DNA of 64,000 nt from assembly GCF_000014145.1 (NCBI RefSeq), contig NC_008255.1, forward strand, positions 3,922,001 through 3,986,000, given 5' to 3'. This document shows, one piece after another, positions 1 through 64,000 of the stretch; position 1 is the first letter of the stretch, and each line of letters opens with the position of its first letter. The position numbers were made by a program, and so were the translations under genes. Under the pieces are notes generated by a model. It worked only from the letters and a program-made list of their open reading frames with translations. It was not told the origin of the DNA and did no database searches. The DNA comes from Cytophaga hutchinsonii ATCC 33406. GTDB lineage: Bacteria > Bacteroidota > Bacteroidia > Cytophagales > Cytophagaceae.

Positions 1-3000
1 AATAGCTGTCGTTGTTGGCTACCGAACTGGTTGTATAGGTGGAGCCTGTTGCTGAACCTATCGCCGTACCTGAGCCTACTGCTCCTTTGTACCACTGATA
101 AGTCGGAGGCGTACCTGCGTTGGTTGGCGTAGCGGTAAACGTTACGCTTGTGCCCGCACAGATTGTCGTTGATGGCGTGGAGATTGTTACCCCTGGCGCA
201 ACAGTCGGTGTTACGGTAACAATCACTTCGTTGGTGTTGGCTGCAGTGCATGTACCTGATGAGACAACTCTTCTGTAGTGGGTTGTCGCTGTTAAGCCTG
301 ATGGGGCATCATAGGTAGAGCCTGTGCCTGATGTGGATATTGCTGTCCAGGTTGTGAACGGTGAAACCGAGGATTCCCACTGGTAGGTAAAGGTGCCTGT
401 ACCGCCCGATGCTGCCGTTGGAACTGTAAAGGCTGCCGGGTCACCGCCTGAACAGATCGCCTGATCGGTGGCTATAGCGCCGGCAACAATGGCCGGAGTA
501 ACTGTGATACGTACCGCTGCGGTGGTCACCTGAGAACACATTCCCGAGGTAACTTTACGGCGGTAGTCTACGGTCATAGCGGTTGTACCTGTATTGGTTA
601 ATACGCCTTCATCAAAGGTCGCTGTGCTTACGGCTGGAGTAATATCGGCATACGCTGCCCCGTTGATGGATTTTTCCCATACATACGAATATGTTGTCCC
701 GTTGCCGCCGGTAGCTGCTACGCTGGTAAAGGCTACCGGGTCGCCGCCTGTACAGATGGTCTGGGCCGATGCTATGGAACCTGCTACCAAAGCCGGCTGA
801 ACCGTGACAGTGATAACATTGGTGTTGACTGTTGTACAGGTGCCTGAGGCATCTACTCTTCTGTAATACGTGGTTGCTGTTAAGCCCGATGGAACATCGT
901 AGGTGGCTCCTGTTGCTGAGGAAATATTGGTATACGTACCTGCAAGGGCTGAAGCGCTCTGCCACTGGTAGGTATACGTGCCTGTGCCTCCTGTCGGGGC
1001 CGCCGTTACCGTAAAGGCTGCCGGATCCCCGCCTGAACAGATCGTCTGGTCGGCCGCAACTATGCCCGCAACAATGGCTGGGTTAACCGTGATACGGATA
1101 GCGGCTGTGGTGACCTGCGGACAGGCCCCCGAGGTAACTTTACGGCGGTAGTCAACCGTCATGGCTGTTGTCCCTGCATTGGTTAATACGCCTTCATCAA
1201 AAGTAGCTGTAGTAACTGCAGGTGTGATATCGGCATACGCTGCTCCGTTGATCGATTTTTCCCATACATACGAATATGTTGTCCCGTTGCCGCCGGTAGC
1301 TGCTACGCTGGTAAAGGCTACCGGGTCGCCGCCCGTACAGATCGTCTGCGCTGCGGCTATGGAACCCGCAACTGTTGTAGCGTTCACGACTACCACTACG
1401 CTGGCCTCTGTATAACAGGATGCATTCCCTGTGTTGCCATCCTCTACACGTAAGGTATAGGTACCCGCATCCGTTAGCGCGCCCGTTAAGGCAAATGCCG
1501 GGGTAGACGTAGGTGTATTGGCCGGAAGCGCAATTACCGTTGCTGCAACCGGGGTGGTTACAGGGGTGGGTAAAACCTTGATCCACGAATACGTAAAGTT
1601 GGTGTTCTGTGCAGCAGCTGTTACTGTTGCACTGCCGATTAGATTCTGAGCCGTACCCTGACAAAGCGTTACCGTACCCGTAGAAGGGGTCGTGATCGTT
1701 ACCGAGGACGGTTTGGTGCAGGGTGGACAATCTTTTGTGATATCAACTGGTATTCTTTTACATGGATAAGCAATTCCTCTTTTAATATTAAAATTATAAA
1801 TATTAGGAAACTTCGTATTCACACTACTATTCTTATATGAATTCCCGATCGTTAAGACACCTTTCCCGCTATCATCAACAAGTGGTAATGGATTGGCACT
1901 ACAGTCGGTATAATCGGCCACAGTAAACTGATCTGTTGAAATTATCTGCATCCAGTATTTCGTACCGGGAGTTAAAATTGAAGCATTAAAGTTTAATGGA
2001 ATGGATTGCTGAACCGCAGATGCTGTAAAATCCATTGTTTTTGTTGGACTCGTCCATATATTGGAAGCAAAATCAGGTGAATTAGAGCCATTATCAGATA
2101 ATATTCTTACTTGATAACTAACTGTCTTATTGTTGTAGTCCCAGGCTGTTACATCTATGGAATTAATGATTACACCGTTTGTCTGAGCCAACGTGAAAGC
2201 TACTGCAAAGCTTCCTCCATTTATCGCCATACGGGATGTAGTAGCACAAGGAGGGGTTTTAGCTGCATAATTATCTAATCCGTAGATGTCTTCTGCCCAC
2301 AATCTATAGGTAGTTGCGTTTACCATCGTAGCATTTGTTAATGCTGTAGTAATGGTATTACTTGTATTGGGAGGAGTAGTAGCAGGTGTAATCGGTATAG
2401 CGGTTCCTCCCACAGCATCTTTAAACCATTGGAAGTTTGTTAAATTCCCGGTATATCCAGTAACTGAAAATGTTCCGGTTGTCCCGCAATATGTCCCTGC
2501 ATTTGCCGTATACGGTGCAACCGCTTCAGCAATGGTAATTTCATCTATCGCGTCCGGATACGTAGCACATGGTACAGAAGCTCCGATATATTTGACTACC
2601 ACCTTATAGGTACCTATTGCCGTTGCATTGTATGTAGATGTTGTAGCACCGGTAATTGGAGTAGCCGATCCATCTTTATACCATCTTATGGTATAGTTTG
2701 GTGCTAATGCTCCGGACACATTAAACTGCGAATTCAATAATGTTCCTGTCCATGAACCTGGACATATATTCTGATCTCTCGGTGTAATTTTCGCAAATGG
2801 TTTCGGATCCGGGATTGCACAGCCTCCCGGTAATGCAAAGGTTACCGCATATACCTGGCTCGTTGTGTTTCCGATACCTAATTGTCCTTGTGCATTAAAA
2901 CCCCATGTTCTTAGACTACCGTCTCTGCGGGTGTAAAAGCCCCAGCCGTCACCGTCTGAAATACCGATAACATCTGTATCGTATGCAGCAGCACTTGTAC

Positions 3001-4216
3001 GGATAATTACAGCAACATCTGAAGGAGTTGTTGATCCATTTCCTAAATATCCATTATTGCCGCCATTTCCACCCCAGGCCAAAGGAATGCCATCAATAGA
3101 AACAGCCATACCAAAACCCTGCCCGCCACCAATAGCACGCGCCTTTAAAAACGTTTGCCCCGCTCCACCCGGCGTGGTTGCCCACTCTCCGGCCAGAACT
3201 CTTTTCGGATCGGAATGCACACCGCCCGGACCTGTACCGCATAAACCAAACCAGCCGTTATTACCCCATGCCCAGACAAATCCATCCACATCAATCGCAA
3301 AACACATTACGTCACCTGCAGAAATTGAAACAATGTTGTCTAATGGCAAACCTGTTTTGAATACAACGGGGCTGGCGTAATTTGAATTGGGGCCATTCTC
3401 TGTACCGTTATTTGTGCCTCCCGCATTGGAACGCCCCAGTTCTCCATTTGTGTTGGCTCCCCAGGAATATACTGTACCTATTCCATCTCCATCCGGATCA
3501 ATTAAGGCATAACCTGTCTTATCTCCGGCTTCAATCTGAATAGCATTTTTTAATGTTGTTGTAGCATTCGTTCTAACATATACCGGTGTCGTACTTGATG
3601 TTGTTGTACCATTCCCTAACTGACCATTTGCATTTAAGCCCCACGACATTACTTCACCTGATCCGTTCATGATAACATAGTTCATATTATCACCTCCTGA
3701 AATGGATTTTACATTCGTCAAATACGTAGATAAAGACGGATGATATGCGGTACCTGTATACTCTCCTTTTAACACCCTTGCCGGCACCGTTGATGCACCA
3801 CCTTTACCGGGGCCCTGTCCCAAGACACCATTTGCATCATTATTCATACCAACTGTCCATACACCTGTATGACAATCCAATGCCATCAGCGTTAGCGTAG
3901 ACCCTGCATCAACAGCACGAATTGTAATATTGGGAAGTCCTAATACCCCGGAAAAATACGGGTCATTTGTAGGAAATAACACTCTTGTTGGAGAAAGTAT
4001 AGGATCGGTCGCTGAACCTATACCTAATGTACCCTTTATAGAGGGTGTGCCAGCATTATTCTGGCCCCAGGAATACACGTTACCGTTTGCACATATGGCA
4101 GTTGAATACGCATATCCGCCGGATATTAATAAATCCTGCGCTTTTACTTGTACAGTTGCTAATAGACTGATAACAGCTATTATCCATGTATAGTATAACT
4201 TTCTGAATTTAAACAT
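1..4216 (-). CDS. Secreted RCC1-repeat propeller protein with Ig-like repeats (3' end outside window)
   Basis: The reading frame is open from an ATG at 4216 to the left edge (1405 codons), so the C-terminus is missing. Residues 1-26 form a signal peptide (MFKFRKLYYTWIIAVISLLA, then TVQVKA before QD). Residues about 45-455 hold seven RCC1-type repeats, recognisable by their cores: SWGQNNAG, TVGMNNDANGVLGQG, SWGLNANGQLGNG, SWGANTNGELGRS, AWGNNGWFGLCGTG, AWGGNGGNNGYLGNG and TWGFNAQGQLGIG. Seven repeats would close one seven-bladed beta-propeller. Two or three Ig-like domains and a less clear beta-rich domain follow. From Cys830 (CPPCTKPS) come Ig-like repeats of about 95 residues, each with a TIC(S/T)G motif and a second Cys, like those of the downstream-numbered giant genes. 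A type IX sorting domain is expected beyond the edge but is not seen. A propeller fused to such repeats suggests a surface binding protein; the ligand is unknown. Stretches are nearly identical to 11896-19260, suggesting exchange between the genes. Confidence 0.85.
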   Translation of the reverse strand, partial: MFKFRKLYYTWIIAVISLLATVQVKAQDLLISGGYAYSTAICANGNVYSWGQNNAGTPSIKGTLGIGSATDPILSPTRVLFPTNDPYFSGVLGLPNITIRAVDAGSTLTLMALDCHTGVWTVGMNNDANGVLGQGPGKGGASTVPARVLKGEYTGTAYHPSLSTYLTNVKSISGGDNMNYVIMNGSGEVMSWGLNANGQLGNGTTTSSTTPVYVRTNATTTLKNAIQIEAGDKTGYALIDPDGDGIGTVYSWGANTNGELGRSNAGGTNNGTENGPNSNYASPVVFKTGLPLDNIVSISAGDVMCFAIDVDGFVWAWGNNGWFGLCGTGPGGVHSDPKRVLAGEWATTPGGAGQTFLKARAIGGGQGFGMAVSIDGIPLAWGGNGGNNGYLGNGSTTPSDVAVIIRTSAAAYDTDVIGISDGDGWGFYTRRDGSLRTWGFNAQGQLGIGNTTSQVYAVTFALPGGCAIPDPKPFAKITPRDQNICPGSWTGTLLNSQFNVSGALAPNYTIRWYKDGSATPITGATTSTYNATAIGTYKVVVKYIGASVPCATYPDAIDEITIAEAVAPYTANAGTYCGTTGTFSVTGYTGNLTNFQWFKDAVGGTAIPITPATTPPNTSNTITTALTNATMVNATTYRLWAEDIYGLDNYAAKTPPCATTSRMAINGGSFAVAFTLAQTNGVIINSIDVTAWDYNNKTVSYQVRILSDNGSNSPDFASNIWTSPTKTMDFTASAVQQSIPLNFNASILTPGTKYWMQIISTDQFTVADYTDCSANPLPLVDDSGKGVLTIGNSYKNSSVNTKFPNIYNFNIKRGIAYPCKRIPVDITKDCPPCTKPSSVTITTPSTGTVTLCQGTAQNLIGSATVTAAAQNTNFTYSWIKVLPTPVTTPVAATVIALPANTPTSTPAFALTGALTDAGTYTLRVEDGNTGNASCYTEASVVVVVNATTVAGSIAAAQTICTGGDPVAFTSVAATGGNGTTYSYVWEKSINGAAYADITPAVTTATFDEGVLTNAGTTAMTVDYRRKVTSGACPQVTTAAIRITVNPAIVAGIVAADQTICSGGDPAAFTVTAAPTGGTGTYTYQWQSASALAGTYTNISSATGATYDVPSGLTATTYYRRVDASGTCTTVNTNVITVTVQPALVAGSIASAQTICTGGDPVAFTSVAATGGNGTTYSYVWEKSINGAAYADITPAVSTATFDEGVLTNTGTTAMTVDYRRKVTSGMCSQVTTAAVRITVTPAIVAGAIATDQAICSGGDPAAFTVPTAASGGTGTFTYQWESSVSPFTTWTAISTSGTGSTYDAPSGLTATTHYRRVVSSGTCTAANTNEVIVTVTPTVAPGVTISTPSTTICAGTSVTFTATPTNAGTPPTYQWYKGAVGSGTAIGSATGSTYTTSSVANNDSY

Positions 4217-4304
4217 ATTGAGTGCATTTTGTAAGTATGAATTTAGAAGTCGGTATTATACCAGGTAAATTCTATTATTTATTTATTAAATACCATTTTA
4301 GATT

Positions 4305-4312
4305 AAAATGTA
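4305..4312 (-). promoter_or_regulatory. Candidate -7 element for the RCC1-repeat gene
   Basis: On the minus strand this reads TACATTTT inside GTTACATTTT, 89 bp before the ATG at 4216. It resembles the Bacteroidota -7 box TAnnTTTG (last base differs) and the GTTACTTTT motif found before three other giant genes in this window. No TTG box at the usual spacing was found. Confidence 0.3.
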
Positions 4313-4420
4313 ACCTTTAAGGAGATAATATAAAATAATTAGAGTATGGGGTTTGAGTGGGTACGCAAAACAACTTCTTTTGTTACAATTTTTCTGGAAA
4401 AATTTCAATTACATGCTAAT

Positions 4421-4459
4421 AAAAAAAGCGGTTGATTATTCTAATCAACCGCTTTTTTT
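4421..4459 (-). terminator. Intrinsic terminator after the 2413-aa Ig-array gene
   Basis: A perfect 18-bp inverted repeat (4421-4438 and 4442-4459) with a 3-base loop has an A-run on one flank and a T-run on the other. It starts 20 bp beyond the stop codon at 4480. Its symmetry means it could stop transcription from either strand. It separates the gene at 4480-11721 from the RCC1 gene starting at 4216. Confidence 0.85.
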
Positions 4460-4479
4460 ATATTTCTTACTTTCAAAGA

Positions 4480-7400
4480 TTATTTCACAACCTGTATATA
4501 CCCGGTGTACGCTTCTGTATAGATGGTGCTGTGCAGGTCGATGATGTAGAAGTAGGTACCGTCAGGCAATACTTCCCCGTTGCGGAAGTTGGTCGCATCC
4601 CACTCCTTGGGATACCCTGTGCTCTTCCACACCAGGTTCCCCCAGCGGTTGTAGATCAGGAACTCGGCATTGGGGAAGCTCTCGATGTTCTCAATCTCCC
4701 AGGTATCGTTCACTCCATCCCCGTTTACTGTTATTACATTGGGTACCTTGATCGGACGCTCCACAAACACCATTACTTCATCATCATCATGGCACTGGCC
4801 TGTGGCATCACGAACCGTTAAGATATACATGATTGTCTTATCAGCTGTTAACTTCGGAGTGGCTGAACTGGCATCATCAAGACCCGTATCCGGGCTCCAG
4901 CTGTAGATTACTCCCCCGCTGCCGTTCAGCGTTACCTGCTCTCCTTCTTTTACCGTGATATCTGAACCCGCATTGGCTACCGGCGTCTGGATTACGGTAA
5001 GCGGTACTTCCGTGGAGATCGTGCCGCACGCTGCATTGCTTTCCTCTATCGAATAAAGTCCGCTTTCAAAGGCTTTATAGATGCTTGTGGTTGCTCCGCT
5101 TATCGCTACGCCATCCTTATACCACTGCAGCGTATTTGGAGGCGTTGCACTTCCTACTACAGCGGTGAACTCAAACCCTTCCGGGCTGCAGATCGGAAGC
5201 GGTGTCTCATTGATCACCGGAGCCGGTGTAGCAAGGATCGCTGGTGCGATCTTATTGGAAGCGTGCGGGTTGGTACCCAGTGCGCAGCCAAGATTGGAAG
5301 TAAGTTCCACATACACCTTATCCCCGGCAGTTAAGCCTGTGCTGGTAAAGCTTGTATTGGTTGCCCCGCTTACTGCGGTGGCTACACCTGCCTGTGATTC
5401 GATGAACCACTGGTAGGTCGGATTGTTGCCACCGGCTGTGGTATTGCTTACCGTAAAGCGGACCGGTAAACCGGAACACTGTACCGCAGGCGCTCCCGTG
5501 ATGCTTACCGAAGGCATGCTTGATACAACAATATTCAGGGCTACTTCATTGGAGATACCAGGACCGGCATTACAGCCGATTGAGGTCGTTACAACTACTT
5601 TTACTTTTTTGCCTGCATCGGATGCTGTGGTTGGGTTATAGCTGTATGTACTGCTGTTGGTGCCTACCGGTGCTCCGTCAAGTGTCCAGGCATACGTTAA
5701 GGTACCGGATCCCGTTGTGGTGGCCGTAAACACCATCGGCACTGAACCCTCGCATACCTGACCCGGATCGTTGATCTGGGCTGTTACTACTTCGGGGGTC
5801 GATACGGTGATGGTTACCATATTGCCGGTGACACTCCCGCATGTGCCGGACGTTTCCACGCGCTGGTAGTAGGTGGTTGCCGTTAATGCGCCCGGTGCAT
5901 AGCCAGATGTGGTGGCTCCGCCAATATTGCTGAACGAACCGGCTGTGCCTGTGGTGCTGCTCTGCCACTGGTAGGTATAGCTGCCTGTACCGCCTGTTGG
6001 CGCGCTTACCTGGGTAAGCGCTGCCGGAACCAATCCTGAACAGATTATCTGATCATCCTGGATAACGCCGGCCACTAAAGCAGGGTTAACCGTGATGTCG
6101 ATAATGTTGCTCATGGCTGTGTTGCATGGAGCCGGGATGCTTGTATAGGTTACAATTCTTCTGTAGGATACTTTGGTGCCTGTTTTGGCGCCGCTCGGTG
6201 TAAAGCCCGTACCGCTTACAGTGCCTGTGGCAGGGCCCCAGGCCCCGTTGTCAATGGATTCTTCCCACGTATAGGTCGGGGAAGTGCCTCCGCTGGCAGC
6301 GCTTGCTTCAGTAATCGCACCGGGAACGGTGTTGTTGCAGATCGTTAATAACGTTGTTGTGATTGTTCCCGCGCCAACTCCGGCATTTACCGTAACAGTG
6401 ACCGCTGCGGACTGTGCCGGAGTGGTGCTCGCGCAGGTTGCATTGCTGGTCGCTCTTACATAAATGCTGTAGGTCTGAGGGCTTAACGCTGCTGTGGTCG
6501 TTAACGATGTTGTGCTGTACGGGTTCGCCGTGGTGGAACCTGCTCCCTGGCTGGTTTCTGAACCTGCCGCTCCGATGAACCACTCATACGTTGGCGCAGG
6601 TGTGGAGCCTGAACCCGTTGCGGTAGCGGTAAACTGAACCGCATTACCTGAACAGATCGTGGCCTTATCAGCTGCAATGCTTACCGATAAGGTCGGTACA
6701 GGGGTAACCGTAACGGCTACCGGTGTGGAGACGGCGGTAGCTGACGTTACACACGTTAAGCCTGTTGTCATTACTACACGGAACGATTCCCCATTGGTAA
6801 CCGAAGAGGCTATATATGTGCTGTTTGTCGCTCCTGAAATATTCTGGTAAGTACCGCTCTTATTGGTCTGCCACTGGTACGTTGGGCCGGCAGGAGCTGT
6901 ACCCTGATTGGTCTGGGCTGTGATGCTGAAGGTTACACTCTCACTCGGACAGATCGTTGTCTTGTCTGCTGTGATCGATATCGTTGGCGTTACTTTTGTA
7001 TTCACAACCATCGTAGAACTCGCTGTCGCTGTTTTCGGGTTCGCACAGCTTAAGCTGCTGGTAATATCAACGGTGATAACTTCTCCGTCTACAAGCGTTG
7101 TGCTTGAATACGTATCTGTGGTTGAAGCCAACGCACCCGTTACAGAGGATGTCCATACATAAGCAGGTGTGCCGCCGTTGCCAACGCTGGCCGTAAAGGT
7201 AACATTGGTACCTTCGCAGATCGGGCCAGATGGTAACCGGGATAACGATACGGTAGCTGGTGCTACTGCTACAATAGAAATCTTAACCGCATTCGAAGCT
7301 ACTCCCGCGCATGTACCTTTCTTATCAACTCTTCTGTACCAGGTATCAACTGTTAAGGTACCCGGTGTATAGTCTTTTAATGTAGCCCCTGAAATTGCGC

Positions 7401-7551
7401 TGAAGCCCGCGCTCGCTGAGGTTGTTGATACTTCCCATACATAACCTGCCGTGGCAGTAGTTGAACCTCCTGCTGCTGCCGCGCCGCCGATCTGAGAGGG
7501 TGCTGCGCCTGAACAGATTGACTGGTCGGATGAAATAACAGCTGCTGTTAC
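4480..7551 (-). repeat. Long near-identical tract, copy 1 (3' end of the 2413-aa gene)
   Basis: This stretch matches 11896-14967 at a constant offset of 7416. By eye I found only four mismatches (near 7318, 7403, 7411 and 7468). The part up to about 6733 also matches 27780-30033 with slightly more differences. It encodes the last nine or so Ig-like domains and the CHU_C domain. Synonymous positions are also conserved, so the identity reflects recent copying rather than protein constraint. Confidence 0.9.
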
Positions 7552-10500
7552 TACAGGGTCAACCGTGATCTGAATAACATTGGAAACAGCGGCAGGACAA
7601 ACGCCTTTTGTATCTGTTCTTCTGTAATATGTTGTTGCGGTAAGTGTTCCCGGTGTGTAATCTTTTAACGCAGCACCTGAAACAGTTGTCCAGCCACTGG
7701 TTCCGTTTGCCGAACTTTCCCATACATAACTGGCTGTGGCCGTTGTTGAACCGCCTGCTGCCACAGCACCGCCGATCTGTGCAGGAGCTGTGCCCGAACA
7801 GATGGTCTGTGCCGTTGAAATTGTCGCTGCTGTTACTACAGGGTCAACCGTGATTTTTATCACATTCGATGCAACGCCTGTACATACACCTTTTTTATCC
7901 GTTCTTCTGTAATACGTATCTGCGGTAAGTGTTCCCGGTGTGTAGTCTTTTAACGCAGCACCTGAAACAGTTGTCCAGCCACTGGTTCCGTTTGCTGAAC
8001 TTTCCCATACATAACTGGCTGTGGCCGTTGTTGAACCGCCCGCTGCTACAGCACCGCCGATCTGGGCTGGAGCTGTGCCCGAACAGATGGTTTGTGCCGT
8101 TGAAATTGTCGCTGCCGTTACTACAGGGTCAACCGTGATTTTTATCACATTCGATGCAACACCTGTACATGCTCCTTTTTTATCCGTTCTTCTGTAATAC
8201 GTATCTGCTGTAAGTGTTCCCGGTGTATAGTCTTTTAACGTTGCACCTGAAACAGTTGTCCAGCCACTTGTTCCGTTTGCTGAACTTTCCCATACATAAC
8301 TGGCTGTGGCCGTTGTTGAACCGCCTGCTGCAACAGCGCCGCCGATCTGGGCTGGAGCTGTGCCCGAACAGATGGTCTGTGCCGTTGAAATTGTCGCTGC
8401 TGTTACTACAGGGTCAACCGTGATCTGAATAACATTGGAAACAGCGGCAGGACAAACGCCTTTTGTATCTGTTCTTCTGTAATATGTTGTTGCGGTAAGT
8501 GTTCCCGGTGTGTAATCTTTTAACGCAGCACCTGAAACAGTTGTCCAGCCACTGGTTCCGTTTGCTGAACTTTCCCATACATAACTGGCTGTGGCCGTTG
8601 TTGAACCGCCTGCTGCTACAGCACCGCCGATCTGTGCAGGAGCTGTGCCCGAACAGATGGTCTGTGCCGTTGAAATTGTCGCTGCCGTTACTACAGGGTC
8701 AACCGTGATTTTTATCACATTCGATGCAACGCCTGTACATACACCTTTTTTATCCGTTCTTCTGTAATACGTATCTGCGGTAAGTGTTCCCGGTGTGTAG
8801 TCTTTTAACGCAGCACCTGAAACAGTTGTCCAGCCACTGGTTCCGTTTGCTGAACTTTCCCATACATAACTGGCTGTGGCCGTTGTTGAACCGCCCGCTG
8901 CTACAGCACCGCCGATCTGGGCTGGAGCTGTGCCCGAACAGATGGTTTGTGCCGTTGAAATTGTCGCTGCCGTTACTACAGGGTCAACCGTGATTTTTAT
9001 CACATTCGATGCAACACCTGTACATGCTCCTTTTTTATCCGTTCTTCTGTAATACGTATCTGCTGTAAGTGTTCCCGGTGTATAGTCTTTTAACGTTGCA
9101 CCTGAAACAGTTGTCCAGCCACTTGTTCCGTTTGCTGAACTTTCCCATACATAACTGGCTGTGGCCGTTGTTGAACCGCCTGCTGCTACCGCGCCGCCCA
9201 TCTGTGCAGGAGCTGTGCCCGAACAGATGGTCTGTGCCGTTGAAATTGTCGCTGCTGTTACTACAGGGTCAACAACAACTACCACACTCGCCTCTGTATA
9301 ACAGGCTGCATTACCTGCGCTTCCGTCTTCAACGCGTAAGGTATAGGTACCTGCATCCGCTAACGCGCCCGTTAAGGCAAACGCCGGCGTAGACGTAGGG
9401 GTATTGGCCGGAAGCGCAATTACCGTTGCTGCAACCGGGGTAGTTACAGGGGTTGGTAAAACCTTGATCCACGAATACGTGAAGTTTGTATTCTGAGCTG
9501 CTGCTGTTACTGTTGCTCTGCCGATTAAATTCTGAGCCGTACCCTGACAAAGCGTTACCGTACCCGTAGACGGGGTCGTGATCGTTACTGCAGATGGTTT
9601 CGTGCAGCTCGGACATTTAACAGTAGACTCGATTATGTTTGAAACCGAATAATTTTTACACGGATCATTATCATTCGCATACTTAGGCGCTGTAAAATTA
9701 TTATTGGAAGTAAATACAGCATCTGTAGCGGCGATTACTCTGAAATAAATTTTATCGCCATTTACTGTTCCGGTATATGCTGCATTTAAGGAAGGATTTG
9801 CAATAGTAAAAACTTCTCCGGATTGTGGCGGAACAGCCAGGTTTTTCCATGAAGTATAATCCGCCGGTGTTTTAGTCCATTGATATAAATACTTCGGAGC
9901 ATTATTATAATACGCTTTTAAAAGAGTGCTTGGTTTTGAATTCAGATCCAATGCTGCCGTACACACATCTTTCTTAGTGGATATCGTAGGAATATCAAAG
10001 TACACATCTAAGGGCGGCGGAGCACATGCCATAATTTTGATATCATCAATAACAAGGTCATTACCGCACAGATATTGGTTTGAATTATTTATCACATCCA
10101 TAATAACAGACGTACTTCCGGCACCAAGTGTTATATTGCCGGCTACACGTACCCAAACGCCGCCGCCATCGCTCTGTCTTGTAGCAGTAGCATTTGCAGA
10201 AGATGTATTAGCTGTATTTGATCCATCTGTTAATTTAATAGTTACATCCACAGGAGAGTATGAAGGGCAACCTCCAGCTGGACCATTTGTAAATACTGCA
10301 ATCCAGCATTCAAAATACAATTGCTTTCCAAAACATAAATCAGGAATGGTGCGTGTATACAATTTCTGTCCCTGAGTATTAGGCGGACAGTTTATAAATA
10401 ACGCTCCTCCCGCTTTTGTACCGGAATGATCTAAGGAAACATTTGGCGGAGTTGTCGGGCCGGTTACCCGGTTTGCCCAATCCAGTTGTGCACCAGCATA

Positions 10501-11721
10501 AGCACCATCTGCAGCTGTAGCTGTAAGGTAAGATGCCACAGCATATTCTCCATCCTGTAATGGGCCTGTAGCCTTAAAAGTTGCTCCCAAAGGAGCAGGA
10601 GTTAATGTCCACCGGAAAGGAGTTGTTGTCGTTTTTGTAACGAGTTTCGGATTTGTTATATCTGTGTAATCCCATACTTTATAGGTCCTTCCAGTAGCAT
10701 CCGATAAATCCAGGGTTCCGAAATCATCATAATAAATAGTTTTTCGTGACGTTCCGGCACCTGTAACCGGATCAAGGCAGCACGTTATTGATTTTATCTG
10801 AACCACATTAGAAGCTATTGCCGTTCCGCTAGGTAATGGAGTAACAAGACATCTGAATTTATATGTAGCCGGTGTTGTTCCAACCTCGTATAACAATGCC
10901 TGGTTTGTTGCACCAGCAATACTGGTAAATGTTCCGGATCCATTATCCACCTGCCATTGATACGTTGCATTATAGGTAGATGTTGTCTGTACAGTAATCT
11001 GCTCACCTGCACAAACTTCTGTTCCTGAAGTAGAAATAATTGCCGGTTGAGGAAAACCCATTATCGCAATCTTTTTGATAGCCATCGCCTGGCATGAACC
11101 AAATCTGGTATTGTTCATTCTGAATACCATATTTCCTCCAGCATCTACAGTACCCGTTATTGTTGCACTTCTGCATTCACCCATACCTATCTGGGTTACA
11201 TCATTACCAAACAATTGGTTACTTGCATCTAAATTAATGCCTGCTTTAAATTCATTCCGCTGACCCGTACAAGATGCATACGTAGATTTTACCGCACTGC
11301 AATAATCAACAATAACGGAAACACTTGAATTAGGAACTAAACCTGTAAGTGAATATTGCAAAATGTTAAGATTACCACCACTTGAGGCTGGTGGTGCGTA
11401 TACATATGAATAATCAACAGGGATAAAGTTCTGATAACGCGTACTATCTAAGCGAATGGGTGTTGGTGTAACGGCATATAAATACCCAACATTAAATATA
11501 TTGGGATTTACATTGGTAGCTAATGGAGGAGTGGATGTTATACTTCCATTTTGAAAACCTATTTGAGTTATATCATCTAATCCAATATAAAATCTTGAAG
11601 CATTTCCTGGTGAAGGATCGAAGTCCGTACCGGAAACTAAAATCTGTGCATTAGTATGAATAGAAAGAAAAACTATTACTAATTGAATGATTATTTTTAA
11701 TCCGAGAGTATTTTTTTTCAT
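4480..11721 (-). CDS. Giant secreted Ig-like repeat protein with CHU_C (type IX, type B) sorting domain
   Basis: This encodes 2413 aa from ATG 11721; an upstream ATG at 11745 would add MWIKSVSK. The later start is preferred because MKKNTLGLKIII begins a normal signal peptide (cleavage after THTNA-like SIHTNA, before QILV). The N-terminal 240 residues are beta-rich and unrecognised, followed by one Ig-like domain (about 235-320). Residues about 415-565 look like a jelly-roll carbohydrate-binding fold (ends VIDDIKIMAC). From about 700 there are roughly 16 Ig-like modules, each usually with two cysteines. Six of these are the nearly identical 95-residue units encoded by 7556-9265. The last 87 residues (from VPNVITVNGDGVNDTW to YIQVVK) are the CHU_C domain that directs export through the type IX system and surface attachment. 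No catalytic domain is visible. It is probably a surface adhesin or polysaccharide-binding protein; the substrate is unknown. The 3' 3.07 kb is nearly identical to the next gene's. Confidence 0.9.
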   Translation of the reverse strand: MKKNTLGLKIIIQLVIVFLSIHTNAQILVSGTDFDPSPGNASRFYIGLDDITQIGFQNGSITSTPPLATNVNPNIFNVGYLYAVTPTPIRLDSTRYQNFIPVDYSYVYAPPASSGGNLNILQYSLTGLVPNSSVSVIVDYCSAVKSTYASCTGQRNEFKAGINLDASNQLFGNDVTQIGMGECRSATITGTVDAGGNMVFRMNNTRFGSCQAMAIKKIAIMGFPQPAIISTSGTEVCAGEQITVQTTSTYNATYQWQVDNGSGTFTSIAGATNQALLYEVGTTPATYKFRCLVTPLPSGTAIASNVVQIKSITCCLDPVTGAGTSRKTIYYDDFGTLDLSDATGRTYKVWDYTDITNPKLVTKTTTTPFRWTLTPAPLGATFKATGPLQDGEYAVASYLTATAADGAYAGAQLDWANRVTGPTTPPNVSLDHSGTKAGGALFINCPPNTQGQKLYTRTIPDLCFGKQLYFECWIAVFTNGPAGGCPSYSPVDVTIKLTDGSNTANTSSANATATRQSDGGGVWVRVAGNITLGAGSTSVIMDVINNSNQYLCGNDLVIDDIKIMACAPPPLDVYFDIPTISTKKDVCTAALDLNSKPSTLLKAYYNNAPKYLYQWTKTPADYTSWKNLAVPPQSGEVFTIANPSLNAAYTGTVNGDKIYFRVIAATDAVFTSNNNFTAPKYANDNDPCKNYSVSNIIESTVKCPSCTKPSAVTITTPSTGTVTLCQGTAQNLIGRATVTAAAQNTNFTYSWIKVLPTPVTTPVAATVIALPANTPTSTPAFALTGALADAGTYTLRVEDGSAGNAACYTEASVVVVVDPVVTAATISTAQTICSGTAPAQMGGAVAAGGSTTATASYVWESSANGTSGWTTVSGATLKDYTPGTLTADTYYRRTDKKGACTGVASNVIKITVDPVVTAATISTAQTICSGTAPAQIGGAVAAGGSTTATASYVWESSANGTSGWTTVSGAALKDYTPGTLTADTYYRRTDKKGVCTGVASNVIKITVDPVVTAATISTAQTICSGTAPAQIGGAVAAGGSTTATASYVWESSANGTSGWTTVSGAALKDYTPGTLTATTYYRRTDTKGVCPAAVSNVIQITVDPVVTAATISTAQTICSGTAPAQIGGAVAAGGSTTATASYVWESSANGTSGWTTVSGATLKDYTPGTLTADTYYRRTDKKGACTGVASNVIKITVDPVVTAATISTAQTICSGTAPAQIGGAVAAGGSTTATASYVWESSANGTSGWTTVSGAALKDYTPGTLTADTYYRRTDKKGVCTGVASNVIKITVDPVVTAATISTAQTICSGTAPAQIGGAVAAGGSTTATASYVWESSANGTSGWTTVSGAALKDYTPGTLTATTYYRRTDTKGVCPAAVSNVIQITVDPVVTAAVISSDQSICSGAAPSQIGGAAAAGGSTTATAGYVWEVSTTSASAGFSAISGATLKDYTPGTLTVDTWYRRVDKKGTCAGVASNAVKISIVAVAPATVSLSRLPSGPICEGTNVTFTASVGNGGTPAYVWTSSVTGALASTTDTYSSTTLVDGEVITVDITSSLSCANPKTATASSTMVVNTKVTPTISITADKTTICPSESVTFSITAQTNQGTAPAGPTYQWQTNKSGTYQNISGATNSTYIASSVTNGESFRVVMTTGLTCVTSATAVSTPVAVTVTPVPTLSVSIAADKATICSGNAVQFTATATGSGSTPAPTYEWFIGAAGSETSQGAGSTTANPYSTTSLTTTAALSPQTYSIYVRATSNATCASTTPAQSAAVTVTVNAGVGAGTITTTLLTICNNTVPGAITEASAASGGTSPTYTWEESIDNGAWGPATGTVSGTGFTPSGAKTGTKVSYRRIVTYTSIPAPCNTAMSNIIDITVNPALVAGVIQDDQIICSGLVPAALTQVSAPTGGTGSYTYQWQSSTTGTAGSFSNIGGATTSGYAPGALTATTYYQRVETSGTCGSVTGNMVTITVSTPEVVTAQINDPGQVCEGSVPMVFTATTTGSGTLTYAWTLDGAPVGTNSSTYSYNPTTASDAGKKVKVVVTTSIGCNAGPGISNEVALNIVVSSMPSVSITGAPAVQCSGLPVRFTVSNTTAGGNNPTYQWFIESQAGVATAVSGATNTSFTSTGLTAGDKVYVELTSNLGCALGTNPHASNKIAPAILATPAPVINETPLPICSPEGFEFTAVVGSATPPNTLQWYKDGVAISGATTSIYKAFESGLYSIEESNAACGTISTEVPLTVIQTPVANAGSDITVKEGEQVTLNGSGGVIYSWSPDTGLDDASSATPKLTADKTIMYILTVRDATGQCHDDDEVMVFVERPIKVPNVITVNGDGVNDTWEIENIESFPNAEFLIYNRWGNLVWKSTGYPKEWDATNFRNGEVLPDGTYFYIIDLHSTIYTEAYTGYIQVVK
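7556..9265 (-). repeat. Tandem array of six 285-bp units (two 855-bp higher-order copies)
   Basis: The string gggtc marking the unit boundary recurs at 7556, 7841, 8126, 8411, 8696, 8981 and 9266, exactly 285 bp apart. Each unit encodes one 95-residue Ig-like domain beginning DPVVTAATISTAQTICSG. In protein order the units run A-B-C-A-B-C. A ends each domain region with KKGACTGVAS, B with KKGVCTGVAS and C with TKGVCPAAVS. So 7556-8410 and 8411-9265 are near-identical 855-bp copies that differ at only a few bases. The reading frame is kept across any whole-unit gain or loss. Confidence 0.95.
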
Positions 11722-11792
11722 TTTCGATACAGATTTAATCCACATAGGGATACAAATTTACCATTTGTACAGTTTTTATACTAGTTTTTATA

Positions 11793-11800
11793 GAAAAGTA
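11793..11800 (-). promoter_or_regulatory. Candidate -7 element for the 2413-aa Ig-array gene
   Basis: The minus strand reads TACTTTTC within AGTTACTTTTC, 72 bp before the chosen ATG at 11721. It is close to the Bacteroidota -7 box TAnnTTTG. No clear TTG upstream element is present. It begins only 12 bp after the terminator stem at 11812-11859, so the upstream region is the terminator itself. Confidence 0.35.
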
Positions 11801-11811
11801 ACTATTTATAA

Positions 11812-11859
11812 AAAAAGAGTCATTTATTTCTTTATAATAAGAAATAAATGACTCTTTTT
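11812..11859 (-). terminator. Intrinsic terminator after the 2454-aa protein gene
   Basis: A perfect 21-bp inverted repeat (11812-11832 and 11839-11859) with a 6-base loop is flanked by an A-run and a T-run, and lies 36 bp beyond the stop codon at 11896. The stem is AT-rich but long. It separates this gene from the following minus-strand gene, whose candidate promoter lies directly behind it. Confidence 0.85.
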
Positions 11860-11895
11860 GAGATACTTATGAAATACGCCTATAAGAGTGAATTT

Positions 11896-14800
11896 TTATT
11901 TCACAACCTGTATATACCCGGTGTACGCTTCTGTATAGATGGTGCTGTGCAGGTCGATGATGTAGAAGTAGGTACCGTCAGGCAATACTTCCCCGTTGCG
12001 GAAGTTGGTCGCATCCCACTCCTTGGGATACCCTGTGCTCTTCCACACCAGGTTCCCCCAGCGGTTGTAGATCAGGAACTCGGCATTGGGGAAGCTCTCG
12101 ATGTTCTCAATCTCCCAGGTATCGTTCACTCCATCCCCGTTTACTGTTATTACATTGGGTACCTTGATCGGACGCTCCACAAACACCATTACTTCATCAT
12201 CATCATGGCACTGGCCTGTGGCATCACGAACCGTTAAGATATACATGATTGTCTTATCAGCTGTTAACTTCGGAGTGGCTGAACTGGCATCATCAAGACC
12301 CGTATCCGGGCTCCAGCTGTAGATTACTCCCCCGCTGCCGTTCAGCGTTACCTGCTCTCCTTCTTTTACCGTGATATCTGAACCCGCATTGGCTACCGGC
12401 GTCTGGATTACGGTAAGCGGTACTTCCGTGGAGATCGTGCCGCACGCTGCATTGCTTTCCTCTATCGAATAAAGTCCGCTTTCAAAGGCTTTATAGATGC
12501 TTGTGGTTGCTCCGCTTATCGCTACGCCATCCTTATACCACTGCAGCGTATTTGGAGGCGTTGCACTTCCTACTACAGCGGTGAACTCAAACCCTTCCGG
12601 GCTGCAGATCGGAAGCGGTGTCTCATTGATCACCGGAGCCGGTGTAGCAAGGATCGCTGGTGCGATCTTATTGGAAGCGTGCGGGTTGGTACCCAGTGCG
12701 CAGCCAAGATTGGAAGTAAGTTCCACATACACCTTATCCCCGGCAGTTAAGCCTGTGCTGGTAAAGCTTGTATTGGTTGCCCCGCTTACTGCGGTGGCTA
12801 CACCTGCCTGTGATTCGATGAACCACTGGTAGGTCGGATTGTTGCCACCGGCTGTGGTATTGCTTACCGTAAAGCGGACCGGTAAACCGGAACACTGTAC
12901 CGCAGGCGCTCCCGTGATGCTTACCGAAGGCATGCTTGATACAACAATATTCAGGGCTACTTCATTGGAGATACCAGGACCGGCATTACAGCCGATTGAG
13001 GTCGTTACAACTACTTTTACTTTTTTGCCTGCATCGGATGCTGTGGTTGGGTTATAGCTGTATGTACTGCTGTTGGTGCCTACCGGTGCTCCGTCAAGTG
13101 TCCAGGCATACGTTAAGGTACCGGATCCCGTTGTGGTGGCCGTAAACACCATCGGCACTGAACCCTCGCATACCTGACCCGGATCGTTGATCTGGGCTGT
13201 TACTACTTCGGGGGTCGATACGGTGATGGTTACCATATTGCCGGTGACACTCCCGCATGTGCCGGACGTTTCCACGCGCTGGTAGTAGGTGGTTGCCGTT
13301 AATGCGCCCGGTGCATAGCCAGATGTGGTGGCTCCGCCAATATTGCTGAACGAACCGGCTGTGCCTGTGGTGCTGCTCTGCCACTGGTAGGTATAGCTGC
13401 CTGTACCGCCTGTTGGCGCGCTTACCTGGGTAAGCGCTGCCGGAACCAATCCTGAACAGATTATCTGATCATCCTGGATAACGCCGGCCACTAAAGCAGG
13501 GTTAACCGTGATGTCGATAATGTTGCTCATGGCTGTGTTGCATGGAGCCGGGATGCTTGTATAGGTTACAATTCTTCTGTAGGATACTTTGGTGCCTGTT
13601 TTGGCGCCGCTCGGTGTAAAGCCCGTACCGCTTACAGTGCCTGTGGCAGGGCCCCAGGCCCCGTTGTCAATGGATTCTTCCCACGTATAGGTCGGGGAAG
13701 TGCCTCCGCTGGCAGCGCTTGCTTCAGTAATCGCACCGGGAACGGTGTTGTTGCAGATCGTTAATAACGTTGTTGTGATTGTTCCCGCGCCAACTCCGGC
13801 ATTTACCGTAACAGTGACCGCTGCGGACTGTGCCGGAGTGGTGCTCGCGCAGGTTGCATTGCTGGTCGCTCTTACATAAATGCTGTAGGTCTGAGGGCTT
13901 AACGCTGCTGTGGTCGTTAACGATGTTGTGCTGTACGGGTTCGCCGTGGTGGAACCTGCTCCCTGGCTGGTTTCTGAACCTGCCGCTCCGATGAACCACT
14001 CATACGTTGGCGCAGGTGTGGAGCCTGAACCCGTTGCGGTAGCGGTAAACTGAACCGCATTACCTGAACAGATCGTGGCCTTATCAGCTGCAATGCTTAC
14101 CGATAAGGTCGGTACAGGGGTAACCGTAACGGCTACCGGTGTGGAGACGGCGGTAGCTGACGTTACACACGTTAAGCCTGTTGTCATTACTACACGGAAC
14201 GATTCCCCATTGGTAACCGAAGAGGCTATATATGTGCTGTTTGTCGCTCCTGAAATATTCTGGTAAGTACCGCTCTTATTGGTCTGCCACTGGTACGTTG
14301 GGCCGGCAGGAGCTGTACCCTGATTGGTCTGGGCTGTGATGCTGAAGGTTACACTCTCACTCGGACAGATCGTTGTCTTGTCTGCTGTGATCGATATCGT
14401 TGGCGTTACTTTTGTATTCACAACCATCGTAGAACTCGCTGTCGCTGTTTTCGGGTTCGCACAGCTTAAGCTGCTGGTAATATCAACGGTGATAACTTCT
14501 CCGTCTACAAGCGTTGTGCTTGAATACGTATCTGTGGTTGAAGCCAACGCACCCGTTACAGAGGATGTCCATACATAAGCAGGTGTGCCGCCGTTGCCAA
14601 CGCTGGCCGTAAAGGTAACATTGGTACCTTCGCAGATCGGGCCAGATGGTAACCGGGATAACGATACGGTAGCTGGTGCTACTGCTACAATAGAAATCTT
14701 AACCGCATTCGAAGCTACTCCCGCGCATGTACCCTTCTTATCAACTCTTCTGTACCAGGTATCAACTGTTAAGGTACCCGGTGTATAGTCTTTTAATGTA

Positions 14801-14967
14801 GCCCCTGAAATTGCGCTGAAGTCCGCGCTCCCTGAGGTTGTTGATACTTCCCATACATAACCTGCCGTGGCAGTAGTTGAACCCCCTGCTGCTGCCGCGC
14901 CGCCGATCTGAGAGGGTGCTGCGCCTGAACAGATTGACTGGTCGGATGAAATAACAGCTGCTGTTAC
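11896..14967 (-). repeat. Long near-identical tract, copy 2 (3' end of the 2454-aa gene)
   Basis: This is the partner of 4480-7551 (offset 7416). Identity starts at the stop codon and stops abruptly at about 14967, where ctacagggtc in the other copy becomes ctaaaggatc and the two genes diverge. The flanking terminators differ, so the copying unit ended close to the stop codon. Confidence 0.9.
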
Positions 14968-17900
14968 TAAAGGATCAACCGTGATTTTTATGCTTGCTGT
15001 ATATAATGTTCCGCAGCCGCCAGCTGAAATATCTGACCTTCTGTAGTACATATCTGTACTTAACGTGCCAGGAGTGTAATCTACACTTGTAGCTGAACCG
15101 ATATTAGACCAAGGAGTTGTTCCGTTATCCGGACTGGATTGCCATTGGTATGTATAGGGTGTTTTACCTCCGGTTGGAAGGCTTATGCTTGTTAGAGTTG
15201 CAGGAGCTGTACCTGTACAGATGGTCTGTGCGGTGCCAATACTCCCAACAACAAGATCGGGAGAAACGGTTATATGGATCGCTGCGGTATAGGCTATATT
15301 ACAGGTAGCAACGGTACCGGAAGTAACCTTTCTTCTGTAATATTTATCTGCTGTAAGCAGGGTCGCGTCTGTAAATGCTGCATTGGTTGCTCCGGCAATA
15401 TCTGTATAGACGCCTGCAGCTGTTGTGCTGGTCTGCCACTGATACGCATAGCTAGTACCGTTGCCGCCGCTGGCAGCTGCTGTGCTTGTGAATGCTGCCG
15501 GTGCTGTATTGTAACAGATGGTCTGATCGGCTGTTACAGTACCCGGAACTAAAGCCGGCTGAACCGTGACAGTGATAACATTGGTGTTGACTGTTGTACA
15601 GGTGCCTGAGGCATCTACTCTTCTGTAATACGTGGTTGCTGTTAAGCCCGATGGAACATCGTAGGTGGCTCCTGTTGCTGAGGCTATATTGGTATATGTA
15701 CCTGCAAGGGCTGAAGCGCTCTGCCACTGGTAAGTATACGTGCCTGTGCCTCCTGTCGGGGTCGCCGTTACCGTAAAGGCTGCCGGATCCCCGCCTGAAC
15801 AGATCGTCTGGTCGGCCGCAACTATGCCCGCAACAATGGCTGGGTTAACCGTGATACGGACAGCGGCTGTGGTGACCTGCGGACAGGCCCCGGAAGTAAC
15901 TTTACGGCGGTAGTCAACCGTCATGGCTGTTGTCCCTGCATTGGTTAATACGCCTTCATCAAAAGTAGCTGTAGTAACTGCAGGTGTAATATCGGCATAC
16001 GCTGCTCCGTTGATCGATTTTTCCCATACATACGAATATGTTGTCCCGTTGCCGCCGGTAGCTGCTACGCTGGTAAAGGCTACCGGGTCGCCGCCCGTAC
16101 AGATCGTCTGCGCTGCGGCTATGGAACCCGCAACTGTTGTCGGGTTTATAACAAGGGTTAGCGTATCGTCTCTGAAACATGTTGGATTTCCTGCTGTGCC
16201 GTCTTCAACACGCAAAATATATTTACCTGCATCCGTCAACGCACCGGTTATACCTGTATAATCAGGTACTGCTGTTGCTGTATTGATTGCTGGCGTTATT
16301 GCGCCGGATGTCAGCACCGTATTGGCTGCAGGAGTAGCACCCATTTTGATCCATAGATATCTGTATCCGCCGGTTGCCGATGATGCAGCCGGTACGGTAA
16401 CCGTTCCGGATAATGTTTGTGCGGTACCCTGGCAGATGGTTACCGTAGCTGCCGCCGGCGTTGTAATGGTAACACTTGTTGGCTGTGTACAGGTAACGCA
16501 GGGTGTAACAACAATTGTTTTGGAATATACTTTACTGGTTGGCTCTGCCAGGATGATGTCATCAATAACAAAATCATTTCCGCCGGAATTGCCCGGTTGC
16601 AATGCCTGCAACGTTGCATCCCCTTTCGCACGGATGGTTAATGTATATGCCCCATTGGATGGCGGTGTCCAGACAGTACTCAACTGGTTCCAGACATTGT
16701 CTTTTGTTGTATTGATACTTGCAATTGTCTGGTTGGTAACACCCGGACCATTTACTATGAAACTTACGCTGGAAAGAAGTGGATTTGCATTGCTGGCAAA
16801 ATTAACGGCATTCGCCACCCATAACGAAAACAGATAACTCTGTCCGCCAATGGCATTGAAATCATAGGCAATCACATTTCCATCTGCCGTTTGCGGATCC
16901 ACAAATAACATATTTCCGGTACCGGTTGTATGGTCGCCCAAATTCACACAATATCCACCGCATCCGGTAGTAGTAGGATTTTTCAGTACCTGAAAATTTC
17001 CCTGGGAATTTCCCTGGTTATACAATCCATTGGCCGTACCATATTTAAACCCATTGGCACCCAGTTCAAAATCACTGTTCTGTATTAAATTTGATGCAGG
17101 AAAACGTGCATACACGGTATACGTTGTTGTAACGGCAGGCGATACCGTAATTGTTTTACCGGTACCTACTACCGTACCTACCGGTGCTTCCCAGCGGTCA
17201 ATTACCCCTACTTCTTCTCCTGTAACGGTATTGATTGCTTTTGCCGTTAGTGTTTTATTCGCTCCTACGCAGGCGCTCTGGCTTGGAATAACGTCGAAAC
17301 AATCAGCGATCGGACCAACACTTACCGTTGCTGTTTGCAGTACAGGCCCGCCAAATAAAATATTGTCAATGGCAAAGTCATATCCGGTACCACCTTTCAC
17401 CTGCTGTCTGATTTCGATAACTGCCTGTGTTGCCGTACCTGAATTCCAAACCACCTGATCGGTTTTCCAGCGGCCCACACCTGCATACTGGCCTTGACCA
17501 TCTGTTGTAAACGTTGTAATTTTAACGTTGTTGATATAGATATCAAATTTTGTATCAATATCTGCTACGCGGGCTGTATTGGAAGGATCTGAATTCCAGG
17601 AAATGTTTGCATGATCCATGGAAAACGTATAATTCTGATTCTGGCTTAGTCCCGGAACTGTTTGTTTCCAGATGATACTTCCCGGCTGGTACGTCTGGAA
17701 ACCATCTGAGTATAAAAATCTTCCGGAACCTTTCATTTGTGCGGCAGGCGAGGGTGTTGCAGAAGCACTCCAGTAAGACTGCTGTTCTGTTACGTAGGTA
17801 TCAATGCGGTACTGCCCGCTGGAAGGCGTTCCGGTAGTATTTGTCATGTCACTCGTAAAACCGGTATTGCCGGCTTCAAAGTCACCGTTGATGATAGACG

Positions 17901-19260
17901 GACCGGTGAACACCTGAGCTGTAGCTGTAAAATTTAATGTTCCGGTAGCGTTTAATGTTACTTCCGTGATTTTTGAATTGGGAGACGTTGCCAGTGATGC
18001 CGGAGTCCAGGCTACAGAACCGATGTTTGATCCATACGCTTCAACCGTAACCTTGTCTCCGACACAATAACTCGCTTTCGGATTATTTACCCGTGCAAAT
18101 AAGGAACGTTCAGAAACCGTTACCGTTGCTTCCTGGTAACAGCTGACTTTGTTGAGATCTGCGGCAACTTTAACTTCACGGACTGAATAAACACCCGCCT
18201 GATTCACATTGATATGTATTAAGCCTGCTCCGCCTGTAGTAGCCACACCATCTTTATACCATTGAAAATAGTTTGACGTGCTTTCATATACGGTAACATC
18301 CAGATCGGTATTGTCTGTGCCGCTCACAATGATCGGATTTGATGCTACCACAACACCGGTTACAAGAACGGGTACGCAACAGCCTGTTGTCGTTTTTTTA
18401 GCTGCAGGTGTAAATCTATATGGGCAATAAGTATCTGTTTCCCATTTATAGATCATTGATCTTCCTGCATTCGATGATCCGGTAATATTAATACCTGCAG
18501 TATTGTTAATTGGAAATGTAGTAGCTGTGTTCAGCATGGCAAGATCCAGCTGATTTGTTCCGATTGCAACTGTTCCTGGCGTTGGCGATGCCGGGTTTGT
18601 AACAACACTCATTGTATAGGAACCAGCCGGAGTATCAATAAATACCGGTACACGCAATAAGTATACATTTGTTGTTACTCTTGTAAGGTTTGTTGAATTG
18701 AAATAATAAATTGCCGAATACTTTGTACCTATCTGTACCTGAACATACCATGTTCTACCCGGATCTACATAATAGGAGAAAAATGGAATCGTAACATAAT
18801 TTATACGTGTCTCAAGCGTAGATGTAAAATTCATACTATAGCCGGTTGCCGGTGCTACTGCATGGTTTTCAGCTGTTGGATTATTTAAGCTGAATGTTGC
18901 AGGCTTTTCCTTTACATACCAGAAGGTACGGTTGTCCCAGCCTGGCGTTACTGGTGTAGGTGAAGGGGTTGTATATCTGTATGGGGAAACAAAATACGTA
19001 CCCGCAGTATTTTCTCCGTAATTTCTATCCAGTGTATCAACAATAACTGTTCCGGCAGCATTGTATACAGGTTCATACCAGTGGTATTTGGCAGTAGGAT
19101 CGGGGTTGGTTATTGTCCATTCCGCATAGGAATTCTCACACCAGTCTTTTACCGTAAACGTTTCTGTACCGCACTGCGCAAAACTATAGAATGATAACAG
19201 TATAAAAACAATACCAAGTAAGTATCTACTAATCCCGCCTCTATGCTTCTTCATTTTCAT
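11896..19260 (-). CDS. Giant secreted jelly-roll/Ig-like repeat protein with CHU_C sorting domain
   Basis: This encodes 2454 aa. A signal peptide is at residues 1-28 (MKMKKHRGGISRYLLGIVFI, ending SFYSFA before QCGTE); the second ATG (residue 3) is an equally possible start. Residues 30-330 are beta-rich and unrecognised. Two jelly-roll, CBM-like segments start with the typical IINGDFE (about 455) and IQNSDFE (about 727) and end in FAIDNILFG and FVIDDIILA. From about residue 920 the protein is a run of Ig-like modules of 85-100 residues, mostly with paired cysteines (TICSG or TICTG, then SGTC). The CHU_C sorting domain occupies the final 87 residues and ends YIQVVK. No catalytic domain is seen; carbohydrate binding at the cell surface is the best inference. 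The last approximately 1020 residues are almost identical to those of the gene at 4480-11721. An internal pair of Ig modules (15556-16142) is nearly identical to 794-1380 of the RCC1 gene. Confidence 0.9.
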   Translation of the reverse strand: MKMKKHRGGISRYLLGIVFILLSFYSFAQCGTETFTVKDWCENSYAEWTITNPDPTAKYHWYEPVYNAAGTVIVDTLDRNYGENTAGTYFVSPYRYTTPSPTPVTPGWDNRTFWYVKEKPATFSLNNPTAENHAVAPATGYSMNFTSTLETRINYVTIPFFSYYVDPGRTWYVQVQIGTKYSAIYYFNSTNLTRVTTNVYLLRVPVFIDTPAGSYTMSVVTNPASPTPGTVAIGTNQLDLAMLNTATTFPINNTAGINITGSSNAGRSMIYKWETDTYCPYRFTPAAKKTTTGCCVPVLVTGVVVASNPIIVSGTDNTDLDVTVYESTSNYFQWYKDGVATTGGAGLIHINVNQAGVYSVREVKVAADLNKVSCYQEATVTVSERSLFARVNNPKASYCVGDKVTVEAYGSNIGSVAWTPASLATSPNSKITEVTLNATGTLNFTATAQVFTGPSIINGDFEAGNTGFTSDMTNTTGTPSSGQYRIDTYVTEQQSYWSASATPSPAAQMKGSGRFLYSDGFQTYQPGSIIWKQTVPGLSQNQNYTFSMDHANISWNSDPSNTARVADIDTKFDIYINNVKITTFTTDGQGQYAGVGRWKTDQVVWNSGTATQAVIEIRQQVKGGTGYDFAIDNILFGGPVLQTATVSVGPIADCFDVIPSQSACVGANKTLTAKAINTVTGEEVGVIDRWEAPVGTVVGTGKTITVSPAVTTTYTVYARFPASNLIQNSDFELGANGFKYGTANGLYNQGNSQGNFQVLKNPTTTGCGGYCVNLGDHTTGTGNMLFVDPQTADGNVIAYDFNAIGGQSYLFSLWVANAVNFASNANPLLSSVSFIVNGPGVTNQTIASINTTKDNVWNQLSTVWTPPSNGAYTLTIRAKGDATLQALQPGNSGGNDFVIDDIILAEPTSKVYSKTIVVTPCVTCTQPTSVTITTPAAATVTICQGTAQTLSGTVTVPAASSATGGYRYLWIKMGATPAANTVLTSGAITPAINTATAVPDYTGITGALTDAGKYILRVEDGTAGNPTCFRDDTLTLVINPTTVAGSIAAAQTICTGGDPVAFTSVAATGGNGTTYSYVWEKSINGAAYADITPAVTTATFDEGVLTNAGTTAMTVDYRRKVTSGACPQVTTAAVRITVNPAIVAGIVAADQTICSGGDPAAFTVTATPTGGTGTYTYQWQSASALAGTYTNIASATGATYDVPSGLTATTYYRRVDASGTCTTVNTNVITVTVQPALVPGTVTADQTICYNTAPAAFTSTAAASGGNGTSYAYQWQTSTTAAGVYTDIAGATNAAFTDATLLTADKYYRRKVTSGTVATCNIAYTAAIHITVSPDLVVGSIGTAQTICTGTAPATLTSISLPTGGKTPYTYQWQSSPDNGTTPWSNIGSATSVDYTPGTLSTDMYYRRSDISAGGCGTLYTASIKITVDPLVTAAVISSDQSICSGAAPSQIGGAAAAGGSTTATAGYVWEVSTTSGSADFSAISGATLKDYTPGTLTVDTWYRRVDKKGTCAGVASNAVKISIVAVAPATVSLSRLPSGPICEGTNVTFTASVGNGGTPAYVWTSSVTGALASTTDTYSSTTLVDGEVITVDITSSLSCANPKTATASSTMVVNTKVTPTISITADKTTICPSESVTFSITAQTNQGTAPAGPTYQWQTNKSGTYQNISGATNSTYIASSVTNGESFRVVMTTGLTCVTSATAVSTPVAVTVTPVPTLSVSIAADKATICSGNAVQFTATATGSGSTPAPTYEWFIGAAGSETSQGAGSTTANPYSTTSLTTTAALSPQTYSIYVRATSNATCASTTPAQSAAVTVTVNAGVGAGTITTTLLTICNNTVPGAITEASAASGGTSPTYTWEESIDNGAWGPATGTVSGTGFTPSGAKTGTKVSYRRIVTYTSIPAPCNTAMSNIIDITVNPALVAGVIQDDQIICSGLVPAALTQVSAPTGGTGSYTYQWQSSTTGTAGSFSNIGGATTSGYAPGALTATTYYQRVETSGTCGSVTGNMVTITVSTPEVVTAQINDPGQVCEGSVPMVFTATTTGSGTLTYAWTLDGAPVGTNSSTYSYNPTTASDAGKKVKVVVTTSIGCNAGPGISNEVALNIVVSSMPSVSITGAPAVQCSGLPVRFTVSNTTAGGNNPTYQWFIESQAGVATAVSGATNTSFTSTGLTAGDKVYVELTSNLGCALGTNPHASNKIAPAILATPAPVINETPLPICSPEGFEFTAVVGSATPPNTLQWYKDGVAISGATTSIYKAFESGLYSIEESNAACGTISTEVPLTVIQTPVANAGSDITVKEGEQVTLNGSGGVIYSWSPDTGLDDASSATPKLTADKTIMYILTVRDATGQCHDDDEVMVFVERPIKVPNVITVNGDGVNDTWEIENIESFPNAEFLIYNRWGNLVWKSTGYPKEWDATNFRNGEVLPDGTYFYIIDLHSTIYTEAYTGYIQVVK
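15556..16142 (-). repeat. Tract shared with 794-1380 (two Ig-like modules)
   Basis: About 585 bp encoding two Ig-like modules match 794-1380 of the RCC1-repeat gene with only scattered single-base differences, at an offset of about 14762. Beyond each end the two genes diverge. Inside the RCC1 gene the same material is repeated again at an offset of 585 bp (around 596-790 against 1181-1375), but with lower identity. Confidence 0.8.
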
Positions 19261-19305
19261 ATGTATATAATTCTGTAATTATTTTTTTGGATTTATCCAT
19301 TAGTT

Positions 19306-19320
19306 CCCCAACTTGTGGGG
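19306..19320 (-). other. Small GC-rich hairpin in the leader of the 2454-aa gene
   Basis: A five-base-pair stem (CCCCA/TGGGG) with a five-base loop lies between the candidate promoter at 19351-19358 and the ATG at 19260. It has no T-run, so it is not a convincing terminator for the gene that ends at 19419. It may only be a leader structure. Confidence 0.25.
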
Positions 19321-19350
19321 TAGCTTCTATACTTAATACATTTTTTTATG

Positions 19351-19381
19351 TAAAAGTAACTTTTGGCATTTCACGTTACCA
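19351..19381 (-). promoter_or_regulatory. Candidate promoter of the 2454-aa gene
   Basis: The minus strand reads TTG, 21 bases, then TACTTTTA. This fits the Bacteroidota arrangement TTG-N19-21-TAnnTTTG with one mismatch in the last base. The -7 box is at 19351-19358, 91 bp before the ATG. It sits in the 158-bp gap behind the GH8 gene ending at 19419, where no terminator is evident. Confidence 0.45.
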
Positions 19382-19418
19382 ATCTTCCTTCGATTAATCC
19401 TATGTGTATTGCAACAAC

Positions 19419-22400
19419 TTATTTTACAACCTGAATATACCCTGAAAAAGTTTCTTTTACTCTTTCCGTATGCAGGTCTATGATGTAAAAATACGTTCCA
19501 TCGGGCAATACTTCTCCGTTTCTGTAATTTGTTGCATCCCATTGTTTTGGATATCCGGCACTTTTCCAGACCAGATTCCCCCAACGGTTGTAAATCAGAA
19601 TCTCTGCATCGGGGAAATTCTGTATGTTTTCAATATCCCAGGTATCATTTACACCATCCCCATTTACGGTTATAACATTCGGAATTTTTATTTTCTTCTC
19701 TACAATAACGGTTACTGCATCTGAACCGGAGCAAACGTTTCCATTATTATATGCCACTAGGGTATATACGGTAGTAAGCGCCGGTACTGTAAGGGATGGC
19801 TGTAACACATACGCATCACTTAAAGATGCTGCCGGAATCCATACATAGTTGGTTGCATTGCTGCTTACAGATCCGTTCAATGAAATGGTTTCCCCTTCAA
19901 CTGCATATATGTCTGTGCCTGCATTTGCCGTAGGGCTTTCCCACATAATTACTTCAACCGTATCCGAACTGCTGCATGCTCCGTTATCCTCAACAAGTAC
20001 ATATTCCGCGCCCGGGAAATCACTTACAGGAACAATGTACTGGGTCGTAGTTGCACCCGGAATAACAGCACCGTCTTTATACCATTGCAATGTTCCGCCT
20101 GTATTCCCTTTGATTTTTAAACGTACTTCATAGGGTGTACAAATGGTGGTATCATTATTTATGATGTCCGGACGTGGTTTTGGAATTATATCCAGCTGCA
20201 GTGTTTCCGACCTTGCCGTTGAAGGACTTGCACAAACAAGATCTGTGGTCATAACTACATATACCTGCTGACCTGCTGCTGGTGCCGCTGCTGGTGTATA
20301 GGTCTGATTTGTTTCAGATGGAACAGGCGTATTTGTTATTCCGTCGTACCATTGATAGGTTGTTACCGCACCTGCTCCCTGAACAGGTACGGCCGTATAT
20401 GTAACGCTTGTAATTGTATCACATACGGTACCGGCAGGACTTGAGCTGATTGCTACCTTTGGTTCAATAACATCCTGAACAGTAAGCAGCACAATGCTTT
20501 CGGCTGTACCTGAATTACAAACAAATGATGAGCTAAGACGTACTTTGTAATACGTGCCATTATCTGTTACCTGCGGATTAACAACTGTGTAAGATGCTGC
20601 AGCAGCCCCTGTCACCGGCGACCATGGCCCGGCTGATGAAGCGGATGTAAACCATTCAAAAACCGGAGCGGTGCCTTCACCCTTGAATACAGGAGCAAAG
20701 GTAACATCTGAACCAATACAGGTTGATGCATCCATCATGGCGATATTTACTGTATTGATTGAATCAACATGCACATGTACTATGTTTGTTGTGTCAATGT
20801 TACAAACGGTTGTAACAATACGGGCATACCAGATAGAATCTGTTAATACAGGCGTTGTGTAAGATACCTGATTGTTTGTACCGGATGCTGCACTCCAATT
20901 CATGCCTTTATCCGTAGATTGAATCCATTCATACGTTAAGCTGTTTGGTTCACCGCCGCCAGACACTGGAGTAATTTCCAGAACAGCAATCGATTTCCCG
21001 CTGCAAATAGTTGTATCCCCTGAAAGCACACCTGGTGTGAGCGGATCATATACATTAACAGCAACCGTACTTGTATACGATGTATCACAGGTGCCAGGCC
21101 CCATGCCCACGCGCCTTCTGTAGTATGTTGTATCGGTAAGCAGATTGTTTTCGGTAAACGTTAATCCTGTCTCTCCACTTATATCTGTCCAGAATATATT
21201 GTCTGTAGATTTTTGCCATTGATACGATTCCGAGCCCGGGCCTCCGCTGCCATTGCTTGCTGCAGCCACATTACTAAAAACTGTCAACGGAGCCGTATTG
21301 TAACAGATTGTAGTTGTGGGCCCTGCTATCTGTCCCGGATCTACTCCGTTTACCACGTCTACGAATATTGAATTTGTTGGTGTTCCCGCGCATATACCTG
21401 AAGAATCTATCCGTCTGAAATAGGTTCTTGTAAATATGTCCGGTGATTGATACGTGCTGCCTGTTGCTCCGGCTATATCGGTGAAGGTTGTATTGTCCCC
21501 GGACTCCTGCCATTTATATGTATATATAGCTGTTCCTCCTGATGCCGGTGTACTTTCTCTAAATTCAGACACCGGGCTGCCTGCACATACAACGGTATCT
21601 CTTCCTACAGTTCCTGCAACGGTTGGTGCATCAACCTGAATGGTTATAATATTTGTCGATACTTTCGGACACACACCTGCTGAGTCAATACGTATGTAAT
21701 AAGAAGTAGTTGTCAGTGCCGGCGCCTGATACGTTTTTAAATTTGATCCGATAAGTATGGATGTGCCCGCAACGGTTTTAAAACTATCGGTTGACACATA
21801 CCACTGATGTCTGTATGGTGTTCCGCTTCCGCCTGTTGCCGCTGCTGTTTCTGTGAACACTGCTGGTACTGTTCCCGAACAGATTGTATCAGAAGCCGCA
21901 ATAACAGCAGGTGTTATGATTGGGGTATGCACACCGATTGCTATACCTGCAGAAGTTGTTGTACAGGCAGCAGGAGCTGTTAAGCCATCCTGAACAATTA
22001 AATAATAGGTGCCGGAATCTGCAGGTGCTACTGCAGGTATTGTTAAATCGGCATAGGTTAAAGATGGTCCATACAGAACGCTACTGCCCTGGGAATTGAT
22101 TCTTCTCCAGGAGAAATAATACCCATCCTGAGGAGCGGGCAAGGTGTCAATAATGTCTTTTGCCAGGTGCAGGGCATTACCTGTACATAAGGTATCATTT
22201 CCTCCCACGAGTTGTGCTGTAACTGAAACAGGTTTTTTGCACGCAGGCGGTATAACCACACAGTTTTTATAAACAACAACCTTCGTTTTCAATGTGTCCA
22301 TACAAACCGTTGCTCCTGCACCATCCTGAATAATTAAATAATAGGTGCCGGAATCTGCTTCAACCGCAGCCCTTGCCGTTACAGGGAAGTCTTCATATTT

Positions 22401-25400
22401 CACCGGACCGCGTGTTTCCTGTAATAATCCATCCCGATAATGTTTCCAGGTAAAATAATAACCGCCATTTATCGAAGCCTTTCCGGTACTATCAACAATT
22501 CCTTTTAACTGAAACATACTTCCTATGGATTCGCATAAGGTATCGTTTTCGATCGGCATGATAGTGTCCGCTACAACCGAATTGTTCACGCGCACCTTTA
22601 TGTAATTTGTTGCTACAGCCGGACAGAATTTAACTGAATCTTTACGCACATAATATTGTGTTACTGCCGGAGATGCCGGATTATAGGTAACACCCGTTGC
22701 TCCGCTGATTTTTGTTAACGCTGGTGTAGCTGTTGTATCGTTGGTTGTATACCATTGCTGTGCTATAATGGTACCGGCATAATTTGCAGCGGGTGCAACT
22801 TCTGTTAAAACAGCTGCCGCATCACCTTTACAGATTTCCTGATGCTTTTCAATGATTGCTTTTTTAGCAATGCCCTGATTGATTACAATGCGTACCGATA
22901 TGGTATCCATGCATTTTTTTGCAAGCTTTCCATCCTGAACAATGAGGTAATACATACCAGAGTCGGTAAGTACTGCTGCCCTGGTTGCTGCCAGGAAATT
23001 TTTATAAGGCAACGGCCCGCTTGTTGTGATTAATGCACCGTCCCGGTAGTGCTGCCAGGTAAAATAATATCCGCCGTTTTTAGAAGCACGCGCTCCGGTG
23101 GAATCTGCCAGGTTAATGGCCGCAGACAGATTGAAATTCTCCCCAATACATAGTGTATCTCTGAGAATCGGCTGTATACTGGTTATGTTAGGAGTATTAT
23201 TTACCCGGATGGTATCTACATTCGTTACGGCATTTGCACATACACCGGATGAATCTATTCTTCTGTAATACGTGGTTGCTGTAGGCGAGCCTATTGTTAG
23301 TCCGGTAGCCGTAATGCTGAACGGAGCAACGTCTGTCCACGGACCGGTTCCGGAAACGGCGGAGCGCTGCCATTTATAATTTTTAACAGCTATCGCTCCT
23401 GTACTTGCTGTACCGGTTAAGGCTGCTGCTGCTGTGCCCAGGCATATTTCCTGGCTTGCTGAAATTATACCTGCAACAGCTGCTGTATCAATGCGTACCC
23501 GAATGCTGTTTTCTTTGAAACACGTTGTTGTGCCGGTATTTCCATCTTCTACACGTAATGTATACGTTCCTGAATCAGCTGCAACAGTAACCGCTTTAAC
23601 GTAATCCGCATATGTTTTACTTGCAGCAGTAACTGCGATTCCATTCCTGTACCAGGTATAAAAATAATTGGCGTTTGCCGGAGTTGCTGTTCCCTTTATA
23701 GTTAATGCACTGCCTCTGCATAAGGCAGGTGTTGTTGTAGAAACGGTAACTGTTGCTGGAGGTGTACAGGAAACACTTGTACCGCTGCAGGTAACGATTG
23801 ACTGAGCTGCAATTGAATTCGTTGCCTGCCCAAGCATATTCGCATATGCATTATTAACAATCTTACCGGTTGCCGAACACGTGGCAACTGTTCCTGTCCA
23901 TGTTCTTGTTATAACTGTACCATATAAAACAGGCCCTGCAATAACCGGCCAGCTGATTGTGCCGGCTGTATTAGTACCGCTGTTTGAAGATGTGCCATAT
24001 GTTATCCCGGCTGGCACCGGATCGGAGATTATGATGTCATAGGCTGAATCCATTTCAGAATGCAGGGAAACAACGCTGTGGCTATTGTATGTTTCCTGGT
24101 TAGCAGGACTTCCGTTTAAAAAGCCTATATATCCTGCCTTCACCGTTATGCCGGTTACAGTAAGCAATGGCGCACCGGTTAAACTTCCCACCCATAAATT
24201 CAATTGATTGCCATTTAATACAATTTTAAAATTCTGTGGTGATCCGGGATATCCGAATTTTTGAGGTAATGTAAATAAGGCAGTAGTGCCGTTCCATACA
24301 TTAATTTCCAGATCACCGGCTCCCGGATTTACTTTAAATGAAACGTAGGAACCACTGGCAATGGTGCTTCCGCTTTGCCGTAATGCAATGGAAAAAATTG
24401 AGAATGGTGCCAGTTCAAGTGTACCTGTAATGGTGCCGTTTGTTCCATGAGCCCTTTTATGAACCAGCATGGTTCCGGTACCATTGGTTGTCGTATTTGA
24501 AATTTTTGTTCCGAAACCCCAGGTTCCGCCGTATTGATCCCATTCGGCAGCATTACTCATGGAAGCATCAATGATTGCTCCATGTGTCTGCTCATATTCA
24601 ATGCTATAATTGATCGGATCACCAACAACGTAGGCTGCCTTATCAGCAGTCTTAGTCATTGTTGTTGGTACGGGAGGTAATATCACATCATCGCATGTTA
24701 CTGTTACCCGGGCAGTATCTCTTTTTTTAGATTCACCCAAACCCTCTATCCATGCCGGGTTGATATGTGTCTGATCGGCCTTCGGGCATACACCCGGAGT
24801 AGTAAATGCTGCGATCGCTTTATATTCCAGTGAGCCTTTTTGACCGACCTGTAATTTTGGAATTGTCCAGGTAATAACCCTGTTTGCAGGATTGTAGGTT
24901 GCTGTAACACCTAAGGTAGTTTGCTGAATCCAGCCATTCCAGGTAAGACCCAGGGGAAGTGTATCCCGGACAACAACATTTTCAACATCCCGGCCGGGAA
25001 GCGGTCCGTTACCATATATCCTTCTCCAGGTATATCCATCCCACTCTTCAATAAGAACATTGTCTACTGTTTTTGTAGCTACTTCGCAGGCATCTTTATG
25101 CCAGGATGTAACAGGAATATTTAAATTATGTGGATCTGTCCAATCGTTTGTAACAGGGAAATACTTATCTCCATCGGGCGCCTGTGCGGCTGCATCCCAC
25201 GACCAGTCATCCGACCAATCTATGGAACCATAATTGGATGTATACAGATCCCACACGGCACGGAGTGGTTCCGTTCCCCCCTGGTGTATCCGAGCAGCCG
25301 TGCCATACATGGCAGAAAGCTGTGGGGTGGTGGTAGCAATCTGGTTTGCAAACTGAATAATCACACGCTGATTCCATTTTCCACGTGCATCCTGTCCGGG

Positions 25401-27737
25401 GGTAATCGACTCCTGCGTAAATGTTACGCCTGTGGCCGCACCACCTTCATAAATTGTATTCCGCAGCGCCCAGCCCGCTGTACATGGCCCAACACCACTC
25501 ACACACGTATAGCTGTTGTCATTTAAAAATGCGGAGATCCGGTAATTCTTGTAATTGATATAAGGCTCCGCAGCACCATGGAACAAACGGATTTTTATGC
25601 CGCGTGTATCACCATTAGCACCATAGGTACCCTGTGCATACGAGAAAAAAACATTTGGACGGCCTCCGTTGATCCAGCCTGCTGTAGAAGAGTTTTCAAA
25701 ATCAATTTTAAATTTTACTTCTGTATTATTCTGCACCTTGGAATAATTCACGGATTTATCAATCAGTAATGCACGCTTTACAATGTCAATACAGTTGCGT
25801 TCCATCACTTCGGTAACATTATTCGGATATTCATTTGTCGTCCAGCTTTTACTATTTGTAGCCGTGATCGTAGCCGTCGCACAATATCTGCCTTCTGCCT
25901 CTTCTTTTGCTTTTAGGCTGTAGGTTCTTATCCCTTGTGTAGGCGTGATTCCACCTGCAGTAGAGAAGCCAGATACCGAACCTACGTTCCAGGTTATGGA
26001 ATGCGTACCGGCATTGTATGAACCGCCATTGGAAGCAGAACCAGGTACATAATCGAAATCATCCGGAAGTGTTTCAACGATTGTAACACCTGTAGCAGCT
26101 AACTTTCCATAGTTTCTATACGACAATGTAAATTGAAACTGGTCGCCTGTTGCCCCGTACGTCTTATCTACTGCACGGTAAATTTTTATATTTGCAATTG
26201 GCTTTACTACGAGTGGATCCTGAAAGTTTCCAGACAGGATCAACATACCCAGTAAACGAAAGAATCCATGGAAATAAACAGGCTTTGATGTTAAGTAGCG
26301 GTCACCGGCATCTGTGATATCCCATTCAATGGCACATTGCCGGAACATATCACCCATCACCTCATAATCCTGGGCAGCAATGGTTGATGGAGCCGATGTG
26401 GCCATGCCCCAGTTGATCGGTAATGGAAATAATTCATCTCCTGTATTCGGATCATACTGAACACTGGTTATGGGCGGTCCTGTATACGTCAGATCCGGGC
26501 CGCCGCCCAGGTCCTTACATGGATTACCCCAGGGTGCCTGGCGCTGATCTTTCACAAAACCGGAAAATCTTTTTCCGATCAGCTGTTCAAATGAATTCGG
26601 CACACCTGCCTGTACAGTATGTGTAACAGGGTCCCAGGTATAATCCGGATCTCCATGCCATACATAATTTAATATGGTTCTCCAGGCTGCCCGGAAATCT
26701 TCTCCTAGATTAAAACTTGAAAACGTAACATTGCTGCCATTTACAGCGGCCCATCCTGCATGCGGTACCCCTGCAGGATTGTCCAGCAGCTTACCCATGA
26801 TCCAGTCGCTGGATGCCTCAGCACGATACATCTGGTTGATCTCCCAGGGATCTAACGCTTCAGCGCTCATTACATTTCTAAACGAATAAAAATATGCCGG
26901 TGCGGCGTAATCAATATGTAATTGCGTAGGTCCTGCAAACTCCGGACACCACAACGGATCTCCGCTGCCAAAATTTGTTGTCTCAAGCCAGGTATTTCCA
27001 TTTTTTAAATATCCATCAAAACCTACGTTACCGGAAACACTTCTGCAATCCGCAACACTACCGGACATGAATCCTCTGTTCTCGCGTTCCACAAGACCTC
27101 TGATAACGCCAAGCGCTTCATCCTTATAGCTGATCGGTGTACCATTCGCAGCCGTATAACCGGAGTTGTCTCCCCATTGTTTCCAGGCCATTAACAGACC
27201 CAATGCAATATCTACATCACCATCCGTTGCCGCGTCACCGCCCGGCTCTGCAAGCGCATTTTTTCCATACTGATATCCTGCACGAATAATCGCTCCTGTT
27301 CTGTAATTAGGATGTAATACTCTTCGTATATCATGTTCACGCATCCAGATCCCGTCAAACGTGGTTTTATCACCCATATAGGCAGCCGCAATCATTGCAT
27401 AACCGGCACCTTCTGAACAGTCATACGGACAACCGATGTTTGAAAGAATATAATTAACTCCCTGCCACGATTCGCCTGTATATTCATATCTGTTTGCTTC
27501 AATCTGCCAGGCTTCACGCATGATTTTTTCCATCTCCGCATGTACCACACCCGGAGCATTTGTTGTCGCTAAGTTTCCTAACGAGTGGCTGCCTTCAAAA
27601 TCGTACGATAAAAACTGCGGAAATGGAAAATTCGGATTTCCGGAATTGATCTGTACCGTAACCTGTGCTTTTGAAAGCACTGTCACGAATACAAATATTA
27701 TCAGATACAAACCTTTTATATAACCACTTCTTTGCAT
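19419..27737 (-). CDS. GH8 family glycoside hydrolase, giant multidomain, CHU_C sorting domain
   Basis: This encodes 2772 aa. The signal peptide is residues 1-24 (cleavage after LSKA). Residues about 28-510 are a glycoside hydrolase family 8 domain: NFPFPQF at the front, CSEGAGYAMIAAAYMGDKTT with the probable proton donor Glu109, and ATDGDVDIALGLLMAWKQW with Asp172/Asp174. DYAAPAYF (Asp276) may hold the general base, a tentative placement. GH8 enzymes invert and cut internal beta-1,4 bonds in cellulose, xylan, lichenan or chitosan; which one is not decidable here. Behind it lie a DUF11-like domain, a domain shared with the neighbouring GH8 protein, a second DUF11-like domain and a LamG/jelly-roll-like segment (about 1050-1230). 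About twelve Ig-like modules follow, some containing YYLIVQDG, and then CHU_C (ends YIQVVK). Its C-terminal third is clearly diverged from its neighbours. The start is 42 bp behind the other GH8 gene, so they are probably one operon. Confidence 0.92.
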   Translation of the reverse strand: MQRSGYIKGLYLIIFVFVTVLSKAQVTVQINSGNPNFPFPQFLSYDFEGSHSLGNLATTNAPGVVHAEMEKIMREAWQIEANRYEYTGESWQGVNYILSNIGCPYDCSEGAGYAMIAAAYMGDKTTFDGIWMREHDIRRVLHPNYRTGAIIRAGYQYGKNALAEPGGDAATDGDVDIALGLLMAWKQWGDNSGYTAANGTPISYKDEALGVIRGLVERENRGFMSGSVADCRSVSGNVGFDGYLKNGNTWLETTNFGSGDPLWCPEFAGPTQLHIDYAAPAYFYSFRNVMSAEALDPWEINQMYRAEASSDWIMGKLLDNPAGVPHAGWAAVNGSNVTFSSFNLGEDFRAAWRTILNYVWHGDPDYTWDPVTHTVQAGVPNSFEQLIGKRFSGFVKDQRQAPWGNPCKDLGGGPDLTYTGPPITSVQYDPNTGDELFPLPINWGMATSAPSTIAAQDYEVMGDMFRQCAIEWDITDAGDRYLTSKPVYFHGFFRLLGMLILSGNFQDPLVVKPIANIKIYRAVDKTYGATGDQFQFTLSYRNYGKLAATGVTIVETLPDDFDYVPGSASNGGSYNAGTHSITWNVGSVSGFSTAGGITPTQGIRTYSLKAKEEAEGRYCATATITATNSKSWTTNEYPNNVTEVMERNCIDIVKRALLIDKSVNYSKVQNNTEVKFKIDFENSSTAGWINGGRPNVFFSYAQGTYGANGDTRGIKIRLFHGAAEPYINYKNYRISAFLNDNSYTCVSGVGPCTAGWALRNTIYEGGAATGVTFTQESITPGQDARGKWNQRVIIQFANQIATTTPQLSAMYGTAARIHQGGTEPLRAVWDLYTSNYGSIDWSDDWSWDAAAQAPDGDKYFPVTNDWTDPHNLNIPVTSWHKDACEVATKTVDNVLIEEWDGYTWRRIYGNGPLPGRDVENVVVRDTLPLGLTWNGWIQQTTLGVTATYNPANRVITWTIPKLQVGQKGSLEYKAIAAFTTPGVCPKADQTHINPAWIEGLGESKKRDTARVTVTCDDVILPPVPTTMTKTADKAAYVVGDPINYSIEYEQTHGAIIDASMSNAAEWDQYGGTWGFGTKISNTTTNGTGTMLVHKRAHGTNGTITGTLELAPFSIFSIALRQSGSTIASGSYVSFKVNPGAGDLEINVWNGTTALFTLPQKFGYPGSPQNFKIVLNGNQLNLWVGSLTGAPLLTVTGITVKAGYIGFLNGSPANQETYNSHSVVSLHSEMDSAYDIIISDPVPAGITYGTSSNSGTNTAGTISWPVIAGPVLYGTVITRTWTGTVATCSATGKIVNNAYANMLGQATNSIAAQSIVTCSGTSVSCTPPATVTVSTTTPALCRGSALTIKGTATPANANYFYTWYRNGIAVTAASKTYADYVKAVTVAADSGTYTLRVEDGNTGTTTCFKENSIRVRIDTAAVAGIISASQEICLGTAAAALTGTASTGAIAVKNYKWQRSAVSGTGPWTDVAPFSITATGLTIGSPTATTYYRRIDSSGVCANAVTNVDTIRVNNTPNITSIQPILRDTLCIGENFNLSAAINLADSTGARASKNGGYYFTWQHYRDGALITTSGPLPYKNFLAATRAAVLTDSGMYYLIVQDGKLAKKCMDTISVRIVINQGIAKKAIIEKHQEICKGDAAAVLTEVAPAANYAGTIIAQQWYTTNDTTATPALTKISGATGVTYNPASPAVTQYYVRKDSVKFCPAVATNYIKVRVNNSVVADTIMPIENDTLCESIGSMFQLKGIVDSTGKASINGGYYFTWKHYRDGLLQETRGPVKYEDFPVTARAAVEADSGTYYLIIQDGAGATVCMDTLKTKVVVYKNCVVIPPACKKPVSVTAQLVGGNDTLCTGNALHLAKDIIDTLPAPQDGYYFSWRRINSQGSSVLYGPSLTYADLTIPAVAPADSGTYYLIVQDGLTAPAACTTTSAGIAIGVHTPIITPAVIAASDTICSGTVPAVFTETAAATGGSGTPYRHQWYVSTDSFKTVAGTSILIGSNLKTYQAPALTTTSYYIRIDSAGVCPKVSTNIITIQVDAPTVAGTVGRDTVVCAGSPVSEFRESTPASGGTAIYTYKWQESGDNTTFTDIAGATGSTYQSPDIFTRTYFRRIDSSGICAGTPTNSIFVDVVNGVDPGQIAGPTTTICYNTAPLTVFSNVAAASNGSGGPGSESYQWQKSTDNIFWTDISGETGLTFTENNLLTDTTYYRRRVGMGPGTCDTSYTSTVAVNVYDPLTPGVLSGDTTICSGKSIAVLEITPVSGGGEPNSLTYEWIQSTDKGMNWSAASGTNNQVSYTTPVLTDSIWYARIVTTVCNIDTTNIVHVHVDSINTVNIAMMDASTCIGSDVTFAPVFKGEGTAPVFEWFTSASSAGPWSPVTGAAAASYTVVNPQVTDNGTYYKVRLSSSFVCNSGTAESIVLLTVQDVIEPKVAISSSPAGTVCDTITSVTYTAVPVQGAGAVTTYQWYDGITNTPVPSETNQTYTPAAAPAAGQQVYVVMTTDLVCASPSTARSETLQLDIIPKPRPDIINNDTTICTPYEVRLKIKGNTGGTLQWYKDGAVIPGATTTQYIVPVSDFPGAEYVLVEDNGACSSSDTVEVIMWESPTANAGTDIYAVEGETISLNGSVSSNATNYVWIPAASLSDAYVLQPSLTVPALTTVYTLVAYNNGNVCSGSDAVTVIVEKKIKIPNVITVNGDGVNDTWDIENIQNFPDAEILIYNRWGNLVWKSAGYPKQWDATNYRNGEVLPDGTYFYIIDLHTERVKETFSGYIQVVK

Positions 27738-27779
27738 TGAATTTTCTTTTAGTAATTAATTTTATTTTATTACATACAC

Positions 27780-30033
27780 CTATTTCACAACCTGTATATA
27801 CCCGGTGTATGCTTCTGTATAAATGGTACTGTGCAGGTCGATGATGTAGAAGTAGGTACCGTCAGGCAATACTTCCCCGTTGCGGAAGTTGGTCGCATCC
27901 CACTCCTTGGGATACCCTGTGCTCTTCCACACCAGGTTCCCCCAGCGGTTGTAGATCAGGAACTCGGCATTGGGGAAGCTCTCGATGTTCTCAATCTCCC
28001 AGGTATCGTTCACTCCATCCCCGTTTACTGTTATTACATTGGGTACCTTGATCGGACGCTCCACAAACACCATTACTTCATCATCATCATGGCACTGGCC
28101 TGTGGCATCACGAACCGTTAAGATATACATGATTGTCTTATCAGCTGTTAACTTCGGAGTGGCTGAACTGGCATCATCAAGACCCGTATCCGGGCTCCAG
28201 CTGTAGATTACTCCCCCGCTGCCGTTCAGCGTTACCTGCTCTCCTTCTTTTACCGTGATATCTGAACCCGCATTGGCTACCGGCGTCTGGATTACGGTAA
28301 GCGGTACTTCCGTGGAGATCGTGCCGCACGCTGCATTGCTTTCCTCTATCGAATAAAGTCCGCTTTCAAAGGCTTTATAGATGCTTGTGGTTGCTCCGCT
28401 TATCGCTACGCCATCCTTATACCACTGCAGCGTATTTGGAGGCGTTGCACTTCCTACTACAGCGGTGAACTCAAACCCTTCCGGGCTGCAGATCGGAAGC
28501 GGTGTCTCATTGATCACCGGAGCCGGTGTAGCAAGGATCGCTGGTGCGATCTTATTGGAAGCGTGCGGGTTGGTACCCAGTGCGCAGCCAAGATTGGAAG
28601 TAAGTTCCACATACACCTTATCCCCGGCAGTTAAGCCTGTGCTGGTAAAGCTTGTATTGGTTGCCCCGCTTACTGCGGTGGCTACACCTGCCTGTGATTC
28701 GATGAACCACTGGTAGGTCGGATTGTTGCCACCGGCTGTGGTATTGCTTACCGTAAAGCGGACCGGTAAACCGGAACACTGTACCGCAGGCGCTCCCGTG
28801 ATGCTTACCGAAGGCATGCTTGATACAACAATATTCAGGGCTACTTCATTGGAGATACCAGGACCGGCATTACAGCCGATTGAGGTCGTTACAACTACTT
28901 TTACTTTTTTGCCTGCATCGGATGCTGTGGTTGGGTTATAGCTGTATGTACTGCTGTTGGTGCCTACCGGTGCTCCGTCAAGTGTCCAGGCATACGTTAA
29001 GGTACCGGATCCCGTTGTGGTGGCCGTAAACACCATCGGCACTGAACCCTCGCATACCTGACCCGGATCGTTGATCTGGGCTGTTACTACTTCGGGGGTC
29101 GATACGGTGATGGTTACCATATTGCCGGTGACACTCCCGCATGTGCCGGACGTTTCCACGCGCTGGTAGTAGGTGGTTGCCGTTAATGCGCCCGGTGCAT
29201 AGCCAGATGTGGTGGCTCCGCCAATATTGCTGAACGAACCGGCTGTGCCTGTGCTGCTGCTCTGCCACTGGTAGGTATAGCTGCCTGTACCGCCTGTTGG
29301 CGCGCTTACCTGGGTAAGCGCTGCCGGAACCAATCCTGAACAGATTATCTGATCATCCTGGATAACGCCGGCCACTAAAGCAGGGTTAACCGTGATGTCG
29401 ATAATGTTGCTCATGGCTGTGTTGCATGGAGCCGGGATGCTTGTATAGGTTACAATTCTTCTGTAGGATACTTTGGTGCCTGTTTTGGCGCCGCTCGGTG
29501 TAAAGCCCGTACCGCTTACAGTGCCTGTGGCAGGGCCCCAGGCCCCGTTGTCAATGGATTCTTCCCACGTATAGGTCGGGGAAGTGCCTCCGCTGGCAGC
29601 GCTTGCTTCAGTAATCGCACCGGGAACGGTGTTGTTGCAGATCGTTAATAACGTTGTTGTGATTGTTCCCGCGCCAACTCCGGCATTTACCGTAACAGTG
29701 ACCGCTGCGGACTGTGCCGGAGTGGTGCTCGCGCAGGTTGCATTGCTGGTCGCTCTTACATAAATGCTGTAGGTCTGAGGGCTTAACGCTGCTGTGGTCG
29801 TTAACGATGTTGTGCTGTACGGGTTCGCCGTGGTGGAACCTGCTCCCTGGCTGGTTTCTGAACCTGCCGCTCCGATGAACCACTCATAGGTTGGCGCTGG
29901 TGTGGAGCCTGAACCCGTTGCGCTAGCGGTAAACTGAACCGCATTACCTGAACAGATCGTGGTCTTATCTGCTGCGATGCTTACCGATAAGGTCGGTACA
30001 GGGGTAACCGTTACGGCTACCGGTGTGGAGACG
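27780..30033 (-). repeat. Long near-identical tract, copy 3 (3' end of the 2807-aa GH8 gene)
   Basis: This matches 4480-6733 at an offset of 23300. Differences seen by eye are three near the stop codon (27810-27830), one near 29253, and a rising number from about 29888 until similarity drops near 30033. It carries the last Ig-like modules and the CHU_C domain. The cluster of differences at both ends looks like the edges of a conversion tract. Confidence 0.88.
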
Positions 30034-33000
30034 GCCGGGGTTGCAGGCGCGCATGGCGCATTGCTTACCATTTCTACCGTAATGGAGTTTGGTGTGCCGA
30101 TCGCTGTACCTGTGGTTGTCAGCGTTGAGCCCGACTGGCCTGTAATGACTGTGCCGTTATTTTTCCATACATAGGTAGGTGCGGCACCCCCTGCTGTCGG
30201 AACGGCTGTATAAATAATGGTCTCGGATGGACATAACGTGCTCTTGTTGGCTGATAACGATACCGACGGGGCAGGGATCGGTGTAACTGTCATCGTGATC
30301 ACATTCGAATTGGCTATACCCGGAGCAACTACGCAGCCGGAGTTACTTACCATACGAACGCTTACTTCATCGCCGTTTCCAAGGTTGGAACGCGTGAACT
30401 CATCGGCCCCTGCTGCAGAGCTCGCTGCCCCCTGGCTTACAGGTGCCGCATCTGTGGTCTTTTTTATAAACCACTCATAGGTCGGTGCGGTACCTCCGTT
30501 GCCCGGACTCGCTGTAAAGGTTACGCTTGTGCCGGCGCAGATCGTACCGGTTGGTGCTGCTGTAAGCACTACTGTTGCCGCAGCACTGGCTACGATAGAG
30601 ATCTTAACTACATTGGATTCTATATTCGCACATATGCCTTTTTTATCTATGCGTCTGTACCAGGTATCAACGGTTAACGCGGCCGGTGTATAATCTTTTA
30701 AGGTTGCACCTGAGATTGAACTGAATCCTGCAATGGCTGATGTTGTTGAATACTCCCACAGATATGTTGCCGTTGCTGTTGGTGATCCACCCGCTGCTAC
30801 CGGTCCACCGATCTGAGCCGGAGTTTCTCCTGCACACACGGACTGATCTGCCGTAATAACAGCTGCTGTTACCGCAGGGTCAACGGTGATGGTAATAACG
30901 TTTGTAGGTATGCCTGCGCAGGCACCTGATGAGTCTATACGTCTGTAATACGTTGTTGCTGTCAAGGCACCAGGTGCATAACCTGTTGCTGTTGTGCTGT
31001 ATGCTCCTATATCCGTCCATGGGCCTGTTGCTGAAGTAGCAGAACCCTGCCACTTGTAGTTTCTGGTTGCAGTACCACCTGTACTGGCTGTTCCGGTGAA
31101 TGCTGTTGGTATGAAACCTGAACAGAGGGTCTCGTTGGTTGAGATCGTACCAGCTATGGTAGGCGATGTTACGGTAATTGTAACGATGTTCGTAACAGCC
31201 GTACAAAAGCCGGATGAATCTATTCTTCTGTAAGAAGTTGTTGTTGTCAGCGCTCCCGGTACAAAGCCAGTACCTGTTGTACTGTATGCCGCTACCTCTG
31301 TCCATGGTGCAGCTCCTGTAGCCGAGCTCTGCCATTTATAGTTTTTAACCGTCACTCCGCCGGTACTTACCGTTCCTGTTAATGCGGCAGGTGTTGCTCC
31401 TGAACAGATTGTCTGTGCCAGCGAGATTGTTCCCGCTGTAACTGTAGGCGTAACTGTAATTTTAATTGTATCTGCAGCAATTCCGGGGCATGCGCCGGAT
31501 GAATCTATTCTTCTATAATACGTATCTGCAGTTAATGCACCCGGAGCAAAACCAGTACCGGTAGTACTGTACGCTGCTACTTGTGTCCATGGAGCTGTGC
31601 CTGTTGAAGAACGCTGCCATTTATAATTTTTAACCGGTACGCCGCCTGTACTTGCAGTACCTGTTAACGCTGCAGGTGTTGATCCTGCACAGATTGTCTG
31701 ATCTGCTCCAATCGTACCAACGATAACTGCCGGGGTAACTGTAATTTTTATAACGTTTGATGGAAGCGATGTACAACCCCCTTTTAAATCAAGTCTTCTG
31801 TAATAGGCATCCGCAGTTAAACTACCTGGAGTGTAATCTTTAAGCGTTGCGCCGGTTACAGCTGTCCAGCCGGTTGTTCCGTTCGCTGACATTTCCCAGA
31901 TGTAGCTTATTGTTCCTGTTGAAGAACCTCCTGCCAATGCTGCCCCCCCGATCTGTGCAGGTGCGGTACCCGTACAGATCGTTTGATCAGCCGTTATTAC
32001 AGGTGTTGTTGGAGGTGTACAAGGCGGCGTTGTTGCTCCGCATATAATAACATATTGCGACTGAATATTTGTCACACCATATACACTGGCTTTACCAATG
32101 TTTGTGATAAAATCTGCACAGGTATTTACTGTTGCATCAAATGTGCGTACAATAACCGCATTGGCTAAAATCGGACCCGGAACAGTTGGCCATGTGATGG
32201 CAGAACCGGTTAATACACCTGTATGGGAAATATTTGTAATCGTATTCAACTGTGCAGGCACAGGGTCAGAAATGCTTAAATCAAATGCCGAATCAAAATG
32301 TGCCGTATAGGCGGAAAGTGCTTGCTGCGAACCGTTCCCGTATATACCTGCAAAGCCTGCACCCAGCTGAGTAATGCCTGAAATTACTTTTAACGGAGCC
32401 CCGCTGAAATCATTCACCCAGATGTATAATTTATCATCCAGTAATTGGGTTCTGATCTTGATCGCACTGGAGCTGCCTGGAAATGCCAGTCCCGTTAGTG
32501 AAACAAAAGGCGTTGCACTGCCATTTATATACACATAAAAAGCAATGTTATTATTTCCTCCGATATTGGGAGATACTTCAAGTCTGATATTTTGAGTTGG
32601 TGATTGGTACCGATACAGGAAAGATAAGTTACTGGAGTTTGTCGCTGCTATGGTAGCTTCCATCCAGCCATTCACACCATGTGCTTTCTTCGGACCAAAC
32701 GAGTAGCCATTTGCTCCCGGAGCATTATTGCCGCCATTCTGATCCAGAGAAATAACCGTTCCGTTTAATTTAGGCATGGTAACACCTGTTCCCAATGTCT
32801 GCCAATCTGCTGCAGCCGTACTTGCTCCGGCCCACGATGCAGTTGATCCGTCTTTATTTGTAAAGGTTAATGTATAAGTAACAACATCACCAACAATTGC
32901 ATTTGCTGTGTTAGCTGTTTTAACCAAAGACGTTTCAATAGGAGGCGTAGGAGGAACGGGATTACAGGTAAGTTTTAAATGTACTGCAGAAGAATCCGGA

Positions 33001-36000
33001 GAGTCTACATCCGACCAGATCCAGCCTGCATTGATAAATGTTTTTTCCGCGCAGGGAGATTTTGCAATCGTCTTATAGGACAAATTACCTTTTTCACCCG
33101 TAAGCATTACCGGTATGGACCACTTTACATAACCCGAGAATTTAGGATTTCCTGTTAACGGTGTATAGGTTGCCGTTACACCAACCGCATTGTCATCTGT
33201 AAATGCACTCCATGCCAATTCAATCGGAATAGAATCTGTTACGACAACATTATATGTTTCTCTTCCCGGTAACGGACCATTTCCTGCAATACGTCTCCAG
33301 GTATATCCATCAAATTCCTCAAACAATACTTTTGAAAAATTCTGAACGGGTCCGCCGCAGGCATCCTTGCTGTAGTTGTCTACCAAAACGGGAGCAAATC
33401 TGGGAACCGTTGCAGCATTTGTATACGAAGGAGTAACGGGGAAGAAATATTTTCCCTGACCATCCAGAGAGCCGCTGCTTGCTGCGGGATCAAAAGACCA
33501 GTCATCAGCTATTCGGGGTGCCAGTGTAGAAGATGGTTTGGATTCAAAACGGGTACGGGTAAAGCCGGGACCTGTAACCCCTTTATGAATTAAGTATTCG
33601 CTATCCAGTTTATCAAAGATGTGTGTGGATGGAGCAGAAAGCACGTTCGCAAACTGGGTTATTATCCGCTGGTTCCATGCACCATTTGCATCTGATCCCC
33701 ATGGAATCCGCTGGTAGGTAAACTTTAACTGCTGATTAACCGGAAGCGTCAATGGATTGTATCCGTATTTATTTAAATCGTTTTGATTATCTACGTATGT
33801 ATCCCAACCCGTTGGATTTGTCGCTGCATCGTATTTACCTATTGCGGCCGCATCATTCATAAAATACGACACTCTGTAATTTCCTAAATTGATGTACGCT
33901 TCCTGTGCTGTATGCCAGATTCTGTAAAACTGATAAAAGCCTGTACCACCGTCATAATTTGCATACGATAGTATTACACGGTCTCTTCCTCCATTTAACC
34001 ATAAGTTAGACCCTGTTTTGTTTTCAAAATTCAACGTGAAGTTTACAATATCACCCGGGTTCATTACCGTTCTGTCTGTCGTTTTTTCAATCGCTAATAC
34101 ACGATCTTTCAACAGATCCACACAGTTACGCTCCATGGTATAGGAAGCATTATTGGGATATTCGTTGCTTGTCCATGCGGGTGCATTTGCAGAAGTCACC
34201 GTACTTGTAAGGCAAGCTACTGTAGCAGCAGCAAGTGGTTTTACTTTTACAACAAATGTTCTCACCCCTTTTGTTGCTGCTAAACCATTAGTCTTAAAAC
34301 CAGCAACGGTACCGATAGACCAGGTAATTGTATTGCCTGAAACGATGCCTCCGGTTGCCGATACAATGGTATAATTCGGATCTACATTCGTTGTAATCGT
34401 TACTCCGGTTGCAGTTACAGCACCATAATTCCGATAGCTTACTTCATAATTTAATATGTCACCTTCATAGGCAAATGTTTTGTCTACACTCATATAAACC
34501 TTCATGTTTGCAGCTGCAACCATATCTTCCGGTGCATGCAGGTTCCCGGAAGCTGTAAGCATTCCTAAGGTTCTAAACCATCCATGGAAATATTTAGGAG
34601 TACTACCTATATAGCGCAAATAATCTGAAGGCATTTTTGCTAAACCGCTTTGGTCATCCCAGCTCAATTCGCATTGTCTGTATAATTCTGCTGTGAGATC
34701 CAGATCTCCTGAAGCTACGGCAGCCGACATGCCGCATCCCGCCATCCAGTTCACACCATAATTTGCCAATACCGTTCCGTTTGGAGCATATTGTTGTTTT
34801 ATCTGAGCCACCCCTTTCCAATTGGGCTGTCCCGGATCCGGAGAAGCGCCAAGCTTGCTGCAAAACGCATTTGCCGAACTGCTTGGAAGTGCATTCGGGA
34901 ATTTCAAAAATTCTTTATGGCGTACTGCCATATCATATTCGAAGGTATTTCCTGCAGCAGTTGTTTGGTGCGTAACAGGGTTCCATGTTGTTGTCGGGTT
35001 TCCGTGCCATACGTAGTTTAATATGGTACGCCACGCCATCCTGAAATCTTCTCCTGCAGAAAACGGCCCGAAGGTTGATGTAGCTCCGTCATCACTAAGC
35101 GTATAATTCCCTGCACTGGCAATCATTCCCTTATCATACATCTGCTTTATTGTCCAATCACCGGAGGCAGCACAGCGGTAACATTGATTGATCTCCCACG
35201 GGGTACCTCCGTTCGCAGCCAGAAACTTTGCAAATTCTTCAAAATATGCCGGTGCATTATAATCTACGTATTTGCTGTTCACCTGAATGGGATCGGGCTT
35301 CGTTTTAGCCCACGGATAAATTGTATTGGCTGCTGAATAGCGCCAGTTCGTAACTTCACCCCAGGTGTTGCCACTTTTAATATAGCCATCAACCCCAACA
35401 ATTCCCGATAAATATCCTTTTCCCCCGGCTTGAGCTCCTAACGGACTTACAGAATAATACAAGGTATCAACCATTACCTTAATCATTTTTAAAGCTTCCT
35501 CATTATATGTATGAAGATTTCCGCAACCATCATTTATACCCAAACCGGGCCATTGCTTAGCTGCAATCAGTAATGCCATTGCAATATCTACATCGCCGTC
35601 ACCAGCAGAGTTGATGCCTGTACTTGAAATATTGGTCGTTTCAACACAATCCCAGCCGGCAAAACCAGCACCATATGTATATGTAGGCCGCAACGGCGCA
35701 CAATCATAATATTTCTTAACCGCACTTAAACGATTGTCGTGTACCCAGGCCCATAAACCATCAAACGTTGGTCTGTCAGCAAAATACGCAGCTGCCAGCA
35801 TGGCATATCCATCCCCTTCTGAAACGAAGGTTCCATAATTCTGCGGAACGGTATTGTTGTTAAACTGCATGTATTGTACACCATTTAACACTTTCCCGGG
35901 AACTTTAAGCGCCCTGCGCATCATAATCTGGTATGCTTCACGCATTGCTTTTTCCATGTCCGCATGGGTTACCCCTACGGCGTTGTTAGCTGCCAGTGAC

Positions 36001-36203
36001 TTGCCTTGCTCATATTCTAAAAATTGAGGAAAAGGAAATTGGGGATTATCAGTGTTTATCTGTACATGAATCGTATCACCTGGCCAGGTTTGCGCAAAAA
36101 GAGTTGAATGGAACCCAACCGTCACAACTAATAAAACAGAAAATACAATCCTGGTAAGATATGTAAAGTTGGATTTTTTAAAGCTTTTAAATATGCCGGT
36201 CAT
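27780..36203 (-). CDS. GH8 family glycoside hydrolase, giant multidomain, CHU_C sorting domain
   Basis: This encodes 2807 aa. The signal peptide is residues 1-37 (cleavage after HSTLFA, before QTWPG). The GH8 domain spans about 44-520, with QFPFPQF, VSEGDGYAMLAAAYFADRPT (probable acid Glu129), AGDGDVDIAMALLIAAKQW (Asp202, Asp204) and DYNAPAYF. A DUF11-like domain follows, then a region shared with the downstream GH8 protein (ILSYANYDGG and YINLGNYRVSYFMND), another DUF11-like domain, and a LamG/jelly-roll-like segment (about 1085-1290). Ig-like modules with TICSG/TICAG motifs and a terminal CHU_C domain complete it. The N-terminal halves of the two GH8 proteins have the same domain order and moderate similarity, as expected for an old tandem duplication. 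This one's 3' 2.25 kb is instead nearly identical to genes 4480-11721 and 11896-19260. The likely role is a secreted, cell-surface endo-beta-1,4-glucanase or xylanase; the substrate is not known. Confidence 0.92.
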   Translation of the reverse strand: MTGIFKSFKKSNFTYLTRIVFSVLLVVTVGFHSTLFAQTWPGDTIHVQINTDNPQFPFPQFLEYEQGKSLAANNAVGVTHADMEKAMREAYQIMMRRALKVPGKVLNGVQYMQFNNNTVPQNYGTFVSEGDGYAMLAAAYFADRPTFDGLWAWVHDNRLSAVKKYYDCAPLRPTYTYGAGFAGWDCVETTNISSTGINSAGDGDVDIAMALLIAAKQWPGLGINDGCGNLHTYNEEALKMIKVMVDTLYYSVSPLGAQAGGKGYLSGIVGVDGYIKSGNTWGEVTNWRYSAANTIYPWAKTKPDPIQVNSKYVDYNAPAYFEEFAKFLAANGGTPWEINQCYRCAASGDWTIKQMYDKGMIASAGNYTLSDDGATSTFGPFSAGEDFRMAWRTILNYVWHGNPTTTWNPVTHQTTAAGNTFEYDMAVRHKEFLKFPNALPSSSANAFCSKLGASPDPGQPNWKGVAQIKQQYAPNGTVLANYGVNWMAGCGMSAAVASGDLDLTAELYRQCELSWDDQSGLAKMPSDYLRYIGSTPKYFHGWFRTLGMLTASGNLHAPEDMVAAANMKVYMSVDKTFAYEGDILNYEVSYRNYGAVTATGVTITTNVDPNYTIVSATGGIVSGNTITWSIGTVAGFKTNGLAATKGVRTFVVKVKPLAAATVACLTSTVTSANAPAWTSNEYPNNASYTMERNCVDLLKDRVLAIEKTTDRTVMNPGDIVNFTLNFENKTGSNLWLNGGRDRVILSYANYDGGTGFYQFYRIWHTAQEAYINLGNYRVSYFMNDAAAIGKYDAATNPTGWDTYVDNQNDLNKYGYNPLTLPVNQQLKFTYQRIPWGSDANGAWNQRIITQFANVLSAPSTHIFDKLDSEYLIHKGVTGPGFTRTRFESKPSSTLAPRIADDWSFDPAASSGSLDGQGKYFFPVTPSYTNAATVPRFAPVLVDNYSKDACGGPVQNFSKVLFEEFDGYTWRRIAGNGPLPGRETYNVVVTDSIPIELAWSAFTDDNAVGVTATYTPLTGNPKFSGYVKWSIPVMLTGEKGNLSYKTIAKSPCAEKTFINAGWIWSDVDSPDSSAVHLKLTCNPVPPTPPIETSLVKTANTANAIVGDVVTYTLTFTNKDGSTASWAGASTAAADWQTLGTGVTMPKLNGTVISLDQNGGNNAPGANGYSFGPKKAHGVNGWMEATIAATNSSNLSFLYRYQSPTQNIRLEVSPNIGGNNNIAFYVYINGSATPFVSLTGLAFPGSSSAIKIRTQLLDDKLYIWVNDFSGAPLKVISGITQLGAGFAGIYGNGSQQALSAYTAHFDSAFDLSISDPVPAQLNTITNISHTGVLTGSAITWPTVPGPILANAVIVRTFDATVNTCADFITNIGKASVYGVTNIQSQYVIICGATTPPCTPPTTPVITADQTICTGTAPAQIGGAALAGGSSTGTISYIWEMSANGTTGWTAVTGATLKDYTPGSLTADAYYRRLDLKGGCTSLPSNVIKITVTPAVIVGTIGADQTICAGSTPAALTGTASTGGVPVKNYKWQRSSTGTAPWTQVAAYSTTGTGFAPGALTADTYYRRIDSSGACPGIAADTIKITVTPTVTAGTISLAQTICSGATPAALTGTVSTGGVTVKNYKWQSSATGAAPWTEVAAYSTTGTGFVPGALTTTTSYRRIDSSGFCTAVTNIVTITVTSPTIAGTISTNETLCSGFIPTAFTGTASTGGTATRNYKWQGSATSATGPWTDIGAYSTTATGYAPGALTATTYYRRIDSSGACAGIPTNVITITVDPAVTAAVITADQSVCAGETPAQIGGPVAAGGSPTATATYLWEYSTTSAIAGFSSISGATLKDYTPAALTVDTWYRRIDKKGICANIESNVVKISIVASAAATVVLTAAPTGTICAGTSVTFTASPGNGGTAPTYEWFIKKTTDAAPVSQGAASSAAGADEFTRSNLGNGDEVSVRMVSNSGCVVAPGIANSNVITMTVTPIPAPSVSLSANKSTLCPSETIIYTAVPTAGGAAPTYVWKNNGTVITGQSGSTLTTTGTAIGTPNSITVEMVSNAPCAPATPAVSTPVAVTVTPVPTLSVSIAADKTTICSGNAVQFTASATGSGSTPAPTYEWFIGAAGSETSQGAGSTTANPYSTTSLTTTAALSPQTYSIYVRATSNATCASTTPAQSAAVTVTVNAGVGAGTITTTLLTICNNTVPGAITEASAASGGTSPTYTWEESIDNGAWGPATGTVSGTGFTPSGAKTGTKVSYRRIVTYTSIPAPCNTAMSNIIDITVNPALVAGVIQDDQIICSGLVPAALTQVSAPTGGTGSYTYQWQSSSTGTAGSFSNIGGATTSGYAPGALTATTYYQRVETSGTCGSVTGNMVTITVSTPEVVTAQINDPGQVCEGSVPMVFTATTTGSGTLTYAWTLDGAPVGTNSSTYSYNPTTASDAGKKVKVVVTTSIGCNAGPGISNEVALNIVVSSMPSVSITGAPAVQCSGLPVRFTVSNTTAGGNNPTYQWFIESQAGVATAVSGATNTSFTSTGLTAGDKVYVELTSNLGCALGTNPHASNKIAPAILATPAPVINETPLPICSPEGFEFTAVVGSATPPNTLQWYKDGVAISGATTSIYKAFESGLYSIEESNAACGTISTEVPLTVIQTPVANAGSDITVKEGEQVTLNGSGGVIYSWSPDTGLDDASSATPKLTADKTIMYILTVRDATGQCHDDDEVMVFVERPIKVPNVITVNGDGVNDTWEIENIESFPNAEFLIYNRWGNLVWKSTGYPKEWDATNFRNGEVLPDGTYFYIIDLHSTIYTEAYTGYIQVVK

Positions 36204-37671
36204 ACTAAAATTTTAATTGTGCTGAATTTTTATATAAATTTATTTCAATTTCTTATTGTAATAATGATAAATTTCATTACCTAAATTACAACTTTATTTT
36301 AATAAATACGTTCAGGCGAACCAAAAGTAACTTGTGATTTTACGCTATTTTAAAAAAAACTTTCAAATAGGTTAATACCACATAAAAATTAAATTTTTAT
36401 TGAAATAATACCCTTTATCAATTTTTAGGTTACTGATTTAATACCACTGTATATTTAGTTCTGCTACCACATCCTTAAGCGCATTTTGTCTAAGTTGAAA
36501 AATTTTTGACCGTATTTGAAAATTTTTTTCTACCAAAAACACAAACGTTTTATATAATTGTTTTAAAAGTAGTTTTATAACTTTTGCAATATTTCTTAAG
36601 AAAAACAGAAAGGAATTTATGCCTGAGCATGTATCCATTTTGGCTCTGCCTGCAATTGCTAAGCTCCCTCCTATATATTGCCCTATAATCCGGATTGGTA
36701 TGTATGCATTCATAAAAGCTGTTTTGATTTTTTACAGTGGGTATTTTAAACCGAACCGGTTAAACAAAATATGATTAGTTAAGATCTCCAAAATATGATG
36801 TATTCAAAACGCCTGAATGATTGGCGTAAAAAACGAATTGTATAAAATTCAGAAAGCATAGTTATTTGTTATACATTAATCTAATTATAAATGTCTTGAT
36901 GACAATAATATGTCCTATGAAGCCGTAATAACATATTTTTTAGGTGAAATTGCGCGGAAATTAGCGAACTCCAGAGAAATGATATGGTATATAATAAAAA
37001 CAAATATGTTCATTACCAGAACATTATCGGTTTCTATGTATTATTCAGACTGGAACATTCCTTGAAATTGGAATTTGTATTCCTGATCCTGTTAAAATTA
37101 GATTTCTACGAAGCTGAAAATGCATTTATTTCAAATCTATAAAACCATATTTATAACATACTTTTAACTATTTAAAATACTAAAAATGAATAAACTAAAA
37201 TTTAATAGGTTTTGTTAGAAACCGTATTTAATACATAAATTTTATATTTAGGTTTACACTTCAATTTTTATGATCATGGTGTAGAATATTTTAAAAACAT
37301 AACATTGGAAATTGTTTAATGACCCCACGAAGATAACATAGGAGAAAGTTGAATTTCTTGGGCTGTTGGTGTCAGTTCTTTTTTGCAGCAAGCTGAAAGA
37401 ATACTGTGGTGTGATGCACATGAGTTGCCCCTTGTTGGAATCACATACCCAATGTCGCAATACTAGTAATTGGCTTTTGGACAGAAAAACACAACACCTG
37501 GGTTATGGTATGCGAAAAGTGCTGAAGGTTCAGTAAAAAATTCTGCACGTAGATGCAATTTATCATATGGCAGCGATCTCTGTCAAAAGACAAACATGGT
37601 TGAAATTTGCTAGTCAAGGCATACCAAAAGGAGATTAAATAGAGTATCTGCTAACTTATGCTTCAGCGCTC
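36204..37671. other. 1.47-kb stretch without a convincing gene
   Basis: Most of this is very AT-rich and stops occur in all frames. The first 130 bases are probably the leader and promoter of the GH8 gene at 36203. Two open frames on the minus strand (36438-36713, 91 codons; 37254-37460, 68 codons) lack a ribosome site, recognisable motif or plausible composition. Between about 37310 and 37640 the base composition is less AT-rich and short broken open frames occur on the plus strand. This could be a decayed coding sequence or insertion element, but I could not identify it. Confidence 0.5.
36322..36329 (-). promoter_or_regulatory. Candidate -7 element for the GH8 gene pair
   Basis: The minus strand reads TACTTTTG, an exact match to the Bacteroidota -7 box TAnnTTTG, within AAGTTACTTTTGG. 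It lies 119 bp before the ATG at 36203. No TTG at the normal spacing was seen. It would serve both GH8 genes. Confidence 0.4.
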
Positions 37672-38049
37672 TTAATCTTTATCATACCAACCAATATGAT
37701 TCCTTCGTTTACTTGCAGGCAGATTATTATAAAATTGATCAACAATAGATTCATCCCAGGATGGTGTAATATTAATTACTTTCCCACCTTTAACTTCTAA
37801 TACTAATTTATTTGCAATGCGAAGAGAAGCGTTGTATTTAAAATAAGACTTCAGGTAATCACGGATGCTTTTAAAAAATACAACATTTGTAACCTGATTA
37901 TTTATATCATACAGCATCCAAATCGATAAAATAGCAAAACTATTTGCTGGATGTACATATATTTCTATAGTACCCTGATCAAAATCAATATTTGCTCTAT
38001 GAGTTTCCTCATAAAGAGCATTTGCTATCATGTCTTTTTGCAATTCCAT
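37672..38049 (-). CDS. Small protein of unknown function (125 aa)
   Basis: This is an AT-rich gene for a soluble-looking protein without a signal peptide or membrane segment. The sequence has an alternating hydrophobic/charged pattern that suggests an alpha/beta fold: IDFDQGTIEIYVHPANSFAI, then WMLYDINNQ, then LVLEVKGGKVINITPSWDES, ending HIGWYDKD. I do not recognise the family. It is transcribed divergently from the FAD oxidoreductase gene that starts 178 bp away. A perfect TAnnTTTG box lies 51 bp before the start, which supports expression. A second in-frame Met at residue 7 is possible. Confidence 0.6.
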   Translation of the reverse strand: MELQKDMIANALYEETHRANIDFDQGTIEIYVHPANSFAILSIWMLYDINNQVTNVVFFKSIRDYLKSYFKYNASLRIANKLVLEVKGGKVINITPSWDESIVDQFYNNLPASKRRNHIGWYDKD

Positions 38050-38099
38050 AATGTTAATTACTTATTGAAGTTCGATACTTGTATAACGATCCTTTCTAA

Positions 38100-38107
38100 C
38101 AAAGTTA
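38100..38107 (-). promoter_or_regulatory. Candidate -7 element for the 125-aa protein gene
   Basis: The minus strand reads TAACTTTG, which matches TAnnTTTG exactly, 51 bp before the ATG at 38049. No TTG box at 17-23 bases upstream is apparent. Confidence 0.4.
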
Positions 38108-38164
38108 CAGAAAAACTGGTTGGCCGAATAGAAGCTCAATATAATAGCTTATGATTAAAGAAAA

Positions 38165-38196
38165 TTTGTCTTCAAAAGATTACTTCATTATATTCA
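38165..38196 (+). promoter_or_regulatory. Candidate promoter of the CrtI-family oxidoreductase gene
   Basis: TTTG (38165-38168), 20 bases, then TATATTCA (38189-38196) resembles the Bacteroidota TTTG-N19-21-TAnnTTTG layout, with the last two bases of the -7 box deviating. It lies 32 bp before the ATG at 38228. Confidence 0.35.
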
Positions 38197-38227
38197 ATAA
38201 AAGAGATAAATTATTTATTTATGAAAC

Positions 38228-39697
38228 ATGTATGATATAGCCATTATTGGAGGAGGAATATCAGGATTTGCTACTGCTTTAAGACTACAAAATAAAGGTT
38301 TTAAAACAATTGTTTTTGAATCACATGGGCAATTAGGTGGATGTGCTGGCTTTTTTAGTGAAAAAGGTTTTTCATTTGATGTAGGGGCAACTACTTTAGT
38401 TGATTTTAGTAAAGGGGGAATTGGAGGTGATTTTTTTGAAGAGCTTAATTTTTCTTTACCTGAGGGGGAATATATTGATTATGTGTTATGGCTTCCGGAT
38501 CGAAAAGTAACATTATATAGAGATGCTATTAAATGGAATAAAGAACGGTTAGAAAAAATCGGAACCACTAAAAATCACATAGAATTTTGGAATCTTATTG
38601 ATAAAACAACTGAAGTCTTTTGGAGGGCTGCAAGAAAGAATATTCGTCTACCAATAAAAAACCTGAATGATATTATTTATGCTTTTAGAGTAATTGGTGC
38701 AAAAAATATTTATTTATTGAAATATCAAAATTACACGATGCTTGATATTTTAAAAAAATTTAAACTTGAAAATGATAAAGCCTTAAAGGGATTACTTTCA
38801 GTTCTTATTGAGGATACAGTTAATAGTACAATAGATAAAGCACCTTTCATTAATGCTTCTTTAGGTTGTTCAATAAGAGGTGCTGGATTAATGAGAGCAA
38901 CAGGAGGAATGAAAGGGTTTTGGAATTATCTTTCAAAAATTTACTTAAGCAAAGATGGTGTAATTAAAAAAGCGCATAAAGTTTTAAGTCTATCAAAAGA
39001 TCGTTCTGTCTGGACAATTAATACATCTAAAGGTTCCTTCTATGCAAAAAAAATAGTTAGCTCCTTACCAATTGATTTAACATACAACATCGCTCCTATC
39101 CATATAAAAAAAATATTAAATAAATATATGTTTCACAATAAAGAAGCTACAGGAGGGGCAATCGTCATTTTTTTAGGAGTGCCGGAATCTAATTTAGAAA
39201 ATGAAATATTAACGCATCATCAAATTTTACTCAATTACGATTCACCATTAGGAAATGGAAATAATATGTTTATTTCCATTTCCTCAAAGGATGATACTTT
39301 GTCTGCCCCTCTTGGATATCGTTCTGTAATGATTTCTACCCATTGTGATATTAATGAATGGAAAAATTTATCTGAACATCAGTATCAGCTTAAAAAAGAA
39401 GAAATTGGCAAAAGATTATTAGGTTATGCTAAACGGGTCTATCCAAATTTAGTAGATAATGGAATCATCTATAAAATAGGTAGTCCACTAACTTATCAGA
39501 AGTTTACAAATAGAGTGAACGGAAGTGTTGGTGGTTTTAAACAAACATTAGAAAATTCGAATTTCAACTCTATTCCTCAAAATATAGGAGAAAAAGATTT
39601 ATGGATTGTTGGCGATAATACCTGGCCCGGACTTGGGACAGTTGCCGGACTTATTGGAAGTAAAATTGTATCGAAACATATACTTGAAACTTTTTAA
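38228..39697 (+). CDS. CrtI/CrtISO-family FAD-dependent oxidoreductase (CrtD-like carotenoid desaturase)
   Basis: This encodes 489 aa, the normal length for the family. The N-terminus has the dinucleotide-binding fold MYDIAIIGGGISGFATALRL with a GxGxxG motif and a Glu ending the second strand (VFES). Next come LGGCAGFF, GFSFDVGATT and a GGMKGFW segment. The C-terminus has the FAD-contacting LWIVGDNTWPGLGTVAGLIG. The pattern GGCAGFF/FDVGATT is typical of the carotenoid isomerase and C-3',4'-desaturase (CrtD) branch of phytoene desaturase relatives. The reaction would be FAD-dependent desaturation or isomerisation of a carotenoid, probably membrane-associated. No other carotenoid gene lies nearby, so the substrate is uncertain. 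An ATG at 38221 reads straight into a stop, so 38228 is the start. It is the only plus-strand gene and markedly AT-rich compared with the giant genes, as are its immediate neighbours. Confidence 0.85.
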   Translation: MYDIAIIGGGISGFATALRLQNKGFKTIVFESHGQLGGCAGFFSEKGFSFDVGATTLVDFSKGGIGGDFFEELNFSLPEGEYIDYVLWLPDRKVTLYRDAIKWNKERLEKIGTTKNHIEFWNLIDKTTEVFWRAARKNIRLPIKNLNDIIYAFRVIGAKNIYLLKYQNYTMLDILKKFKLENDKALKGLLSVLIEDTVNSTIDKAPFINASLGCSIRGAGLMRATGGMKGFWNYLSKIYLSKDGVIKKAHKVLSLSKDRSVWTINTSKGSFYAKKIVSSLPIDLTYNIAPIHIKKILNKYMFHNKEATGGAIVIFLGVPESNLENEILTHHQILLNYDSPLGNGNNMFISISSKDDTLSAPLGYRSVMISTHCDINEWKNLSEHQYQLKKEEIGKRLLGYAKRVYPNLVDNGIIYKIGSPLTYQKFTNRVNGSVGGFKQTLENSNFNSIPQNIGEKDLWIVGDNTWPGLGTVAGLIGSKIVSKHILETF

Positions 39698-39744
39698 GTT
39701 TTTATTTACAGTATACCATTTAAATAATTAAATATACAAATCAT

Positions 39745-41043
39745 CTATTCATAAATTCCCATACCATTTACATACCAATAATAATTTCCATACTTATCAA
39801 TAAAATCACTTTCAAAAAATGCATTTCGTTCGAAATCATCAATTGTATATTGTTTGCCACTAACAATGTCTATAACAATACTAAAAAATCTTGAGTTTTT
39901 TTGTTCTTGTTTTGTTTGGCATTTTATAATTAAAACATTTTTGAAAAGTTTCATCATAACAATACCTATTTCATCATTTTTTAATTCTGCAACACTAATG
40001 TTTTTATATAATGACCCATCAGATACAGAATAGAAATGCATATTTAACGCTTTGGTTATACTATCATTCACTTCTGCTAAACATAAAAAAGGAATGCTTA
40101 CTATCAATTCCTTTTGTTTCATTGGTAATGACCAAATATGAGATTTGTTTCGGATATCGTATCTAAATAGTGTTGGATTGTATATTGGAGGGTTATAATT
40201 TATGTGGTATAATAAGCCTAGCGAATCATGATAATAATGCACAGAAAAATATTTTGCTATGCCTTTCTGTTTATCAAATTGATTTGAAGAATCTAAGTGA
40301 ACAATTTTTTTATTAGTTACATTTAGTAGTGATAAATAATTATCGCTATAGGATTCATTTTTTTTATTGCTACTCTGTAGAATAAAGGTATGATTGCTTT
40401 TTATTATCTGATCACCTTTATATGGATAAATACAATCGTCTGCGCTTCTTGCAGTATTAGAATAATTAATTTGATCTCTCGGTGTATTGATATTCATAGA
40501 TCCTTCTGAAAAAAAGAGATATTCTAATGTTTTTAAATTAAAAAAATGATTGCCATTTATATCGGCTACAACAACATTATCCCCTACAATAATTAGATTA
40601 AAGGGGTATTTGATATCAAATTTAAAAGTATATGGTGTTGTTTTTCCCTTAGCTATATCATAAACATGAATTTCATTGTCTGGCCCTCTTCTATTAAAAT
40701 ATACTAAATGAGTCTTGTTATAATCAAATAAACTCCCTTCAGGTACATTATTATAAAATATAACACCTTTATCTTTAAGGAAAATTGAATCCGAAAGATA
40801 TGCATATGTATATATATTTCGCCCCACTAAAGAGTTGTAATTTTTATCTACTAAAGCAATGTCTTCTTTCGTTAAAAATTGTTTTAGCCCACATTCAGTG
40901 AATATTTTGTGCAAAGTGTCTTTATATTCATTTTGTTTTTCAGTATAATTAATATTTCTGTTTTCCTGACTACAAGAATACAAAAACACTATAATACATA
41001 TTATTCTTAAATAAATATTATTGCTGGATTTTATTGCTTTCAT
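39745..41043 (-). CDS. Lipoprotein of unknown function (432 aa), overlaps the metallopeptidase gene
   Basis: The N-terminus (MKAIKSSNNIYLRIICIIVF, then LYSC) is a lipoprotein signal with Cys24 as the expected lipidated residue. The next residues (SQENRNI) carry no obvious LES export signal. The mature part is a series of short beta-strand-like blocks (for example YNKTHLVYFNRRGPDNEIHV, LIIVGDNVVVADINGNHFF, TFILQSS), which would suit a beta-propeller, but no family was recognised. Its ATG lies inside the 3' end of the preceding gene (26-bp overlap), so translation is probably coupled. Composition is AT-rich, like the C-terminal part of that preceding gene. It ends 48 bp from the convergent oxidoreductase gene. 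A role as an inhibitor or partner of the preceding metallopeptidase-like protein is possible from position only. Confidence 0.75.
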   Translation of the reverse strand: MKAIKSSNNIYLRIICIIVFLYSCSQENRNINYTEKQNEYKDTLHKIFTECGLKQFLTKEDIALVDKNYNSLVGRNIYTYAYLSDSIFLKDKGVIFYNNVPEGSLFDYNKTHLVYFNRRGPDNEIHVYDIAKGKTTPYTFKFDIKYPFNLIIVGDNVVVADINGNHFFNLKTLEYLFFSEGSMNINTPRDQINYSNTARSADDCIYPYKGDQIIKSNHTFILQSSNKKNESYSDNYLSLLNVTNKKIVHLDSSNQFDKQKGIAKYFSVHYYHDSLGLLYHINYNPPIYNPTLFRYDIRNKSHIWSLPMKQKELIVSIPFLCLAEVNDSITKALNMHFYSVSDGSLYKNISVAELKNDEIGIVMMKLFKNVLIIKCQTKQEQKNSRFFSIVIDIVSGKQYTIDDFERNAFFESDFIDKYGNYYWYVNGMGIYE

Positions 41044-44000
41044 AAAATCTATTTACTTGAGAATTTGCATATAATACTTCTTCAACAAATTTATCATTAC
41101 AGATTTTTACAAGTACTGCAGGAGTTCCAGGAGATGTATATACAGCTGTTGTTACACAATCACTTGTAACATAATTTACATTAAGCTTACCTCCAGATAT
41201 AAGATATTTATTGTAAGGAGTTCTGTGATTAGATAAATTATAAGGGTTAGTAAATTGCTGATATGCATTCATATCATGTGTATTTGGCCAAAGCATAAAC
41301 ATTGGAATATTTATTCTTGCAACTTCTCCATATCTTGTATTAGCATCACTAACATCTGCTTCAATTACTGCAAAATTTGGAATAAATCTTGCAATAAAAA
41401 CAGAGCCAGTTCCATACATACCTTCTTTTCGAGTTATATTTTTTAATGTTGTCAACTCTTCAGAATTCTTATAATTTGGATACACACCATATGCAACATC
41501 ACCTTGTTCTTCTTTAATAAAACTTAAATCCCATAAATACGCAGCATTACCCTTTAGTATAACATGTCTATTTGGCCCATAAAACAAATCATTAAACCTA
41601 TCCATCGCATAGTTTAAAATACCCATATTCAAATCTGACAAAATTGATTGGCCCATTCTTTCGCCCATATCTGTAATATTTGCACTTGTCGCACCGGATT
41701 CATATCCATCTCCTAAATCATCTACTAAATATGCAGCACCTTTCGCCCATCTTATTTCATGACCTAACTTTTCAGCTTTCCATTGAGCCCAAAGATAATA
41801 ATCACTAACTTGGTGATATGGTCTTAAAACATTATGCCATTTTTGTAATGTAATATATTCCATTGCATTAATCCATCTCTGTGTTCGATTTATTCTATCA
41901 GATTTTAGCCAAGCGCCTGACCAAGTATCTGATCCAATAGGCTGAGCATTTGCACCAAGTACCTTTTTATAATCATCATATGTGGCATATTCACCTGCAG
42001 CAAATTTTCCGTTTGTAAAAGAACAAGGCGTTTGATAATTTATAACTTCGCTTAGGCTTATGGGTAAATAATTATTTATCTGAGCTATTACTTTAACAGA
42101 ACCGTTTTTATACTCACTTTCAGTCTTTCTTGTTCCTCTTATTGTATATTCAGTTTTATAAAGAGCCACATTGCATCTACCAATATAATTAGCAAGATAA
42201 AGAGTGCTACCAAGGTCATTAAGCTCAAAACTATAATCAATTTGCAATGACACACCATCATCGTAATAATTATTTGTTACTACATCATCTACTACCTGAT
42301 AATATCCTAAAAATTTACCATTCTGAATTTTTGCTCTAAACTCATCAACTTTTACATCATTTTTTAAAACATACCAACCATATACAACACCATTGGGAAA
42401 TGTTCCATTTTCAATCATACTAATTGGAACATTTAACTTATAATTTCCTCCCCAAAGATCTGTTTTAATTTTAAATGGAATTCCACCGGGATTAAAGAAA
42501 AATGGATCTCTCACCAGTTGCGCATCCCGATCTCTCTTCAGAATCCCCCACACATGGCCTGGTGCGTGTATAATGTCCCACTGGAATTTCCAGAGTTGAT
42601 TACCTGCGGCATAGTCCATTAAGTTAGTTGTATTATTTCTGCTGGTTTCACGCAAATAAATGGCATTGAAAGTATGTTCCATGTGATAAGCTCCATGCCC
42701 GAGTTCATGCGCCATCGTACGTTTTAAGCCCTCATCCTGTCCTGAGCCTGAAGCAGGGAAGCTGCCTGAATATAAGAATCCGAATTGCTCCTCTGCCGGC
42801 ATTTTACCTAATAAATTAGATGTTCCATCTTTTATTGAAGAGGGTTCGTAGACTGCCATAAAATAAGCAGCGGTGGAATCTATATTAGCAGCACCGCCTT
42901 TAAATGCTACATACGCCTGAACAATAGCTTTTTCTTTTCCCTGATAATCGTTGCTTAGCAGACCGCTTGCACTTGATTGTACGGTTAAATTGCCGTCGGT
43001 TGACCAGGCTGTATTTGTGCGGAAGGTGTTATCCAGTGTTACATGATAGGTAATACCTACCTTTTGATAGGTTTGATTCAGATACGTTTCATACGTTGCA
43101 GGATTAAACGTTTGATTTCCTTTTACGGGAACAATGACAACATTTTTAACCTGCGGTGCATAACTTGGCAACAACAATTTACCGATGGCTTTTTTGCTAT
43201 CTCCATCTACATACCAGGCATAGATGTACTGCCCGTCTGAGGCCGGACCACCCGCTACGTTTAGCGTAAAGCTATTGCCGGTTGCCGTTCCTTTTTCATA
43301 TACAAACCCTTTTCCGTTTGTAAATACAACTTTTGCCGGATCTGCGCTGCTTCCGCTTACCGTTGCCGTTACTTTATCCAGCGCGCCCGGTGTTATAAAC
43401 TTAGCCGGCACATAATAACTCGTGCCGATTTTTTCGTATTCCCGGTCAATCTGTGTGGACACACTATATGCCGTTTCACGTTTATCAAAATCATACACAG
43501 CCCCTGCAGCCTCTTCATAGGTAACAATCTGTGCAGAGAGATCTAAGGTTGTATCTTTTGCGAACGCTGTATTATATACCCCCAGATAAGTTACAACCCC
43601 GGCAGGCGACACCTGGAATACCTGGCCATCGCTATCCTTTATCAATACCGGGACTGACGTGACCGGAACGGTGCGCCCATCAATCGTAACAGAATTTGTA
43701 CCTACTGTGGCTGTCCGGGTAGTTTTGGAAATTTTAGCACCTGCTTCCGTTTCACCCAAGCCTCCGGTCTTAACATTTCCTACACCTTCACCACCCTGAA
43801 AATAATCGATGCCATCCTGTGTGGCTGCCTGCGCATCATCTATACCTGTTTGTATCTGATTTAACACTTCGTTTGCCTGGTCAATTACTTCTTCGGCTTT
43901 CGCCATAATTGCCTTGATAGAATCCCTTATTTTTATTGGTATGATGCTGGCATTCATACTGTCTATATTGATCGTTCCATCATATACACAGCTGTTGGGT

Positions 44001-46654
44001 TTGCCGTTTATTTTTACATTATTAAAACTCACATGCATGTTTACAAAATCACCCAGACCAGGCACGGGCATTTCCATATGGCCCAGACCGGAATAAAGAC
44101 CCATCGATGGATTTGATGTAGCAGTAGTTATACTATCTACCACAACAAGGTAATCCGCGCAATAAATGGTATCCGTTACCTTTAAGGATTGTAATTTTGT
44201 TGCCGGATTTTTATCACACACATTTCCGCTTCCGCAGGCTCCCGTACTTTTTGTATCGGGCATGGTGGAAACAACTAACGGCGCATTAAAGAGTGCATTA
44301 TTTTGTCCGCATATTTTCTGAATACGGAAAATGTATTTTGTGCCGGCTTTTAAATTCTGAAACGTATATTTAAATGTATCCGGCAGCACTAAATTGTTTT
44401 GCTTTAAGCTGTCAATATTTGTAAATGCCTGTGTATACTCCGTTGCAATCGGTTGTGCCTCTTCTCTGTATTTAATGATGTAACCCGTGTTGGTTGAATC
44501 ATAATCCCAGGCAACCTGAATATTGCCGGTGGTTTTGTTAAGCGTTTTAAAATAGGCTATTGTATCGCAATTCCTGTTACGCGCAACGGTTAGATCAAGT
44601 AACGCTGTATCTGAATAGATACTGAACAGTCCGTTGCATTTAACACGTACCAGCAATTGATATTGTGCATTGGCCTGCAATGGTTTCAGTGTTGTACTGA
44701 TTGCTGTTGTATTGAACGTTGTAAAAAGACCGGTTGTTCCTTTTACCCGATAGCTCAGTTCATAGCTTTCGGCACCGGAAATTTTATCCCATTCTACGCG
44801 GGCAGATACGGAGTCGCGTGCTTCTGCACGGATGTCTACCGGAGGAAAACAATTCGCTGTTTGCGGATCGATGGCTACTTGTGCTGATGCAGAAAGAATC
44901 CGGAACATACCTACTGGTGTTACCTTTGTTTTATTTCCGCATTGATAGGTAATCTGGTAGCTATATACCTGATCGTTGTAAATATGTCGGCCGGACACCC
45001 CTGTACCTGCGCTTGTTGTTATTGCACTCAGGGTATAGGTAACGGTGCTTGAATCTTTGTGCCAGTATGTGATACCTGATCCTGTATGTGCACCGGCAAC
45101 GGTGTTCCATTGCAGGCTTGCAGTATCTCCTTTAATCCGGTTTGCAGTCAATTGAAACGGCAGGGGTATCGGGCACGGTCCTACAATACCGGTCTCATCA
45201 AAAGCAAAGGAATTTTCTGCACCTGCCGACTGTTCGGTACCACAAAGTGCATCCAGGTGTATGGTGTAGCCGCCTGATGTAAGCAGCGGAAGGCTGCACT
45301 GCACATCCGCAGCGTTTAGTCCAAGTGTTTTATACGGATCACTGCTGCCTGTTATTTTATAATATAGTTTTAAGCTGTCAACACTTTTTGCCTGCGGCCA
45401 GCTCAATACGGTTGCATTGCCGCTTGTATTGACTGTAAGCGGAGAAGGCGGTACACAGGTTGGTGTTGCTAACGTAAAGTTTTCACCTTGTACCGGCAGC
45501 AGCCAATTGTTGCACCGGGCTCTTACATTGTATTCATACGAAACACCTGTTTCAAGTACGGTGTTATCAAGCGTAATGGTATTTTCAAGTGTACTGACCG
45601 GAATCCAGCCTGTGTTTGAACCTACCTTACGGTAATTGAATTCGTATTCCTTATATTCTGAAGAGATTCCGCTGTTCCAGTTAAATTTTACAGAATTCCC
45701 CATAACAAGAGGTGTTCCAAGGGTTATCTGCTCGCAGTGTTCTTTAACAGAAAACGTAAATACTTCTGAGTATCCCTGGTTTTTAAATCTGCTGGTTGAT
45801 TTCTGCCCGTTTACTGTTTCATATGCCTGCACTTGCCAGGCATATACGGCACCTGGTTCCAGCTTAAGATCAGCGGGAGAATAACTGAATGCAGGAAAGT
45901 CTAAATTGTTTACATCAATATTTCCTGTTGCTCCGGCAAGGCTCGTATTTACGGCATCATACGGATTACGATCTACCGGAATAACGCGTATCATGCGGTA
46001 ACGGTATTGTATCCGCTGGTTTGGCGAATAAACAATGTGCCGCGGAGTCCAGTTAAAGAAAATATTCTGGTTGGTCGTCTGCAGATCAAATTCCTGCTTA
46101 TTCATTGGTGCATTTAACAGGGGCGGGTCATAACGCACGACATTGAAAATAGTGAAATCTGTACGGATGTTTGATACAGGTACGAGTGTCGGTAAAAGCG
46201 TTACATCAAATGCCTGCAGTGCCAGGTTATATGAGCCTTCCGGCAGTGAGTTGGGTTCATTACCCTGTGAAGAAGCAACAACTTTTAAATCAGTGAGTGC
46301 GAATAGACGTGCCAGTTCATTTGCATTTAAAAAATATACCTGTCCGCCGTCAAGCGTTACATTAATACCATAAAGACTGGTGTATGAAATATTGGTACTT
46401 GTTAATTGAATACGAATATTGATCGTATAATTTTGTTTCGTCATATCAGCCAGATAAACACGGATGCTTGTGTTTGCAGGGTCTGCATAGTCGCTCAAAA
46501 AGGTAGAAGGAAAAGAAACGGATGGCTGAATCTGCACCGGGTATTGCTGCTGTGCAAACAGGTATTGAACAGGTGTACTGATAATACTCATGCATACCAA
46601 CACTAAAAATAAAATCCGCATACTTAATTTATTCGTACTCATTGAAATAGTCAT
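41018..46654 (-). CDS. Secreted fibronectin-III protein with HELGH metallopeptidase motif and variable-looking C-terminus
   Basis: This encodes 1878 aa. The signal peptide ends near residue 34 (QYLFA before QQQY); later Mets at 5 and 12 are possible starts. Residues 36-190 resemble the Bacteroidota TANFOR-type N-terminal domain (SVSFPSTFLSDYADP, IRVYLADM), a tentative call. Residues about 310-800 hold about five fibronectin-III-like domains, most opening with Cys-x-x-Pro or similar. A predicted helical, possibly coiled-coil stretch is near 905-955. Residues 1316-1320 are HELGH, the zinc-binding HExxH motif, followed by His1327-Thr-Phe, which suggests a metallopeptidase. From about residue 1388 (DNA about 42490) the sequence becomes abruptly AT-rich and unrecognisable to the end. 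No sorting domain is seen at the C-terminus. It starts 29 bp behind the beta-barrel gene and overlaps the lipoprotein gene, so all belong to one transcription unit. It could be a large effector or a surface protease. Confidence 0.85.
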   Translation of the reverse strand: MTISMSTNKLSMRILFLVLVCMSIISTPVQYLFAQQQYPVQIQPSVSFPSTFLSDYADPANTSIRVYLADMTKQNYTINIRIQLTSTNISYTSLYGINVTLDGGQVYFLNANELARLFALTDLKVVASSQGNEPNSLPEGSYNLALQAFDVTLLPTLVPVSNIRTDFTIFNVVRYDPPLLNAPMNKQEFDLQTTNQNIFFNWTPRHIVYSPNQRIQYRYRMIRVIPVDRNPYDAVNTSLAGATGNIDVNNLDFPAFSYSPADLKLEPGAVYAWQVQAYETVNGQKSTSRFKNQGYSEVFTFSVKEHCEQITLGTPLVMGNSVKFNWNSGISSEYKEYEFNYRKVGSNTGWIPVSTLENTITLDNTVLETGVSYEYNVRARCNNWLLPVQGENFTLATPTCVPPSPLTVNTSGNATVLSWPQAKSVDSLKLYYKITGSSDPYKTLGLNAADVQCSLPLLTSGGYTIHLDALCGTEQSAGAENSFAFDETGIVGPCPIPLPFQLTANRIKGDTASLQWNTVAGAHTGSGITYWHKDSSTVTYTLSAITTSAGTGVSGRHIYNDQVYSYQITYQCGNKTKVTPVGMFRILSASAQVAIDPQTANCFPPVDIRAEARDSVSARVEWDKISGAESYELSYRVKGTTGLFTTFNTTAISTTLKPLQANAQYQLLVRVKCNGLFSIYSDTALLDLTVARNRNCDTIAYFKTLNKTTGNIQVAWDYDSTNTGYIIKYREEAQPIATEYTQAFTNIDSLKQNNLVLPDTFKYTFQNLKAGTKYIFRIQKICGQNNALFNAPLVVSTMPDTKSTGACGSGNVCDKNPATKLQSLKVTDTIYCADYLVVVDSITTATSNPSMGLYSGLGHMEMPVPGLGDFVNMHVSFNNVKINGKPNSCVYDGTINIDSMNASIIPIKIRDSIKAIMAKAEEVIDQANEVLNQIQTGIDDAQAATQDGIDYFQGGEGVGNVKTGGLGETEAGAKISKTTRTATVGTNSVTIDGRTVPVTSVPVLIKDSDGQVFQVSPAGVVTYLGVYNTAFAKDTTLDLSAQIVTYEEAAGAVYDFDKRETAYSVSTQIDREYEKIGTSYYVPAKFITPGALDKVTATVSGSSADPAKVVFTNGKGFVYEKGTATGNSFTLNVAGGPASDGQYIYAWYVDGDSKKAIGKLLLPSYAPQVKNVVIVPVKGNQTFNPATYETYLNQTYQKVGITYHVTLDNTFRTNTAWSTDGNLTVQSSASGLLSNDYQGKEKAIVQAYVAFKGGAANIDSTAAYFMAVYEPSSIKDGTSNLLGKMPAEEQFGFLYSGSFPASGSGQDEGLKRTMAHELGHGAYHMEHTFNAIYLRETSRNNTTNLMDYAAGNQLWKFQWDIIHAPGHVWGILKRDRDAQLVRDPFFFNPGGIPFKIKTDLWGGNYKLNVPISMIENGTFPNGVVYGWYVLKNDVKVDEFRAKIQNGKFLGYYQVVDDVVTNNYYDDGVSLQIDYSFELNDLGSTLYLANYIGRCNVALYKTEYTIRGTRKTESEYKNGSVKVIAQINNYLPISLSEVINYQTPCSFTNGKFAAGEYATYDDYKKVLGANAQPIGSDTWSGAWLKSDRINRTQRWINAMEYITLQKWHNVLRPYHQVSDYYLWAQWKAEKLGHEIRWAKGAAYLVDDLGDGYESGATSANITDMGERMGQSILSDLNMGILNYAMDRFNDLFYGPNRHVILKGNAAYLWDLSFIKEEQGDVAYGVYPNYKNSEELTTLKNITRKEGMYGTGSVFIARFIPNFAVIEADVSDANTRYGEVARINIPMFMLWPNTHDMNAYQQFTNPYNLSNHRTPYNKYLISGGKLNVNYVTSDCVTTAVYTSPGTPAVLVKICNDKFVEEVLYANSQVNRFYESNKIQQ

Positions 46655-46683
46655 TTCGTATAATGTCTGATTAAATTAATGGT

Positions 46684-48387
46684 TTAGAAGCTGTAGCTGT
46701 AAGAAAGCGAGCCCATAAACTCATTAAAATTTGTATTGTATCTTCCGGTAGCAGAATCAGCTATTTTTGTTCTGCCTGTGTAACGCAGGCTGGCATTGAA
46801 CGACTGATGTTTGCCTAATCTGTAAGAATAGCTGTTGGTTACAGAAAACAGATACGCTACCAGGGTATTGTTATCGTAATTCTGATTCATATTAATGCCC
46901 AGATTTGAACGCAGTTTTTTCTTCCAGATCGGTGCACCGCCTGTAATGCCTAAACCAACATACATATTGGTATTATCTTCAAACCTGGATTGATTTCCGT
47001 TCATGCTGATGCCAAAGCTTATGCCGGATGTTTTCCATGCCTGGTTGTAAGCAATGGTTGCATTCAGCATGCTGTTTTTACGATTGGCCGAAGCCTGTTT
47101 GCTTGACGCACTCATTTGCGAACTGGACAACTGAATCATTTTTGTAACCCTGTCACTTTCCAGTAATTTATAGCCTACAGAACCGGAGATGGTCTGAGAT
47201 ACCTGTGTATAGTTGAGTGTATCGTATCGCGCATTGGGCAGATATTGCAGATCAATGGGTTTAATATTTACATAACTGTAAAAGTTGGAATACGACAGGT
47301 TAATGTTTAAGCGTTTTGTCGGGTTCATACCCAGCGATACGGAACCAACGGTACGTTTCATAGAAGATGATTTTGTTTTATTCAAATCATCGTGCTGCAA
47401 CCCGATGTTACCGGATAGTTTAATTTTATCCTTTAATAAAGCTGTTGCTGCATTCACGGTTACGTTCTCTAAATCGTTATTGAAATAATAGGCACCAAGC
47501 GTTCTGTACTCCGGATCTATACGCTCGTAGCCTGCACCCAGCGAAAACAGCTTAAATGTATAGGTACCATTGAATTTCATTGCATTGTATGTAACCGTGC
47601 TTTGATTTCCTTTAATATAAAACAGCGCTGCAAACGGACTGTTTGATTGCTCCGGTAATTGCTGTGCCGTAATATCTTTTGTCCATTCGGAGCGTGCAAG
47701 ATCACCCGTAAGTGCGAATTTTTTACCTACTGATTTTTTAAATGAAATTCCCCAGACAACATTTTCCTGGGCCTGTAAACCTAATCGCGGAGGAACTGAA
47801 TCAATTGAATTGATGATATCTTTCGCATAAAAATTTGACAGCGAAATTTCATCTCCTTTATTCCGATACGATAATTTTATACCTGCACCCATGCGTTTAT
47901 AAGCAGGCAATACATTTACATTGTTGCTGTCATATTGAACTCCTTTCAGCAAACGCCCGGACATGATCACAACACCAAATTTATCGCCGTTATATTCAAA
48001 ACCGCCACCCAGAAAATTGTGTCCGTTTAAGGTATATGGTGAAAAAGTCAAATTACGGTAACCTATATGTGCTTTGAATTTTTTATAGGAAGGGCTGGCG
48101 CCAATAATATTAAATGGCTGTCTGTATGAAAAGTTCTGATTGGAATAGGCAAATGAAAGTGGAACAGCAACACCAAAAGCATTGATATTCAAATTTCCGG
48201 AAAGTACGTAGGAGTAAGGGTTCAAACGGTTTGAAATACCGGAAGCGGTATAAAAGTTGTTCGCGAAAGATATTCCGCCATTTACTTTTACTCCCTTTTT
48301 TATACCTAAACTTTCTAACTGTTGTGCCTGCAGCACAACAGTTAGAAGTATAAAACAAACACTTAAAATATTTTTCATTTGATTCAA
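46684..48387 (-). CDS. Outer-membrane beta-barrel protein (567 aa)
   Basis: A signal peptide (MNQMKNILSVCFILLTVVLQ, cleaved after AQA-type LQA before QQLE) is followed by alternating hydrophobic strands throughout, such as NPYSYVLSGNLNINAFGVAV, FKAHIGYRNLTF and HQSFNASLRYTG. The protein ends SLSYSYSF. A C-terminal Phe preceded by alternating aromatic residues is the usual mark of a BAM-inserted outer-membrane barrel. No plug, TonB box or PorP/SprF signature was seen. The length would suit a barrel of 20 or more strands. It lies 79 bp behind the giant adhesin gene and 29 bp ahead of the fibronectin-III metallopeptidase gene, which suggests a joint role in displaying or exporting those proteins. 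This is inference from position. The second Met (residue 4) is an alternative start. Confidence 0.8.
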   Translation of the reverse strand: MNQMKNILSVCFILLTVVLQAQQLESLGIKKGVKVNGGISFANNFYTASGISNRLNPYSYVLSGNLNINAFGVAVPLSFAYSNQNFSYRQPFNIIGASPSYKKFKAHIGYRNLTFSPYTLNGHNFLGGGFEYNGDKFGVVIMSGRLLKGVQYDSNNVNVLPAYKRMGAGIKLSYRNKGDEISLSNFYAKDIINSIDSVPPRLGLQAQENVVWGISFKKSVGKKFALTGDLARSEWTKDITAQQLPEQSNSPFAALFYIKGNQSTVTYNAMKFNGTYTFKLFSLGAGYERIDPEYRTLGAYYFNNDLENVTVNAATALLKDKIKLSGNIGLQHDDLNKTKSSSMKRTVGSVSLGMNPTKRLNINLSYSNFYSYVNIKPIDLQYLPNARYDTLNYTQVSQTISGSVGYKLLESDRVTKMIQLSSSQMSASSKQASANRKNSMLNATIAYNQAWKTSGISFGISMNGNQSRFEDNTNMYVGLGITGGAPIWKKKLRSNLGINMNQNYDNNTLVAYLFSVTNSYSYRLGKHQSFNASLRYTGRTKIADSATGRYNTNFNEFMGSLSYSYSF

Positions 48388-48466
48388 TTAGCAACGGGCT
48401 TCGGGTAAATGCCTGTTCTGAAAATGTTTCGTTCGGATGTATTTTATTCTATTATTATTAGTGCTG

Positions 48467-51400
48467 CTATTTTACTGCACCAATAATAATTTTAAAGGTT
48501 ATGTTTTCATTTTTAAGCGTCACCAGTTTCAGAATATATTCACCGGCAGATAAATTATTTGTAAATAACTGGTTACTTCCGTTACCCAGTAATTTCAGGT
48601 CATACACCTGTTTGCCGGAAACTTTTGTTGTACCAACCGGTACTCCTTCGACAGTCATCAATGAAAGTGTTATTTCCTCTTTTGTATCTACTTTGATATG
48701 TACAAACACATCCTGATTTATTGCGGCAGGGTTTGGATAAGCATACATGCTTTCAACAACCGGTGCAACAAAATATGGATTGCTGACATTGACATCTTTA
48801 TCTATTGCGTGCAGCTCTTTTGTCTGATCTACAAAACAGCCATTACGAACAGATGTTTGGCGGATTGAGTACTTGCCTGAATCGGGTAATACAAATCGAA
48901 TCGCACGCACGCCTTTTGGATATATGTTGCCATCTTCTCCAACCATATCTACAGCGCCCGAATCCTTCGAAGGAAGTACGGTTACACCCGGAGAACTATA
49001 CCAGGTATAAGATTCCGGTACCGGCATGGATATATCTACCAGCACAATCGTATCGCCTGCATACACATTACTGCTGATGATAAAGTTCGGGCTCACAGGC
49101 TTGCCTTTGAAAATAACTTCTGTTGAACGCACCAGTGAACAGCCGAATTTATCCGAAACTTTTAATACCAGATTTTCAGTTGTGTCTGTTACACTTAATT
49201 TTCTTGTTTTCACCGAATCAGTCCATTCAGGTGCTTTCCATGCAAACGACAATTCTGCATCCAGATCTGTTGGTTCTATGTAAAAATCAGGACCTGGGCA
49301 CGGTGTATATCTCGGCTCAATAACTTTGATTGATGGTGTATTCTGAAGCTGACACAATACCGGAGCAGGGGTAAAGGTAGCACCCAATTCAGATGAATTA
49401 TTGTTACTGTGATTCTGTGCCGTAAAAGTATTTTGCGTAGCATAAGAGAAGAATGCCTTTGGCACCTGCAATTCCCACTCACCATTTGTACCTGCACTTG
49501 CAAACGCATTGCTAACATATTCAATCGCCTGTAACGTATCTTTTACAGATTGGTAAACTTCTACCACGGCGCCCGCTAAAGCTGTTCCGGTAAGCTTAAT
49601 GGTATTGATATCGGTTAAGATACCTGAAGTAATAACCGGTGTTACAATTTTTCCATTGGATGCAAGGGCAGCATCATCTGCATGGATATTAATTGCTTTA
49701 TTGGCAACTGTTTTAGAATAAATGGCATTTCTATGCATCTGAATACCCGATGAAGTGAGTAATTCAATACCATAGTTTTTATATCCTAAGATTGTATTGT
49801 CGTTAATCTGTTCATTAATACTGTTTGTAACAAAAATGGCGGTGGTATCTATACCAAATATCGTTTGAGCAGAATCACCACCGATCAGGTTTTCACTGAT
49901 CTGATCCTGAGAAGAATTAGAAATGTGAATGGAAGCACGTTTCGTTCCGTTAATTTCATTTCCTATTATTGAATTGCCCGATGGTGATTGCGTGCCTCTG
50001 CGCTGAATGGTTACACCGCGTACATTTGCTGTATGTACATTGATGCCAGCTGAATCCAGACCAATGCGGTTGTTATACACAAAGTTATTTGATGATTTTC
50101 CTTCAATAATAATGGCGCTGGATATTCCCGGTTGTGTTACATTTTCATCAAAATAAGATATACGGTTTGTAACAATCGTCTGGTTACTGCTGTTCCTTAT
50201 GGTAATAGCATTTCCAATGATTGCCTTATTTTCTTTTCCGAATATATTGCTTTCGATTTTATTATCTGCAGCAACAGAATCCAGCAATATGGCATGCTGT
50301 GTTGTTTGTGTAAATGTATTTTTAGCTACATAGTTTAAATAGGAACTATCTGTAAGCGCGATACCAACAATACTGCTGTCTATACTGGATTCAGTAAACT
50401 TATTTTCTCCGATCTTATTATGGAATAATACGCCGACGCTGTAGCCTGCAATACCCATATTTTTAATTTCATTCTTATTACTGCGAAGATTAAATGCTGT
50501 GTCTAATTGCACTACTCCAGACGAATCTGTATTTACGATATAAAACTTTTCTATAATATTTTTATCATTACTGATACGCATACCATTTCTGGCATTGGTA
50601 ATCCACATATTTTTTATTAAGCAGGCATCAGAAGAATCCGTAATATCCAGCCCGTAATTATTTTGGATTTTTGTGCCATTCACTAATATGCGTTGATCCG
50701 GGCCATAATTAACCAATTGCTTTTGAGTAATTCCGTCCATCTCAAATCCTTTATAGCTGTAAACAGGGCCAAATAAGGAATCGATTTTAATGTTGTACGG
50801 ACCTTCTTTCTTCGGTTTGTCTATGCAGAAGATTACTTTAGAATATAAATCTGAATTATTTACATCTCTTAGAGCATAGCGTAATGAGTTGTCACCCGTA
50901 TTATATGTGTTTAATACATATATTTTAGTATTGCTCGGTGGTATGTGTAATACCGACGATGTTTTAGAGGTATTGCTGTCTGCATCTATAGCCACTGCAA
51001 TCACATGATACCACGTTACGGTATCTCTATGGTAAAATTCTCTTGGTATTTTAACAGACCATCTTCCATCCGGCTGCACAAATGTGTTTATTACATACTG
51101 ATTCATGGATGCAGAAATACTATCTGAGAAAAATAATTCAATACTATCACCCGGTTGCGCATAACCTTTTACAATAATCCCGATTCTTCTGTCGTCTCCT
51201 GCCTTAACTTCAAACGAAAGGTTTTTAGGTTCTTCTTTTCCTATGTTAGACTGAATAGCTCCTTCACCTTTATGAATATTGATACACAAAGCAGAGTCTG
51301 TTTTAGAAGTATACCGAACATTGTTTACAATGTTTTTAGATACAAATACCGTAGAAGAACTTTCTAAATTAAAGGCATCGTTCCGTGCTTTGTAAACCGT

Positions 51401-54400
51401 GTTATTTAAAATTGTAGTATGTTCTGCACGTGTTGTTTTGATGCTGTTTCGGGTTGCAACTGTAAATGTATTATTTATGATCACTGCATGCGAAGCATCT
51501 GAAAGCGCTAAGTAAACATCCGCGCTATCTCTGAATGTATTGTTTGCAACAAGTATCTGTGTTGTATTCGAAATAGAAACAGGATTTTCTACAAAATGTG
51601 CGGTAAATGTATTGCCTTCAATAGAGCCTTTAGAATTGTTCCAGGTAATTGATTTTGCAAGTGCTTTATTACTATTGAATCTGTTGCCTGAGATCTCAGC
51701 GTGCGTTGAACCGTTTATGTCAACACCTGTACCAACAGGATTATTAAATGTATTTGTGCGGATACTCACACTATCCGTGTTAACATCAAGTATACCTTGT
51801 TTTGTAGCATTAAATGTATTGTTACTGAATACTGCACCAACAGCATTTGATAACGGTTTAATACCAATGGCCAATGTATCAAATACGCAGGAGTCCACAA
51901 CAATACGTTTGTTACTTACCAATACACCTGTTTCAGTAATTTCATCAAACCGTAATTTTTGAACGAGAATACTATCCGATAGCACTTCAAGGCCTGTGGA
52001 AGCCTGAACGATGCGGAAATTTGTAATACTTGATGCTGCATTTGCTGATGCAATTGTCCAGGAAGCACCTGGCATTTTTTGTGCATTCATGCCTGCAATA
52101 ACTCCATCCGGAATATTTTTACCACTGAAATATACTCCATATCCATTATTCAGATCCTGCATTTTCTGTTGCAGCTTCACTTCTTTAACTCCGCCTTGTG
52201 CTACGTTGAAATAGATGCCAACCGGATTAGCCTGACCGTTTGCACACTTCATTGCCATCCGCATGGTATTAGGTAACGGATAGTCATTATCCGTTGTATC
52301 TTTTAATGAGGTGATGTAGCAATCTCCCAGTATATACATATTACTCAACGGCGATGTATTTCTATCTGTATCCGTTGCTGTTGCTACAACATACCAGGTA
52401 GTTCTTGGCGGTATGCGGTCGCTGATTGATTTAGCAACAATGATTTCCCATGTACCGGAAACCTTCGACGTTACACCGCCTAAAATTTCAGATACTTCTT
52501 CATAACCCCCGGTTCCTAAATACACATGGATCGAATCACCAGCTGTACCGTTATTGGTTCCGTAAATGTGTAACAGACCATTAATCCATTTGTGTGAAGT
52601 AATAGCAGGTTTCTGCTTATTGTTGTTACCTGAATTTTTTAATTCAATTGCAAAAGCAGTTGGTCTGCCTTTCGTTACATCATTGTTGTAGAAGAAATTA
52701 TATTTAATGGCATTTTTCTTTCCGCCATCAACAATAACGCCGCCTTTCTTATTCTGCTTAATATTATTTCCAAGTCCCAATGCCGTATCCGGACCAATGT
52801 AGTTATTAGAAGATTTAATAAATACACCTGCACCTTCTGCATAGGTTGGGTCGCCAAAGTATCTTGCACCGATTATATTCGCTGTTAATCTGCATGTATC
52901 TGAACCGGTATTTAAGAATACACCATAGGTAAGAGAGCGCATAATTAAATTGTTGTATACAAACACACCATGTGAAGCATCAACCTGTAAACCTACCATT
53001 GCTGAATCAATGGTGTTATTATTTACTTTTCCATTTGGTGCATTTGTTAAAAGAATGCCTGTCTCTGCTTTTTTAGAGGTATTGAAATTAAGCAGATAAC
53101 CTTTAGAATTTGTAACCGCTATTGCATTCTTGTTTACATTTATGGTATTCTGTGAAACCAAACAGCTATTACTCGCTATCAGGGATATGCCTTGTTCTCT
53201 GACGATATAACCACGTACCCTGGATATTGAATCTGTTTTACCGACAACATTAGACAAAATTGTATTGGCATTACTGTTCGTAATACGGAAACCAAAACCA
53301 GCATGAATAATTGTATCTGCCTCGATGAACGTACCAGACGCGTTGTCAACAGCAATACCAACAGATGTTGTATTGTTCGATGCCTGTATGATGTTCTTAG
53401 TAATTTTCTGATTACTTCCTGTAATGCTTATACCGGCAACACTGAAATTAGAAACACGGTTTTGGTCGATTTGCATTTTTGCCGTTCCATCCAGACGTAT
53501 ACCTGTATGCTGAGATTTAATGGTATTGTTCTTAACCGTACCGTATATAAATCCTGTGGTCTTAATGTTAATACCTGTATCCGTTGTATTTTCAATAACG
53601 TTGTCGTTGGTATTAACAATTTTACTGTTAAGAATATTAATAGCAACATCAAAATTGGTAATCTTCATGCCATAAATATCAAGCTGATTGCCGTTTTGTC
53701 CGTTAAAACCATTGGCAACATTATTTATAAGGTCTACCGTTGGAGAACCTTTTACATAGCCTGGCTGTGAAGTACCATCAATAATTAATAATGGAGCTGT
53801 GATTGCGGGCAATTCAGAATCTGTTTTGATTTCAGCAACACCACCGCCAGGAATTGCAAACTGAATTAAATTACATTCATCTTTATTTGCTTTATCTATG
53901 GCCTCTCTTAACGAGTTTTCTCCGTCATCTGCTTTCGTTTTTACCAGACAGATTTTCAAATTCGGATTAAATGCAACCGACGCTTCAGAAGAAAGTGTAT
54001 TTGCTTTTGTTGCTACTGCTCTGAAAAATAATGTATCCGATCTTTCTGCTGAAACAGGGAAAGAAACAATCCAGGTACCTGTAGAATCTGCAGTTGATTT
54101 TTCAATGTATTTAACCAGGTCACGTTTATTCTGATTTGAATAGAAAATTTCCACTTCATCAAATTTTTCTGACTGGCCGATCAGGAACAATTGACCGTCG
54201 TGATAGGTTGATGTAAGAATAACCGGAGCAGCCTTACTATAGTTAGAAGCGTTTGTTGCAGAAGTCAGGTTTAAATTAATGGGTGTTTTACCTGAACCTA
54301 ATCCAACAACTGTATTCTGTGTTAACTTAATATTTATACTCTTATTGATATTCAAACCGTTGTTTGAAACCGCAGCAAATGTATTTTGAGATACCGTAAT

Positions 54401-57400
54401 GCCGTTGCTGTTATCAATCAGCACCCCTTCATAAGCAGTTGTTATTTTATTTGTTGAAACAGACGCGTTTTTATTTGCATACAATCTGATCGCCGGTAAT
54501 GCAGTTGAAACAGTACCGGTAATAATATTTGCCGAAATAACAGACACTGCATTTTCAACGGAAAGTACATACCCATTTGCAGCAGCTGGCACTGTTGCAG
54601 ATTCACTTTTTAAAATATTAGCGAATGTGTTGCTTGTTACTTCAATAGAACGTGCACGCAGCGCTGAAATTCCGTAACCGTTAATAGGTGCGGCAATACC
54701 TGCTTTTGAAATACCAAATGTGTTTTTAGTAACAATCAGTGAACCCCTTACACTGTTAATGCTGCTTGTACCGCCTGTAAAATAATTGTTGCTGATGGTT
54801 TGTTGTTTAATACTATCAACCGCATTTATATAAATAGCATTTTGGTTGCCGATAAAACTGTTTGAATCAATTACTGCATTTTGACCGGTACAATATAATG
54901 CATTTGCAAAATCCTGGAATACTAAATTCTTAACCTGAAAATTATTGGTAGACCATTCAAAACAATTCAATGCAGGAGTGCTTGTTTTTACTGTAACAGG
55001 TATGGAACGCGCGTTTACAGCAACACCATAATTATTTGTAACAACCAGCTTAGATCCCAGTGTGATTTCATTTGGTGCCGACGGCAATAAAAATTCAATC
55101 CGTGCCGCTACACCATTTGTACCAAAGCCCGCCTGGTTTGCGCAATTTACAGCCTCTCTCAACGAACCTTCTCCAAGATCCTTTGTATTTGTTACATAAC
55201 AAACCTGTACATAATTACCAACACGTATCGGTGTTGATAACGGAGAAGTATTTCCGGTTGTACCTGTAGCAGTCGCAACGAAATAATTGTTTTGATTTAT
55301 TGTAATTTTATCGGAAGGAATTATTGCTGTCCAGTTACCGGCTGCATCTGCCACTGCTTCTACAACAAATCCGGTTGCCTGCTCTGCAACATAGGTGCTT
55401 GAGAAGATTTGAATCCGGTCAAACGGCTTAGCTGTTCCTTGTATCGAAGCTGTATTTCCGGTAATGGAGCTCAGCATATCTGCAGGCTGGCTGTAATTTG
55501 CATTGCCGTTATTTACCAATGAAATTGCTTTGGTATTACTATAGATTGCATTATTTAAAATGCTGTTTGATGTTCCGCCGTTTACGAGTACACCGGTTTT
55601 ACTATTTGTAATTTTGTTTCCCGCATCTGTACCGCCGATCTGATTGCCTTTGCCGGTAATATATACTGCTGTATCCGCCTTGAATGTACTGGCATCAGTT
55701 GCCCAGGTAGTATTGATCGCACTTGAAAATACCTGTGCATTGTTGCCCGTGATGGTAAGCGGTCTTTTAGAATTTACTATAGTTACGTTACGTACAACAT
55801 CGTAATCTGAATTAAGCACTACCGCCTGGTTAAAGTTTGTAAAACCTAATTGAGAAATAGTCACGCCTTCATTATTTACCACCAACCCATTAAATGCCGT
55901 TGCACCTTTTATAAAGATCATAGGATCCGGACCACCTGATGTTGGACCAACAATCTTAACAGGCACCAGGATTGGGTTTAATACGCTTACCAAACGGATC
56001 GTATCGGGTGCTGTTAACGAAAAGTTTATTGTTAAACATGCACCTGCGTTTGCTTTATCAATGACTTCACGGAATGAACCAGGACCCGCGTCATTTGTAT
56101 TTTCAACATAACAGATACAGGTGAAACAACCTGTAAGGAATGGTGTTGAAAGTTCAGAAGTATTGTTAGCGGTACTTCTTGCTGTGTTAACATAAAAGTT
56201 TTTATCGTTGGGATTAAATGCTGCGCCTTCAGGAATTTCAATTTCCCAGATTCCCGCAGCATCCGCTTTTGCTGAACCTGCAAACAATAATGCCTGTTGC
56301 GGTTTATCATTATTGTAAAATACTTCTATCGTATCGTTTGCATCACTTGTCCCTCTGATTACGATGTTGCCGGATACTGCTCTTCTGTAGCTTTTAAATG
56401 CCGCCGGCTGTTTATTCAAATTACCTGCAGGCAATACACCGGCATGCAGATCAATTGCGTTAACGGTTACATTTGTGTTTGTAATCGTGTTTTTCGAAAG
56501 GGTATTATTTATTCCGCCAACATATATACCACCTGAAACATTGTTTACAACCGTGTTGCCAATTACAGATGAATTATTGCCTATCAACATACCATATTGG
56601 GTTTGATTGGCAATACTATTTCCGGCAACTTTTATACTGTCTGCTGTTGCCTGAATACCGTTGGTGCCGTTGGGAAGAGCTGATCCGGCAGCATTGGTAC
56701 CAATGTAGTTATTTATTATGCGTGTGTTTTTTCCTTCCGCATAAATTCCGTTTAATGTATTTCCTGCAACAGTATTATTTGAAATCGTTGTATTAAGAAC
56801 GTTGGGAGCGATGTAAATTCCATTTTCCTGGTTTGCACGGATTACTCCTGCAGCGGTTACACCGATATAATTGGCATCAATCGTATTTCCATTTGCTCCC
56901 AGGCCAAGCAGGATACCGCTTTTAAGCGAAGTACCGATTGTGTTCGAAACAAGTATATTGTTTGAAGCATTCTCCATCAGGATGCCAATTTTTGACGATC
57001 CTGAAATAGTATTTGAACGCACCGTATTATTACTGCCTCCCTTAAATTCAATACCTGACACCGCATTTGCAATTGCGTTTAATTCAATGGTATTGTACTG
57101 AGCCGCAGATGCAAGTTGCACCCCTGAACCTCCTCCTGTAAATTCATTATTGCGGATCGCATTTTTATTTGCGCCAATGTTGATGACAACGCCGGCAATT
57201 GTATTATTCGTAAATCTATTCTGTTCAATTGTATTATTAAATGTATTTGAGTTCAGATCAACACCCGTACTAAAATTGCGGATGGTAAGTCCTGAAACTT
57301 TCACATTTGACAATTTATCTTTTAATACAAATGCACTTGAAACATTTGTGCCTGAACCTTCAATAACAATATCATATACGCCTGTACCGGATTGTGAAAA

Positions 57401-60400
57401 ACCATCTATAAATACAGAGTCGGAAATAACAGGTAATGCAGTAAGTGGTTTGATTACAAACGGCCCAGTACCCACGATCGCAAATTTTATGGCATCTTTT
57501 CCCGGCTTTTCATTCGAACAATTGATTGCTTCCCGTAACGAACCATCTCCGCTGTTATTCGTATTGGTTACATAGCAGGCACATTCCTGTGCATTAATAA
57601 GCATTGTGTCCGAAACATTTGTACAGCCTTTAGCTGTAGTTGCCTGCACAATGTATTTACCCGATTGTGTCGGATAGATAATTTTATCTGTACTGAACAG
57701 CTGTCCGTTTACAAACCATTTAGTTACAGGATATGGATTAAGTCCCTCGAATACGATTTTATTTGTACCACATCGTGCATATTCGCCTGATGGAACAAAG
57801 TTCAGATCAGGTATTGGGTTTTGTGTAATTGTTTTAGAAACAGTTACCTTACATCCTGAAACAACATTCGTTGACGTTAGAGAATAGAGCCCTCCGGAGG
57901 AAACCGTAATGGCTGGTGTTACTGCACCTGTATTCCATACAAAATTGGATAACAGATTGCTTGTTAAGGTAATTGTATTTCCGGAGCAGAACTCGTTGAC
58001 ACCTGTGATCACAGGTGTAACCGCTGTTGCTTTAACGTTAATTGTTTTTATGTTTGAAACCGCTGTACAGCCCAACAGGTTTGTGGTGCCTTTGCTGGTT
58101 ACACGTAATTTATAAATACCTGAATCTGCACGCGCAATTGTTTGAAACGTCAGTTTTGACAAATCACCCCCAACAGGCTGATCATTTTTTAACCATTGGA
58201 ACGTGAAATCTTTTGCTTCAAGTGCTGACACCAGTTCTGATGAAACCTGCTCACAAAGTGATGTATCACCGGTGATGAAAGGATTGATAGCAGGTGCTAC
58301 TTTTATCGTAAGACTTTCTGATGGGGTTTTACAACCCGTTGCATTATCTTTTACAGACACAACATAGGATGCATCGTTCCGTAACAAAGCAGTTGTGAGT
58401 ACAGTATCAGCAGCAGATAGTTTAACTGAATTTTCATACCATTCAATTGTTTTTCCTGCTTTTGCAGTTTCCGTATGTAATACAGCAGAAGCATTGTAAC
58501 AGATTGCCGTTGAGGCTGCTTTAATGTTTGGTTTTTCAGGATTTGCATTAACCGATATGGTATAGACAGGTAACGCTACGCTGCAACCTGTTGCTGCCTG
58601 CGTTACGGTGAGCTGATAATCGCCCGCATCCGTTGCTTTAATATTATTGATAACCAGCTCAGTGGATTTACTTGCCAAGGTATCTGTGCCATGTTTCCAT
58701 GTATATAAATAACCTGACTGAGTTAAATTACTTTTAATTAGTAACACATTGCCAACACAATTAAGTTTTTCGCCGGAAACCAAATTCGGAACACTAAAGC
58801 CGTTTACCTTAACAGGTGCTGTTGTTCCTGTACAGGATGCCGCTGTAGAATATGTAACGGTGTACTCACCTGCACTTGTTACACTGTATGTTTGTGCCGA
58901 CCCAAGTACTGCTGTATTGCCAACTTTTCTCCACGCATATGTACCGCCGGTTGCTGCCAGCGGAGCTGTTAACAGTACCGGTTTTCCATTACATAAAAGC
59001 GTATCTTTTACCGGAAGTTTAATGCTGCCCACAGGTGAAAATGCAGTAACCGTTATGTTACTGGTTTTGATATTGGAACAGCCCAGGCGGTCAGTAGCTT
59101 TAAGCTGTACCGTTTGATTACCCGCGGCAAATTGCTGCAGCGTTGTATCTCTCACAGATGTTTCTCCATTACTGAATGTCCATTTTACAGGGCCGCTTCC
59201 ATTGGTGCCAAAATTTGTCTTTTGAATAAATCTATATGTGTTGCCTGTACATAATGGTGCCTCAACCGTATAATCTGCCGTTGGCAGATTACTGATTTCA
59301 TAGGTGTTGGTTGTTGTAAACGAACACTCCGTATTTTGATCGTTCATTACGTTAACTGTTAACCGAACGGTATATGTGCCGGCAGTTGTATAGATGTGTT
59401 TTCCGTTTCGGTCACCGGTACCGCTAAAACTCTTGTCTCCGGAACCATCTCCGAAATTCCATGTCCAGTTTGTTATGGGGTAACCTGCATAATTAACGGA
59501 TAATTCATTAAAAATTAATTCTGTTCCGATACACGTAGGCTGATCAAGTTTAAATAAGGCACGTGCAAGGATCTTTACCGGCTTCACATCATACCTGCAT
59601 CCTTTTGTAAGTTGTACTCTGTATACCCGTGGATCTGCATTTACATAAATTTTTGTTGGGTTCAATCCGGATACGGTTGTTCCATCACCAAAATCCCAGC
59701 CAAGTCCTGTACCGCTTGTGATGGACGGATCAACAATAAATTTAAATGTCTGGCAGGACGATGACGGATCTATTGAAAAAGAAACCGCCGGATCTGTGCA
59801 GTTCGTTCCAATGGTTCCGCTGCCGGTGTTGTTTCCATTACATGCTATAACAGCAATACTTTCTACTTCTGAATACTGTACACAGTTTTCCAGTGATACC
59901 CGCACTTTATACGAATAATACTTCTCCAGATTTAACGGTTTCTCAACTTTATACTTAAGCGATGTAGCACCTGGTATTTCACTGTTATTTTCATACCACT
60001 GGTATTTATAATCCTGGCCTTCATACGTAAAGAGATTTGTTTCACTCTTTTTACCTATTGTCGGGTCTGTACAGAATACCGTCTTATCTTCTGTTGAAAC
60101 AGTTGCTTTTGGTAAAGGCAATTGCTTAATGTATTTACTCGCAGCATTTACGCAGCCGTTGTTATCTGTTACCCGTGCCGTATATAAACCTTCCGCAACA
60201 ATCGGCGGAGTTGCCTGAGTAGAGAATGCCGTATTCGATTCTTTTAAATACCAGCTATACTGCGCATAATTTTGTGTGGTAGATAAATTAAATGTACTTG
60301 TTCCGCATATTGTTCCTGAATTTATTTCAGGTGCTGGTAAGGCATTTACAACAATTGGTAATTGAACCGTTTGTAAACCATAGCGTTCATATTTTAATGT

Positions 60401-63400
60401 AAGTATATATGATCCTGTTTTATTCCATTCAATAGATACGGCACTTTGTGAAGTGCTTATAATTGTGCCGCCGCCGCTTAAGCTCCAGGTTATGTCTTTT
60501 GTATATTCATCTCCGTTGAAGCCATAATTAACACGTGCATTCAGACACGCCGGGCCACTAACAATAATGCCGTTGCTTAACTGATCCGCTTTTTTAACCG
60601 GAAGCAGTACAGGTAAGCCATTACAGGCAGGCGAACTGAAAATATCCTGTACCTGTATGGAGAACGGTGCCGTACCGCCCCATTTAACAGTGATCTGGTC
60701 TCCTGTTTGTGCTTGTTTTACACCGCCGATTATTTTAACATCATACGATGCATTAGCCGGTTTTTTAATTGTATACACAAACGTCTGTAAGCCCGCCGGG
60801 TCTATAACCGCATTTCCTTCAATGGATATATCTGATCTGGTAGATTTAACATATACATTTTTACGGACAATAAATTCTTTTCCATTGCTCGCAACCTTTA
60901 ACTCAAGTATCTGATTTCCCGGATAGGTAAATGTCGGGTTGATTGAAGGTCCGCTGTAGCTCGTTCCATCCTGAATATTTGTCCAGGTATACACAGCCGT
61001 CTGGCCTGTGTTTTCATTGGCCTCATACGTTGTGCTTTCGCCGAAACAAACGGAGTCGGCACCTGTAACTATATAATCAAATAGTTTTTTAACATTGATC
61101 GTAAACGGATCGGAACTGCATGACCCTTTTTTAGTAGAAACACTTAACGAGATATTGTCCGGTGAGAAACTGTTTCTAAGTAATGTTGCATTGTTTGAAT
61201 ACGTGGAGAGAATGGTTGCACCTGGTGACGACCATTGGAAATTAATATCGTTAATGTTTGTATCTGTCAAACCTGTATACGTATTCGTAGCATTTGCTGC
61301 AAGCTCCGTTTCACCGGAAATTCCCGTAATTACAGGCTTTGCATGTACCTGTACTAAAAATGTATCCTGTGCATTACAAGCCAGACTCAGATCCTGTGGA
61401 ACAGCCGTAATTTTATAGGTACCCGCTGAAGAGCCCCATGTTACATAGCCACCGGCTACTGCATTATCCGCACCCGTTACCTGCCAGTTCATGGCACCCA
61501 CGGAAGGTGTAATCTGATAGTTTATTGAATTTCCCGTACACACATCCGTATTGCCGGATAGTTTAAAGCTTGGTCGTACGTTTACTTTAAAAGAATCTGT
61601 TTTGCCGCATTTAAGTAATTCATTGTATGTTGTTAAATATACAACCCCTTCTGTTGATGTCGCATTCCAGCTTACATCAATATCTGTAAGATTATAACCC
61701 CTGCTTGTATTAGAATTTATTGTTCCGCCTTTCACACTCCAGGTATAAAGGGTTGCCGGTGATTTATCTTTATTTGCCGTTCCATAATGTACCAATGAAC
61801 CCTGGCACGTTTTATTCAGTCCTGCCAGGGTAAAACTTACCGGCACAATAGGTACCTCTACAGATACCGGTATTTCACAGGCATCTGTACCGCAGCCGGT
61901 AGCCAGTAACGTAATTTTTCCATTGCCTGCTGCACCATTTCCCCACAAAACTTTTATCGTTTTCGTACCCTGGCCGCTCTGTATCGTTCCGCCAGTAACG
62001 GTCCACTCAATCGTTTGGCATACAGCATTTGTTGTGTATGTTTCTTCAGCACCGGGACAAATAACCGATACGGTGGTGATCACCGGAGCATTATTATTTT
62101 TAACCGTAATCTGCTTACTTGTTGTATTTGTCTGCCCGCAGAAATTTGACGCGGTTAATTGTACCGTATATGTACTCGCTTGTGTATACAGATAATTTGG
62201 GGCTACCTGCGTGGATTTTTGTCCGTTACCGAATACCCACTGATAGTTATAATTACCAATATTTGCAGTTGTATTTTCTGTTTGAATACGTTCATCCTTA
62301 CATACACTTGCAGGGATTGTAAAGGATGGTGCAGGAATCACGTTTGCTAACGCAGGGTCTACGTGCGTTTCATAGGCACCGATATCAATGGTGTCTGCAA
62401 AAATACGCGGCGTATTATCTAAGTCAGATAAAGAAATACCCAAGGCGTTATTCCCTTTGTTGATCAGCGGTGACTGGCAGGATAAGCGATAGTTGCCGGC
62501 TGCAAAATCAACAAACTTCGGATTAGTATCATAAATTTTTGTGCCTGTTGCAAAGCCTCCTTCAACAACACTGTTTGTTACACTGATTAACGAAGGAATT
62601 GCTACCGTAGGATAGTCCTTTAAGTTGATTGGCGCTTCCGTACCGTTCGCCCATAAGATTGAGTTTGCAATCACATTGGGAACTAAACCCGTGAATAAAC
62701 CGGAGCCGGGAGCCTGATTTTTTACAAAGGTGCAGTTATAGAAATTAACTGCTTTTGTATTCGGTCCTCTCTTGATAATACCTTTGTTTGCTGCTGGTGA
62801 AATATTATTATCAAAAAGTGTATTATACACATTCAATGTGCCGCCATCAATACCTAAAGATGATGTACCATTATTTGAAACATTTTTTTCGAAAATAGAT
62901 TGTAAAATATTTGTTGTAGCTTCTGATCCCGAAGAGATGTATACCGTAGATGGGCCACCTGAGATATTTTCACTAAATAAACAATTGTTCACTACAGCAT
63001 CGTGGTATGTTGCACTATATATTTGTACTGTTAATGCCGCTGCTTGATTACTGTTTTCTGTATTAACAGTTGATAAAGATTGATTTTTCTTAAAGACGCA
63101 TTTGTTTATTTCAATCTTAGGACTTTGTACTAAAACCGCTCCTGTGCTATTACTTTTATTATTTGTAAACGTGCAATTTTCAATTTTTTGTGTTTCACTT
63201 CCAAATGCAACAGATACGATTGCACCTGCATTGCTAAAATAACTATTTATATCAAATGCTGTATTGTCATTATTGCTAAAGTCACATTTATTCAATGACA
63301 TGTTAGCTTGACTTTGATAAATTACACCTGCCTGATAATTTGTAACATTGTTTTCAAATATTGAATTTACAGCAGTAAAAACGCTTGCAGCATTTATTGT

Positions 63401-64000
63401 TATTATACCAAGATTCGGTCTGCTGCTACTCCATAAATACGTATTATCAGAAATTGTAGAATTGGAAATAAGAATTTGTCCTCTTACAGTTATTAAACTA
63501 GGATTTGTTGCTCCAGGCCTTATTGTATTATTCTGAAGAGAAGAATTTAGAATAGTTGTTTTTGCCGTGTCCGGGGTATATTGACTACGATTTATAAAAG
63601 GAATTGAATTGTTTTTATAGGTAACATTATCAATTTCAATATTACCCATATTGTAATTCATCAATGTGCAATCATTATTACTGGAACTTAAGTTTTCAAA
63701 AGTAGAATTTGTAATTTTTATATTTCCTTGATTGGTTCCAAACACATTTGAATTTCCAAATGAAATATTTGAAAATGTTACATGATCTAATTCCAGACTA
63801 CTGTTACCTACAATTATCTCATACGCATTTGTAGAATTTCTAAAAATAGTATTTGAAATTTTTACAGGTATTTCTGTAGTTGAAAAACCACCATTTCCAT
63901 AAAATAAAGTCGATCCGGAAAAGTTTTCGAAAACACAATCTTCAATAACTCGTGCTGCAGTCATAGTGGAGCCAGAAACTATATTATTCCTCGTTCCATT
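48467..64000 (-). CDS. Giant beta-helix/PKD/Ig adhesin with type A type-IX sorting domain (5' end outside window)
   Basis: The frame is open to the right edge (at least 5177 aa); an ATG at 63964 is internal, because the sequence before it continues in frame with beta-helix character and no signal peptide. Residues 1-550 form a right-handed parallel beta-helix (repeated I-N-x-S/N-x-I-F and N-N-x-F rungs) ending in a segment like SPLINKGNNALG with DIGAYETH. From 550 to 2137 come PKD domains (WVFGNGQ, WDFGDGTTV, WNFGDGSGD) and Ig-like domains, many with Cys. From 2137 to about 4890 come six large modules, each with a CSLREA-like header (for example CYVTNTNNSGDGSLREAIN), a beta-helix and a closing Ig-like domain. 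Residues about 5080-5177 form the type A sorting domain (MYAYPNPAAINQ to ITFKIIIGAVK). Such beta-helix proteins often bind or cleave polysaccharide; no catalytic residues were identified. It leads the four-gene unit. Confidence 0.9.
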   Translation of the reverse strand, partial: NGTRNNIVSGSTMTAARVIEDCVFENFSGSTLFYGNGGFSTTEIPVKISNTIFRNSTNAYEIIVGNSSLELDHVTFSNISFGNSNVFGTNQGNIKITNSTFENLSSSNNDCTLMNYNMGNIEIDNVTYKNNSIPFINRSQYTPDTAKTTILNSSLQNNTIRPGATNPSLITVRGQILISNSTISDNTYLWSSSRPNLGIITINAASVFTAVNSIFENNVTNYQAGVIYQSQANMSLNKCDFSNNDNTAFDINSYFSNAGAIVSVAFGSETQKIENCTFTNNKSNSTGAVLVQSPKIEINKCVFKKNQSLSTVNTENSNQAAALTVQIYSATYHDAVVNNCLFSENISGGPSTVYISSGSEATTNILQSIFEKNVSNNGTSSLGIDGGTLNVYNTLFDNNISPAANKGIIKRGPNTKAVNFYNCTFVKNQAPGSGLFTGLVPNVIANSILWANGTEAPINLKDYPTVAIPSLISVTNSVVEGGFATGTKIYDTNPKFVDFAAGNYRLSCQSPLINKGNNALGISLSDLDNTPRIFADTIDIGAYETHVDPALANVIPAPSFTIPASVCKDERIQTENTTANIGNYNYQWVFGNGQKSTQVAPNYLYTQASTYTVQLTASNFCGQTNTTSKQITVKNNNAPVITTVSVICPGAEETYTTNAVCQTIEWTVTGGTIQSGQGTKTIKVLWGNGAAGNGKITLLATGCGTDACEIPVSVEVPIVPVSFTLAGLNKTCQGSLVHYGTANKDKSPATLYTWSVKGGTINSNTSRGYNLTDIDVSWNATSTEGVVYLTTYNELLKCGKTDSFKVNVRPSFKLSGNTDVCTGNSINYQITPSVGAMNWQVTGADNAVAGGYVTWGSSAGTYKITAVPQDLSLACNAQDTFLVQVHAKPVITGISGETELAANATNTYTGLTDTNINDINFQWSSPGATILSTYSNNATLLRNSFSPDNISLSVSTKKGSCSSDPFTINVKKLFDYIVTGADSVCFGESTTYEANENTGQTAVYTWTNIQDGTSYSGPSINPTFTYPGNQILELKVASNGKEFIVRKNVYVKSTRSDISIEGNAVIDPAGLQTFVYTIKKPANASYDVKIIGGVKQAQTGDQITVKWGGTAPFSIQVQDIFSSPACNGLPVLLPVKKADQLSNGIIVSGPACLNARVNYGFNGDEYTKDITWSLSGGGTIISTSQSAVSIEWNKTGSYILTLKYERYGLQTVQLPIVVNALPAPEINSGTICGTSTFNLSTTQNYAQYSWYLKESNTAFSTQATPPIVAEGLYTARVTDNNGCVNAASKYIKQLPLPKATVSTEDKTVFCTDPTIGKKSETNLFTYEGQDYKYQWYENNSEIPGATSLKYKVEKPLNLEKYYSYKVRVSLENCVQYSEVESIAVIACNGNNTGSGTIGTNCTDPAVSFSIDPSSSCQTFKFIVDPSITSGTGLGWDFGDGTTVSGLNPTKIYVNADPRVYRVQLTKGCRYDVKPVKILARALFKLDQPTCIGTELIFNELSVNYAGYPITNWTWNFGDGSGDKSFSGTGDRNGKHIYTTAGTYTVRLTVNVMNDQNTECSFTTTNTYEISNLPTADYTVEAPLCTGNTYRFIQKTNFGTNGSGPVKWTFSNGETSVRDTTLQQFAAGNQTVQLKATDRLGCSNIKTSNITVTAFSPVGSIKLPVKDTLLCNGKPVLLTAPLAATGGTYAWRKVGNTAVLGSAQTYSVTSAGEYTVTYSTAASCTGTTAPVKVNGFSVPNLVSGEKLNCVGNVLLIKSNLTQSGYLYTWKHGTDTLASKSTELVINNIKATDAGDYQLTVTQAATGCSVALPVYTISVNANPEKPNIKAASTAICYNASAVLHTETAKAGKTIEWYENSVKLSAADTVLTTALLRNDASYVVSVKDNATGCKTPSESLTIKVAPAINPFITGDTSLCEQVSSELVSALEAKDFTFQWLKNDQPVGGDLSKLTFQTIARADSGIYKLRVTSKGTTNLLGCTAVSNIKTINVKATAVTPVITGVNEFCSGNTITLTSNLLSNFVWNTGAVTPAITVSSGGLYSLTSTNVVSGCKVTVSKTITQNPIPDLNFVPSGEYARCGTNKIVFEGLNPYPVTKWFVNGQLFSTDKIIYPTQSGKYIVQATTAKGCTNVSDTMLINAQECACYVTNTNNSGDGSLREAINCSNEKPGKDAIKFAIVGTGPFVIKPLTALPVISDSVFIDGFSQSGTGVYDIVIEGSGTNVSSAFVLKDKLSNVKVSGLTIRNFSTGVDLNSNTFNNTIEQNRFTNNTIAGVVINIGANKNAIRNNEFTGGGSGVQLASAAQYNTIELNAIANAVSGIEFKGGSNNTVRSNTISGSSKIGILMENASNNILVSNTIGTSLKSGILLGLGANGNTIDANYIGVTAAGVIRANQENGIYIAPNVLNTTISNNTVAGNTLNGIYAEGKNTRIINNYIGTNAAGSALPNGTNGIQATADSIKVAGNSIANQTQYGMLIGNNSSVIGNTVVNNVSGGIYVGGINNTLSKNTITNTNVTVNAIDLHAGVLPAGNLNKQPAAFKSYRRAVSGNIVIRGTSDANDTIEVFYNNDKPQQALLFAGSAKADAAGIWEIEIPEGAAFNPNDKNFYVNTARSTANNTSELSTPFLTGCFTCICYVENTNDAGPGSFREVIDKANAGACLTINFSLTAPDTIRLVSVLNPILVPVKIVGPTSGGPDPMIFIKGATAFNGLVVNNEGVTISQLGFTNFNQAVVLNSDYDVVRNVTIVNSKRPLTITGNNAQVFSSAINTTWATDASTFKADTAVYITGKGNQIGGTDAGNKITNSKTGVLVNGGTSNSILNNAIYSNTKAISLVNNGNANYSQPADMLSSITGNTASIQGTAKPFDRIQIFSSTYVAEQATGFVVEAVADAAGNWTAIIPSDKITINQNNYFVATATGTTGNTSPLSTPIRVGNYVQVCYVTNTKDLGEGSLREAVNCANQAGFGTNGVAARIEFLLPSAPNEITLGSKLVVTNNYGVAVNARSIPVTVKTSTPALNCFEWSTNNFQVKNLVFQDFANALYCTGQNAVIDSNSFIGNQNAIYINAVDSIKQQTISNNYFTGGTSSINSVRGSLIVTKNTFGISKAGIAAPINGYGISALRARSIEVTSNTFANILKSESATVPAAANGYVLSVENAVSVISANIITGTVSTALPAIRLYANKNASVSTNKITTAYEGVLIDNSNGITVSQNTFAAVSNNGLNINKSINIKLTQNTVVGLGSGKTPINLNLTSATNASNYSKAAPVILTSTYHDGQLFLIGQSEKFDEVEIFYSNQNKRDLVKYIEKSTADSTGTWIVSFPVSAERSDTLFFRAVATKANTLSSEASVAFNPNLKICLVKTKADDGENSLREAIDKANKDECNLIQFAIPGGGVAEIKTDSELPAITAPLLIIDGTSQPGYVKGSPTVDLINNVANGFNGQNGNQLDIYGMKITNFDVAINILNSKIVNTNDNVIENTTDTGINIKTTGFIYGTVKNNTIKSQHTGIRLDGTAKMQIDQNRVSNFSVAGISITGSNQKITKNIIQASNNTTSVGIAVDNASGTFIEADTIIHAGFGFRITNSNANTILSNVVGKTDSISRVRGYIVREQGISLIASNSCLVSQNTINVNKNAIAVTNSKGYLLNFNTSKKAETGILLTNAPNGKVNNNTIDSAMVGLQVDASHGVFVYNNLIMRSLTYGVFLNTGSDTCRLTANIIGARYFGDPTYAEGAGVFIKSSNNYIGPDTALGLGNNIKQNKKGGVIVDGGKKNAIKYNFFYNNDVTKGRPTAFAIELKNSGNNNKQKPAITSHKWINGLLHIYGTNNGTAGDSIHVYLGTGGYEEVSEILGGVTSKVSGTWEIIVAKSISDRIPPRTTWYVVATATDTDRNTSPLSNMYILGDCYITSLKDTTDNDYPLPNTMRMAMKCANGQANPVGIYFNVAQGGVKEVKLQQKMQDLNNGYGVYFSGKNIPDGVIAGMNAQKMPGASWTIASANAASSITNFRIVQASTGLEVLSDSILVQKLRFDEITETGVLVSNKRIVVDSCVFDTLAIGIKPLSNAVGAVFSNNTFNATKQGILDVNTDSVSIRTNTFNNPVGTGVDINGSTHAEISGNRFNSNKALAKSITWNNSKGSIEGNTFTAHFVENPVSISNTTQILVANNTFRDSADVYLALSDASHAVIINNTFTVATRNSIKTTRAEHTTILNNTVYKARNDAFNLESSSTVFVSKNIVNNVRYTSKTDSALCINIHKGEGAIQSNIGKEEPKNLSFEVKAGDDRRIGIIVKGYAQPGDSIELFFSDSISASMNQYVINTFVQPDGRWSVKIPREFYHRDTVTWYHVIAVAIDADSNTSKTSSVLHIPPSNTKIYVLNTYNTGDNSLRYALRDVNNSDLYSKVIFCIDKPKKEGPYNIKIDSLFGPVYSYKGFEMDGITQKQLVNYGPDQRILVNGTKIQNNYGLDITDSSDACLIKNMWITNARNGMRISNDKNIIEKFYIVNTDSSGVVQLDTAFNLRSNKNEIKNMGIAGYSVGVLFHNKIGENKFTESSIDSSIVGIALTDSSYLNYVAKNTFTQTTQHAILLDSVAADNKIESNIFGKENKAIIGNAITIRNSSNQTIVTNRISYFDENVTQPGISSAIIIEGKSSNNFVYNNRIGLDSAGINVHTANVRGVTIQRRGTQSPSGNSIIGNEINGTKRASIHISNSSQDQISENLIGGDSAQTIFGIDTTAIFVTNSINEQINDNTILGYKNYGIELLTSSGIQMHRNAIYSKTVANKAINIHADDAALASNGKIVTPVITSGILTDINTIKLTGTALAGAVVEVYQSVKDTLQAIEYVSNAFASAGTNGEWELQVPKAFFSYATQNTFTAQNHSNNNSSELGATFTPAPVLCQLQNTPSIKVIEPRYTPCPGPDFYIEPTDLDAELSFAWKAPEWTDSVKTRKLSVTDTTENLVLKVSDKFGCSLVRSTEVIFKGKPVSPNFIISSNVYAGDTIVLVDISMPVPESYTWYSSPGVTVLPSKDSGAVDMVGEDGNIYPKGVRAIRFVLPDSGKYSIRQTSVRNGCFVDQTKELHAIDKDVNVSNPYFVAPVVESMYAYPNPAAINQDVFVHIKVDTKEEITLSLMTVEGVPVGTTKVSGKQVYDLKLLGNGSNQLFTNNLSAGEYILKLVTLKNENITFKIIIGAVK
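49340..57600 (-). repeat. Six large beta-helix modules inside the giant adhesin
   Basis: Each module starts with a header related to C-x-V-x-N-T-x-D-x-G-x-x-S-L-R-E-A-I. The headers begin near 57590 (CYVTNTNNSGDGSLREA), 56130 (CYVENTNDAGPGSFREV), 55210 (CYVTNTKDLGEGSLREA), 53960 (CLVKTKADDGENSLREA), 52330 (CYITSLKDTTDNDYPLPNTM) and 50930 (IYVLNTYNTGDNSLRYA). Module lengths are about 0.9-1.6 kb. Most modules end in an Ig-like domain with a phrase such as GIWEIEIP or GTWIVSFP, followed by a T-S-x-L-S-x-P-like linker. The modules are old, since only the plan is repeated and not the bases. Confidence 0.75.

Follow-up and report, generated by a model that had tools for sequence, protein, structure and literature searches.

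Probable concerted evolution of a shared stalk and sorting-domain module among five giant genes of Cytophaga hutchinsonii

How do giant genes with distinct 5′ portions (heads) come to carry 3′ portions (tails) that are nearly the same base for base? The question is raised by a gene cluster in a 64,000-nucleotide stretch of the C. hutchinsonii genome (the window; own genome G000, a single 4.43-Mb contig). Genes 1 to 4 are named hereafter B, C, D and E, respectively, while gene A overlaps the left end of the window and gene F lies outside it (Table 1).

Table 1. Genes, shared blocks and domains, in window positions
Feature	Position	Strand	Description
Gene A, 5′ part	1..4216	-	2367 aa whole; RCC1 head; continues outside the window to G000:3919113
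Start of 5,757-bp A/F block	1-1723	-	Block extends beyond the window and ends past the PorP/SprF gene
Gene 1 (B)	4480..11745	-	2421 aa; no Pfam match over the cut-off in the head, followed by an Ig-like stalk and a type B sorting domain (ORF list, translation, Pfam)
3′ block of B	4480..7569	-	3,090 bp, 6 mismatches to 11896-14985; five-copy core 4480-6735
Type B T9SS sorting domain, B	4492..4752	-	TIGR04131 profile match
Tandem array, stalk of B	7432..9273	-	285-bp unit, 6.5 copies; recent 3-unit duplication, offset 855 bp
Older shared stalk block, B	9275..9607	-	89% to 1386-1721 (A); self-BLASTN
Gene 2 (C)	11896..19260	-	2454 aa; head of 'CGTETF' type (label coined in this analysis), without Pfam match; 43% to gene e of G003
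3′ block of C	11896..14985	-	Shared with B; five-copy core 11896-14151
Older shared stalk block, C	15442..16250	-	90% to 683-1488 (A); self-BLASTN
Gene 3 (D)	19419..27737	-	2772 aa; GH8 + DUF11 head; tail outside the homogenised set (59% aa)
Gene 4 (E)	27780..36203	-	2807 aa; GH8 + DUF11 head (ORF, Pfam)
3′ block of E	27780..30565	-	27781-30565 vs F: 2,785 bp, 19 mismatches; mosaic of A/F-type and B/C-type variants
E vs B and C	27781-30035	-	11 mismatches to each
Type B sorting domains, C, D, E	11908-12168, 19428-19691, 27792-28052	-	TIGR04131

Self-BLASTN of the window aligned the 3′ blocks of B and C without gaps at 99.81% identity, and the 2,255 bp at 4481-6735 and at 11897-14151 each matched E at 99.51%. 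The near-identity given in the preliminary description is thus confirmed, but it is larger than first described. Instead of three genes with a shared 3′ end, the genome holds five copies (A, B, C, E and F, with D excluded); B and C differ at six positions rather than at four in about 3.07 kb; and the ORF of B spans 4480-11745, not 4480-11721. All six of these mismatches fall within about the 300 5′-most bases of the block, the final 2,256 bp of B and C being identical. A and F match over 5,757 bp, of which 4.6 kb are coding, with 13 mismatches, and this tract includes the entire PorP/SprF shuttle gene. The homogenised module consists of an Ig-like stalk and a T9SS type B sorting domain, and its last 246 coding bases are 98-100% identical among the five copies. 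The length of the matches excludes a chance origin. The 3′ end of D is clearly diverged, as had been stated (59% amino acid identity over 179 aligned residues and 75% nucleotide identity over the last 246 coding bases). The GH8 label given to D also stands, but it does not distinguish this gene, since E has a GH8 head as well (39% identity between the two heads).

A, B, C and E are co-oriented direct repeats spaced 7-16 kb apart, whereas a genome-wide match search placed F ~298 kb from the cluster and in inverted orientation. A replication-symmetric placement of the inverted A/F pair was considered and dropped, as A (3.92 Mb) and F (4.22 Mb) lie by coordinates on the same side of dnaA (3.45 Mb). 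Genes A and F both have RCC1-type heads. The N-termini of the translated genes B to E look hydrophobic by eye. A preference of the block edges for domain boundaries was considered and is not claimed: in the own genome the 5′ edges lie close to where an Ig-like domain begins, but in G003, a one-contig genome of another genus, the 5′ edge lies inside a domain.

Purifying selection on the protein alone, with no recombination, would agree with the finding that, of 26 coding sites that vary among the tails, 20 are third-position changes, and with the last 82 residues being identical in all five proteins. However, four-fold sites are 97-100% identical in the four of ten tail pairs tested (A-F, B-F, B-C and B-E), against 31-48% in orthologous flanks and heads compared between species, and the tails of F and of its counterpart F′ in the congener share only 71% of their amino acids. 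The silent-site identity refutes selection acting alone, to which we assign practically no probability. The earlier claim that silent sites are included in the identity therefore holds, and at silent sites the tested tail pairs are unlike heads and flanks. An assembly or polishing artefact, in which a single consensus tail would have been written into several loci, has to be considered because assembly across repeats of 2-5 kb is prone to error and the copies were judged from assemblies. Against this, all copies lie in one contig, each with its own flanks and with copy-specific variants (except that B equals C over 2,256 bp), the one-contig G003 genome contains a comparable inverted pair with mismatches of its own, and in the draft congener genome (G001, a sister species) contigs terminate in tails with 96-98% rather than 100% identity. 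Such an artefact is unlikely, and we give it very little weight, although polishing may have made some copies look more similar than they are.

The heads and the tails are in phylogenetic conflict. The head of F is 74% identical in amino acids to that of its syntenic counterpart (C2 of G001), which adjoins the same helicase gene, and it shares 64% with a gene from a different family (G063). The helicase gene adjoins the F locus in G000, G001 and a further assembly, G002, and PorP and polA follow the counterpart in G001. The orthologous head and the conserved neighbour indicate that F has long been at its locus. Between the A and F heads, identity is about 40-43% in amino acids and 36% at four-fold sites (the latter value being found for the heads of D and E, too), six genes from other genera within its family resemble the A head more closely (44-53%) than F does, and a head clade of A and F was rejected by the AU test (p = 4e-8, 13 rows). 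The tails, in contrast, group by genome. Support for the five tails of G000, the four of G001 and the five of G003 was 87/76, 92/95 and 100/100, respectively, in a tree of 24 rows, and 96/86, 100/99 and 100/99 in a tree of 27 rows, to which five tails from genus g10 had been added and from which two rows identical to others had been removed. Tail clades joining F with F′ and E with E′, where the congener tails were matched to their loci from the gene order of fragmented contigs, were rejected (p = 4e-202 and 1e-62), the former again with the 27-row set (p = 3e-103). Over the last 246 coding bases the five G000 tails are 67-70% identical to the four homogenised G001 tails, a value that between F and F′ is partly a distance between paralogs, since the G000 tails are closer to the g10 tails than to those of G001 (94/93, 27-row tree). 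The PorP of A likewise groups with those of F and G001 rather than with PorPs from genera to which the A head is similar (p = 2e-4 and 3e-4). The G001 counterpart of the A/F PorP/SprF shows 79% amino acid identity to it. Furthermore, the head of D is 85% like that of C34 in G001, and the tail immediately before C34 is homogenised with the other G001 tails. Paralogs are more alike within a genome than counterparts are between genomes (as assigned by gene order, with G001 a draft), and this is limited to the tail segment; A and F have ancient heads with different relationships, but recent tails that are common to their own genome. Head likeness at corresponding loci can be weak, with an RCC1 head only 33% like F at the F position in G002, and a G001 gene with a head of the C type showing 32% identity to C, below the value for gene e of G003. 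This suggests that the heads, too, evolve fast or are exchanged.

Gene E is a mosaic of tail variants. The 22 sites that separate A/F from B/C fall into two clusters flanking a 1,428-bp gap, a degree of clustering that none of 100,000 uniform scatters reached and that holds on third positions alone. In run tests of the ten pairs, four were significant (A-E, P = 0.001; B-E, C-E and E-F, P = 0.0001; uncorrected), and the other six were not (A-F, P = 0.19; B-F and C-F, 0.22; A-B, A-C and B-C, 1.0). There were also 13 four-gamete conflicts, every one of which involves a single site, -1474.

These observations are best explained, with a probability of roughly 0.8, by concerted evolution of a shared stalk-plus-address module through non-reciprocal recombination. 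The 3′ 2.26 kb (the 4.6 kb of coding sequence in A and F) would have been overwritten by copies from one another by homologous recombination while the heads remained distinct. In A and F the overwritten tract would extend into the downstream PorP/SprF gene, in which case the address and its likely shuttle would have been homogenised together. Selection would hold the address uniform, and recombination would provide the uniformity. The mechanism was probably gene conversion rather than unequal crossing-over, and copying appears to have run from F to A. A site-specific inversion system or shufflon would call for a recombinase gene, and none was found among the Pfam-scanned proteins, a subset of the ORFs. 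The preliminary description had proposed either gene conversion or a recent duplication. Conversion is favoured by the head/tail conflict and the mosaic variants, whereas a simple recent whole-gene duplication is ruled out for A and F, whose heads are too diverged (43% in protein, 36% at four-fold sites) and differently related.

Unequal crossing-over among the direct repeats B, C, E and A, which would delete or duplicate head units and spread the tails, is expected from their orientation and spacing. As the shared part is 3′, each unequal exchange would leave an in-frame fusion, and the 285-bp array inside B contains a recent tandem duplication. Nevertheless, this process cannot explain the distant and inverted F or the inverted pair of G003, because a crossover between inverted copies would invert the chromosome. 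It is therefore doubtful as the explanation of the whole pattern, but may well act in addition to conversion. Alternatively, a whole gene, or a gene plus PorP, could have been duplicated recently and have acquired a new head by upstream recombination, so that the tails would be recent owing to the recent arrival of the genes at their loci. This would agree with the sharp 5′ block edges, with the different heads at corresponding places in G002, and with the A position in G001 and G002, where no PorP separates the tail from the adjacent 280-aa gene and a gene-plus-PorP unit may thus have arrived in G000. However, F is old at its locus and yet its tail groups elsewhere, the conserved head of D has a homogenised G001 tail before its counterpart, and self-BLASTN blocks of several ages (99.8%, 90%, 89% and ~80%) join different gene pairs, making duplication with head replacement improbable.

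Comparable patterns were found in three further assemblies (G001, G002 and G003), so that other species show tail homogenisation too, with partly different tail lineages. In G003 an inverted pair 1.58 Mb apart matches over 5,251 bp with 7 mismatches, shuttle gene included, although the two heads are 48% identical, and a third gene with a different head carries the tail at 94% over 3.5 kb. With the five copies and the shuttle gene within the A/F block, these cases add to the original interpretation, which is supported. By contrast, no near-identity between tails was seen in genus g10 (G015, G016 and G018, two loci each), where two tail types cluster by type across species, not by genome. A survey of 39 genomes of the order, with most matches under E <= 1e-15, found tied sorting-domain scores in the own genome only; since it missed the known case of G001, the survey is insensitive. 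A search of genome contigs for related loci returned nine from other organisms at <=31% identity, which were left out of the analysis. As the congener contigs end in shared tails, draft assemblies can lose these genes.

What might a uniform tail be for? The type B sorting domain (TIGR04131/CHU_C) scores above the curated cut-off in the five tails and in D. A PorP/SprF gene adjoins A and F but none lies next to genes B to E, and in the whole genome, where 15 PorP proteins score over the cut-off, PorP occurs within 500 bp downstream of 9 of the 37 sorting-domain matches. In F. johnsoniae, type B CTDs use specific PorP/SprF shuttles and orphan CTDs exist, three of which, >44% identical to one another, are served by a single shuttle; export of one CTD was also achieved by the shuttle belonging to a 68%-identical CTD, but not by those of 43%- and 26%-identical CTDs (PMC12618676). 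For five proteins with an identical address, uptake, transport or anchoring should then fall to a single type of PorP/SprF shuttle, and judging from sequence the shared address may serve such a type, its uniformity probably mattering for shuttle recognition. The module would be 'preferred' in that selection favours one common address. We further propose, tentatively and at less than even odds, a lock-and-key co-conversion, in which the copied unit comprises stalk, type B sorting domain and PorP/SprF, with far inverted copies in the roles of donor and recipient and with at least two genera having come to this independently. If so, a changed address would be accompanied by a change of the matching receptor, and the system would be a display platform with swappable heads, placing unrelated surface enzymes and adhesins on one export and anchoring line. 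On the current view, a type B substrate is sorted through a specific fit between its sorting domain and a PorP/SprF shuttle, and the question arises how an existing shuttle acquires new cargo. Sets with different heads on one identical address, and pairs with near-identical address and shuttle but differing heads, are testable natural experiments on shuttle specificity. The locus is also a concrete case of segment-limited concerted evolution among Bacteroidota surface proteins.

No description of homogenised T9SS sorting tails was found in the literature searched, which left most subscription journals outside, but several known systems are similar in part. In F. johnsoniae, too, a single PorP/SprF shuttle serves several type B substrates, as is inferred here; CTDs sharing a shuttle are there >44% identical, not 100%, and homogenisation is not reported in the available parts of the study (PMC12618676). 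The adhesin domains of P. gingivalis rgpA/kgp/hagA occur in modular combinations ascribed to recombination (PMC5266723), with variation described between strains and no shuttle gene mentioned for the shared block in the sections available. The only type B substrate of P. gingivalis is PG1035 according to the F. johnsoniae study (PMC12618676), which puts those three genes in another sorting class. Closer is a 10-kb inverted repeat of F. psychrophilum containing adhesin, PorP/SprF and OMP genes and flanking a ~1.9-Mb inversion (PMC5808330). Like the A/F pair, it is a far-apart inverted repeat with an adhesin gene and a PorP/SprF gene; the likeness is one of description, not of sequence, and distinct heads on a common tail are not described in the available part of that report. 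In H. pylori, the 3′ segments of babA/babB and homA/homB are under concerted evolution, and the bab exchange is most likely RecA-dependent intragenomic recombination, according to a review citing Pride and Blaser 2002 (PMC3960876). These, too, are outer-membrane protein paralogs whose 5′ parts diverge while their 3′ parts resemble one another within a strain. The C-terminus of the Bab and Hom proteins is a membrane domain, whereas the part shared here is a rod plus T9SS address, with the shuttle gene included in A and F. Moreover, bab and hom encode related outer-membrane proteins, while the module described here joins heads from different families at five loci.

Four co-oriented giant genes (B, C, D and E) were placed by ORF calling in the window of the single-contig, 4.43-Mb genome of Cytophaga hutchinsonii (G000; window at 3,922,001-3,986,000), and a fifth, gene A, at its left end (Table). 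When the window was compared with itself, the final 3,090 bp were found to be common to B and C with 6 mismatches, and 2,255 bp to be common to E and either B or C, with 11 mismatches in each comparison. A whole-genome search with the shared block recovered two more copies at 99%, namely genes A and F, of which F is ~298 kb distant and on the opposite strand. E and F have 2,785 bp in common (19 mismatches) and A and F 5,757 bp (13 mismatches), the A/F block running from the end of the head, or N-terminal part, through 4.6 kb of coding sequence, across the intergenic space and the entire PorP/SprF (shuttle) gene, to end inside a terminator-like hairpin behind that gene, as judged by eye. For B, C and E, the 3′ limit of identity with the other copies is the stop codon. 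An older layer of similarity links gene A to C (90% over 0.8 kb) and to B (89% over 0.33 kb). In the hairpin, the block ends, by eye, in the left arm, and the right arms differ (GAGCGG/CCGCTC in one copy, GAGTGG/CCACTC in the other); each nevertheless pairs with its own left arm, indicating that the hairpin has been kept.

Table. Coordinates of the giant genes and of other features in the window and in related genomes
Feature	Location	Strand	Remarks
Gene A	start at window 4216		Fifth giant gene; continues past left window end
Genes B to E	window 4480-36203	-	Four giant genes, co-oriented
Gene B	window 4480-11745	-	
Gene B stalk array	window 7432-9273		Tandem array, 285-bp unit, 6.5 copies at 91%
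Part of gene B array	window 7590-8389		95-100% identical per 100 bases to sequence 855 bp (three units) further on
Gene C	window 11896-19260	-	
Gene D	window 19419-27737	-	
Gene E	window 27780-36203	-	
432-aa ORF	window 39745-41043		No Pfam match over cut-off
1,878-aa ORF	window 41018-46654		Single fn3 domain over Pfam cut-off
567-aa ORF	window 46684-48387		No Pfam match over cut-off
5,165-aa ORF	window 48467-63964		PKD, Ig-like, many right-handed beta-helix (NosD-like) matches
Hairpins at A/F block end	G000:3917967 and G000:4220928		Outside window
Tandem PorP/SprF-like genes	L040 (G001) 8359-10511		Two, 85% aa alike, behind F counterpart; one in G000
Direct repeat	L037 (G003:3873916-3876024)		1,137 bp, 97%, offset 972 bp

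The shared tail encodes Ig-like domains and a T9SS type B sorting domain within its final 751 codons, and the five copies do not differ in their last 82 residues. The heads are of different kinds: RCC1-type in A and F, GH8 plus DUF11 in E and D, and without a Pfam match above the cut-off in B and C. Gene D, in the middle of the cluster, has not been homogenised, its tail being only 59% identical to the shared tail at the amino acid level. Within the stalk array of gene B, the identity at an 855-bp offset shows a recent duplication of three units.

Overwriting of tails inside a genome predicts that the histories of heads and tails differ, and this prediction was tested. The head of F is 74% identical to that of the gene adjoining the same helicase in the congener G001 and 64% to a gene from another family (G063), vs 40% to the head of A, which is closer to six genes from other genera of its family (44-53%) than to F. 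In a tree of 13 heads, in which two rows (G2_C171, G109_C271) are long and two forks open, a clade of A and F heads was rejected (AU test, p 4e-8). By contrast, a 24-row tree built from the final 246 coding bases gave one group per genome: five tails in G000 (support 87/76), five in G003, a genome of another genus (100/100), and four in G001 (92/95). Clades joining F and E to their G001 counterparts F′ and E′, which were identified by gene order and whose contigs end in tails, were both rejected. Over these 246 bases, identity is 98-100% among the G000 five and 96-98% among the G001 four, vs 67-70% between the two genomes. At four-fold sites, four tail pairs are 97-100% identical, whereas comparisons with other species (helicase, polA, glycosidase, D head, F head) give 31-48% and those of heads within G000 (A/F and D/E) 36%; that is, heads are near silent saturation and tails near zero silent difference. 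The RCC1 head at the position of F in the draft relative G002 is just 33% like F, and a G001 gene with a C-type head is 32% like C, which means that heads likewise evolve fast or have been exchanged.

The tails themselves are mosaics. The final 2,253 coding bases contain 26 variable sites, of which 22 split A/F from B/C. Of these, 7 form a 5′ cluster and the other 15 a 3′ cluster lying 1,428 bp away, a gap reached in 0 of 100,000 uniform scatters, with the same result for third positions only. Read from 5′ to 3′, gene E follows A/F in the 5′ cluster, switches to the B/C state, returns to A/F at -48 and -30, and is again B/C at -9. Run tests, uncorrected for the 10 pairs, gave 0.001 for A-E and 0.0001 for B-E, C-E and E-F, vs 0.19 for A-F, 0.22 for B-F and C-F, and 1.0 for A-B, A-C and B-C. 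The 13 four-gamete conflicts all have one site in common, -1474, and a single recurrent mutation there could explain them.

Similar arrangements occur in other genomes. In G003, which is one contig, a PorP/SprF-like gene follows each of three RCC1-type genes. Two of the RCC1-type genes, inverted and 1.58 Mb apart by coordinates, have 5,251 bp in common through the shuttle gene (7 mismatches) and heads 48% identical; beside one of them, a gene with another head matches the tail over 3.5 kb at 94%. In the drafts, four G001 contigs end in tails 96-98% alike, and 3.15 kb of stalk is common to two G002 contigs at 90%. When 39 genomes from the order were surveyed strictly for tied scores, no further case emerged, and the known case G001 was missed as well. 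After five initially omitted tails of genus g10 had been added (27 rows), the genome groups persisted (G000 96/86, G001 100/99, G003 100/99) and F+F′ was again rejected (p 3e-103). One g10 tail type was nearer to the G000 tails than the G001 tails are (94/93), so that the tails of F and F′ belong to different lineages; homogenisation in G000 thus drew on other tails than in G001. In g10, tails of the same type from different species cluster together instead of with the other type from their own genome, the pattern expected in the absence of homogenisation; a search for near-identity between the two loci of each of G015, G016 and G018 found none. On one g10 tail type, heads are C-type in G015 and G018 (L052, L056) and RCC1-type in G016 and G017 (L054, L057), an exchange of heads between species.

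The shuttle genes of A and F are 99.7% identical and cluster with the G001 PorPs (99/98). The head of A, unlike its PorP, resembles genes of G016, G017, G010 and G003; placing the PorP of A with G016/G017 (p 2e-4) or with all four (p 3e-4) was rejected. Therefore, the shuttle gene of A is of the F type, and transfer from F to A would be the simplest direction. At the position of A in G001 and G002, there is no PorP between the tail and the neighbouring 280-aa gene. No PorP adjoins genes B, C or E, whose address (sorting domain) is the same as that beside the A/F-type PorP, and they are predicted to use this PorP.

We propose that homologous recombination between tails, direct or inverted, near or far, would convert one tail to another, the heads being too diverged to join in. 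Conversion is inferred instead of crossing-over, since crossing-over in the cluster would cause loss or duplication of heads, and a crossover between A and F an inversion of ~298 kb. In F. johnsoniae, specific PorP/SprF shuttles read type B sorting domains; one CTD was exported, in addition, by the shuttle belonging to a second CTD with which it is 68% identical, whereas the shuttles of CTDs sharing 43% and 26% identity with it did not export it (PMC12618676). Together with an anchoring model of PorP type (PMC9143113), this specificity suggests that shuttle recognition may be why tails stay alike. Alternatively, tails may be homogenised neutrally, without any functional gain.

In the literature searched, which included few subscription journals, neither homogenisation of T9SS type B tails nor co-conversion of an address with its shuttle was reported. 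The closest known systems are the 3′ segments of babA/babB and homA/homB in H. pylori, which are described as being under concerted evolution, as proposed here for the tails (PMC3960876), a 10-kb inverted repeat with an adhesin, a PorP/SprF gene and an OMP in F. psychrophilum (PMC5808330), and the gingipain and hagA adhesin regions of P. gingivalis, which are described as recombining modularly (PMC5266723).
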